Shown here in pieces: positions 1 to 64,000 of a DNA stretch of 64,000 nt. The stretch spans positions 23,342 through 87,341 of the forward strand of contig NW_001799046.1 of the NCBI RefSeq assembly GCF_000165425.1, in the 5' to 3' direction. Origin of the DNA: Paramecium tetraurelia. Its lineage: Eukaryota > Ciliophora > Oligohymenophorea > Peniculida > Parameciidae. Below the pieces are notes generated by a model. It made no database searches. It was not told the DNA's origin and saw only the letters and a program-made list of their open reading frames with translations. The position numbers were made by a program, and so were the translations under genes. Each line of letters begins with the position of its first letter. Positions within the stretch are counted from its first letter, which is position 1.

Positions 1-431
1 ATCAAGATTAGAGTAAATGATGAAAGAGGAAGAATGATAGAATGGAATATTTAGATAATATGACTTATAAAATAGGAGAGAATACTTAAAATGACTATAA
101 CGAGAAGTCAAAAGCAATAGTGGGATGGTTATTATATATGTTTATTGTATTTTTATCAATCTACCATTGATTAGTTATGAATAATTGAAGATAGTGCATC
201 TAGATTGGGTATTACAATTAAGTAACTACGTAACTGTCAGCTAAGAGTCTACTCATTGTGTTGTCTTGACAGCAAGAATGTTCATTAATTTAATTAATGA
301 TGAGGGTTCATTTCAATATTTAATTATGCTTAAAGCTTTTGGAAAAATAGCTATGTATTCCAACAAAACAAAAATATAACATTCTTGTATTATTCAAAAA
401 TAAATAATAAAATTATAATGAATTACTTTTA
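1..431 (+). promoter_or_regulatory. Conserved 5' flank of surface-antigen gene 1
   Basis: This stretch is nearly identical to 17385-17814 and 31026-31455, the flanks of genes 2 and 3, and the length to the start codon is conserved to within one base. The tightest block is 203-306, with only a couple of differences among the three copies. It contains an inverted repeat (CTGTCA at 234-239, TGACAG at 267-272) and an odd-length perfect palindrome at 283-299. Surface-antigen genes are known to be expressed one at a time, so a shared upstream block is a natural candidate control region. That role is inference. Confidence 0.6.
283..299. repeat. 17-bp palindrome CATTAATTTAATTAATG upstream of antigen gene
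   Basis: The two 8-base arms are perfect reverse complements around a single central base. The element recurs unchanged at 17666-17682 and 31307-31323, each 132 bp upstream of an antigen ATG. In AT-rich DNA such a palindrome can arise by chance, but conservation in three copies at fixed distance is worth noting. A dimeric protein site is possible; no function is shown. Confidence 0.5.
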
Positions 432-3400
432 ATGAATATTAAAGTATTGATCCTGGCCTTATTGGTTGCTCTTATAACAAGCTAATAGTATAGTATTTCT
501 TAATGTGATTGTTCCTAATTGTTATCAGAAGATGATTGCTAAAAAAATGATATGATCAAATGTTAATGGGATAGCACAAAGAAGACATGTAAAATCTAGG
601 ATACAACAACTAATCCTGTTATAAACTATGCAAAATATTGTGATAATTTTAAAGAAATGGAATGTCCAAAACAAAAACCATGTAGCAATTGTGGATCTTA
701 CTCTGCATGTGCTTGGGTCGATGGATAGTGTACATTTTTTACAGATTGCACAGCATTTAATAAAACAACAGATTCAGATTGTTAAGCTATTAGTAATAAA
801 TGTATTACTGATGGAACTCATTGTGTTGAAATAGATACTTGTGATAAATATAAAAAACAATAATCTTGTGTAAAAAGCTTATTCGGTAGTTTATGTTATT
901 GGGATACAAAAAATAATAATTGTGTTGATGCTGATACTTGTGATAAACTACCAATTAAATTTTAAACAGATAAAGAATGTAGACATGAAATACAAAGTTG
1001 TACTGCAAAATCAGGAGGTGGATGTGTTGATAGTGGAGTTAATTGTAGTGATTAAAGTTTAGAAATTTAATGTGTTTGGGATTAATCAATGAAAATGGAA
1101 TGTTATTGGAATGGAACATAATGTAAGGATAGAATATGTGATAATGCACCTACTACTTTAAATACTGATGATTCTTGTTAATTATTCAAAACTGATGGAT
1201 CATGTACAACAAAACAAAATGGTGGATGTATTACTAGAACTACTTGTTAGGCTGCTTCAATATAAGCTGCATGTATTAAAAATAGTACAAATGAAGATTG
1301 TTATTGGACTGGAACTACATGTGTGGATAAAATATGTTCAAATGCACCAACTACATTAACAACTAATTCAGCTTGTGCAGCATTTTCAAAAGGATGCATA
1401 ACTAAGTAAGGGGGAGGTTGTGTACTTAATGGAGATTGTTCTGCTGCTAATATTTCAACTGCATGTGTTAAAAATATCAATAATTTTGATTGTATTTGGG
1501 AATTCAACTTGCAAAGAGAAAACATGTGTAAATGCTCCAAAATCTAATACTACTCATGATTAATGTACTTCTTATTTATCAACATGTACAGTTTAATCAG
1601 GAGGAGGATGTCAATAGAGAACATGTGACAATGCTCCTACAACACTGAATACAAATGATGCATGTGAAATATATTTACCTGCAAATAAATGTATAACCAA
1701 AAATGGAGGTGGATGCACAATAAACACCACTTGTTCACTTATATCAATAGAAGTTGCTTGTATCAAAAATTCATTAGGCTTGCCTTGCTTTTGGCATGTT
1801 GCAAGTGGAAGTTGCAAAGACAAAATTTGTGCGAATGCTCCCTCTAGTAATAATAGTCATGAACTTTGTTAATAATTTTTGAATTCTTGTACTGTAAATT
1901 CTACAAATACAGGATGTGTTGAAAAAACATGTGAGAATTCATTAACTTTATCTATTTGTGATAAAGATTTAAACAACAACATATGCATTTGGAAAGCAAG
2001 GTGTTATAAGAGATAATGTGCAATGGCTTCAAGTTCAATAACATCTCATTCTGAGTGTTAAGCTTATTATTCAAGTTGTACATTAAGTAATACTGGAAAA
2101 GGATGTGTTACATTACCTCTGAAATGTGAAGCAATTACAATAGAAGCTGCTTGCAAGATAAAGGCTAATAAATAATCTTGTAGGTTGGACAGGATCTTAA
2201 TGTTTTGATAAAGCCTGCAATACTGCTCCCAAAACTATTTCGACAACTTCAGACTGTCAAGCTTATTTATCTTCATGCGTAGCTAACAATCCAATTACAG
2301 TAAATGGTACCTCAATTATTTAAGGATGCTAAGATTTACCTAAAACTTGCGATTCTAGAAAATCATCTGAAAATTGTAATATTACAAGAGCAGCATTTCC
2401 AATCTGTTTTTGGGATTCTTCATCTAACAAATGCGTTGAAAAATCCTGTACAACTGCAAATTTATCAGGCACACCAGGAGCACTTTCAAAAGGGTAATTC
2501 ACATTTGATAATTGTTAAAGTTACATGAGCACATGCACGACTACTAATGCTCAAGGTAGTTGTACTTAAACATCATATCCTTGCATTTCAAATAATAGTT
2601 AAGATGGATGTATGGTTAAGCCCACAAGTTGTTCATAGTTAGTTTAGTAAAATTGTAAAGATGGATCTAAATCTAATGGTGATTGTTATTGGAATGGATC
2701 TAATTGTGTTGAAAAGATATGTACTAATATAATATTAAAAACACATAACGATTGCTATAATATATTCAATCAATGTACCGTCAATGATGATGGTACAGCA
2801 TGTATACCATTAGCCACTGCTTGTAATTCATATAAAATTTAAGAGAATTGTAAAATTGCATCTACATAAAAGAATTGTTATTGGACAGGAACAGTTTGTA
2901 GAAATGCAATTTGTGATGATACTCCAGATTCTGATCTATTTGATTCAGATGAAGAATGCCTTAAATATCAAACTCAGAATGAAACATGTACAATAATTGC
3001 CAAAGTGGGAGGCTAAGGGTGTGTTCAAAAATAGGCAGTTTGTTCTAATTACAAGACTTCAAGTTAATGCCATAAGACTTTATTAAATTTAAATGCTTAG
3101 GATGATTGTAAATGGATTAATGGAATATGTTATTCCTTGGCAACTTTTGCAACAGGAGCTTGTTCTACGTTTAAAGGAACATAAGATATGTGCAAAGCCT
3201 TATAGATAGGGATGCACAAATGTAGCTAATGCTAGTACTTCAACTGCATGTACATTGGATTGTACTTTAAAAATTGGAAGTGGATTGACATTCTAAGATT
3301 GCTAAAATGTGGATCCAACTTGTTCAGTTAAAAAGGATGGTAGTGGTTGTATTTTAATTTAATCTACATGTGCAGGATATGGAACAACAGATGTAAATTG

Positions 3401-6400
3401 TTATAAATCAAGTGCAACTGGAACACAATCAATATGTCTCATGAATAAAGCCACACCACCAAGTTGTTAATCAGTGAGTTCAGCATCTGATTGTGCACTT
3501 ATAAGTGGATCAGGACTTGATCATGCTAAATGCTAAGCATACAATATTGCATGTACATCTTTAGGTAAAGGAAATGGGTGTTAAGAATTTAAAGCAAATT
3601 GCACTGCTTATACTGGTAATACTGATAATTGCACAGTCTCATAATAAGGACAATGCTTTTTAAATGGTTCTGATTGTGTTCGTTTTTCTAATTGCTTTTC
3701 AATTACTGGAACAAACCTTTCTCAAGAAATCTGTTATTCCTATGGCCCTAATTGCACCATAAATAAATAAAAAACAGCATGTTAATATAAGAGAAATACA
3801 TGTGATTTATACATATCTTAAGAAGAAATGCACAGTATCTGGAACTGACTCTGAAGCAAATTTATGTGTTTGGAGTGGTACAGCATGTCTTACTGTTACA
3901 GATGTTGCTACTCATTGTGCTTACATAACTGGAACCAATCTGACCGATTCATTTTGTGCTAGTTACAATGTTAGTTGCATTGTAAATTAAGAAAAGACGG
4001 CCTGTTAGGAGAAAAAAGCTTCATGTGGTTTATATTCAACTAAAAGTTCATGTACTCTATCATAGGAGGCTGGATCAGCAGGCAAATGTATATGGAATGA
4101 TGGAGGGTGTCGTATCATGACATTACTCTCTACAATTGTTACATCTATTGATAGCGTTGCTCTGAAAAGAGCAACATGTGCATAGGTCAATCCAGCTTTG
4201 GCACCAACAAAAAGTGGAGATAAATGTTTTATAAAATAAGGTTCATGTAGTATGTACAAAGAAGAAAAATATTGTACAACTTCCTTAGCATTAGGTACAG
4301 AAGCAAATTGTATTTGGGATAGTGATAGTTCAAGTTGTTAAGCATTTACATCTGGTTCTTTGTGCAAAAATATAACAGGAACAAATTTATCTGAGAGTTA
4401 TTGCCCTTCAGTTAATCCATTGTGTACAACAAAATAAACGAGAAACGGCTGTTATGAAAAGTAGCCTAATTGTTCAGATTATAAAACATAAGATGATTGC
4501 TAATTATCTTTAGCTTCTGGTAAAGCAGGATATTGTGTATACACTGGTTACGCTTGCGGTAATGTGACAAACCCTTCGACTCATTGTGGTTATATTTAAG
4601 TCTCTTTTCCTACAACAGAGATACTTTGTGCTAGTTATGATACTTCTTGTATTCCTTTATTTGGTGAAAACGGATGTCAAGAGATTAAATCAAATTGTTC
4701 CTCATACTCATCTTAAAAAAACTGTTATAAATCTTTGAATGACGGTTATTGTATTTGGAAAGATAGTAGCTGCAAAGTTGTTAGCGATCCGAACGAATGT
4801 GCTTCTGCATCTTCTTCTGGTTCTAAATTGACTAGTACTTATTGCAATGGATTACATAAAGATTGCTGGGTGACTCCAAGTAAAGGTGGTTGTTATTAGA
4901 TGTTACCTAATTGTGAAAATTACGATCATGTGTCAAAATGTGATAAAACTTTAACTAATGAACTCTGTAGTTGGGGCACAGGTTGTTATAAAAATTCATC
5001 AGCCAGCCAATGCTATGGTTAGTACTTCACTGATATAGCCCCCTCTGGAACAACAGATGCTATTTGCGCTATTTATAATGCTGGCTGCATAGCAGATACC
5101 GATAATTCTCGTTGTTATGAACTGAAAACAAGTTGTTCGTCATACACAGAAATGTAGCAGTGTAAGTATGCAGGAAATTAATAATCTAAAGTTGGATGTG
5201 TCTATAAAGTGACAGGTTGCGTTTAGCTAACTGATCCTGTAGATGAATGTTCATTGATTAGAACAAACCCATTTAGCGATGCTACTTGTGTATCTTTTCA
5301 TAGTGGTTGCACAGTCTCATCAGATTTTTCTGGCTGTCAATAAAGATAAGCAGTTTGTGCCGATTATACAACAAAAGAAACTTGTACATATTCAGCTGCT
5401 GCATCTCCTTTCAATTTATGTCTTTATTTCAATTCAAAATGTGTTGCTGCAAGAGAATTGTTAACTGATTGTGCAGCCATTACTGCAACTTCAGGTTTGA
5501 CTGATTCCGATTGCTCTGGGTATAGCTCTACATGCACATCAAATAAAAATGGGACTGCCTGTTAAGATAAAAAAAGCACATGTTCTGATTACCAAAATTA
5601 GGATTCATGTTCTGTTTCCTCAAGTTCTAAATGCATTTGGAAATCTAGTTGTACTTCTATTAGTGATGTAACTACTGACTGTGTATATGTAGTTGGTACA
5701 AATTTAACTCATGATATTTGTATTTCTTATAACAATGGATGCACAGTCAATAAAGCAGGAACCTCTTGTTAAGAAAAGAAAAACAGTTGTGCGGATTATA
5801 CAAAAAGTGAAAATTGCTCTATTTTTGATGATTCTGGAACACCAAACTACTGTATATGGCATTCGACATGCATCTCTTTCACCAATATTAATACTGATTG
5901 TTATTATATAACTGGTATCAATCTGACCAATGATATATGTGCTTTATATAATCCTAGTTGCATAGTTAATAATTCAGGAACTGCTTGTTAGCTAAATCTA
6001 GGCAGTTGTAAAAGAATATGGTTTATAAGATGGTTGTCCGTAATAATAATGCATATGGGATGCAGCAGAATGCAAATCTATCTCAAATCCTTCAGTTTAA
6101 TGCAGCTTAGTGAATGGAAAGACTGGTCTCAACCTTGACATGTGTAGATAATATCATAGTGAATGTTTTAATCTAAAAGATGGTACTGGATGTTAACATG
6201 CAAAGTCAGATTGTAAGAATTATACAACTTAGAATTAATGTGTTGCATAGCTTAATGGTACTTCCTGTTTATGGCATGAAAATTCTTGCTACAAAATAAC
6301 AGGTGTTAGTTGTTAGGTAATTACAGGGACTAATCTAAATCATAATATATGTTAGTCATATAACAAAGATTGCACTTCAGTAAGTGATGGCAATTCATGT

Positions 6401-9400
6401 TAAGATTATAAGACAACATGCGAATAGTATTTAGGAACAACTGAATCTTGTATTTAATCTGTAAAAGGAAAATGCTACCTCTATAATTCAAACACTTGTA
6501 TTACTATTTTAAATGTTTCTACTGATTGTGCCAAGATTACAGGTGTATCATTAACTTATGAAATATGTTAATCATATAATTTGGGATGCAGTGTTAATAG
6601 AACCAAAACTGCTTGTGTTTAAAAAGCAGCTTAATGCTCTGGATATTCAACTGCTATGAGTGGTTGCTATCAAGCAGGAGAAGGATTATGTATTGCATCC
6701 ACTAGCAATGATTCAGCATGTGTGCCTGCCTCAAGTTCATCTACTTGTGAAAAAGTATTTTTAGGAACAGGCAATTATACTCATGATAATTGTAGTGCAA
6801 TGAAAGCTGGATGTACTGTAAATGGAAGTACAGCATGTATGGCTAGAACTTGTGCAAATGCTACAGGTTCATTACATTTAATCATGATAATTGTTATTCT
6901 TGGCTCAAAACTTGTACAGTAAATTAGACTAATAATGGTTGCGCAATCATGACTGCAAAATGTTCAGATTAATCATCTACTTAATGTCTAAATGCAATAG
7001 AGGGAGTGTGTCTAGTGTTTAATTCTATTTGTATTAGAAAAGGATGTGATACAGCTCCATCAGATGCTTCTCATGATGATGATACAGAATGTTCTAATTA
7101 TTCATAAGCTTGTACAGTTGCAAGAGCAGGTGGATGTCAAGTAAGAACTGCATGTTCATTATATAAATCATCATTATAATGTAAATTAGATATGAATGAT
7201 AAAAAATGTTTCTGGAATCCATCTGTTAAGACATGTGTTGATTTGGCTTGTGCAAATATAGAAGTATCAAATTTATATAATACTCATGCTAAATGCTTTG
7301 CAGTTGATTCAAATTTAGGTTGTACAGTCAGAGCACTTAATAAAGTAGTTGCTCCTGGTTGTATGGCCAGAGGACCATGTAGTTCATATACTATTAAAGA
7401 TTAATGCATAACTAATGATAGTGGAATAGACTGTGTTTGGAATACAAATAGTAGTTTACCTGAACCTGCTTGTTAGGATAAGTCATGTACAACTGCTCCT
7501 AGTTCCACATTAACTCACATTGATTGCTTCAATTATTATAATACATCAACTATCAAATGTACAGTGTAATGCTATTCCAGATGCTAATGGTGGATAACCA
7601 ATTCTAAGAGGATGTTAATAAACTGCAGCCTGTTCAACTTATATTGATAGTGAGTAATGTAAAATAAATGCTGCTGGTGATCCTTGTGGATGGAATGGAA
7701 AAGAATGCAATGATAAATCTTGTTCCACTGCTCCTGCTACATCAGAATATGACGAGGTAATACAAAATGTAGAGCTTATTTGAACAATAAATGTACAGTA
7801 TCATCAGAAGGATAAGGTTGTATAGATATTCCAGAGAGTTGTGAGTTAATGAATTAGAAACAATGTTATTTCAATAGTACTGGACAATCCTGTTATTGGA
7901 CTGGAACAGAGTGTATTACTAAATCTTGTGAAAATGCTCCAATAGAAACAGCTACAGCTGAACAATGCAATAACTATTTATATGGATGTACAATAGATGT
8001 TATAAAATGCAAAATTAAAATCTGCGAAGATTATGTTTTAACAACTGATGAACAATGTAGTTATGCGTTATCTACATGTACTACAAATGGTGTTAATTGT
8101 GTTACCAGAGGAACATGTGTTTAAGCTTAAAATAAAGCTGGATGTGTTGTATCTTCTACTGGATAATCTTGTGAATGGATACCTGATGTCGTAAATTCTC
8201 AAAATGTTGTAACTACTGCAGCATATTGTACAATTAAAACTTGTAATACTGCCCCAATTAGTTTATAAACAGATGCAGATTGTGGAAAGTATTTTACAAA
8301 TTGTACAACAAAAAGTGGAGGTGGGTGTGTTACCTAAATCAAGTTGTTCTGCTGCCTCTGTAAATGCTGCTTGTATAACTGCATTAAACGGTACAATATG
8401 TGTATGGGATAATACATTAAATAAATGTAGAGATAAAGATTGTTAAGATTTTATAGGAACAACTCACACCATTTGTTAAACTTAAAGATAAGAATGTACT
8501 GCTGGACCAAATGGTAGATGTGCTAGAGTATAAAGTTGTGAATCAACTACTATTAGAGAAGCTTGTATTGAAGGCACAAATGGACCATGTTTATGGATTG
8601 AAAAGTTTGTCAATAGTGATGGTTCAAAAGGAGCTTGTTTTGCATATACATCATGCAAGAGTTTAGCTTGGAATAGTGATGAATCTTGTAAATTGATAAG
8701 CAATAAATGTACAACTAATGGAACTAATTGCATTGGAATTACTACATGTACTGAGACAAATATTGATGGTGGATGTGTTACAGGGTATGATGGATCTTGC
8801 ATTTAATCTGTACCTGCTTTGAATTCTTCTGATCCTAAGATTTGTAAACCATTTAAATCATGTGCAGATGCCTATTATGCAACTCATAAAGATTGTTAAA
8901 TTGCTAATAAAAAATGTACAACAGATGGAACTACGGGTTGCATTCCTTTAGGAGCATGTTCAACATATAAATCTTAACTGCAGGATGTTAGGTAAATGAT
9001 AAAGGATCTGTAGTTTAATCTGGTGTTATAACTTCAACAGGTGTTTGTATTTGGGATTTGAGTACAAGTGGTTGTAGAGATTAAATTTGCTCTGATTTGA
9101 ATGGTGTTACTCATTCAATTTGTAATTCTTAATTATCAACATGTACTTCAGATGGTAATAAATGTTTACTGAAAACAAATTGTTCTAGTTATTCTACCTA
9201 AATTATTTGTTCAACAGCTGTTGGAAATGATGGTCTTTGCTTTTGGGAGGTTGGTTCTACTACAAATAATAATACAGCAAAATGTAGATTACTTTCTTGT
9301 GCTGATATTCAAAATGGAACATCCATCAGTGTTTGTTAAGCTGCTTTACCATCTTGTATTTCAAATGGAACTGTTTGTATCCCAAAGGCTAAATGTTCAA

Positions 9401-9930
9401 CTTACACAACTAAAACAGCATGCAATTTTGGTGGATTAGATGGAATTTGTGTATTTACATAATCAACTTCTGCATAGGCTGTAGCTGATAGTGGAACTTG
9501 CACTTTGATGAATTCATGTTCATCTGCAAATAATGATTAAAATGCTTGTGTAGCTGCATAAGATAGATGTTCATGGAGTCCAGCTAGTTCTACAATTACA
9601 AGTATATGTACTAATCATACATGTGGTACATATAATTAAGTTAGTGGAACTTGTTCAAGATTCTTTAATTGGGATAAATAATCATAATAAATATGTTCTA
9701 TGATTAATGGAATATGTACAGCAACTGATCCATCAACGTTAAAATAAAGTGATTGTTTTAAATTTTCAGGATACACATATACATGGAATAGCTCAACAAA
9801 CAAATGTTAAGTTTGTACTAAAAAAGATTAGCCAAATGGTCCTATCAATAACACAATCAATGATACAAATAACACTAATACGGCTTAAGGGTTATTATTA
9901 ACATTCATCTTAGGCTATTTGATGATTTGA
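432..9930 (+). CDS. Surface antigen (immobilization antigen) gene 1, frame-disrupted
   Basis: This encodes a giant cysteine-rich GPI-anchored coat protein of about 3160 codons. It opens with a signal peptide (MNIKVLILALLVALITSQ). The body is made of cysteine modules of about 70-75 residues with recurring C-x-W pairs, matching the Paramecium surface antigen repeat family. It ends in an Asn/Thr-rich stretch and a hydrophobic tail (GLLLTFILGYLMI) typical of a GPI signal, then TGA. TAA/TAG codons read as Gln. Aligned to copies 2 and 3, it carries extra bases near 1501, 2182, 3198, 3827, 6012, 6870 (+2), 7568, 7756 (+2), 8333 and 8979 (+2), every one an insertion. As written it cannot be translated through. 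It may be a pseudogene or contain assembly errors. I do not know the serotype. Confidence 0.9.
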
Positions 9931-10750
9931 TCACATAAGATTATAATATTAATTTATTTTATAATTAAAATTATTCAACTAAATAGTATTTAGTTTAATT
10001 AATTAATCGATTGGTTAATTAGATATTATTAATTAATTTCTCCAACTAAAACGCTGTTTTTAAGAAATCTACTGTTATTATTATAAATTTTCATAATTTA
10101 TTGAAGTAGTTCAAAACGTGATTTTTAATATCAATAATGATAATTTTGTAAGATGATGAATTATGAATCTAATATTTTATTTTTTTTATGCTGGTTAAAA
10201 ATGCTAATTAATTAAAGTTTATTGTTGTTGTTATTATTAATCCTCACTGTGTTGCCAAAAAAAATAATTTTCTATGAGGGATTTCATTCATATTATGCAT
10301 GCAACAGATAAGGTTTATTTGGATTTACTGAAAATTTGCTTAGGGTTTTATTATTTAAAAAACTTTTTTGTTGTCAGATATTTCTCATATAATTTCCTTT
10401 CCTTTTATGATATTGGGATTAATCATGAAAAAATTTAATAAAAAGATCTTTTCTCTTATTGTAGAATATTTTTTCAGTAACATCTAGCTAAGATATAACA
10501 TTAAAGCTATGATTCTAAATAAAACTAACTTTTCATTAATTAACTGATTTTATCCATTTAAATCCATAATATATATGAGATATTTGAAAAATGAAAATAA
10601 AAATAATCCTTACTCTTATTCAACCATTAATTAGTAAGTTAAATTTTTATACAGAATGATGGAGTTATTGCAATTCTTATTATTTCTTCATACTACTCCA
10701 GCTTGAACCTTTTCAATCATTGACTGCTGTTAATGCTTAAAGTTTGATAT
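9931..10750. other. Left part of spacer 1, AT-rich
   Basis: This follows antigen gene 1 and is recognisably related to 27310-28160 after antigen gene 2, though clearly more diverged than the genes themselves. On the minus strand both copies hold a possible decayed ORF beginning MKSLI (start near 10290 here). In this copy it is interrupted by TGA. I see no intact gene. Confidence 0.5.
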
Positions 10751-11040
10751 GTAGATGATGATAAATTTAAAGAAAATTCTTAATGTCTGATAATATAGGA
10801 ATTTGTTCACTAAACTCTTATCGATCAAGACACTCAACTTCTTATCTTCTTGATCGTCCTCTTGGTGAATCTTTCTATAAAACTACTCGATGAACTCTGT
10901 TTTTGTAAGTTGTAATTAGCCTGCTATTAATTAATTCAGGTTTTCTAAATGGCTGGTTCATGCTTAAACTAGATGATTTCTATCCAGCTATAATAATAAT
11001 AATGATCAATAAAATGGTGCTTATAATCTAAAAATAAAGA
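10688..11040 (-). pseudogene. Possible 3' end of an unidentified gene
   Basis: Reading leftward with the ciliate code gives a frame ending at TGA 10688-10690 and rich in Glu, Asp, Lys and Gln (for example KTEFIEQFYRKIHQEDDQED). It can be extended by removing a 25-nt GT...AG segment just upstream. No start codon or family could be recognised, and the plus strand also shows a short open stretch, so the call is weak. It could be a gene fragment carried in with the segment unique to spacer 1. Confidence 0.25.
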
Positions 11041-11499
11041 AGACAATGAGATTATTTTTATGAATATTTAGAATAAATAATTTACTTTATGTTTTTGAAG
11101 AATTCACAAAATAATTAATAGAAGTAATCAATTATTAACTATTTAGAGATTTAATATAGGAAACAAATTTTGCTAATTAAAAATCAAAAAACAAAAGGTA
11201 TTATAATTATGTTTTGGATTAATATTTCAAATTTAAAAATAAATAATTCATATTTCTTATTTCTCAAAACATCATTATCAAATTTAATCTACTAACTAAT
11301 TCAATTATTTATCAATAGAAATTGATATAAATCAGAATTCAATTTAATAAAGGATTTTTCAAATAAGGTGTCATAAGAAGAATATATCTATCAGCATAAA
11401 ATTTTCGGAGCTAATTAAAAGTTGATGAATTTTATGATGCAAATTCAGGCAATTTACACTTTTTTCCTTAATTAGAAACTGTTTTAAACTATTCTATAC

Positions 11500-14100
11500 T
11501 TTCTCATAAGATTGAATTGAGGCGAGTTTGGTTCTAAAAATTAAAAATTGCACTAAATCAATATTATTTTAGATTTGTTTCCTCTTATGCACTCCACCAT
11601 TATAAAGTATTACTTTATATTATTCTCTGAATAATTACCTTTAAAATTGTTAATCTATTCTAAAAGATGATCGACATAGAAATTTGACTTTATATTCCGG
11701 TGATATTTCATCAATGAAAACAAAATTTTCTTAATGTTATTAGCACTCAGAATTTTAAGAATATTGAATTTGTCTTTGAGTTTCTTCTTGCTCTTTACAT
11801 CAAGGTGTTGGAGGTTATGCATCCATTTGGTAATTCTGATCTATCAAACCTAGAATGATATTTACTATATGTTAGTAAGATAATTAACATCTATGAGCTC
11901 TATATTAGTAAATTAAATATTTGAAAAAACTCATTGACATTGTTGGGAAGGTACTTAGCGATATTAATGAAATTGGTAACGTAATGATGGATGAAAGTAC
12001 TGTTTAAAATCATTTTCATAAATTACTATTTTGTTGATTAATTCCATTTGGTGGTTTTATAGGGGCATAGAATAGAAGTGGTAGTTTTAATCAACAGTGA
12101 ACGACTTCTGGAAATCACAGATAAATTTTAAGCTTGACTTGAAAGACATATTAAGTTGGTTAAAGATATATTTTTATCTCAAGGTCAATGCAGGTGGACA
12201 TTAATAAAGAATATGAGGAAAAATAAAAATTTACCATAATTAAGTTTGCCTATCCAAAACAATATTGGTTTTAAAAATTTGATTGTATTATTCAGCTTTT
12301 CTGTGTGTAGATTTATTTTCCCAAGATTATTATTGAAATTCCAAGGTATTATAAGATTTAACAATTGCAAAGTCTAGTAGAGTTTGATCTTTAGTCTCGA
12401 ATTATTTTGGATAATAAACATTCCTATTGTAAATTTTTGACTCTGATGTTAAATTTAATAGATATTTTTGTAATTCTATTCAATAAGTATACATTTCTTT
12501 TTTATTGAGAGAAGTGCAACCAATAACTAGAGTTAATAGATTAGTTATGTTAATCTGTGTGTATGGAATAAGTAGAAATCTTTGAAGCTATGGTAAGAAT
12601 CTGAGTTCATGTAATAAATATAAAGGACTTAAATAGTGATGGGTTTGAATTAAAATTTTTTGGGTATATAGGGATAGCTATATTGAGTGTTTTTAATCTA
12701 ACTCTCCAGCAGAATTAATTAGTTGCTATTTTGGAATCAGATGATTAGAAATATATCAGAATTCTTAGTTTTACTTATGAAAGTTTCAAAGATTCCATCA
12801 GATGAAATTACTTTGTTTGACGACATTTTCTACTATATGTCTTTAAATTCTAAAATAGTGAGTGGCTGAAGAGTGGATAATTTTATGGATTACACGGCGA
12901 TCTCTTTGATATTACATCTATTTGGTTTTGACTGTTATTTATTGCATTCATGCCAAATCAGATGTTTTCTTGATCATCTAAAGAATAGGAAACATTCCTC
13001 TATCTCTTTTTTTTTAGTTTATAATCGCGACTTAGATGAGATTATAGAATTTCTTGATATTATTATTCTAAAAAAACTCTAAGAGTTTATCAAAAGAGAT
13101 TGTTGATTTTCCTCAGCGTGTATCTTTATTTGTGGCACTATTCTTTCTTTTAATCTATCCATTAATCTTATATTATTTTACATAAACTTGTAGAAGCAAT
13201 CAAAATCACTAAATTTGGACAGTCCAAATTTATTAAGGTTTAGAGAATTCTGGATTAGAAAATTTGTAATAGTAAATTTTTATTTTATTTTTTTAGATAA
13301 TTATAATTTAATAATAGCCATAGTATAATTAGAAATTAATTGTAGTCAATATCGGTTTATATTGTTGTTTCTAGACAGTATAGTATAATTTAAATTCTTC
13401 TCTCAATTTTTTCCCAAGTTTATACCTTTAAAACGTTTTTAGGTTATAGGGAAAGCTTAAGGATGAAAAGAACAAGGAGGGTTAATAGAGTTTTTAATCT
13501 CCACTTATGATGATTCTTTGATTACATTTAATTGGTTCATAAATTATAAGAACCTGTTTAGTAGTTCATTTTGAATTTTTTCGAATACTCATTTGCTAAG
13601 TTAAAATTAGAACATATACAAATTCATTCCTAACACTTATTAGTTAGTAATCAAATATTTATTCAGGAGTCGTAATATGTTGCTACAGTAAATTGAGGTT
13701 ATACCAGAATGAACTCCTGTAATGTTTCGACTTGATTTATAATCATTCTAATTATGGCGTTGATAGTTAGTAGCTAGAGGATGAAGATATATTGATGTTG
13801 CGACATTTGTATAAACAGAAAATTTGTGGACCTTTCTCCTTAACAAGTCTAAGCGATTGAGAATTAATTGATAAGATATTCCATCAAATTAGGGTTCTTT
13901 GAAAACTTCACTCATTATACACGTTATCAATTTCGAGTTTTTGGACTATCTTCCTGGACCTTACCCTTGTGTATTTTCAAATATGTAGAGATTAATCGTT
14001 GAAGTCGTGAAAAGATTTTAAGCATGACTATTTATTTCCCTGCATTCTCTTCATCTTATTTACCTTTAGAAACACTATTTTTACTTGTACTCATTTATAT
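11500..14100 (+). pseudogene. Decayed unidentified gene(s) in spacer 1
   Basis: Successive plus-strand stretches look coding under the ciliate code but are broken by TGA codons and frame changes. Examples are near 11790 (EFVFEFLLALYIKVLEVMH), near 11930-12060 (KKLIDIVGKVLSDINEIGN, then IPFGGFIGAQN), near 12640-12830 (QLVAILESDDQKYIRILSF), and near 13740-13860 (QQLEDEDILMLRHLYKQK). The order suggests one large dead gene or several. I do not recognise the family. The segment has no counterpart in spacer 2, so it was either inserted into unit A or lost from unit B. Confidence 0.35.
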
Positions 14101-15289
14101 GAGTATAAGAAGAAACCTATTTTTTTTTTATGATTATCTTTAAGTTCAATTGATTTATAACTCAATTTGGTTTTAATGGATTATTGTATGGTTTGTATAA
14201 GGTTTTGTTGAGTTGCTGAGGGTGGGGTTGTCTGAGAATTTTTTTTATTTGTTTATATTTAATAATACTCTGTTTTTTTCTCATTATATATCCAAAATAT
14301 TTTTTTGTCTTAGAATGTAATATTTTAATCTATTTATCGACCTTTCTGCTGGATGCTTAATTATATTAGGGTAAAAATAACTTTGTTGCAAGTTTCAATG
14401 CGTTACTAGTAAGAATTGCTTCTTGAATGATTGTGCTGGCCTAATCCGATTACACAAATGATATTAGTTTTCTGAGGAACACCATAAGTTTTCAGACGCA
14501 GTAAGCCTATTTTACATAATCTATTTAAGTCAGCCTATATAAGCTGCACCTGTTGTTTACACTATTGACAAACTAGATAATTTAATATGTTAAATCTAAA
14601 ATAATGCTCTAATTATTCTGATGGGTGATAATCTATGAATTAAGTTGGGTTAATCTATTGATAATTTCTGTCAACCATGCTAAAGATTAAATTTTGGTAA
14701 CAATAATTAAATAATAAAAATTGTTATTATTAGGTAATTTGAGAGAAAATTTTATTCAATCTGTGTTAATTAGTAGACTAGAGCTTTAATGAAGGCAGTT
14801 AGATTTTAGATTTGTTTAAGTTACTAGCAACAATAAGAATGGCTATATTTGTTTCCTCCTCAAAAGGCATATTAATATTCTCTAATTGTTTTCAATTTTG
14901 AGAAAAATTAATTTATTGAATGAGTATTTTTATTTTTTAATTTTGGTTGGTGATCATTCTGATGGCTTTTCTATTTAAGGAATATATTTCAAAGATCTTA
15001 ATAAAAAATTGATTGTTAACTCAGAGTGCTATAATAATTTGTAAGTGTAATCAGAGAAGATTTTAAATTGTTATATATTAAACTTTTAAATTCTATAGAA
15101 TTATCAATATATAAGTTAATATATTTTTTGAATGGAATTTTAGTTCAACTGGCCCTAACAAGTCTTTGAGCACTAATCATTATATATATATTAATCATTT
15201 TTAATGGTGAGATTTGTTTATATGATAGGAAAAGTTGTATTTAGAAGCCCAAAACCAATAACAATTCTAAAAATTAAAAATTTTTGAAT
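14101..15289. other. AT-rich spacer, nothing recognised
   Basis: Very AT-rich sequence without a convincing reading frame on either strand. It belongs mostly to the part of spacer 1 that is absent from spacer 2. Confidence 0.4.
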
Positions 15290-15870
15290 AATTGAACAAT
15301 ACCTTGATTATGAGGTCCTTTACATTTTATGGATTAATTATCCTGAATAAGGTTTTATAAAATGTTATTGCTTTATTCTTTTTTAAATGAATCATTTCTA
15401 TATCCTTTTTCTCCTGGTATATGTTGCGTTATTTAATACCTTAAATGGAATCTGAATATCCATAAGAATGTTATTATAAATTTTGATGCAAAACCTAATG
15501 AGTTAGTAATACTCAATATAAAAGATAGCTTTTTTAATTAAGTACCCAAAGGAATGTTTACTCATCATTACTTTTGAGATTTACTAACATTCCTAAAAAA
15601 AAGGTTATTTAATATATCATTTTCGAGTTAACCAATAGGACTAATATAAAGTAGAGCTTGCCTTATGTAAAGGAGAAGTATTTTAATTTTCAACTGGAAT
15701 GTCATAAAAGCTTTTTAGAACTTAAATCTTCAAATTAGTACAGAACTAAAATAAAAATAACTAGAAAATTATCGAATTTTAATTCAATATATCTTCTTAA
15801 AATCTGGAAATCATATTTAATCTTGACTGTCCAAATTATTTCTTACAAAGATTTATGGTCTTATCAATAA
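15290..15870 (+). pseudogene. Disrupted copy of the spacer ORF at 28402-29367
   Basis: This aligns to the first two thirds of the intact spacer-2 ORF. Matching landmarks include the segment around 15440-15500 (NFDA...NELVIL in both) and the HHYF motif near 15570. Here HHYF is followed by an in-frame TGA, another TGA lies upstream, and about 400 bp corresponding to the second half of the ORF is missing near 15830. The copy is therefore dead, whereas the spacer-2 copy is open. Confidence 0.45.
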
Positions 15871-15907
15871 CCTAAAATAATTATAAATCATTATAATATG
15901 TGTAGAA

Positions 15908-16277
15908 TCATCGATATACATAATAATATAAAAATTTAATATATTATTTTTTGCAAAATTAAACACTAAGATAAAAGCCTCCATCATCTTAAGAAGAGAA
16001 GGTATTTAAAAAATTTACCTTCTAAACCCCTTAAACTCTCAAGTTCACTCTAATGACTTATTTTTAAACCAAAATTGAATCCTTACAAGAATAATTCTTG
16101 AGCTGAAAATGCATTAATTTTTTGAATCATAATAAAAGTCTTATCAATCTAAAGCATCATCATTTTGAAGACAACAATATAATTAAAAAAGGTTTAAAAG
16201 AATTATCTTAACAGTAATTTAGGTTTTAGTTTTATTTAATTATGATAAAGTTACTTGTTACTTAGAAAATTGAACAT
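15908..16277 (-). CDS. Possible small gene in spacer 1 (112 aa)
   Basis: A minus-strand frame runs from ATG at 16277 to TGA at 15908-15910 if a 31-nt GT...AG segment (about 15981-16011) is removed. The middle looks protein-like (MIQKINAFSAQELFLQGF). The related region of spacer 2 (about 29560-29880) does not keep the frame open. The family is unknown. It could equally be an old remnant, and the intron is somewhat long for this genome. Confidence 0.25.
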
Positions 16278-17384
16278 CTATATAAGTAAAAATTTTAAAT
16301 TCAAAACAAAAAACGGAATATATTTTTTTATTTTATAAATGGAAGAACTTAATTATATCATTTATTAAAGCATATTTTAATTTAATTTAAGAAATAATAT
16401 AATTTTCTTTATCTCAGAATATTTTAGTTGGATAATTTCTGGTTCGATGACCTAATTGCTTTTAAGAAATTGATTTTTGTATATATTTTATCTTTCTCAA
16501 AATTTAAGATTAAAAAATCTTCACCTTAAGAGACGTTAATTGTGTAAGCAATTTTCTGGTTACTAAAACTAGCATAGCCATATTTTAAATTCCTATTAAC
16601 AACTATGCAATCATGGATTGTTTATGCTTATATAATATATAATTTTAAGATTTCTAAATAGTTTCTAATCTTTAAAGTGAGATAACAAAAATACTTCCAA
16701 TATATTAAATTTCATTATTATTCAACTTTAATAATTGATCTTTATTTCCATTACTAAATATTATAATAGTACAACCCAGGCTAATTGATAACTTATTTAC
16801 ATGATTTTAAAATAAAAGTTAACTTCTTAAGTTAATACCCGCAAAGGCAAACCATCATGTGTCAACAAGTATTTTCTATTATCCTTTTGATTTGTGTAAG
16901 ATTTAAATGAATCAACATGAGTTGCTGTCCTAGAAAGCTTTTTCTGCCAATCTTTGATATATTTTTAATTTTGAAAAATGGGATTATACATCTCCACAAA
17001 AATGCAGTAAATATCTACTAATTGCATAAAAACTAAATTACCTAGACCTATTAAGTAAGAAAATACATCTGATTTAATTCTAGATGTTAGTTAAGTACAT
17101 TTTTTATTTAACAAAACTTTCTTCAATTTTTAAATTATTCAAAAAATATAAAGGAGAGTGCTTTTGCGTTTACTCTAAAGGTAACCTCACTTTTTGATAA
17201 TTTTATAATTTAACCAATTCATTTATACAAGCAAATATATAATATTACTTTTATTAAAGCATAAAGAATAGCATTTGTGCAATTTGCAATTTGAAATAGT
17301 TTTTTAAGTAATGGATAGAAGTTCGAATCATCTAACAAAACTTAAAGAGTTAATGAAGGCTAGGATCAGTTGATGACATTATTT
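16278..17384. other. Right part of spacer 1
   Basis: AT-rich sequence related throughout to about 29900-31025 of spacer 2, with similarity rising toward the conserved flank of the next antigen gene. No gene was recognised in it. Confidence 0.45.
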
Positions 17385-17814
17385 ATCAAGATTAGAGTAA
17401 ATGATGAAAGAAGAAGAATGATAGAATGGGATATTTAGATAATATGACTTATAAAATAGGAGAGAATATTTAAAATGACTATAACGAGAAGTCAAAAGCA
17501 ATAGTGGATGGTTACTATATATGTTTATTGTATAGTTATCTATCTACCATTGATTAGTTATGAATAATTGAAGATAGTGCATCTAGATTGGGTATTACAA
17601 TTAAGTAACTACGTAACTGTCGGCTAAGAGTCTACTCATTGTGTTGTCTTGACAGCAAGAATGTTCATTAATTTAATTAATGATGAGGGTTGATTTCAAT
17701 ATTTAATTATGCTTAAAGCTTTTGGAAAAATAGCTATGTATTCCAACAAAACAAAAATATAACATTCTTGAATTATTCAAAAATAAATAATAAAATTATA
17801 ATGAATTACTTTTA
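17385..17814 (+). promoter_or_regulatory. Conserved 5' flank of surface-antigen gene 2
   Basis: Nearly identical to 1-431 and 31026-31455. The most conserved block is 17586-17689 and the 17-bp palindrome lies at 17666-17682. The upstream inverted repeat is imperfect here because CTGTCA reads CTGTCG. A promoter role is inferred from conservation and position only. Confidence 0.6.
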
Positions 17815-20800
17815 ATGAATATTAAAGTATTGATCCTGGCCTTATTGGTTGCTCTTATAACAAGCTAATAGTATAGTATTTCTTAATGTGATTGTTCCTA
17901 ATTGTTATCAGAAGATGATTGCTAAAAAAATGATATCGATCAAATGTTAATGGGATAGCACAAAGAAGACATGTAAAAACTAGGATACAACAACTAATCC
18001 AGTTGTAAACTATGCAAAATATTGTGATAATTTTAAAGAAATGGAATGTCCAAAACAAAAACCATGTAGCAATTGTGGATCTTACTCTGCATGTGCTTGG
18101 GGTCGATGGATAGTGTACATTTTTTACAGATTGCACAGCATTTAATAAAACAACAGATTCAGATTGTTAAGCTATTAGTAATAAATGTATTACTGATGGA
18201 ACTCATTGTGTTGAAATTGATACTTGTGATAAATATAAAAAACAATAATCTTGTGTAAAAAGCTTATTAGATAATTTTTGTTATTGGGATACAAAAAATA
18301 ATAATTGTGTTGATGCTGATACTTGTGATAAATTACCAATTAAATTTTAAACAGATAAAGAATGTAGACATGAAATACAAAGTTGTACTGCAAAATCAGG
18401 AGGTGGATGTATTGATAGCGGAATTAATTGTAGTGATTAAATTTTAGAAATTTAATGTTTTTGGGATTAATCAATGAAAATGGAATGTTATTGGAATGGA
18501 ACGTAATGTAAAGATAGGATATGTGATAATGCACCTACCACTTTAAATAATGATGATGCTTGTAAATTATTCAAAACTGATGGATCATGTACAACAAAAC
18601 TAAATGGTGGATGTATTACTAGAACTACTTGTTAAGCTGCTTCAATATAAGCTGCATGTATTAAAAATAGTACAAATGAAAGATTGTTATTGGACTGGAA
18701 CTGCATGTGTGGATAAAATATGTTCAAATGCACCAACTACATTAACAACTAATTCAGCTTGCGAAACTTTTTCAAAAGGATGCATAACAAAGTAAGGGGG
18801 AGGATGTGTTCTAAATGGAGATTGCTCAGCTGCTAATATTTCAACTGCATGTGTTAAAAATATCAATAATTTTGATTGTATTTGGGATTCAACTTGCAAA
18901 GAGAAAACATGTGTAAATGCTCCAAAATCAAATACTACTCATGATTAATGTACTTCTTATTTATCAACATGTACAGTTTAATAAGGAGGAGGATGTCAAT
19001 AGAGAACGTGTGACAATGCTCCTATAACATTGAATACAAATGATGCATGTGAAACTTATTTACCTGCAAATAAATGTATAACCAAAAATGGAGGTGGATG
19101 TACAATAAACACCACTTGTTCACTCATCTCAATAGATGTTGCTTGTATCAAAAATTCATTAGGCTAATCTTGCTTTTGGCATGTTGCAAGTGGAAGTTGC
19201 AAAGACAAAATTTGTGTAAATGCTCCCTCTAGTAATAATAGTCATGAACTTTGTTAATAATTTTTGAATTCTTGCACTGTGAATTCTACAAATACAGGAT
19301 GTGTAGAAAAAACTTGTGAGAATTCATTAACTTTATCAACTTGTGATAAAGACTTAAACAACAACATGTGCATTTGGAAAGCAAGATGTTATAAGAAATA
19401 ATGCGCAATGGCTTCAAGTTCAATAACATCTCATTCTGAGTGTTAAACTTATTATTCAAGTTGTACATTAAGCAACACTGGAAAAGGATGTGTTACATTA
19501 CCTCTCAAATGTGAAGCAATTACAATAGAAGCTGCTTGCAAGATAAAGGCTAATAAATAATCTTGTGGTTGGACAGGATCTTAATGTATTGAAAAAGCTT
19601 GCAATACTGCGCCAAAAACTATTTAAACAACTTTAGACTGTCAAACTTACTTATCTTCTTGTGTTGCTAATAATCCAGTTACTGTAAATGGTAGCTCAAC
19701 TATTTAAGGATGCTAAGATTTACCTAAAACTTGCGATTCTAGAAAATCATCTGAAAATTGTAATATTACAAGAGCAGCATTTCCAACCTGTTTTTGGGAT
19801 TCTTCATCTAACAAATGTGTTGAAGAAATCCTGTACAACTGCAAATTTATCAGGCACACCAGGAGCACTTTCAAAAGGGTAATTCACATTTGATAATTGT
19901 TAAAGTTATATGAGCACATGCACAACTACTAATGCTCAAGGTAGTTGTACTCAAACATCATATCCTTGCATTTCAAATAATATTTAAGATGGATGTATGG
20001 TTAAGCCCACAAGTTGTTCATAGTTAGTTCAGTAAAATTGTAAAGATGGATCTAAATCTATTGGAGATTGTTATTGGAATGGATCTAATTGTGTTGAAAA
20101 GATATGTACTAATATAATATTAAAAACACATAACGATTGCTATAATATATTCAATCAATGTACCGTCAATGATGATGGCACAGCATGTATACCATTAGCC
20201 ACTGCTTGTAATTCATATAAAATTTAAGAGAATTGTAAAATTTCATCTACATAGAAGAATTGTTATTGGACAGGAATAGTTTGTAGAAATGCAATTTGTG
20301 ATGATACTCCAGATTCTGATCTATTTGATTCAGATGAAGAATGTCTTAAATATCAAACTCAAAATGAAACTTGTACAATAATTGCAAAAGCGGGAGGTCA
20401 AGGGTGTGTTTAAAAATAGCCAGTTTGTTCGAATTACAAGACATCTAATTAATGCCATAAAACTTTATCAAATTTAAATGCTTAAGATGATTGTAAATGG
20501 ATTAATGGAATATGTTATTCATTGTCAACTTTTGCAACAGGAGCTTGTTCTACGTTTAAAGGAACATAAGATATGTGCAAAGCTTATAGATTGGGATGTA
20601 CAAACGTAGCTAATGCTAGTAACTTCAACTGCATGTACATTAGATTGTACTTTAAAAATTGGAAGTGGATTGACATTCTAAGATTGTTAAAATATGGATC
20701 CAACTTGTTCGGTTAAAAAGGATGGTAGTGGTTGTATTGTAATTTAATCTACATGTGCAGGATATGGAACAACAGATGTAAATTGTTATAAATCAAATGC

Positions 20801-23800
20801 AACTGGAACACAAGCAAATTGTCTCATGAATAAAGCCACACCACCAAGTTGTTAATCAGTGAGTTCAGCGTCTGATTGTGCACTTGTAAGTGGATCAGGA
20901 CTTGATCATGCTAAATGCTAAGCATATAATATTGCATGTACATCTTTAGGTAATGGAAATGGGTGTTAAGAAGTTAAGGCAAATTGCACTGCTTATACTG
21001 GTAATGCTGATAATTGCACAGTATCATAATAAGGACAATGCTTTTTAAATGGTTCTGATTGTATTCGTTTTTCTAATTGCTTTTCAATTACTGGAACAAA
21101 CCTTACTCATGAAATCTGTAGTTCCTATAACACTGATTGCACAGTAAATAAATAAAAAACAGCATGTTAAGATAAGAGAGCCACATGTGATTTATACAGA
21201 TCTCAAGAATAATGCACCGTATCTGCAGCTGAATCCAAAGAAAGTTAATGTGTCTGGAGTGGTACAGCATGTCTTGCTGTTAAAGTAGTTGCTACTGATT
21301 GTTCCTACATAACTGGAACAAACTTGACCAATTCATTTTGCGCTACATACAATGATAATTGCACTTTAAATTATGAAAAGACAGCCTGTTAGGAGAAAAA
21401 AGCTTCATGTGGTTTATATTCAACTAAAAGTTCATGTACTCTATCATAGGTGACTGGATCAGCAGGCAAATGTTTATGGAATAATGGAGGGTGTACTTTT
21501 ATGACATCACTCACTAATTTTGCTAATTCTATTTTTGGGACTAAAATAACAAATGCAAGATGTGAATAGTTCCATCCAGCATTTGCAGTAACAAAAGTAG
21601 AATATGGCTGCTTTGTAAAAAAAAGTTCATGTAGTATGTACACAGAAGACTATTGTACAACATCCTCAGCATCAGGCACAGCAGCATATTGTTTTTGGGA
21701 TGGTTCAAAATGTTAGCCACACACATCTAGTTCTCTATGCAAATCTTTTACAGGAGATCAATTACCTGAGAGTTATTGCCCTTCAGCTAATCCATTGTGT
21801 ACAACAAAATTAACGAGAGACGGTTGTTATCAACAGAAGGCTAATTGTTCAGATTATGGTGTTGAAGGTGATTGCTAATAATCATTAGCTTCTGGTACAG
21901 CAGGATTTTGTATATGGACTGGTTCAACTTGCACTTATGTGACAGACCCTGCCAATCAATGTACTAAAGTTAACACCACTATTATTACTACAGAGACACT
22001 TTGTGCTAGTTATCATGCTTCTTGTATTCCTTACTTTGGTGAAGGAGGATGTCAATAGATTCAATCAAATTGTGCTTCATACTTAGCTAAAAACTCCTGT
22101 TATAAATCATTGAACGAAGGTTATTGTGCTTGGATAAATAACAGTTGTATACATATAACAAGCCCGAGTCAATGTGCTTCAGTTTCTGGTTCTAATTTGA
22201 CTAGTACTTATTGCAATGGATTACATGAAGAATGCTGGACAACTTTAAGAAAAAATGGTTGCTATTAGATGAAAAATACTTGTGCAGAATACTTAACGAA
22301 TGACAGTATTTGTGTTAGAAGTAAAAATGAAGGACTCTGTGGTTGGTTCGATACTTCTGGGTGTTATAAAATAACATCTCCAAGCTAATGCGATACCATG
22401 GTCATAATGTAGATAGACCCCAATTTTAAAACAACAGATGCCTTCTGCGCTACTTTTCATCCTGGCTGCATTGCAAATATCAGTAAAATGGGTTGTTAAG
22501 AACTGTTAGCAAGTTGTTCATCATATAAAGATTTAGATAAATGTATTTAAGCTGGAAATTCACAAGTTAAAGTACAATGTTTTTGGAAAGATGGAACTTG
22601 CAATTAGATAATAGATCCTGCTAATCAATGTGCCAATATTCCATTTTCAATTAATATAACTGACGCCGAATGTGCATCCTATTCTAGTGGTTGCACTGTC
22701 AAAAAAACATAAAATTACTGTCAAGTAAGAAAAGCAGTTTGTGCGAATTATACAACAAATATTGATTGTACATATTCAGCTGCTGCACCTCCTTACCAAT
22801 TTATGTGTTTTTATCAATTCTAATTGTGTTGTTGCAAGAGAATTGTTAACTGATTGTGCTGCCATTACTGCAACTTCAGGTTTGACTGATACCGATTGCT
22901 CTGAGTATAACCCTACATGCGTATCAAATAAACCTGGAACTGCTCGTTAAGATAAAAAAAGCTCATGTTCTGATTACCAAAATTAAGATTAATGTACTGT
23001 TTCCTCAAGTTCTAAATGCATTTGGAAATCTAGTTGTATTTCTATTAATAATGCTTCTACTGACTGTGTATATGTAGTTGGTACAAATTTAACTCATGAT
23101 ATTTGTGTCTCTTATAACGTTGGATGCACAGTAAATAAAACAGGAACCTCTTGTTAAGAAATGAAAAACACTTGTGCAGAGTATACAAAAAGTGACAACT
23201 GCACTAGGTCGTAAGATTCTGGAACATCAAGTAATTGTGTCTGGCATTCTACATGCACTTCTGTCACCAATGCTAGTACCGATTGTGGTTATGTAACTGG
23301 TATCAATCTGACCAAAGATGTATGTGCTTTATATAATGATAATTGCACGGTTAATTATTCAGGAACTGCTTGTTAGGAAAAGAAATCCAGTTGTTCAGCT
23401 TATACTTTGAAAGAAAATTGTTCAGCAAATTGCATATGGGATGAAGCATTAAAATGCATTTCTGTCTCAGATCCTTCTACTTAATGCAGCTTAGTGAATG
23501 GAAAGACAGGACTCAACCTTGACATGTGTAAATTATATCATAGTGAATGTGTTAATTTAAAGGATGGTACTGCATGTTAACACGTATAGGCAGATTGTAA
23601 GAATTATACAACTTAAAATTAATGTGTTGCAATAAGTAATGGTACTTCCTGTTTATGGTATGAAAATTCTTGCTACAAAATAACAGGAACAACTTGTAAT
23701 AAAATTACTGGGACTAGTCTAAATCATAATATATGTTAGTCATATAACAAAGAGTGCACTTCAGTAAGTGATGGCACTTAATGTTAAGATTATAAGTCAA

Positions 23801-26800
23801 CATGCGAATAGTATGTAGGAACAACTGAATCTTGTATTTAATCTGTAAATGGAAAATGCTACCTCTATAATTCAAATACTTGCATTACTATTTTAAATGT
23901 TTCTACCGATTGTGCTAAGATTACAGGTGTATCATTAACTTATGAAATATGTTAATCATATAATTTGGGATGCAGTGTTAATAGAGCCAAAACTGCTTGT
24001 GTTTAAAAAGCAGCTTAATGTTCTGGATATTCAACTGCTATGAGTGGTTGCTATCAAGCAGGAGAAGGATTATGTATTGCATCCAGTAGTAATGATTCAG
24101 CATGTGTGCCTGCCTCAAGTTCCTCTACCTGTGAAAACGTATTTTTAGGAACAGGCAATTATACTCATGATAATTGTAGTACAATGAAAACTGGATGTAC
24201 TGTAAATGGAAGTACAGGATGTATGGCTAGAACTTGTGCAAATGCCACAGGTTTTACATTTAATCATGATAATTGTTATTCTTGGTTGAAAACTTGTACA
24301 GTAAATTAGACTAATAATGGTTGCACTATCATGACTGCCAAATGTTCAGATTAATCATCTACTTAATGTCTAAATGCAATAGAAGGAGTGTGTCTAGTGT
24401 TTAATTCTATTTGTATTAGAAAAGGATGTGATACAGCTCCATCAGATGCTTCTCATGATGATGATACAGAATGTTCTAATTATTCATAGGCTTGTACAGT
24501 TGCAAGAGCAGGTGGATGTCAAGTAAGAACTGCATGTTCATTATATAAATCATCATTATAATGTAAATTAGATATGAATGATAAAAAATGTTTCTGGAAT
24601 CCTTCTGTTAAGACATGTGTTGATTTGGCTTGTGCAAATATAGAGGTTTCAAATTTATATAATACTCATGCTAAATGCTTTGCAGTTGATTCAAATTTAG
24701 GTTGTACAGTCAGAGCACTTAATAAAGTAGTTGCTCCTGGTTGCATGGCAAGAGGACCATGTAGTTCATATACTATTAAAGATTAATGCATAACTAATGC
24801 TAGTGGAATAGATTGTGCTTGGAATACAAGTAGTAGTTTACCTGAACCTGCTTGCTAGGATAAGTCATGTACAACTGCTCCTAGCTCCACATTAACTCAC
24901 AATGATTGCTTCAATTATTATAATACATCAACTATTAAATGTACTGTGTATGCTATTCCAGATGCTAATGGTGGATAACCAATTCTAAGAGGATGTTAAT
25001 AAACTGCAGCCTGTTCAACTTATATTGATAGTGAGTAATGTAAAATAAATGCTGCTGGTGATCCTTGTGGATGGAATGGAAAAGAATGCAATGATAAATC
25101 TTGTTCCACTGCTCCTGCTACATCAGAATATGACGATAATACAAAATGTAGAGCTTATTTGAACAATCAATGCACAGTATCATCAGAAGGATAAGGTTGT
25201 ATAGATATTCCAGAGAGTTGTGAGTCAATGAATTAGAAACAATGTTATTTCAATAGTACTGGACAATCCTGTTATTGGACTGGAACAGAGTGTATTACTA
25301 AATCTTGTGAAAATGCTCCAATAGAAACAGCTACAGCTGAACAATGCAATAACTATTTATATGGATGTACAATAGATGTTATAAAATGCAAAATTAAAAT
25401 CTGCGAAGATTATGTTTTAACAACTGATGAACAATGTAGTTATGCGTTATCTACATGTACTACAAATGGTGTTAATTGTGTTACCAGAGGAACATGTGTT
25501 TAAGCTTAAAATAAAGCTGGATGTGTTGTATCTTCTACTGGATAATCTTGTGAATGGATACCTGATGTCGTAAATTCTCAAAATGTTGTAACTACTGCAG
25601 CATATTGTACAATTAAAACTTGTAATACTGCCCCAATTAGTTTATAGACTGATGTAGATTGTGGAAAGTATTTTACAAATTGTACAACTAAAAGTGGAGG
25701 AGGTTGTGTTACTAAATCAAGTTGTTCTGCTGCCTCTGTAAATGCTGCTTGTATAACTGCATTAAACGGTACAATATGTGTATGGGATAATACATTAAAT
25801 AAATGTAGAGATAAAGATTGTTAAGATTTTATAGGAACAACTCACACCATTTGTTAAACTTAAAGATAAGGATGTACTGCTGGACCTAATGGTAGATGTG
25901 CTAGAGTTTAAAGTTGTGAATTAACTACTATTAGAGAAGCTTGTATTGAAGGTACAAATGGACCATGTTTATGGATTGAGAAGTTTGTCAATAATGATGG
26001 GTCAAAAGGAGCTTGTTTTGCATATACATCATGCAAGAGTTTAGCTTGGAATAGTGATGAATCTTGTAAATTAATAAGTAATAAATGTACAACTAATGGA
26101 ACTAATTGTATTGGAATTACTACATGTACTGAGACAAATATTGATGGTGGATGTGTTACAGGGTATGATGGATCTTGCATTTAATCTGTTCCTGCTTTGA
26201 ATTCTTCTGATCCTAAGATTTGTAAACCATTTAAATCATGTGCAGATGCCTTTTATGCAACTCATAAAGATTGTTAAATTGCTAATAAAAAATGTACAAC
26301 AGATGGAACTACTGGTTGCATTCCTTTAGGTGCATGTTCAACTTATAAATCTTAACCAGGATGTTAGATAAATGATAAAGGATATGTAGTTGAATCTGGT
26401 GTTATAACTTCAACAGGTGTTTGTACTTGGGATATGAGTACAAGTGTTTGTAGAGATTAAATTTGCTCTGATTTGAATGGTGTTACTGATTCAATTTGTA
26501 ATTCTTAATTATCAACATGTACTTCAGATGGTACTAAATGTTTACTTAAAACAAATTGTTCTAGTTATTATACCTAAGTTATTTGTTCATCAGCTGTTGG
26601 AAATGATGGACTTTGTTTTTGGGAAGTTGGTTCTGCTTCAAATAATAATACAGCCAAATGTAGATTACTCTCTTGTGCTGATATTCAAAATGGAACATCC
26701 ATTAGTATTTGTTAAGCTGCTTTACCATCATGCATTTCAAATGGAACTGTTTGTATCCCAAAGGCCAAATGTTCAACTTACACAACTAAAACAGCATGCA

Positions 26801-27309
26801 ATTTTGGTGGATTAGATGGAATTTGTGTATTTACATAATCAACTTCTGCATAGGCTGTGCCTGATAGTGGAACTTGTTCTTTAATGAATTCATGTTCATC
26901 TCGCAAATAATGATTAAAGTGCTTGTGTAGCTGCATAAGATAGATGTTCATGGAGTCCTGCTAGTTCTAGTATTACAAGTATATGTACAAGTCATACATG
27001 TGGTACATATAATTAAGTGAGTGGAACTTGTTCAAGATTCTTTAATTGGGATAACATAATCATAATAGATATGTTCTATGATTAATGGAATATGCAGAGC
27101 CACTATACACATCAACATTAATATAAAGTGATGTTCTTAAACTTTCAGGATACACATATACATGGAATAGTTAATCAAACAAATGCTAAGTTTGTACTAA
27201 AAAAGATTAGCCAAATGGTCCTATCAATAATACAATCAATTATACAAATAACTCTAATACAGCTTAAGGGTTATTATTAACATTCATCTTAGGCTATTTG
27301 ATGATTTGA
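17815..27309 (+). CDS. Surface antigen gene 2, frame-disrupted
   Basis: It has the same architecture as gene 1: signal peptide, about forty cysteine modules, Asn/Thr-rich stem and GPI-type hydrophobic tail, ending at TGA 27307-27309. Single extra bases relative to the other copies lie near 17937, 18101, 18680, 19826, 20621, 22796, 26902, 27055 and 27107, all insertions. They sum to nine, so the overall length remains a multiple of three and the 3' end is again in the starting frame. A conserved module Cys is Arg (CGT at about 22945). Another is lost near 27133, where TGT became GTT. The middle (about 21100-23500) differs strongly from genes 1 and 3, while both ends are nearly identical. Whether it is functional cannot be decided from this sequence. 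Confidence 0.9.
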
Positions 27310-28401
27310 TAATATTAGAATATAAATTAATTTATTTTTATAAAAAATCATTCTACTAAATAGTAATTGTTAATTAATTAATTAATTAGTTATTATCAAT
27401 TAATATCTCTACCAACAAACACTCTTGTTAAGGAAATCTACTGATCTTATTATATATTTTCATAATGTTATTGAAGTGGTTCAAGAGGGTGATTTTTAAT
27501 ATTATTAATGATAATTATGGCAAAGATTAATTTTAACTTTAATATCTTATTTTTTATGCTGATTAAAAATGCGAATGAATTATAGTTTATTGTTGATATT
27601 ATTTTTAATCTTAACTGTGTTGTAAAAATGAATAATTTGTCTATGAGGGATTTCATCTATATTATGCATGCAACAAATATGCTTTATTTGGATTGATTGA
27701 AAAGAGGATGAGGGTTTTGTTATTAAAAAAACTTCATAATGCATATTGTTGCAGATATTTTTCATATATAACGTTTCCTAAAAAATTTAATGATATGAAT
27801 TTCTTTTTCTCTTAATATAAAAAAATTTTTTCAGTAAAATCTTGCTAAGATACAACTTTAAAGCGATGATGATTCTAAATAAAACTAACTTTTCTTTACT
27901 GAATTAAAAATTAAAACAAAAAGAACGCCAGAAAAATTCAATAATTTAAGTCTATTAATTAATATCATGAAAATTCACTTATTTTATCCATTTAAAAAGA
28001 TTTTTGAGTTATTTGAAAATAAAAACAATCCTTTATCATACTATCATACTACCAACCATCAATATTTAAATTAATTTTATAAAGAAAGGTGAATTGATTA
28101 TAAATCTTATTATTTTTTCGCATTAATCCAGCTTAAAACTTTAAATCATATGCTTCTAACACATAACATATTGTAGATTTTTTATCTAGTCAATAAAATA
28201 CCTCATTTAATTGACTAAACGGAAAATTGATATTCTGTTATGACGCCAATTCAAAATTTCCTGTATTTTTTTTGGCCTAAAATTTAGCTATTTATTGTTA
28301 CCTAAATTAGCCCCGATATTATAAATTCTTACAATATGAGTGATTTATTAATTAATGAATAGAAATTATGAATTAAATATATAAGAATAGTAGACAATTA
28401 T
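27310..28401. other. Left part of spacer 2
   Basis: AT-rich sequence related to 9931-10750. On the minus strand an 86-codon frame (ATG 27656 to TGA 27396-27398) stays open under the ciliate code and begins MKSLI, as does its broken counterpart in spacer 1. It is too short and lysine/isoleucine-rich to call with any confidence. Nothing else was recognised. Confidence 0.4.
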
Positions 28402-29367
28402 ATGAACAACAATATGCATTTAAAAATTTGTTTTAAAATTAGTAATAGATATAACATTGAAAGTTGTGAAGCAAATTTGTATGGCTGTACCATCATTCAT
28501 GAGATCCTAAAACATTTTATGGATGAATTATTCTCAACAAAGTTTGTATTAAATGTTATTTTTTTATTCACTTTTGAATTAATCAACTCTATTTGCTTTT
28601 CTATTGGTATTTGTTGCCTTATATAATACCTTAAATGGAAAATCAATGTCCATATGAAAGTTATTTTCAATTTTGATGCAAATAGTAATGAGTTGGTAAT
28701 ACTTAAAAATAAAAGATAACGTTGTTTTCATGGAGTAACCTTAGGAAGTTTTCCTCATCATTACTTTCAACATTTACTAACAGTTCTCAGAAAAAATTAT
28801 GTAATAAATAATTTTCTTGGAATTGACCAAAATGACCTTTATGAAGAAGGGCTTGGCTTTATAAATGAGAAGTATTTTGGTTTTCTTCTGGATATTTTAT
28901 TAATTTCTTAGAATCTAAATCTTCAAATTAATGCAAAAATGGACTATTATGAAAATCACTAGAAGATTAATTGTATATTAAAACTTTCGATAAATTAAAG
29001 GAAATAATTTATTTTTTGTTTTTATAAATCGTTTCTTGTCTAATTAATGGCAGATTTTAGATTTTATTTAGATGAAATTCTATCCTATTTCAAAAGAGCT
29101 ATCCAAATTATCTCTATAAATTTGGAAATCATAATTAAATGGTTTTTATATATTGAATTTGAAATGGAAAAAGAGAATATAAAAGCTGAAAATATTGAAA
29201 TTTTCTGTCATTTCATGGAAAGAGAAAATTTAGATGATAAAGTATTAAACGAAAGGCTAATTTTAGAATATTATGTTTTGAGTTATTAATTATGTAGTTA
29301 TTTAAAGATAAACTAAAATATTATCATCACTAAAGATATTCAAATAATTATATAGATAAGCTCGTGA
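28402..29367 (+). CDS. Hypothetical 321-residue protein in spacer 2
   Basis: This is one uninterrupted frame of 322 codons under the ciliate code, from ATG (MNNNMHLKICFK) to TGA at 29365-29367. It contains several TAA/TAG codons read as Gln and no intron. An in-frame TGA just upstream (28369-28371) and a nearby ATG support this start. A hydrophobic stretch lies near residues 50-75 and the C-terminal third is charged and probably helical (FEMEKENIKAENIEIF). I recognise no family. It lies alone between two antigen genes on the same strand. The related copy in spacer 1 is broken by TGA and a deletion, so this may be a survivor of a decaying gene rather than an active one. Confidence 0.45.
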
Positions 29368-31025
29368 GAAAAATATTATATTAAGATTCTCCTGAATCTT
29401 TACATCTTGTCTATCCAAATTATTTCTCAAAAAAATTTACAGGTTAATAAATACTTTAGAATAATTATAAGCCATTTTATAGATGCAGAATCATTATTGA
29501 TATAAATAATAAAATAAAAACTTAATATATCATTTGACAAAATAAAAAAAACTAAAATAAAAGCATCCATCATCTTAATAAGAAAAGGTATTTCAAAAAT
29601 TTGCTGTTAAACCCCTTAAACTCTCACGCTCTCTCTAATGATTATTTTTTAAACCAAAATTGAATCCTTACAAGAATAATTATGAGCTGAACTAATGCAT
29701 TTATTTTGTAATCATAATAAAAGCCTTATCCATTAAAGAAACATCATTTTTAGACAATAACATAATTGAATTGTTTTTTAAACGAATTACATCATTTTTA
29801 TAGCAATTGGTTTTAGTTTTATTCAATTATAATAAGGTTTCCTTTTACTTAAAAAATCGAACATTCAAGATAGATAAAGAAAAAATTTTTAAAATTCAAA
29901 ACAAAAAACGGAATTAATTTTTCTAATTTAAAAATGAAAGAACTTAATTATATAATTTATTAAAGAATATTTTATTCTAATTTAATTTAAGAAATAATAT
30001 AATAATCTTCATCTCAGAATATATTAGTTAGATGATTTCTGGCTCGATGACCTAATTGCTTTTAATAAATTGATTTTAGTATATATATTTTATTAAAAGA
30101 CTTTCTCAGCCATTAAGATTACAATAGGCTTCACTTCAAGAGACATTAAATTATATAAGCAAATATCTGGTTATTAAAATTAACATAGGTCCATTTTTAA
30201 ATTACTATTAACAACTATACTACCATAGATTGTTTATGCTTAAATAATATAATTTTAAGATTTTTAGATAGTTATTCTAATCTTTAAATGAAATAACAGA
30301 AATTCTTCTAATATATTAAATTTCTTTATTATTCAACTTTAATAGTTGATTTTTATTTTTATTACTATAATTACAATATATGTTTATAGTACAACTCAGG
30401 CTAAATTGATGACTTCTCTATTGATAACTATTTACATCATTTTAAAATTATGTTTCTTCCTTAAATTAATACCCGCATAGGCAACTAATCATGTATCAAC
30501 AAGTATTTTCTATTATTCTTTTGACTTATGTAAGATTCAACTGAGTCAACATGAGTTGCTGTCCTAATATTTATTCCGCCAATTTTTCATATATTTTACA
30601 TTTGAAAAATGGGAAAATAAAATAAAATGCATCTCCTCAAAAATGTTATAAATATTTACTAATTGCATAAAAACTAATTTACCTTGTCCTATTAAGTAAG
30701 AAAGTACATCTAATTAAATTCTCAAAGTTAGTTAAGTACATTTTTTATTTAACAAAACTTTCTTCAATTGTTAAATTATTCAAAAAATATATGGGGAGGG
30801 CTTTTGTCTTTACTCTAAGGGAACCTCGCTTTTTGATAATTTTATATTTTAACCAATTCATTCATCTAAGAAAATATATAATATTACTTTTATTAAAGCA
30901 TAAAGAATAGCATTTGTGCAATTTGCAATTCAACAAATGGTTTTTTAAGTAATGGATAGAAGTTCGAATCATCTAACAAAACTAAAAGAATAAATGAAGG
31001 CTAGGATCAGTTGATGACATTATTT
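29368..31025. other. Right part of spacer 2
   Basis: AT-rich and alignable to about 15830-17384. It contains no frame I would call. Similarity to spacer 1 increases toward the conserved antigen flank at 31026. Confidence 0.45.
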
Positions 31026-31455
31026 ATCAAGATTAGAGTAAATGATGAAAGAGGAAGAATGAAGGAATGGGATATTTAGATAATATGAGTTATAAAGAAG
31101 GAGAGAATACTTAAAATTAGTATAACGAGAAGTCAAAAGCAATAGTGGATGGTTACTATATATGTTTATTGTATTTTTATCAATCTACCATTGATTAGTT
31201 ATGAATAATTGATGATAGTGCATCTAGATTGGGTATTACAATTAAGTAACTACGTAACTGTCAGCTAAGAGTCTACTCATTATGTTGTCTTGACAGCAAG
31301 AATGTTCATTAATTTAATTAATGATGAGGGTTGATTTCAATATTTAATTATGCTTAAGGCTATTGGAAAAATAACTATGTATTCCAATAAGACAAAAATA
31401 TAACATTCTTGAATTATTCAAAAATAAATAATAAAATTATAATGAATTACTTTTT
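31026..31455 (+). promoter_or_regulatory. Conserved 5' flank of surface-antigen gene 3
   Basis: Third copy of the roughly 430-bp flank. The tight block is 31227-31330 and the palindrome 31307-31323. The CTGTCA/TGACAG inverted repeat is intact, as in gene 1. A promoter role is inferred. Confidence 0.6.
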
Positions 31456-34400
31456 ATGAATATTAAAGTATTGATCCTGGCCTTATTGGTTGCTCTTATA
31501 ACAAGCTAATAGTATAGTATTTCTTAATGTGATTGTTCCTAATTGTTATCAGAAGATGATTGCTCAAAAAATGATATGATCAAATGTTAATGGGATAGCA
31601 CAAAGAAGACATGTAAAAATTAGGATACAACAACTAATCCAGTTATAAACTATGCAAAATATTGTGATAATTTTAAAGAAATGGAATGTCCAAAACAAAA
31701 ACCATGTAGCAATTGTGGATCTTACTCTGCATGTGCTTGGGTCGATGGATAGTGTACATTTTTTACAGATTGCACAGTATTTAATAAAACAACAGATTCA
31801 GATTGTTAAGCTATTAGTAATAAATGTATTACTGATGGAACTCATTGTGTTGAAATTGATACTTGTGATAAATATAAAAAACAATAATCTTGTGTAAAAA
31901 ACTTATAAGATAATTTATGTTATTGGGATACTAAAAATAATAATTGTGTTGATGCTGATACTTGTGATAAATTACCAATTAAATTTCAAACAGATAAAGA
32001 ATGTAGACATGAAATACAAAGTTGTACTGCAAAATCAGGAGGTGGATGTATTGATAGTGGAATTAGTTGTACTGATTAAAATTTAGAAATTTAATGTGTT
32101 TGGGATTAATCAATGAAAATGGAATGTTATTGGAATGGAACATAATGTAAAGATAGAATATGTGATAATGCACCTACTACTTTAAATACTGATGATTCTT
32201 GTAAATTATTCAAAACTGATGGATCATGTACAACAAAACAAAATGGTGGATGTATCACTAGAACTACTTGTTAAGCTGCTACAATATAAGCTGCATGTAT
32301 TAAAAATAGTACAAATGAAGATTGTTATTGGACTGGAACTGCATGTGTGGATAAAATATGCTCAAATGCACCAACTACATTAACAACTAATTCAGCTTGT
32401 GTAGCATTTTCAAAAGCATGCATAACAAAGTAAGGAGGAGGTTGTGTACTTAATGGAGATTGCTCAACTGCCAATATTTCAACTGCATGTGTTAAAAATC
32501 ATCAATAAATTTTGATTGTATTTGGGAATTCAACTTGCAAAGAAAAAACATGTATAAATGCTCCAAAATCTAATACTACTCATGATTAATGTACTTCTTA
32601 TTTATCTTCTTGTACTGTGTAATCAGGAGGGGGATGTCAATAGAGAACATGTGACAATGCTCCTACAACATTGAATACAAATGATGCATGTGAAAAATAT
32701 TTACCTGCAAATAAATGTATAACCAAAAATGGAGGTGGATGTACAATAAACACCACTTGTTCACTCATCTCAATAGAAGTTGCTTGTATCAAAAATTCAT
32801 TTGGCTAACCTTGTTTTTGGCATGCTGCAAGTGGAAGTTGCAAAGACAAAATTTGTGCAAATGCTCCATCTAGTAATAATAATCACGAACTTTGTTAATC
32901 TTTTTTGAATACATGTACTGTGAATTCTACAAATACAGGATGTGTTGAAAAAACATGTGAGAATTCATTAACTTTATCAACTTGTGATAAAGATTTAAAC
33001 AACAATATATGCATCTGGAAAGCAAGGTGTTATATGAAATCATGCGCAATGGCTTCAAATTCAATAACATCTCATTCTGAATGTCAAACTTATTATTCAA
33101 GTTGTACATTAAGCAACACTGGAAAAGGATGTGTAACAATACCTCTGAAATGTGAAGCAATTACAATAGAAGCTGCTTGCAAAATAAAAGCTAATAAATA
33201 ATCTTGTGGTTGGACAGGATCTTAATGTCTTGATAAAGCTTGCAATACAGCTCCTAAAACTATTTAAACAACTTCAGACTGTCAAACTTACTTATCATCT
33301 TGTGTGGCTAATAATCCAGTTACAGTAAATGGAACCTCAACTATTTAAGGATGCCAAGATTTACCTAAGACTTGCGATGCTAGAAAATCATCTGAAAATT
33401 GTAATATCACAAGAGCAGCATTTCCCACCTGTTTTTGGGATTCTTCATCTAACAAATGCGTTGAAAAATCTTGTACAACTGCAAATTTATCAGGTTCACC
33501 AGGAGCACTTTCAAAAGGGTAATTCACATTTGATAATTGTTAAAGTTACATGAGCACATGCACAACTACTAATGCTCAAGGTAGTTGTACTTAAACATCA
33601 TATCCTTGCATTTCAAATAATAGTTAAGATGGATGTATGGTTAAGCCCACAAGTTGTTCATAGTTAGTTTAGTAAAATTGTAAAGATGGATCTAAATCTA
33701 ATGGTGATTGTTATTGGAATGGATCTAATTGTGTTGAAAAGATATGTTCTAATATTGTATCAACAACACATAACGATTGCTATAATATATTCAATTAATG
33801 TACCGTCAATGATGATGGCACAGCATGTATACCATTAGCTTCTGCTTGCACTTCATATAAAATTTAAGAGAATTGTAAAATAGCATCTACATAAAAGAAT
33901 TGTTATTGGACAGGAACAGTTTGTAGAAATGCAATTTGCGATGACACTCCAGATTCTGATCTATTTGATTCAGATGAAGAATGTCTTAATATCAAACTCA
34001 GAATGAAACATGTACAATAATTGCAAAAAGTGGGAGCTTAAGGGTGTGTACAAAAATAACCGGTTTGTTCAAATTACAAGACTTCCAGTTAATGTCACAA
34101 GACTTTATCAAATTTAAATGCTTAAGATGATTGTAAATGGATTAATGGAATATGTTATTCATTATCAACTTTTGCAACAGGACCTTGCTCTACATTTAAA
34201 GGAACACAAGATATATGCAAAGCTTATAGATAGGGATGTACAAATGTAGCTAATGCTAGTACTTCAACTGCATGTACTTTGGATTGTACTTTAAAAATTG
34301 GAAGTGGATTGACATTCTAAGATTGCTAAAATGTGGATCCAACTTGTTCGGTTAAAAAGGATGGTAGTGGTTGTATTGTAATTTAATCTACTTGTACAGG

Positions 34401-37400
34401 ATATGGGACAACAGCTGCAAATTGTTATAAATCAAATTAAACTGGATCACAATCAAATTGTGTCATGAATAAAGCCACACCACCAAGTTGTTAATCAGTG
34501 AGTTCAGCATCTGATTGTGCACTTATAAGTGGATCAGGACTTGATCATGCCAAATGCTAAGCATTTAATATTGCTTGTACATCTTTAGGTAACGGAAGTG
34601 GGTGTTAAGAGTTTAAAGCAAATTGCACTTCTTATACTGGTAATACTGATAATTGCACAGTCTCTTAATAAGGACTATGCTTTTTAAGTGGTTTTGATTG
34701 TATTCGTTTTTATAATTGCTTTTCAATTACTGGAACAAACCTTACTCATGAAATATGTATTGGCTATAGCACTGATTGCACAGTAAATAAATAAAAAACA
34801 GCATGTTAAGATATGAAAGCCACATGTGATTTATACCCATCCCAAGAATAATGCACAATATCTGCAGCTGAGTAAAAGGCAAGTTAATGTGCTTGGAGTG
34901 GAACAGCATGTCTTGCTGTTACAGTAGCTGCTACTCATTGTTCATACATAACTGGAACTTACTTGACCGATTCATTTTGTGCTACTTATAATGATAATTG
35001 CATAGTAAATTATAGAAAGAACGCTTGTTAGGAGAAAAAAGCTACATGTGATTTATACCCATCTCATGATTAATGTACAATATCTGCAGCTGAATCCAAA
35101 GAAAGTTAATGTATTTGGAGTGGAACAGCTTGCCTTGCAGTTACAGTAGTTGCTACTCATTGTTCCTTAGTAACTGGAACAAATCTGACCGATTCATTTT
35201 GTGCTACCTACAATGATAATTGCACTGTAAATTACGAAAAGACTGCTTGTTAGGAGAAAAAAGCTTAATGTGGTTTATATTTAACTAAAAGCTCATGTAC
35301 TCTATCATAGGCAGCTGATACAGCAGGAAAATGTATATGGAATAATGAAAGGTGTCGTATTATGACATCACTTGCTACAATTGGTAAATCTGTTATAGGG
35401 GAAAAAATGAAAAATGCAAGATGTATAGAGATCAATCCAGCTTTGGCAGTTACAGTGTATGGAGATGAATGCTTTGTAAAATAAACTTCATGTAGTATGT
35501 ACACAATAGAAAAGTATTGTTCACATTCCTCAGCATCAGGTGCAGCAGCTAATTGTATTTGGGATGGTTCACATTGTTAAGCATTTACATCTAATTCTCT
35601 GTGCAAATATATTTAATTATGGGGTATGGTAGTAGATGAGACTTATTGTCCTTCAGTTAATTCATAATGTATAGCAAATCTAGCCTTAGACGGCTGTTAT
35701 GGAAAGAAGGCTAATTGTTCAGATTATGATACAAAAATTGAATGCTCATAATCTTTTGCTCCTGGAACAGCAGGATTTTGTATATGGACAGGTTCAATTT
35801 GCACTTATGTGAAAGACCCTTCGGTTGATTGTGCTAAAATTAACACCTCTATTAATACGACAGAGATACTTTGTGCTAGCTATCATGCTTTTTGTATTCC
35901 TTACTTAGGTGAAAAGGGATGTCAATAGATTCAATCAAATTGTTCCTCATACATGAATATTAAAAACTGTTATAAATCTTTGAATGACGGTTATTGTGCT
36001 TGGGTAAATAACAATTGTATACATATAACAAGTCCGAGTCAATGTGCTTCAGCTTCTGGTTCTAATTTGACTAGTACTTATTGCAATGGATTACATAAAG
36101 ATTGCTGGGTGAATGCAGCAAAAGATAGTTGCTATTAGATGAAACAAACTTGTGCAGAATACGATAGGGGATAATCAATTTGTATTAGATCATTAATCGA
36201 TGGAAATGCTGGACTCTGTGCTTGGAACTCTGTTTCTGGGTGTTATTAAACAACATCTGCCAGTTAATGCGATACCTAGGATTTTGACGGTGTAAACCCC
36301 TCTTCTGGAACAACAGATGCCTATTGCGCTAATTTTAATGCTGGCTGCATTGCAAAATTAAACAAATTTGGTTGTTAAAAATTATTAACAAGTTGTTCAG
36401 ACTACACATAAGATACATGTAATTATGCTAGAAATTCAGGAGCTAAAGATAGATGTATTTGGATGGATTCAAAATGCAGTAAGTTAACAGTTCCTGCTAC
36501 TGAATGTTATAATATTGATAGTCCAACAGATAATTAACCGTTTAGCGATAATTATTGTGCATCTTATCATAGTGGTTGCACAGTCGGAAACGAATTTAAT
36601 ATCTGTCTAGAAAGAAAAGCAGTTTGTGAAGATTATACAACACAATTTTTTTGCTTTTATTCAGCTGCCTCACCTCCTTTCAATGTATGTCTTTATATAA
36701 ATTCTATTTGTGTTACTGCAAGAGATTTGTTAACTGATTGTGCTGCCATTACTGCATCTTCAGGTTTAACTGATTCCGATTGCTCTGGGTATAGCTCTAC
36801 CTGCATATCAAATAAAGCTGGGACTGCTTGTTAAGATAAAAAAGACTAATGTTCTGATTACCAAAATTAGGATTAATGTACTGTTTCCTCGAGTTCTAAA
36901 TGCATTTGGAAATCTAGTTGTATTTCTGTTAGTGATGCAACTACTGACTGTGCATATGTAGTTGGTACAGATTTAACTCATGATATTTGTGCGTCTTATA
37001 ACAATGGATGCACAGTAAATAAAACAGGAACCTCTTGTTAAGAGATGAAAAATACTTGTGCAGATTATACAAAAAGTGAAAATTGCACTAGGTTCCAAAA
37101 TTTTGGGTCGGCAAGTTACTGTTTATGGCATTCTTCATGCATCTCTGTCACTAATCTTACAACGGATTGTGCTTACATAACTGGTATAAATCTGACCAAA
37201 GATATATGTGCTTTATATCATAATAATTGCACAGTTAACTACTCAGGAACTGCTTGTTAGGAAAAGTAATCCAGTTGTTCAGATTATACTTTGAAAGAAA
37301 ATTGTTTAGCAGGTAATTGCATATGGGATGAAGCATTAAAATGCATTTCTATATCAGATCCTTCTACTTAATGCAGCTTAGTGAATGGAAAGACAGGACT

Positions 37401-40400
37401 CAACCTTGACATGTGTAAATAATGTCATAGTAAATGTATTAATCTAAAGGATGGTACTGCATGTTAACACGTCTAGACCGATTGTACCAAATATAAAACT
37501 TAGAATTCATGTGTTTCATTGGCTAATGGTATTTCCTGTTTATGGTATGAAGATTCCTGCTACCAAATAGCATATACTTCTTGTAGTTCCATCATTTAGA
37601 CTAATCTAAATCATAATATATGTTATTCATATAACAAAGGCTGCACTTCAGTAAGTGGATGGCACTTCATGCTAAGGTTATATGTCAACATGCGAATAGT
37701 ATTCAGGAACGACTTAATCTTGTACTTAATCTGTAAATGGAAAATGCTACCTCTATAATTCAAACAAATGTATTACTATTTTAAATACTTCTACCGATTG
37801 TGCTAAGATTACAGGTGTATCATTAACTTATGAAATTTGTTAATCATATAATTTGGGATGTAGTGTTAATAGAGCTAAGACTGCTTGTGTTTAAAAAGCA
37901 GCATAATGTTCTGGATATTCAATTGCTATGGCTGGTTGCTATCAAGCAGGAGAAGGATTATGTTTTGCATCTACTAGTAATGATTCAGCATGTGTGCCTG
38001 CTTCAAGTGCATCTACCTGTGAAAAAGTATTTTTAGGAACAGGCAATTATACTCATGATAATTGTAGTGCAATCAAAACTGGATGTACTGTAAATGGAAG
38101 TACAGCATGTATGGCTAGAACTTGTGCAAATGCCACAGGTTTTACATTTAATCATGATAATTGTTATTCTTGGTTGAAAACTTGTACAGTAAATTAGACT
38201 AATAATGGTTGCACTATCATGACTGCCAAATGTTCAGATTAATCATCTACTTAATGTCTAAATGCAATAGAGGGAGTGTGTTTAGTGTTTAATTCTATTT
38301 GTATTAGAAAAGGATGTGATACAGCTCCATCAGATGCTTCTCATGATGATGATACAGAATGTTCTAATTATTCATAGGCTTGTACAGTTGCAAGAGCAGG
38401 TGGATGTCAAGTAAGAACTGCTTGTTCATTATATAAATCATCTCTATAATGTAAATTAGATATGAATGATAAAAAATGTTTCTGGAATCCATCTGTTAAG
38501 ACATGTGTTGATTTGGCTTGTGCAAATATAGAAGTTTCAAATTTATATAATACTCATGCTAAATGCTTTGCAGTTGATTCAAATCTAGGTTGTACAGTAA
38601 GAGCACTTAATAAAGTAGTTGCTCCTGGTTGCATGGCAAGAGGACCATGTAGTTCATATACTATTAAAGATTAATGCATAACTAATGCCATTGGAATAGA
38701 TATGTGCTTGGAATACAAATAGTAGTTTACCTGAACCTGCTTGCTAGGACAAGTCATGTACAACTGCTCCTAGTTCCACATTAACTCACAATGATTGGCT
38801 TCAATTATTATAATACACCAAGTAATCAAAATGTACAGTACATGCTATTCCAGATGCTAATGGTGGATAACCAATTTTAAGAGGATGTTAATAAACTGGC
38901 TGGCTTGTTCAACTTATATTGATAGTGAGTAATGCAAAATAAATGATGTTGGAGATCCTTGTGGATGGAATGGAAAAGAATGTAATGATAAATCTTGTTC
39001 CACTGCTCCTGCAACATCAGAATATGATGATGATACAAAATGTAAAGCCTATTTCAACAATAAATGTACAGTTTCATCAGATGGATAAGGATGTATAGAT
39101 ATTCCAGAGAGTTGTGAGTTAATGAATTAGAAACAATGTTATTACAATAGAACTGCACAACCCTGTTATGTTATTGGACTGGAACAGAGTGTATAACTAA
39201 ATCTTGTGAAAATGCTCCAATAGAAACAGCAACAGCTGAATAATGTAATAACTATTTATATGGATGTACAAAAGATATTATAAAATGCAAAATTAAAATC
39301 TGTGAAGATTATATTTTAACAACAGATGAACAATGTAGTTATGCGTTATCTACATGTACAACAAATGGTATTAATTGTGTAACAAGAGGAACATGTGTTT
39401 AAGCTTAAAACAAAGCTGGATGTGTTGTATCTTCTACTGGATAATCTTGTGAATGGATACCAGATGTCGTAGATTCTCAAAATGTTGTAACTACTGCAGC
39501 ATATTGTACAATTAAAACTTGTAATACTGCCCCAATTAGTTTATAAACAGATGTAGATTGTGCAAAGTATTTTACAAATTGTACAACTAAAAGTGGAGGA
39601 GGTTGTGTTGCTAAATCAAGTTGTTCTGCTGCTTCTGTAAATGCTGCTTGTATAACTGCATTAAATGGTACAATATGTGCATGGGATTATACATTAAATA
39701 AGTGTAGAGATAAAGACTGTTAAGATTTTATAGGAACAACTCACACCATTTGTTAAACTTAAAGATAAGGATGTACTGCTGGACCAAATGGTAGATGTGC
39801 TAGAGTTTAAAGTTGTGAATTAACTACTATTAGAGAAGCTTGTATTGAAGGCACAAATGGGCCTTGTTTATGGATTGAGAAGTTTGTCAATAATGATGGG
39901 TCAAAAGGAGCTTGTTTTGCATATACATCATGCAAGAGTTTAGCTTGGAATAGTGATGAATCTTGTAAATTAATAAGTAATAAATGTACAACTAATGGAA
40001 CTAATTGTATTGGAATTACTACATGTACTGAGACAAATATTGATGGTGGATGTGTTACAGGGTATGATGGATCTTGCATTTAATCTGTTCCTGCTTTGAA
40101 TTCATCTGATCCTAAGATTTGTAAACCATTTAAATCATGTGCAGATGCCTTTTATGCAACTCATAAAGATTGTTAAATTGCTAATAAAAAATGTACAACA
40201 GATGGAACTACGGGTTGCATTCCTTTAGGTGCATGTTCAACATACAAATCTTAACCAGGATGTTAGATAAATGATAAAGGATCTGTAGTTGAATCTGGTG
40301 TTATAACTTCAACAGGTGTTTGTACATGGGATTTGAGTACAAGTTCATGTAGAGATTAAATTTGCACTGATTTGAATGGTGTTACTCATGGAATTTGTAA

Positions 40401-41205
40401 TTCTTAATTATCAACATGTACTTCAAATGGTACTAAATGTTTACTTAAAACAAATTGTTCTAGTTATTCAACCTAAATTATTTGTTCAACAGCTGTTGGA
40501 AATGATGGACTTTGCTTTTGGGAGGTTGGTTCTGCTTCAAATAATAATACAGCCAAATGTAGATTACTTTCTTGTGCTGATATTCAAAATGGAACATCTA
40601 TTAGTGTTTGTTAAGCTGCTTTACCATCTTGCATTTCAAATGGAACTATTTGTATCCCAAAGGCTAAATGTTCAACTTACACAACTAAAACAGCATGCAA
40701 TTTTGGTGGATTAGATGGAATTTGTGTATTTACATAATCAACTTCTGCATAGGCTGTGCCTGATAGTGGAACTTGTACTTTAATGAATTCATGTTCATCT
40801 GCAAATAATGATTAAAATGCTTGTGTAGCTGCATAAGATAGATGTTCATGGAGTGCAGCTAGTTCTAGTATTACAAGTATATGTACAAATCATACATGTG
40901 GTACATATAATTAAGTGAGTGGAACTTGTTCAAGATTCTTTAATTGGGATAAATAATCATAATAAATATGTTCTATGATTAATGGAATATGTAGAGCCAC
41001 TGATCCATCAACATTAATATAAAGTGATTGTTTTAAACTTTCAGGATATACATATACATGGAATAGTTCAACAAACAAATGCTAAGTTTGTACTAAAAAA
41101 GATCAGCCAAATGGTCCTATCAATAATACAATCAATGATACAAATAATACGAATACAGCTTAAGGGTTATTATTAACATTCATCTTAGGCTATTTGATGA
41201 TTTGA
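31456..41205 (+). CDS. Surface antigen gene 3, frame-disrupted, with an extra module
   Basis: Same protein type as genes 1 and 2, about 250 bp longer, mostly because a 222-bp cysteine module is duplicated at 34819-35262. Differences in length from the other copies: +1 near 32494, 32507 and 32526 (summing to +3, so the frame recovers but a module segment is scrambled), -1 near 33989, +1 near 34027, +1 near 37658, 38701 and 38814, +2 near 38825 and 38898, and +5 near 39168 (a repeated GTTAT). All but one are insertions, and the net change leaves the 3' end in the starting frame. Signal peptide and GPI-type tail (TGA 41203-41205) are intact. Between the few breaks the frame is open for kilobases. 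Confidence 0.9.
34819..35262 (+). repeat. Tandem 222-bp module duplication inside antigen gene 3
   Basis: 34819-35040 and 35041-35262 are two adjacent, clearly similar 222-bp units, each 74 codons and one cysteine period long. Each starts at Ala-Thr-Cys-Asp-Leu-Tyr and ends before the next such motif or its equivalent. Genes 1 and 2 have a single unit here. The exact 74-codon length keeps the frame and the cysteine register. Confidence 0.85.
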
Positions 41206-41273
41206 TCATATTAGATTATAATATTAATTTATATAAATAATTTATACATAGTGTAGTAATTATTAAATGTTAA

Positions 41274-41549
41274 TCAAATATTCTTGCCATTTAGATAGTC
41301 TACAAATAATGAACCAAGTGATTCTGATTGAAATTACTAGTTACATTTTGGACATTCTGCATTATAATAATTTCCTTTATATTAATTTATAAAAGATTAT
41401 TAAAAACATTTCGGACAAGTGTATTTGATATTTCCAATTGAACTTAAGTAATTCTAGTAAAACTTATTCATTTTTTGTCCAGCATCCTCCTTAAATACCT
41501 TTTTTCTGATTCTGTTAAATCAGTTGTTTCCCAAAAACCTCTATAAACT
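41274..41549 (-). pseudogene. 3' fragment of the vWA-papain protease gene
   Basis: This is a reverse-complement match to the last 277 bp of the protease gene at 56577-58954, covering the end of the peptidase domain, both CxxC pairs of the zinc ribbon and the TGA. I count three substitutions and two one-base deletions in homopolymers, so identity is about 98 percent. The deletions shift the frame and there is no 5' part, so it is a truncated, recent copy. Its 68-bp separation from the antigen stop equals that in the intact arm. Confidence 0.85.
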
Positions 41550-41759
41550 AGTATTGGGTTCTTGCAAAGTTTAATCATTTCTAATCATATTATAATTTTT
41601 CCAAATATCTTTTGGTGGTTAAATTATTTATTATTGCACATCTAAAGTATCTGTATTTGCTTTATAATTAGTCTAGAAAGAAATCATTCTATAGCGTTAT
41701 GATTAGAATGATAGGAATGTATATTAAGAATCGATCATTCATCTTTAAACAATTTTTTC

Positions 41760-42390
41760 TCAATCTATAATATTATCTTTATCTATTATAATTCCTAATT
41801 TCTCAATGAATTGCTTAAAATCCATCTTTTCCATTTCAATTAATTTATTAAATGAAAAAATCGTACTGTTGAGACATTTATAATTAATGCCATATTTGTA
41901 AAAACACACTTCGCATATTTATAGGATAAGAGTCAAAAGTTAACTTACGATTCATTTATTAATATTTGGTATCAATAAGCTTAAAATTTTGCATGAATTA
42001 GTATTTTGAGTTAATAACTGTTCCTTTCAGTATTTATTCTATCCTTCCAGTTCTTCTAATTTATTAATGAATTTCAAGCACAAGCTATCTTGCATATTAA
42101 TTAAAAATTATAATAATCATTTACCATAAAACATTGCTATTATATTATCAACTATTCACTTCCCTGAAGAATACAATAATATGATTTTTATGCACAATAG
42201 ATAGATGATTTAATATAGAATCTTATTGATTACATTAATATTTGATTATTAACATCTATACCCCATCATTTCTAGGACAATCACTTCTATTGTATAAAAA
42301 TTCAATAAATTTGAGATTTTTCAACTAAATTGATTGATCATCAATTTTAATATTCCTAATTCACTTAAATTTCCTGTTCTTTAGATTTTG
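41760..42390 (-). pseudogene. Relic of an unidentified gene
   Basis: From 42095 down to TGA 41760-41762 one minus-strand frame of 112 codons is interrupted by only two TGA codons. It reads plausibly (FNKLIEMEKMDFKQFIEKL near the end). Further upstream (about 42390-42150) another frame is coding-like (NLKFIEFLYNRSDCPRNDG) before a TGA. Taken together this looks like a dead minus-strand gene. No family was recognised. The intervening 41550-41759 shows nothing clear. Confidence 0.4.
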
Positions 42391-42433
42391 AATATTAATT
42401 AAATAAATGTAAATATAAGATGGAAACAATTTG

Positions 42434-44411
42434 ATGCTTAACCTATCTAATGGTCCAATAGACAATAGTAGAAGATCCTGCACAAATGTGTTTTGTGCCA
42501 TCTTTTATGCGGGCATATTGTTGAGTATCTTTGGGATAGGCTTGTACATGAATCAAAGCGGGAATGTATTGTTGATAGACAGAGGATATGACCCTGATCG
42601 TAAATAGAAACAAATATGATAAAGATAGACCATGTGGAATAGACACTTTGAGAGATTATCCATTCATCTACTTCACTACTCTCAATAGTGATTTCTTATG
42701 GAAGACTGTTTGCGTTTAGGAATGTCCGAGTGTTCCAGTTGCCAAACACAAACATTTGTAGTTCAATCCTCCAACAACTACAACTGTTCCGACAACAACA
42801 ACACCCATAGGAACACCCCAAAATTCATAATTAAAATGCGCTGTAAATTCAGTAGTAACTTCTTGTAGTTAAGCCACATTATACAACAGCATTAAATGTA
42901 ATATTAATATATATGCATATAGTCGATTAAAGAGTCTGCATTCCCACAGATCCAGATTAATTTAAGGTAGTTCAGGAAGCATTGAAAATGGGTTTCTTGC
43001 ATTAATTAATTTCTGATATCAGTGGAGCCAAGTATACCTTATTTATATTCATTGTAATTGGAACTTGCTTTACCTTGTCATTCACTTACCTATTAAAGTG
43101 GTGTAGTAAGACTGTAATTTGGTTCATCATCTTTATCATCGTGGTGTTGTCCATCTTCTTTGGCTATTATAGTTATCTGTAATATAGGGCATCGTAATGA
43201 ATATATCTATCCAAATAGATCTAGTATGACTATCGGTTTATCCCCGACTGGATATCTATTATAATCAATAATTTGGTGGTGTTTTGGATTGGGTACAATA
43301 ATCTTGACAATTTGTTTTTACAAACGAATCAATCTAGCCATTGCCATCATTAAGTCAGCATCTGATTTTGTCACTAAGAATGTCAGTATTGTCATTGTCC
43401 CTATATTCTCGACTCTTGCCACTTTTATTTTCACCATTATTTTTATATACATAGCATTGTAATTATACAATTAAAACTAGTTTAATATGTTCAACTGGTA
43501 CACCTGGAGATAAATAATAGTAATGGCCTTTTGGGTAATTGAAATACACAGTACTTTAATACTTTAGTGGATTCTATTTGTTATTTGCCACCTTTTGGAC
43601 ATATGCTTTGATTATTGGAGTCAATAGCTTTATCATAGCAGGTTCAGTGTGTGTGTGGTATTGGCAACAAGGAAAGAGTGGTTAAGAACATGTGTAACCA
43701 CTCAATTCATCGTGGAAGAGATGTTTTGTCTACCATTTTGGTTCAATTGTCTTGGGTGCCCTATTATTGGGATTAATCTCAATTTTTAGATCTTTTTTCG
43801 AGTATCTATATGTATTTAGTATTCATATAATCAAAATAGAGAAATGCTGAGTATATGAGAAATACAGATGGCTGTCAATTTTGTTTTAAGTGTTGTGCAT
43901 GTTGCATATGGTGTTTTGAAAGGTTTTTACAATATTTGAATCAGAATATCTATGTCTAAATTAACATGACTGGAGATGGGTTCTTTCATGCTGCCAAAAA
44001 AGGTTTGGATATTATGTCTAATAATCCTTCTATTGTTATGTAAGTAGTGGGATTGGGAGATCTGATAAATAACATTGCAAGAATCATGATTACATTATCA
44101 ATCTCTATGTTCTTTTTTAGATCCATTTCTGAATTGCCTCAACTATTATTTGGAGGCATTGTCATTAATCCATACAATCCAACCTTATTATTGGCAATCA
44201 TTATCTTTGTCATTGCCACTGTGTTTACCAATATTTTTGGAGTGGCCATTGAAAGCATTCTCCATTTATATTGCATTGATTAAGAAATAGCCAGGGCCAA
44301 ACAGAGTTCAGAAGATGCTGAAATGTGTCCTGCGGTATTATTGATTATATATTATTATAATAGGCTTTAAGAGAATTTTTAAATGACAAAGTGTTTACAT
44401 AATAAAAATGA
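42434..44411 (+). CDS. Choline transporter-like protein (SLC44/CTL family)
   Basis: This is a predicted 607-residue multi-pass membrane protein, close to the usual length of the family (about 600-700). Six introns restore one frame: 42600-42624, 42898-42922, 43194-43218, 43459-43480, 43812-43839 and 44335-44363 (25, 25, 25, 22, 28, 29 nt). Family hallmarks are an N-terminal RSCTNVFCAIFYAG followed by a first membrane segment, a Cys-containing Thr-rich outer loop, the KRINLAIAIIKSAS helix, YTVLQYFSGFYLLF, the IAGSVCVWYW segment, the Cys-rich CQFCFKCCACCIWCFE stretch, and the GDGFFHAAKKG region. CTL proteins mediate choline or related transport at plasma or organelle membranes; the substrate here is not shown. 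The frame is intact throughout, in contrast to the neighbouring antigen copies. It lies convergent with the next gene. Confidence 0.85.
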
Positions 44412-44648
44412 AATATTAATAAAGAATTCATAATCAATAATCTTTTTTTGTATTCGTTCTTGACAACTTATTATTGATGCTCTTTTGACTTTAATTTTAT
44501 TCCTCCAAATCCAACGTTGACAGGAAATCTTTAATTTTATTAACATTTTCATTTAAATCATTCAATAATACCCAATATGAATAAAAGCTTTCTTGAGGAT
44601 ATTTAGATAAATTTACTTTTATTTTCCTACTTAAATTCAATCAATTAA

Positions 44649-45080
44649 TCATTATAAGTCTCCTGATGCTTTGTGATTGATTAAACTTTTGTTTCCAATT
44701 CTGCCATCTTGTCTCAAATAATACTAAGATAGAGGAATACTTTAGATTTCATTAGATCTCATAGGAGAATCTAATTTTTCTACTTTAACAATCTCTTTGT
44801 TTTTAGGGGAAAATGGATGATGCAGGGAGATGAATTGACTTTGGAGTTAGAGAATTTGGGTTTCTTGAGACCTCAATTGCTCTTCAATTGGTCGTATAAA
44901 TGCCTATATGGTATTTTCGATGATCTTTTCGATGAAGCATATAATCTGTTAGGTTAGTTCTTCCTTCTGCAATTCCTTGTCATTATTGACAGATTTACTC
45001 TTCTGCATTTTCTTGTATATATGATTAGAGATGATTACCATTTCAACCAAGGATTCAATTATACTCTCGAATTTAAACAT
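44649..45080 (-). CDS. Hypothetical 143-residue protein
   Basis: An intronless minus-strand frame of 144 codons, ATG 45078-45080 to TGA 44649-44651. The N-terminal half is rich in Glu, Lys and Gln with helical spacing (KELQKEELTQQIICFIEK, then EEQLRSQETQILQLQ) and probably forms a coiled coil; the C-terminal part is Ser/Asn-rich. The frame also continues upstream of the chosen ATG, but the next gene's stop lies 47 bp away, which favours this start. No known family was recognised. It may be cotranscribed with, or simply packed behind, the upstream gene. Confidence 0.55.
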
Positions 45081-45127
45081 TTACAATTATTATTGTTTAC
45101 TTTAACTAATAAAATACACAATTATAT

Positions 45128-45974
45128 TCAAGATGCTTTGATGTAAGAAGCAGCCTTTTACAAGAGACCTCCTGATTTCTTCTTCTCCACCTATTCATCT
45201 AAGTACTTCTACATTTTTTCGACTCTATCATTCACATCTCCAAGCACAACCCAACAAGCATTGCATTTCTCTAACAAATCAATTGCAATGTATACCTTTG
45301 ACTTGCCTTACGGTATCATTGACTTTAGTATCATTTAATTCCTATTTGAGTTAATAAATTTTGTCATCAAATTGCGATAGCATCTCTAAAAGATAAACAA
45401 CAAACCATACTTGATTGGATATCATCTGAAGTATTAAATATCTATATTGTCTATTTCATTTAAGCTCTAAATTATTAAACTATTATCATACTAGGTATCC
45501 ATCAATAGACTAATCATGTTATCATGATTTTGTAATTTCTTTCTGACTCTATCGATTTCATCTGTTTCTATCTGTTTCCCACTCTCAATTACTTTTTCTG
45601 AAACTCCCACACTGCGCATTACTGGAGTAAACTGGAGATAGAGACTACATTTACTTGATTAAAACTCTTGATGACAAGTTCTTTGATCTTAGCCAAATCT
45701 GACTCCAATTGATCGATCTACTACTTGATAGGTTCCACCAATTCGTTGCAAGTGATCTTGGCCACTTCTGTGAATATGTTGGCTATGCTTGCCATCAACT
45801 TCTCCTTCTCAACCAATTTGTCAATTATGCATTCATTATTGTGATGAATGTACCCTTTCTATTATTGTTATTGTGCTTTCTTGCTTAAATACTGAGCCTA
45901 TACATTATTTAGAGTACTTTATCAACTGCTTTCTCCACCTTCTCATCAAAATCCTTTTCAGTATACTTTTTCAT
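45128..45974 (-). CDS. Hypothetical coiled-coil protein (242 aa)
   Basis: ATG at 45972-45974 (MKKYTEKDFDEKVEK) to TGA 45128-45130. Five short introns join one frame: 45884-45903, 45632-45654, 45467-45491, 45386-45410 and 45271-45295 (20, 23, 25, 25, 25 nt), giving exactly 243 codons. The product is almost wholly charged and helical (DQLESDLAKIKELV; KIYQLKQELNDTKV; RVEKMQKYLDEQVEKKK), suggesting an extended coiled coil. No catalytic motif or signal peptide is seen. I do not recognise a family. It has only 53 bp to the stop of the gene behind it. Confidence 0.65.
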
Positions 45975-46028
45975 CTCGTATATTGAATACGTATATTTTG
46001 AAAAGCAAAGAAAATATTTAATACTTTT

Positions 46029-48099
46029 TCAATTGATATACGAACATAATTATTTTTATTGAACAAAACTCATATAATTGCTTCGGGTTGAATTGAGATC
46101 ATTCGTAACACTAGACTTGAATTTCAATCTGAGTTTGTCAATCGACTAATTATTGCTAACACTGTTGACTTCACTTTGATGATGATTTTTTTATGCGAAT
46201 TGCTTTTACACATTCCTATAAGATGCCTAAATGACCTTCTGAATCTACTTTGCTTTCTTTTCTGGATTCTCCGATTTGAAAGCCTATTAATACATCAAAG
46301 ACAAAACAAGATTATCCTTATGCACTCTAGGAAGTGTGCTAAGTGTATCCAAAACTGTCTATAGAGGAGGATTTTAGGGAATGTGAAGAGAAGGCAATTA
46401 CCCAAAAGACTGATGGACATTCTCTGTCTTAATAATTGGCTAAGAAGACCTAGAAGTTAATGAAGTGAACTCCGTGCTATTTTCATTCAAAAGATCAGCT
46501 TGTGTCTTAATTGTGAATTTATTCCTGATGCAATTTTCATCATGAGATTGTTAAGCTGCTTGAGGTTTCTTCAATAATCTGGCTTAATACTATTGCAAAG
46601 TATTGCTATAGACTTTTTATAACACACTTTGATTCTGAGTATTAACTACTTTGATGCTCTTTAGATCTTCCTCTGTTATGTTTTATAATAGTTTCACTTG
46701 GGACAACTTCTAGCCTTGAGACTCAACCAATTTCTTATTAAGAATGTGCTTGGCTTAAAAATTTGGTTTATTCTATTAGACATCCTGAGCAGCCTTAAAG
46801 ATCTGATAATAAATTATAATAAATTTACTTCATCCTATTGATGAATAGTCTACTAGGCAGTTTCACATTTTTTTTACCAATGCTTAAATATAATGTTCGA
46901 ATTCTTTTTCATATTTTCAAAAATTTGATAATTACCTAGGTTATCGAAGAATTGTCTCTTTCTTATTCTATAGACGTGTAATTTTGGAGTAATAACTTTG
47001 GCCTTAGTGAATCGAGAGATCTTTAACATAATTTCAACTTCCCCAAATCCTTAAAATTATCCATAAGATGACAAAATTATTTGTTTTTCTCCTACTTTCT
47101 TAGATAATTCAATCTCTCCATCTATAATAAAGTAGATGTGTGTTGATTTATCATCTTCCTTAAATAGAATTTCACCAGCATGATGTGTAATCATTTTACA
47201 TTCTAAAATTATACCCATGAATTCTTAAGGTTCAATAAACTAAAATAGTGGAGTTTTGGAAAAGTAGTTTATTTTATTATCTAATGCAGCACTCATATAC
47301 GGATTAATCAACTCCAAATATGCCATCTCACTCAAGTATATTAAATGAGTCTATTCCAACGCATAAACTGTTGATGATCTTGCTGTATCCAACTTAATAG
47401 CTGCCTCTCCAAACGAACTTTAATAGCTCTTTATTTACATACTCTCCTTAAAACAGTACTTTCAATATTATGTAATCTGGGAACACACTGTTCAGTCCAT
47501 AGGGATCCTATTCAGTCTTTTTAATGAGTTTTGATTGTGAATTCTCCAAGTAATCCAACTTGTTAGATCCAACCATCTTCTCTTTTGGTTTCATCACTAC
47601 CACCTTCCCTTCCAAGATTATATAAAATCGTTTATTTTGATCTCCCTATCTATAAACTGGATTCAATTGAGGCACTGATTGAAACCTAACTGCATTCTAA
47701 TAGATACCTAAATTCAGAGTAAATACGACCCAATAACTCAGGAGGCACTTCCTTCCTTATTTCCTTGATCTTTTTAATTTAACTTAATTATTCAATCAAA
47801 ATGGATGATGTTGGTATTATCATATTGGTTAATGTTGCGATGCTCTTTCTCGAATATCTACGATAATAATTATCAGGATTCGAATTCTCAGTTATTGGTC
47901 TCAATCCTAACTCATTTCTTATTGAATCGATATCAATCAGTTTCTTTTATTTTTTTACATCTCTCTGCTAAGTTTACTTCTGTGCCCCCTTTAACATGTG
48001 CTTAGATTCACTATCCGAATCAGAATCGCTGGGTTACTGTAGAAAGTCAAAATTAGTTTTTGTTTGAATACTAAAGGATGATTGTATGTAAGAAGTCAT
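46029..48099 (-). CDS. Protein with two cyclic-nucleotide-binding domains
   Basis: A predicted 665-residue protein, ATG 48097-48099 to TGA 46029-46031, with introns 47686-47707, 47418-47442 and 46803-46828 (22, 25, 26 nt). Two CNMP-binding folds follow each other. The first (from about residue 135) has YIILEGKVVVMK and a good phosphate-binding cassette, FGEAAIKLDTARSS, keeping the Gly-Glu and Arg that contact the nucleotide. The second has HIYFIIDGEIELSKK and GFGEVEIMLKISRF, where the Glu is kept but the Arg is displaced, so binding there is doubtful. The N-terminus is Ser/Asp-rich and the C-terminal third is Gln/Asn/Ser-rich and low-complexity. There is no kinase or channel domain, so this is an orphan cAMP/cGMP sensor type. 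Its exact role is unknown. Confidence 0.8.
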
Positions 48100-48351
48100 T
48101 ATATAAAAATATTTGATTTTTAATTTAATCCTTCAACTAGGTATTCTCCATGCTATACTATCCTATCCTATTCAATTATTTTATATACTCTTTGGTTTTT
48201 CAAAATATTTGGAAGGATCCAATTCTAGAATTGTGAAAAGAAACCATTAATCATTTATATTATCTATGATGATTTAATGAATCTATTAAAATAATGATAA
48301 CTCAGATGTATTCTAATAGATTGTAGTATTAAATTTAATTTTTATTAATGA

Positions 48352-50001
48352 TCATTCTTTTTTCTTCTTCTTCTTTTTGCCCTTCTTCTCCTCGAAAGGA
48401 TTAACTAACATGGATTGTCCAACATCCATTAGTTTAGTGTTGAAGTCCTCTTGATAAGTAGGTACCATAATCCCAGCCAATAGAGAGTCGATTTAAATGG
48501 GAATTTTGTGTTTTGCAAATCTATTTTTGATATCCAAAACTTCCTATAAATTTTAATCATTCACTATTTTTGGACTATTTCTCTATAATAATTGAGAGAA
48601 TTTGCTATGGAGTGAATTAGATCTAAGTTTTGTTGCATAAATGGACAATGATGATGGTTATTCATCAAGTTAAGTATCTGTGGCACTTAGATTCAATAGA
48701 TCTTTGTATGCTCTCTTAGCATTTACCACTCTTTAAGCAGATGCTTTATTCTCCAAAAATGAAGTATCAACAGCCGAGTCATATTATCTATTTTGTGATT
48801 ATACAATAATAGGTAATGGCTTTAGATTGATTACTTTAGAGTCTTACTAATTTTACAATCCAAGAGATAATGCTCTTCTTTTATCGACTTCTGCATATCT
48901 ACTACCATAATATTGTGAATCTATTCTGCGATCAATCTCCTTTTCTATTCTGGCTTTGTTCTTAGACCAAACATTCATAGAATTAACAATCTCTTCATCC
49001 ATTTTTTTCTCTGCTGCTTCCTTCTATCTAAATTAGATCCATCTATTTTATAGATTCAATTCGATTTCCTGATTCGATGGTTAATATAACTAATAGTTTT
49101 ACTTATTCTCAAACTATTTATTTAAATCTTTAAATTCTAAATTAACATCATCTTTTTAAAATACTTTGATCTTGGGTACCATATTTATAAGTATTTTCTT
49201 CTTATCTTCAGTCTGCTCTTCATTCCCCAATAAGTCTCCATCTATAACAATCTCACCCTCTGTTTAATCCTAACTCTATTGCAGATTCTCATCCTATTCT
49301 TTTTGGTTTTACGAGATCACTTTAGGAAAGGTGCTCTTTAATTGAATTTGAGGCACAATGTTGTTTAATTGATTAAATTGTCTTCTTTTATATTACTTTA
49401 ATCTAATGACTAATAACTTCAAGTACCTCAATTGTGGTGGATCACAATTCGTATGCATGGTTCTGTTCTTCTCCCTATAATCCCTAAGTTGATCATCAAT
49501 TAATTTACTAGGCAAAGGCATTGACTAATCCTAATTTATAAATCTAGCATCATCACTCGAAGCTATGTTACCTACATCCTTCTCTTGTGTCTTTATGACT
49601 TCCCTGTTGTTCTACACAAAAAAACCATACACCTTTTCCAGAAATATCAACTAAGAATCCCTTCCTTTTGCGATTGCTGCTTCTCTTAATAAATTTACAA
49701 TATTTTAGTAAAAATTATAACGAGTAGGCATTGTTGGAATTATTCTACCTTATTTCAAAGATGCTTAGATCTAAATAATGAATAAATTAGTGATTACTTC
49801 TTTATTGAAATTTTAAATGGATTTGATTATAGTGATAAACTTTTTATTATCCTCAAAGTGCACACTCTTGAGTTCTTCAGTATCGAATAGCTGGTAATTA
49901 AATCTCGTATGCCATAATCGTGTGCTATTGTAGAATTGCAGCTTCTCAGTGTCACTAATACTCGAAAGCACATGTGACTTTTCGAAAGCTGATTAATTCA
50001 T
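48352..50001 (-). CDS. Hypothetical 549-residue protein with Lys-rich tail
   Basis: One intronless frame of 550 codons, ATG 49999-50001 (MNQSAFEKSHVLSSISD) to TGA 48352-48354. The N-terminal 150 residues look globular (LWHTRFNYQLFDTEELK; NFYQNIVNLLREAAIAKG). The middle is acidic and Gln-rich, with a conserved-looking region RLKQYKRRQFNQLNNIVP. The protein ends in a run of lysines (KKGKKKKKKKE). No family can be assigned with confidence. Its start codon is only 41 bp from the start of the divergent 760-residue gene, so the two may be co-regulated. The Lys tail could bind nucleic acid or tubulin, but that is speculation. Confidence 0.75.
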
Positions 50002-50042
50002 TATTTTTATATATTTTTATTTTCTTAACTGATATTTTAAAA
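50002..50042. promoter_or_regulatory. 41-bp bidirectional promoter region
   Basis: Only 41 bp separate the start codons of two divergent long genes (50001 minus, 50043 plus). Both starts are the first ATG of frames that remain open for more than 500 codons. Both 5' untranslated regions and any core promoter must fit here or overlap the opposite coding sequence. Confidence 0.55.
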
Positions 50043-52354
50043 ATGAACTCCAAACAACAACACATGACGGCTTGTCCAGCAATTTTGAAGGGAGATGATC
50101 TTCCTGATGATACTCCACTTAAGATGCAGAATTCCAATATCCCAAAACCTATTATTTCAAAGAAATTAATGCCTTAAGTGAATAATGAAATACTTTACGA
50201 AAGACTCAATTAAGAGGCTGAAATATTTAAGTAGAACAATTAAATGTTGAAGGAATATTACGAATCAGAAGAATTACGACCCTGCTCATTTGCTCCTTAA
50301 ACCCTGAATGACGGTTAGGAAAAAAGATCACTCTATTAATTTTTATTCGATCAATAGAATCATGTTATGAAAGTAGAATAGAAGTTGGAATAAATTAAAT
50401 AAAATGAATTGGAACGTGATCTCTAACACCCATATCATCCAAAGACTAATGAATTCAACTTTTCGAATAGAAATGAAACAATCCCTACTTATGAGAGATT
50501 GTACAATCTGAACTAAAAGAAACCCTCTGAACCATAGATGTAACAATCAGAATCTACTGTCGATTATAAGCCATTAATTTAATAGAAGTCACAAAACATA
50601 GTGCGTAATCAGAAGGTGGAGGACATCCTTTACCAAGATGCCCAAAGGAGATTATAGAAACAGAAGGAAGTACAAGATAAGAAAAATACAACCAAAGTAG
50701 TCACTGTGAATGTTAAATTCACATCAAACAATAGCGAGAAGATAGTGGCTCAAAAATTCATAAGAGAGTTCGAAACTGTAATAGATTGGATTTTTGATCA
50801 AACAGGATAAGATAGACCATCAAATGTATCATTCTCAATTGACTATCTCAAATTAGGAGAAATACTGTAACGTTTAGGATTTTTGAATCAATTGCAATTA
50901 AAGGAGAGCAATGAAAAGGCTGTTGAATTTGAGAATCTGCGTTTATCTGAAGAAAGAGCCTTATTATGCGAAATTTGGACTGTTTTGAGAGGAGATGAAC
51001 TAGGTGGTATCAGCAAAAGGAACTTGTGTTTATTTTTGTTGACTTTGATTGGCATTACAGATTTTAAAATCAAAGAATTACCTTCTGCTTAAAATGAAGA
51101 GGTTCCTAATTACTAGAAATCCATTCAACCATAATAACATAAAATTGTTACTGCTCATTAACCTAATGATAGACCTAAGTTAGGAACTATTGATAAGGAC
51201 GGCAATATCATTTTCACATTCGAAGAGACCAAAAAGATTCAAAAGCAATTCGATATTTTATATAGAAATAGATTAGGCTGTGAGGAATTGAAGAAAATTA
51301 ATTGGAAGGATGAAAACCCCTATAAACCATAAATATTACCTTAATCAAAGCAATTGGCCAATTAGTTTAGAGAGAAAGTATTAGAATAGACAGCTAATCT
51401 AATTGATAATCAGTTGATTAAAGTAAATATACCTGAAAATGGATAAATTACACATGCAGATTTGTTGGTTTTACAAAAGAAAGCTGTAGAATATCACAAA
51501 GAATAGAAGAAATAAGAGATATTATAATAATAATTAGATAAATGTCCATTCAAACCATAATTGATGAGTAATAACAATTACAGTATTGATGAAAGGAAAA
51601 GTTAGTCAAAGAAATCTGAGAAATATTTGCAATTGTATTCACTGGCTAAGCCTACTACTTCAAAAAGAGACAGAACTACAGAAGAAATAGAATATGAAAA
51701 ATAATAAGAAGAATGCACTTTCCAACCTGGTCTCGTTAACAAAGGAAGTTAATAACAGAAATAAGAGAATCATTTTGTAAATAAGGATGTAGATAAAACA
51801 GTGTAGAGAATGAGATAAGCTAGATAAAGAAGAGAAGAAGTGTAAGGCATGTTGGAAAGAGGATATAAGAGTAACAAACCAGTATAATAGTAACAACAAT
51901 CCAACCAATAGTCCAACGTAAGTAGAAGCTAGTCCTAAAATCAATTGAAATAAACAACACAGTCATCAAGATAGAAAAGTCTACAATCATAAGAATCGCA
52001 ATAAATGAATACTTTTTAATCATAGAATTTCCATATGGATGAGTCATAACCAAAGGAAGAATAGAGTGTCGTTAGATCTGGCAGTTGTAAGACAGTGGTT
52101 CTAATTATTATTTAGAGTAGGATGAGAGAATACCTTTGTTATTCGTTGATGTGAATCTAGGACCAAGTAAGACTGAGAGAATTGTTGTGTATGAAGGGGA
52201 TTAGTCTTGTGATTTGGCTGCTCGATTTGCTCAAGAACACAATTTGGATGAGTTCATGCAAGATAAGTTAAAGGAATTACTTGACTACTAAATAAGTGGA
52301 TTGCTTACTAAAATTGATGAAGAAGAAGGAGCCTTAAGTGATAATGATTAATGA
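50043..52354 (+). CDS. Conserved protist protein with FxP motifs, 760 aa
   Basis: ATG at 50043 (MNSKQQHMTACPAIL) to TGA 52352-52354, with one 29-nt intron (52087-52115), giving 761 codons. Short Phe/His-x-Pro motifs recur, each a Cys/His-aromatic-x-Pro core (CSFAP, HPYHP, CPFKP, CTFQP), separated by Gln-rich helical linkers. A globular region with an EF-hand-like feel precedes them (residues about 240-350, RALLCEIWTVLRGDELG). The C-terminus, LLFVDVNLGP...RIVVYEGD followed by FAQEHNLDEF, resembles a ubiquitin-like tail seen in several uncharacterised protist proteins. That last comparison is from memory and unverified. The gene is divergent from the 549-residue gene. Confidence 0.7.
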
Positions 52355-52378
52355 TTTATATATATATATACTAAAATA

Positions 52379-52748
52379 TCATTGTTATGATTATCTAATT
52401 GATTATTTGCTAGATTCTTATGATTTTAGTTCCAACTCTCTCTCTTTATTTTAATACCATTAAACATATTGTTGATCATTTTTCAAATTTTCAATTCCTT
52501 ATCTAGTCCACTAAGAGACCAAATTCTGATATACATCTGGCTAGTAGTGAGAATGTGTCATGTCATATTTCTCCTAATTCTCAAGTCTTTCCAAATCTCT
52601 AAAATCTCATTAATTTTTACCTTAGACTGAGAAAGAAGAATATCAAAATGATTGGGAATAATAAATAGATGGAGATTAGTATTCTTTGATCGTACATATT
52701 TCCAAAATATGATACGAATGATTCACTAGTCAAAGGCTGTTATTCCAT
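52379..52748 (-). CDS. Small single-span membrane protein (115 aa)
   Basis: ATG 52746-52748 (MEQQPLTSES) to TGA 52379-52381 with a 22-nt intron at 52599-52620, giving 116 codons. Residues about 22-43 form one strong hydrophobic segment (ILISIYLLFPIILIFFFLSL) and the rest is a charged Gln/Glu-rich tail. The C-terminal TGA lies 24 bp from the stop of the convergent 760-residue gene. No family was recognised. The open frame, the consensus intron and the compact spacing support a real gene. Confidence 0.6.
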
Positions 52749-52799
52749 TTATTGTTGTTATTTAAATTAATAATCACATAAATTATTGTCATTTTATTT

Positions 52800-53344
52800 T
52801 CATTAAAATTATATAATTTGAGAAATGATATCCATTTCATTCTAGAACTGATTCCCATTAATCTAGAAATGCTCCTCTTCATGGATACTATTGGCTTAGT
52901 ATAATTATTAGAAAATATTATTCAAAATTAAAATTATATATATCTTTTAATACTTTATAATAGCTATTGTTCCTTAATAAATACTATAGTTTCAATATTG
53001 AATATTATTTAATTCTCATCTAATTAGAGACCAATTACTTAATTCTAAATCTGATCCTATAATATGTGCTAAAAAGACAAACAGAATTCAAGATCTTTGG
53101 AATGAAACATTACAATAATCCCTTACTTATTTAACCTCTACTCTAAAAAACTATATGTATCTTTGTTTCTTATGTGTTAAATCCTTACAAATTGTCATCA
53201 CTCTTCATGTGTCAATTAGGTATTGAGTTCTTTGTAAATACAAACAGAGTATCCATAGATTTATTCATTGGTACTATGCAAGGTATCCAAAGTCAAAATG
53301 TTGATTGGTTTTGTAGAAGGGATGACCAAATCATTAAAGTCCAT
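52800..53344 (-). CDS. Hypothetical 150-residue protein, gene model uncertain
   Basis: ATG 53342-53344 (MDFNDLVIPSTKPINILT) to TGA 52800-52802. A 33-nt intron (53169-53201) removes two in-frame TGA codons. Joining the last exon needs a 59-nt GT...AG segment (52895-52953), about twice the usual size here, so the 3' part may be wrong. The stretch NEQIYGYSVCIYKEL faintly recalls the start of a uDENN domain, but the rest of a DENN module is absent. The start lies 16 bp from the start of the divergent coiled-coil gene. It may be a truncated duplicate. Confidence 0.45.
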
Positions 53345-53360
53345 TATAATTATTAATATA
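53345..53360. promoter_or_regulatory. 16-bp gap between divergent start codons
   Basis: If both gene models are right, the minus-strand gene starting at 53344 and the plus-strand gene starting at 53361 are separated by just 16 bp. Transcripts would have to overlap or start almost at the ATG. A later true start for the smaller gene is possible. Confidence 0.35.
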
Positions 53361-55731
53361 ATGAATCATAGGGCAATTCGGCCATCGAGTGCTTAACAAA
53401 ATATATCTCATGTAAGTGACAAGAATGTCTCATTTCATAAGAAGTACTATATTTCATTCACTCTTAGCCCTTACAAGTAGCCAAATGTATAGAACGTTTC
53501 ATAATACAGAGTCAAAGAGAGTGAAAAGTTATTTGAGGAGAGTCTGTAGCTAAAGTTGTTAATGAATTAATTGAAGGATGAGAATATTAAGCTAAGAACA
53601 AGAAACACAAACCTAGAAGTAATAGTGCAATCATCATCTAGAAAGACTTATAAAAATGTTAAAAAATAATAGAGGAAGTAGAGACTACTGGAAATATGAA
53701 ACGATTTTATGCCAAACCAAGCACCGACAATCAAATGATTCTCAGTTTCAAAGGTTAAATTAAAGAATTGCGATTAAACCTTGATTAAAGAGAATAGGAA
53801 ATGCTAGCTCTCAAAAAGTCAGCCAAATACACAAAACTCACGGAAATGGAAATTGAAAGGAAAATGCTATCCGATGAAACAATTCGATTGAAATAAGTTA
53901 TTGATGAACTAGTTCAATAAAATTTATATGCCTAATAAAAAGAGCATGACTAATAAAAAATGTAGGATATGATTTCACAACGAGACAATCTTATTAAGCA
54001 GATGCAACTAGATATAGAATCATTTGAAACTGACAACAAAAATCTTTAATCCCAATTGCAGTAACTCATATCAGCCTATCAAGACCTTGATAGAGAATAC
54101 GCTAAGTTAGATTAAAGCATGCAGAATAAATTAAAATCCAAAGATAAATAATTAATTGAACTCAAAACCCAGCTTACAAGATTGAAAGAGCAATATGATA
54201 AAGAAAAGAAAATGCTCCAACAGCCTAAATTTAGTCCTACTCTCAAAACACACAATAAAGTAGCTAAACGTATTCAAAGTGCTAAACCTCCTGAACAGAT
54301 CACGAAACCAATCCAATTGGATGAAGTGACTCATATCATTTAGGAGATTAAATACAAATTGATTGCTTTGTCACTGCATTCAAAATAAATCGATACTTTA
54401 CTATTCAATCAATCAGCCTAATAAACTACAATAGGATATTTGACTGAGAAGTTGATAAATGATCCATTTTTCCTAAATAAAACCGATGCTAATAACTTTG
54501 CTAGATTTTTGATTGAGTCTCCTGAATAAAAGTATCCCTACATTCCCAATCTCTCTATTGCCTAAGACAACGGATTGATAAGAGGCATGTTCTTTAAAGC
54601 AATTGGGTTTTGGGCTTGCTATGATAAAGTTGAAAAGAGAGTATTGGAATCCAGTTTGGCTAAACTATTCAAAGGATCCTTAAGTTAAGTAGAAAAAGTT
54701 ATGAGTAGGAATGTGTATACAAAAAAGGATTTTGTTGTTTAAATTTTAAAAATCCTATCAAAAAAACAGATTAGAGAATTGGAAATCACTTATTTAATTT
54801 CAAAAGTAAATTGTATTTCCATCATTAGATCATACTGCAATCAAAGAGTCTGAATACTTTAAAAGGAGATGCACTTATAAATTACCTAAGAGAACTAGAT
54901 AAGCTTGACGATGATGAAGATATCAGAGCTGAAGAATTGCAATAATATTATGATAGTCTAGGGTATTTACAATTTAAATTAATTAAATTAGATAAGAGAA
55001 GGGTTTCTTTTTTTATAAGTAATTAAGAAGCAAACAAGAGTAATTGATAGCATTGTTGGAGACCAAGGAAGACAAAGTGGAGGAAATAGAAACTAATTAA
55101 CTTAACGATGGAGCCCCCTAGAAGTCAGTTTAACAATATATAATAAAAGGAGGACTAGTGAGAAGCCATTCTGATCCAGATCCCTTACAAATGCTTCAAA
55201 TCTAAAAGGATGAGGAAGAAGCAGAAGAAGAGGAGAACTATGAACAAGAGATGTAATAGGAATACTTAAATTAACAAAAATCATAAAAAGATAAATATCC
55301 ATTTAATTTCGATGAACAAGAGGGTGAATATGAAAATAATGAGGAAGAGAATGATGATTATTAGCCTGATTTAAATAATGCTTAGATTGATGAATAAGAT
55401 TAATAAGAGGAAGAGGATGATGATTACAACATCAACGTTGATGGAGTCTTTGAGGAAGATAATGATGATGAGAATGATTAATGGGAGAAAGTAGAAAATA
55501 AAGGAAACTTTCCAGTTCGATAAGAGTAATTATTGTGTTTATAAACAGTCGATAAATTCCAAACAGTAGACCTACATCCAGTTATGTAAATAAGGTTAAT
55601 AGAAGTAATAGTGATGTCAAGGCTAGTTTGGCTTCAGAATTGCATCCTACTAAAGAAATTAATGAAGAAGGTATGTTATTTTAATTGAATTCTTAGAATA
55701 TATGGAAGAATAATTTGAAGAAGAAAATTGA
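53361..55731 (+). CDS. Coiled-coil protein with acidic C-terminus (748 aa)
   Basis: ATG 53361 (MNHRAIRPSSAQQ) to TGA 55729-55731. Five introns, 53619-53641, 54806-54828, 54963-54991, 55526-55548 and 55671-55696 (23, 23, 29, 23, 26 nt), leave exactly 749 codons. Residues about 60-300 are long coiled coil (IKELRLNLDQREQEML; QLIELKTQLTRLKEQY). A globular part follows (GYLTEKLINDPFFLNKTD; LIRGMFFKAIGFWACY). The last 200 residues are strongly acidic and Gln/Asn-rich and end YMEEQFEEEN. No enzyme motif was found. Such proteins are common in ciliate cilia and cortex, but location here is inference. Confidence 0.75.
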
Positions 55732-55757
55732 TATATAAATTTTATATAAATTAAAAT

Positions 55758-56241
55758 ATGAAACGAACAAAGGAAACCATTTTCAGAGAGCATCCTGATT
55801 GGCAATAAAGATAAGGTGTTAGTGGTCTGAAAGAATTTGATGGAGAAGATTTATGTAATTCATAATAGTAATCCAAAAGAATTTGATTCCCGTAATAAGT
55901 TTAACAAGGATCAATAAAAATAGTGGATATTCGAGTAAATTGAAGAGAAGAGAAGAAGATAAGAATAAGAAAAGGCAGAGGAAATGGCATATGCTCAATA
56001 AACCTTAGAAATCAATAGATTCAGGGGAATGTTATAAGATAACTTTGCATCTAGGAAGACTGATATGGGTGTTGCCACCAAACAAACAAATCTCCAATTA
56101 GTAATCATTCTTTCAATTTATTATTAGGCTAAGGAGAAAAAAGATAAAGAAGAAAGAGAAAAATAAGAAAAATTGGCCGCTGAACGTGCTGAAAGAGATT
56201 TATTACTTGAGCGTGGTCGTAAATAACCATATCAGGGATGA
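55758..56241 (+). CDS. Short RIB43A-type microtubule-associated protein
   Basis: ATG 55758 to TGA 56239-56241, introns 55855-55879 and 56101-56127 (25, 27 nt), 143 residues. The signature GVSGLKEFDGEDL followed by RNKFNKDQQKQWIFEQIEEK matches the central RIB43A motif, in which a FxGED box precedes a QQ...W...Q helix. RIB43A proteins lie inside the A tubule of ciliary doublets near the ribbon protofilaments. Known members are about 380 residues, so this one keeps only the central part, with a short N-terminus and an E/K/R-rich helical end (AAERAERDLLLERGR). It starts 26 bp after the preceding stop. It could be a mini-paralog. Confidence 0.75.
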
Positions 56242-56576
56242 TCATCATAAATATGTTTCATCTTTTCATATCATAATTAGTTATATTATTTAATCAAATT
56301 ATAAGTTTATTAAATATAATAATTAACTTCTTTGATTCTCTGGAGCCAAGATAATGAAATAACTTGAATCAAAATTTGTATTTAATTCAAATGCTCTAAT
56401 TTTACTACCTTAAATCTATTATTCTGAGATAGAATGCTTATCTAAATTTTAAAGTTTCATTCTGAAAGTTATTATTTTAAAGTATAATTTCTTAGATCAT
56501 GCAATTTAATACCATCCATATAAATTATCAAAATTGAAAGTAATCTATTATCAATCTAATAGAATTTAGCGCTAAA
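56242..56576. other. Intergenic 335 bp
   Basis: AT-rich, with no convincing frame. A stretch around 56341-56390 (GGAGCCAAGATAATGAAATA and after) weakly resembles 57906-57960 of the following gene, perhaps by chance or from an old local duplication. It presumably holds the promoter of the protease gene. Confidence 0.35.
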
Positions 56577-58954
56577 ATGCAGTTCAAGAATTTTCAATCG
56601 ATTAATTTTAATATTAATATGAATTAAAATAAAACGAATTTATATGGAATTTTGGTAGATATTTCAGGATCAATGAAATATCCCTATGAAACAATCGAAA
56701 AAGGATCCAACTTAGACAAAAAAATACTATAGCCTAATGAATCTCGATTGGCTTCTGTCTTGTAAATAATTTAGGGGGCTTTAGGGAAACATGATTTAAA
56801 AGATGACCATCTTTTTTTGTCAGCTTTTGGATGCTACCATGATGTTGAAGTTATAGATTTGGTACCTTTCTTAAAATCCATAATCAATATCGTGAAATTA
56901 ATAATTACAATAAGAGGGCTTTAATAATATAGCTAAAATTGTTATAAAGATTATCCTAAACTTTTATATGATTTAGTAGAAGGGAATGGAGCTAAAAATT
57001 TATCCTAATTTTATAAGCTGCAAGAATTTAGGACCGATATTTCAAATATCAAGGCACAGTTATTATATAATGAATTCAAAAGGAATAAAAAATAATTAAA
57101 CTCATTTATAGAAAAACTGCCAAAATAAGTGAAAATGACAAGCAATACTTATAGTGCCCAAGCTCTATTATTAGGAAGGAAATTTTAATCTACTTTAAAC
57201 CCTATTATTTCAAAAAAACAAAAAAAGATTTAGCAGTAATTACTTAATTTGGATAATTGTATTCCATTTGATTATTTTTTTGGCAAAATTTAGGAATGCT
57301 TACAACCTATATTAGACGAGATTTAAAAGTTAAATAATAAAAATAATAACAAAGCTGATGATCTTGAGAATAAACTATAATAAATTCTAGAAAAAGTAAA
57401 GAATTAATAATAATAAAAATCAATTGAATATTTATAAGATAAATTGAGAGAAATATAAAACATTTAAGAAAACATTATACAAGTTTTGAAGCAATACAGT
57501 TTTATTCCTAATGATTTGATTAATGAACAAATAAACCTAGAAAAATTCTAGATTATCAGCATAGAAGAAGTAGTAAAAGACATTAAAATCGAGGAATATC
57601 AATCAAAATATCAAATGAAAAAGGAAGATTTAGATTTTTTTAAGTCATTTGAATCGATTTGCTATGGATGTACTCCATTGAAGAAAAGTTTGGAGTTGAC
57701 TTTAAAAACTGCATTCTTAGAATTCAAAAATAAATTCTTGTTTATTGTATCTGATGGAGACTCAACTGATGGTAATCCTGTAGAGTATGCGACAGAGTTA
57801 AAAAACAAAGGATTTATTATATTTTGTTATTATATTAGTTCTAGTAACAGTGCCTCGAGTAAAACTAGTTGTATTCAAAAGTAGAATATATTAAGGGAGA
57901 AGGAGCCAAGACAATGTTTGAAATAAGTTCTGAATACTCAAATTTTGAGTTTCCTTTACGATAAATAGAAAATTATACAAATATCAAATTATCTTAGGAT
58001 GGCAAAAGCAGATTATTTTTATAAAGTAATAATTCAGAGTCATTTAAATAATTTCTTGATTATTTCATGAAAATCTCGAAAGATAATGATAAATTGATTG
58101 AAATCGCTGGGAGAATTACAATAGAAAAGTAAATGAGTTCCAGTAAAGGATTTTAACCAAAGCGATAAATTGGAGGAACATGTTATGCAACTTCTATTGC
58201 AACTGTCTATTCTATAATGTTGTAAAAGATTTATAAAAGAGAAGGTGATTACCCAGGCTTCTTTCGAATAAGGGATCTATTAATACAAGAGTATGGGAAA
58301 CATGGGGCAATCACCTCTAAGGTTGTTTAAGAAACTTGCTCATACTATAGATTGCAATGTCGCAAACTAAAATCTATTAGTAAAATCAAATAAGCTTTAC
58401 ATTAGTAGAGACCAATCATTGCAAGATTTGCTTTGTGTGACGATTAATGGAATGCTAATACTGAGAATCAGATGGGATTTATACCTTTCTTTGAAAGAAA
58501 CCCATTTGGTATTTTGACTACTGTAGGGCCGCAATCAAACAAGAATATAGGAGGACATTCAGTTGTTTTGTACTCCTATACTGAAGATTACTACTTATTT
58601 ATTAATTCATGGGGAACTAGTTGGGGAGATAGAGGGTTTTTTAAAGTATAAAGTTTGGATGTCTTAGGTGAAATGGAGTTTATAGAGGTTTTTTGGGAAA
58701 CAACTGATTTAACGGAATCAGAAAAAAAGGTATTTAAGGAGGATGCTGGATAAAAAATGAATAAGTTTTACTAGAATTACTTAAGTTCAATTGGAAATAT
58801 CAAATACACTTGTCCGAAATGTTTTTAATAATCTTTTATAAATTAATATAAAGGAAATTATTATGATGCAGAATGTCCAAAATGTAACTAGTAATTTCAT
58901 TCAGAATCACTTGGTTCATTATTTGTAGACTATCTAAATGGCAAGAATATTTGA
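56577..58954 (+). CDS. vWA domain-papain-like cysteine protease fusion with zinc ribbon
   Basis: ATG 56577 to TGA 58952-58954, one 26-nt intron (57859-57884), 783 residues. N-terminal von Willebrand A fold: MIDAS DISGS at 28-32, then after an inserted Asn/Gln/Lys-rich helical region of roughly 230 residues, Thr366 (CTPL) and Asp393 (FIVSDGD). Next comes a C1A papain-type peptidase: Gln522, nucleophile Cys527 (GGTCYAT), His652 (GGHSVVLY), Asn668 (INSWGTSWGD), so the triad is complete. The Gln-to-Cys spacing is one residue shorter than in papain, and Gln522 is a TAA codon. The end carries two CPKC pairs, a zinc ribbon. No signal peptide or obvious prodomain is seen, so it is probably cytosolic. 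Metal-dependent binding by the vWA domain may select partners; the substrate is unknown. Its last 277 bp are duplicated at 41274-41549. Confidence 0.8.
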
Positions 58955-61900
58955 TTGACATTTAATAATTACTACCCTATGTATAAATTATTTATATAAA
59001 TTAATATTATATTCTAATATGATCAAATCATCAAATAGCCTAAGATGAATGTTAATAATAACCCTTAAGCCGTATTAGTATTATTTGTATCATTGATTGT
59101 ATTATTGATAGGACCATTTGGCTAATCTTTTTTGGTACAAACTTAGCATTTGTTTGCTGAACTATTCCATGTATATGTATATCCTGAAAGTTTAAAACAA
59201 TCAGTTTATATTAATGTTGATGGATCAGTGGCTCTACATATTCCATTAATCATAGAACATATTTATTATGATTATTTATCCCAATTAAAGAATCTTGAAC
59301 AAGTTCCACTCACTTAATTATATGTACCACATGTATGATTTGTACATATACTTGTAATACTAGAACTAGCTGCACTCCATGAACATCTATCTTATGCAGC
59401 TACACAAGCACTTTAATCATTATTTGCAGATGAACATGAATTCATTAAAGTACAAGTTCCACTATCAGCTACAGCCTATGCAGAAGTTGATTATGTAAAT
59501 ACACAAATTCCATCTAATCCACCAAAATTGCATGCTGTTTTAGTTGTGTAACTTGAACATTTAGCCTTTGGGATACAAGACAGTTCCATTTGTGAAATGC
59601 AAGATGGTAAAGCAGCTTAACAAACATTAATGGATGTTCCCATTTTGAATATCAGCACATGAAAGTAATCTACATTTGGCTGTATTATTATTTGAATCAG
59701 AACCAACCTCCCAAAAGCAAAGTCCATCATTTCCAACAGCTGTTGAACAAATAATTTAGGTTGAATAACTAGAACAATTTGTTTTAAGTAAACATTTAGT
59801 ACCATCTGAAGTACATGTTGATAATTAAGAATTACAAATTGCATGAGTAACACCATTCAAATCAGAGCAAATTTAATCTCTACAACCACTTGTACTCAAA
59901 TCCCATGTACAAACACCTGTTGAAGTTATAACACCAGATTCAACTACAGATCCTTTATCATTTATCTAACATCCTGGTTAGGATTTATATGTTGAACATG
60001 CACCTAAAGGAATGCAACCCGTAGTTCCATCTGTTGTGCATTTTTTATTAGCAATTTAACAATCTTTATGAGTTGCATAAAAGGCATCTGCACATGATTT
60101 AAATGGTTTACAAATCTTAGGATCAGAAGAATTCAAAGCAGGAACTAGATTAAATGCAAGATCCATCATACCCTGTAACACATCCACCATCAATATTTGT
60201 CTCAGTACATGTAGTTAATTCCAATACAATTAGTTCCATTTGTTGTACATTTATTACTTATCAATTTACAAGATTCATCATTATTCCAAGCTAAACTCTT
60301 GCATGATGTATAAGTAAAACAAGCTCCTTTCGAACCATCACTATTGACAAACTTCTCAATCCATAAACATGGTCCATTTGTGCCTTCAATAGAAGCTTCT
60401 CTAATAGTAGTTAATTCACAAGCTTTAAACTCTAGCACATCTACCATTTGGTCCAGCAGTACATCCTTATCTTTAAGTCTAACAAATGGTGTGAGTTGTT
60501 CCTATAAAATCTTAACAATCTTTATCTCTACACTCATTTAATGTATAATCCCATGCACATATTGTACCATTTAATGCAGTTATACAAGCAGCATTTACAG
60601 AGGCAGCAGAACAACTTGGATTTAGTTACACACCCTCCTCCACTTTTAGTTGTACAATTTGTAAAATACTTTGTACAATCTACATCTGTTCATAAACTAA
60701 TTGGGGCAGTGTTACATCTCTTAATTGTACAATATGCTGCAGTAGTTACAACATTTTAAGAATTTACGACATCTCGCATCCATTCACAACATTATCCAGT
60801 AGAAGATACAACACATCCTGCTTTCTCTTAACCTTAAACACATGTTCCTCTCGCTACACAATTAATACCATTTCTTGTACATGTACATAACGCATAACTA
60901 CATTATTCATCTGTTCTTAAAACATAGTCTTCACATAATTTAATTTTGCATCTTATAAATATCTATTGTACATCCATATAAATAGTTATTGCATTATTCA
61001 GCTGTAGCTGTTTCTTCAGGTGCGTTTTCACAAGTCTTAGTAATACAATAATGTTCCAGTCCAATAACATGGTTGTCCAGTACTATTGTAATAACATTAT
61101 TTCTGATTCATTAATTCACAAATCTCTGGAATATCTATACATCCTTATCCATCTGATGAGACTGTACATTTATTGTTGAGATAGGCTTTACATTTTGCAT
61201 CATCATCAAATTCTGATGTTGCAGGAGCAGTAGAACAAGATTTATCATTACATTCTTTTCCATTCCAACCACAAGGATCTCCAGCAGCATTGATTCTTGC
61301 AATACTCAATACCTATAACTTAAGTTGAACAGCCAGCAGTTTATTAACATCCTCTTAGAATTGGTTATCCACCATTAGCATCTGGACTAGCATACACTGT
61401 ACATTTGATACTTGGTGTATTATAATATTTAAAGCAGTCATTGTGAGTTAATGTTGATAGTTAAGGAGCAGTTGTACATGACTTATCCTAACAAGCAGGT
61501 TCAGGTAAACTACTATTTGTATTCCAAACACAATCTATTCCACTTGCATTAGTTATGCATTAATCTTTAATTGTATATGAACTACATGGTCCTCTTGCCA
61601 TACAACCAGGAGCAGCTACTTTATTAAGTGCTCTGATTGTACAACCTAGATTTGAATCAACTGCAAAGCATTTAGCATGAGTATTATATAAATTTGAAAC
61701 TTCTATATTTGCACAAGCCAAATCAACACATGTCTTAACAGATGGATTCCAGAAACATTTTTTATCATTCATATCTAATTTACATTATAATGATGATTTA
61801 TATAATGAACATGCAGTTTCTTACTTGACATCCACCTGCTCTTGCAACTGTACAAGCCTATGAATAATTAGAACATTCTGTATCATCATCATGAGAAGCA

Positions 61901-64000
61901 TCTGATGGAGCTGTATCACATCCTTTTCTAATACAAATAGAATTAAACACTAAGACACACTCCCTCTATTGCATTTAGACATTAAGTAGATGATTAATCT
62001 GAACATTTTGCAGTCATGATAGTGCAACCATTATTAGTCTAATTTACTGTACAAGTTTTCAACCAAGAATAACAATTATCATGATTAAATGTAAAACCTG
62101 TGGCATTTGCACAAGTTCTAGCCATACATCCTGTACTTCCATTTACAGTACATCCAGCTTTGATTGCACTACAATTATCATGAGTATAATTGCCTGTTCC
62201 TAAAAATACTGTTTCACAAGTAGATGAACTTGAGGCAGGCACACATGCTGAATCATTACTAGTGGATGCAATACATAATCCTTCTCCTGCTTGATAGCAA
62301 CCTGTCATTGCAGTTGAATATCCAGAACATTATGCTGCTTTTTAAACACAAGCAGTTTTGGCTCTATTAACACTGCATCCCAAATTATATGATTAACAAA
62401 TTTCATAAGTTAATGATACACCTGTAATCTTAGCACAATCGGTAGAAACATTTAAAATAGTAATACAAGTGCTTTGAATTATAGAGGTAGCATTTTCCAT
62501 TTACAGAATAAGTACAAGATTCAGTTGTTCCTAAATACTATTCGCATGTTGACTTATAATCTTAACATGAAGTGCCATCACTTAATGAGGTGCAGCCTTT
62601 GTTATAAGAGAAACATATATTATGATTCAGATCAGCCCCAGTAATTGTATTACAAGTAGTACCTGTTATTTTGTAGCAAGAATTTTCATACCATAAACAG
62701 GAACGTCTCATCAGCCTATGCAACACATGAAATTCTAAGTTGTATAATTCTTACAAATCTGTCTAGGAGTGTTAACATCCAGTACCATCCTATAGATTAA
62801 ATACATTTACTATGATATAATTTACATCATGTCAAGGTTTGAGTCCCTGTCTTTCCATTCACTAAGCTGCATTAAGTAGAAGGATCTGAGATAGAAATGC
62901 ATTTTAATGCTTCATCCCATATGCAATCTGCTGAACAATTTTCTCTCAAAGTATAACCTGAACAACTGATCTCTTTTACTAACAAGCAGTTCCTGAATAA
63001 TTAACTGTGCAATCAGGATTATATAAAGCACATATATCTTTGGTCAGATTGCTACCAGTTACATAAACACAATCTGTAGAAGTATTGGTGACAGAAGAGC
63101 ATTTAGAATGCCAGACACAATTACTTTATGGTCCAGAATCTTACGACCTAGTGCAATTGTCACTTTTTGTATACTCTGCACAAGTGTTTTTCATTTCCTA
63201 ACAAGAGGTTCCTGCTTTATTTACAGTACATTTATTATTATAAGAGACACAAATATCATGAGTTAAATTTGTACCAACTACATATACACAGTCAGTAGTT
63301 GGATCACTAACAGAAATACAACTAGATTTCCAAATGCATTTAGAACCTGAGGAAACAGTACATGAATCCTAATTTTGGTAATCTGTACATAAGCTCTTTT
63401 TATCTTAACAAGCAGTCCCAGCTTTATTTGATGTGCAGATAGAGTTATACCCAGAGCAATCGGAATCACTCAAACCTGAAGTTGCAGTAATGGCTGCACA
63501 ATCAGTTAACAATCCTCTTACAGGAACACAATTTGAATTGAGATAAACACACCAATCGAAAGGAGGTTCAGCAGCTGATCTTACACAAGTTTCTTTTGTT
63601 GTATATTCCCCACAAATGGCTTTTTTTACTTGACAGCTAGATTAATATTTATTGCTTGTGCAACCACTATGATAAGATTCGCAAGAAAGATTAAAAAGTT
63701 ACTTCGGAATATATTGACAGTCAGTAGCAGGATCTGTTACCGAGGTGCATTTTTCATTTTTCATGATGCATCCAGCTTTAATACATTTAAAAGAATCTAC
63801 ATATAATGAACAACTTTTTTATATTTCTTAACAACCATTTAACTCCAAACTTGCAACGCAGCCAGCATTAAAATTAGCGCAAATGGCATCTGTTGTTCTA
63901 AAAGAGGTGTCTATCAAAATTGTATCCATATAATCGCATTGACTTGGAGATGTTATTTTATAACAGTACTAGTACTACCGTGTGCTAACGTCAAGCATTG
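58678..64000. repeat. Right arm of inverted duplication
   Basis: From about 58678 to the window end the sequence is the reverse complement of the region running back from 41549 through antigen gene 3. It is very similar near the breakpoint and more diverged through the antigen's middle. The arm runs off the window. The 68-bp gap 58955-59022 matches 41206-41273 in length and position. Confidence 0.8.
59023..64000 (-). CDS. Surface antigen gene 4, 3' part, frame-disrupted
   Basis: This holds the C-terminal half of a fourth cysteine-module surface antigen, ending at TGA 59023-59025 with the same Asn/Thr-rich stem and GPI-type tail as genes 1-3. The 5' part lies beyond 64000. The region from 59023 to about 62600 is close to the 3' ends of the other copies, while 62700-64000 is the divergent central part. 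Extra bases relative to the others include +1 near 60146, 60215, 60421 and 60625, and several frame changes occur between 60450 and 62300. A conserved module Cys is replaced by Ser near 60396 (REAS for REAC). As in genes 1-3, it is either a pseudogene or imperfectly corrected sequence. Confidence 0.85.

What the first reader, a model, noticed from the sequence alone, without database searches (positions are those of the whole stretch)
432..41205. Surface-antigen copies broken almost only by tiny insertions, while adjacent single-copy genes are intact
Aligning the three complete copies to one another, I find about ten length changes per 9.5 kb. Of about thirty events, all but one add 1, 2 or 5 bases. 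The genes from 42 to 59 kb read through without any such defect once normal introns are removed. Pseudogene decay should give deletions too. An insertion bias confined to recently duplicated sequence is what single-molecule long reads leave behind when short-read polishing cannot map uniquely. A biological alternative is silent antigen genes kept as a sequence reservoir.
Basis: partly seen in the sequence, partly recalled or inferred. Interest (0 to 1): 0.72.

Follow-up and report, generated by a model that had tools for sequence, protein, structure and literature searches.

The report
Assembly errors in Paramecium antigen genes
The broken reading frames in this row of Paramecium surface-antigen genes are almost certainly sequencing and assembly errors, because two genes of the row that were assembled twice do not carry the same breaks in both versions; the genes otherwise look ordinary.

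Summary
The window is Paramecium DNA with three complete surface-antigen genes (about 9.5 kb each) and a truncated fourth. The three carry 29 frame-breaking insertions (1, 2 or 5 bases) and one coding deletion outside a hypervariable patch. Contig C116 overlaps the ends of C93 (the window's contig) and C32, so two genes of the array are present twice. These twins differ by 5 mismatches but 23 gap openings; paralogues show 3449 and 332. Of 18 frame-breaking insertions in the overlaps, 17 are absent from the twin, while in-frame differences are shared. A, B and C themselves have no twin; for them the argument is by likeness and by selection: five full copies have no in-frame TGA in 15,758 codons (neutral expectation about 45), and dN/dS is 0.2-0.4 at both gene ends. 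Open points: a site hit in three loci and one nonsense codon in copy D.

The parts
432..9930 (+). Copy A, Paramecium surface-antigen gene, 10 frame-breaking insertions, no in-frame nonsense codon
17815..27300 (+). Copy B, same family, 9 frame-breaking insertions (ends approximate), no in-frame nonsense codon
31456..41205 (+). Copy C, same family, 10 frame-breaking insertions and one deletion; three single-base insertions close together near 32.5 kb sum to three, and the frame 31294-37833 stays open (2179 aa, 26 Paramecium_SA stretches)
59020..64000 (-). Copy D, 3' part only (the contig ends here; low end approximate), 19 frame-breaking insertions in 5 kb; its 5' part appears to continue on contig C116 (F2), which overlaps it by 1.7 kb
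34775..35279 (+). Tandem 222-base (74-codon) units; copy C has one unit more than the other copies, in frame
42000..58600 (.). Block of single-copy genes between the two antigen groups; the two genes that could be tested show no frame breaks against paralogous loci

Best explanation
The small insertions are consensus errors of an assembly made from error-prone single-molecule long reads, left in a recently duplicated gene family. SHOWN: in the two loci assembled twice they do not reproduce; they are almost all insertions; in two of eight sequences they are patchy; they are rare where the nearest other copy is below about 85% identity over 1-2 kb. INFERRED: that A, B and C, which have no twin, suffer from the same errors; that long reads were misassigned among copies or left unpolished; and that the underlying genes are intact members of a Paramecium surface-antigen array (E, A, B, C, D, G) under purifying selection at both ends.
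For: Overlaps from contig end to contig end: C116:1-6559 = C32:6601-37 (99.73%, 2 mismatches, 14 gap openings) and C116:15220-16941 = C93:87306-85578 (99.31%, 3 mismatches, 9 gap openings); 5:23 in the twins against 3449:332 between copy B and four paralogues, Fisher P = 6e-20 (alignments over 1500 columns, and the twin search alone had a 97% identity filter). 17 of 18 frame-breaking insertions in the overlaps are absent from the twin, while length differences of 3, 21 and 8+4 bases are shared. In-frame TGA: 0 of 15,758 codons in A, B, C, E, G; neutral expectation 9.4+6.8+7.7+14.6+6.6 = 45. dN/dS 0.19-0.40 in the 5' third and 0.26-0.36 in the 3' part. Insertion rate 0.35/kb in the variable middle (nearest copy 81-86%) against 1.84 and 1.71/kb at the ends (nearest copy 89-96%), P = 2e-6. 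Distant antigen genes: 1 insertion in about 25 kb, with C10 and C179b showing single frames of 2543 and 2775 aa. Single-copy control 0 in about 8.7 kb.
Against: No reads were examined and the platform is unknown. None of the 29 insertions of A, B and C was itself tested by a twin. Insertions are not enriched in the most identical 150-base stretches, and E, whose 5' third is only 88.6% like its nearest copy, has the most insertions there (14 in 3.5 kb). The site near 1501 is hit in three of six loci (A, C, E); with it, coincident pairs number 5 against 1.7 expected (P = 0.03). Copy D has one in-frame TGA outside the contig tip. Private substitutions of A hardly favour third codon positions (100/89/94 against 92/105/86 expected). 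The twins could in principle be near-identical duplicates rather than one locus.
Confidence: 0.93

Rival explanations
1. True pseudogenes: unexpressed isogenes decaying by an insertion-biased mutational process.
For: Non-expressed isogenes and a G pseudogene are described in Paramecium (PMC9788069, passages). Copy D has one nonsense codon outside its tip. Private substitutions of A are near neutral in codon position.
Against: 0 in-frame TGA in 15,758 codons of five full copies where about 45 are expected; constraint at both gene ends; 17 of 18 insertions not reproduced in the overlapping contig.
Confidence: 0.04
2. Silent antigen genes kept as a conversion reservoir, with frame breaks tolerated because segments are copied into an expressed gene.
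For: The family is a duplicated array with a variable middle and similar ends.
Against: As for pseudogenes; I looked for no conversion tracts and no expressed partner.
Confidence: 0.02
3. Programmed ribosomal frameshifting or other recoding at these sites.
For: One site is hit in three of six loci.
Against: Most sites are private to one locus; without that site coincidences are at chance (2 pairs against 1.6, P = 0.49).
Confidence: 0.005
4. A narrower form of the best explanation: short-read polishing failed because short reads could not be placed uniquely. (Its odds are inside those of the best explanation, not added to them.)
For: Errors are concentrated in multi-copy genes. In a human assembly most residual variants, mainly SNPs (52,191 of 79,269 SNPs; 4,629 of 17,439 indels), lay in segmental duplications, possibly from missing duplications or imperfect short-read polishing (PMC7265644, passage).
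Against: At 85 insertion sites the nearest copy differs at a median of 7 positions per 150 bases, as in the background; only 6 of 85 have no difference within 100 bases.
Confidence: 0.3

Closest known systems
Paramecium surface antigens (immobilisation antigens, Pfam PF01508), isogene arrays of the kind described in PMC9788069
   Same: 26 Paramecium_SA stretches in the open part of copy C, variable middle with more conserved ends, duplicates on one contig, telomere-like repeats at the contig end next to copy E
   Different: Nothing established. Which serotype family and which species were not tested; I looked for no reference antigen sequences
Residual indel errors of single-molecule long-read assemblies in duplicated sequence
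   Same: Insertion-dominated, not reproduced between overlapping contigs, rare where no close copy exists
   Different: The threshold lies near 85% identity at kilobase scale rather than at near-identity, which suggests the long-read stage and not only short-read polishing (inference)

Membership tests
Paramecium surface antigen (PF01508) | Paramecium_SA domains along the protein | tested here: met
   26 stretches, E = 5e-235 in the open frame of copy C, the only copy scanned
Paramecium surface antigen (PF01508) | Ciliate code with TAA/TAG = Gln | tested here: met
   0 frames of 150 aa or more under table 1, 148 under table 6, both strands of the window
Paramecium surface antigen (PF01508) | GPI anchoring and mutually exclusive expression | not testable with these tools
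   needs protein and RNA data
Pseudogene | Lesions present in independent readings of the same locus | tested here: not met
   17 of 18 frame-breaking insertions absent from the overlapping contig, for the two loci read twice
Pseudogene | Nonsense substitutions accumulate with frameshifts | tested here: not met
   0 of 15,758 codons in five full copies against about 45 expected; copy D has 1 outside its tip
Pseudogene | Loss of codon-level constraint | tested here: not met
   dN/dS 0.19-0.40 at both ends, 0.42-1.18 in the middle; codon positions of private substitutions nearly neutral in A
Long-read assembly indel error | Differences between overlapping contigs of one locus dominated by insertions | tested here: met
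   5 mismatches, 23 gap openings
Long-read assembly indel error | Absent from accurate reads | not testable with these tools
   no read data
Programmed frameshifting | Conserved shift positions among homologues | tested here: not met
   2 coincident pairs against 1.6 expected; 5 against 1.7 when the site near 1501, added by eye, is included

The most novel reading that the evidence does not exclude
A minority of the breaks are real, for example the extra base near 1501 (hit in three of six loci) and the nonsense codon in copy D, so that the array holds some genuinely silenced isogenes beside intact ones, with assembly errors layered on top.
Probability: 0.12. Interest if true: 0.35.

Novelty: not a real feature. 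Interest (0 to 1): 0.15.

Why it matters
Left as it is, the array would be annotated as a row of antigen pseudogenes, and counts of intact and silent surface-antigen genes in this genome would be wrong. The contig-overlap test needs no reads and could be applied to other long-read assemblies of duplicated antigen families before a pseudogene reservoir is claimed.

Tried and rejected
Local uniqueness at read scale: nearest-copy mismatches at 85 insertion sites (seven sequences, F1 and the column-1106 sites left out) against 2334-2337 background positions in 100, 150 and 250 base windows gave P = 0.42, 0.25, 0.14. Rejected as the main predictor, although a relation appears in 1- and 2-kb windows.

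Homopolymer origin: 42 of 73 single-base insertions match a neighbouring base against 44% expected (P = 0.02); a weak effect only.

Codon phase by simple majority failed after one alignment column and was replaced by an open-phase path over columns. That path was fitted to minimise TGA with a penalty of 6 per switch and needed three switches: near column 1164 (after the three-locus site at column 1106), in the hypervariable patch (5191), and at the shared terminal stop (9925). The zero-TGA count therefore leans towards openness near those switches.

Clustering: close spacing of insertions exceeds chance in F2 and D (P = 0 of 2000 and 0.037), not in A, B, C, E, G (P = 0.06-1.0).

A control over the whole single-copy block was not possible: contig C46 ends and the other matches cover parts. 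P0003 and P0005 found no match in the fetched loci. In the raw blastn comparison many small paired gaps appear at 69-78% identity; I did not judge them for frame. Species and assembly were not identified; passages give 66-73 Mb for P. aurelia macronuclear genomes other than P. sonneborni (PMC8354472) and 27.6 Mb for P. calkinsi (PMC13059789); G000 has 69 Mb. No read data were available.

Full report
What is there. The window reads in ciliate code: no open frame of 150 aa or more under table 1, 148 under table 6. The genome is 69 Mb in 231 contigs and the window is the right-hand part of contig C93. The repeated genes encode Paramecium surface antigen (Pfam PF01508, E = 5e-235 for the open part of copy C). 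Three full copies lie at 432-9930, about 17,815-27,300 and 31,456-41,205, and a truncated one on the minus strand from about 59,020 to the end of the contig. DNA searches of the genome (lower bounds, by the tool's own note) found further close relatives: E on C93 left of the window, F1 and F2 on C116, G on C32; seven more distant genes at 72-76% identity over the 5' query and 68-75% over the 3' query; and weaker short matches that I did not fetch. All eight close sequences and the seven distant ones were in hand.

The observation. In the alignment of the eight close sequences, A, B and C carry 10, 9 and 10 insertions of at most 5 bases that are not multiples of three, and one coding deletion outside a hypervariable patch. 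The other sequences have D 19, E 20, F1 4, F2 10, G 10, in all 92 records; F1 and G share one, so 91 are distinct. The column-1106 site in A, C and E (1501 in the window) was added by eye; the automatic rule had called it a deletion in B and G.

The decisive test. C116 overlaps C32 over 6570 columns at 99.73% and C93 over 1730 columns at 99.31%, in both cases from contig end to contig end, while other copies are at most 92% identical overall. About 35 bases at the tips of C93 and C32 do not match and were left aside, with three length differences that lie in those tips. The simplest reading is that F1 and G are one gene and F2 and D are one gene, each assembled twice. The twins differ by 5 mismatches and 23 gap openings; copy B against A, C, E and G gives 3449 and 332 (Fisher P = 6e-20). 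Of 18 frame-breaking insertions found in the overlaps, 17 are absent from the twin and one is shared; the shared one lies in the hypervariable patch, where the alignment is uncertain. Also not shared are one missing base in D and a two-base difference in the patch. The differences of 3, 21 and 8+4 bases are shared by both twins. So the frame breaks behave as reading errors and the in-frame differences as evolution. A, B and C have no twin; the step to them is inference from the same spectrum and the same family.

Selection. Labelling alignment columns by the phase open in all copies, the five full copies contain 3155, 3161, 3175, 3152 and 3115 readable codons and no TGA; placing each copy's private substitutions at random gives 9.4, 6.8, 7.7, 14.6 and 6.6. 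The phase path was fitted and needed three switches, so this count is favourable near them. D has two TGA, one in the mismatching contig tip and one inside; F1 and F2 have none. Pairwise dN/dS is 0.19-0.40 in the 5' third, 0.26-0.36 in the 3' part and 0.42-1.18 in the middle, in line with the conserved ends and high-dN/dS interior reported for these antigens (PMC9788069: first of six parts, passages). For private substitutions alone an excess at third codon positions is clear in E and G, slight in B and C and nearly absent in A.

Where the errors fall. Rates are 1.84, 0.35 and 1.71 per kb in the 5' third, middle and 3' part, where the nearest other copy is 89-96%, 81-86% and 91-96% identical. 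The insertion rule is less sure in the variable middle, but long open frames there agree. By 2-kb windows the rate is 0.12/kb below 85% identity, 0.92 at 85-90% and 1.4-1.9 above. E breaks the simple relation: its 5' third, only 88.6% like its nearest copy, has 14 insertions. In the C51 group (82-88% alike) I find 21 insertions in about 31 kb, eight of them within 272 columns of one gene; in C10, C179a and C179b (at most 78% alike overall) one in about 25 kb (rule slightly different). Frame-breaking deletions number 4 in the C51 group and 8 in the other three genes, 6 of these 8 in columns 8751-8799 at the 3' end and one of 14 bases in C179a. E and F2 have clean runs of 4.8 and 4.1 kb that a uniform process does not give (0 of 5000 and P = 0.0006); for the other six P is 0.08-0.78. 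At 150-base scale there is no relation to identity. Short reads should be placeable at most of these sites, so I place the failure at the long-read stage; this is inference. Papers, seen as passages only: PMC7265644 (residual variants, mainly SNPs, in segmental duplications) and PMC4835549 (nanopore data have more deletions and mismatches than insertions, unlike the low mismatch rate of PacBio data). That PacBio continuous reads are insertion-rich is recalled.

Layout. Chaining the overlaps gives: telomere-like repeats (left end of C93), E(-), A(+), B(+), C(+), the single-copy block, D/F2(-), G/F1(-), then the rest of C32. This is inferred. The array then holds at least six antigen genes of a known family.

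Verdict. The frame breaks are very probably not a real feature. Open points are the site near 1501, hit in A, C and E (5 coincident pairs against 1.7 expected, P = 0.03; without it 2 against 1.6), and the one nonsense codon in D.

Noticed in passing
C93 right end (window 64000), C116 both ends, C32 left end: Three contigs overlap end to end inside antigen genes and appear to be one chromosome that the assembler failed to join.
   Followed up: yes
C93:1-60 (L004): Irregular C/A-rich telomere-like repeats at the left contig end, beside antigen copy E.
   Followed up: no
window 34775-35279: Tandem 222-base (74-codon) units; copy C has one more than the other copies, in frame.
   Followed up: partly
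window about 1501; same alignment column in copies C and E: One site carries an extra base in three of six loci, more coincidence than chance predicts.
   Followed up: partly
L014 (C51:188001-198000): Another antigen gene with eight single-base insertions within 272 alignment columns, which looks like an unpolished patch.
   Followed up: partly
window 56538-58070: Open frame with a von Willebrand A match just under the Pfam cut-off (23.6 against 23.8 bits).
   Followed up: no
L011 (C32:13017-13166) and L012 (C51:30501-30566): Runs of 150 and 66 N; assembly gaps or masked stretches, not resolved.
   Followed up: no
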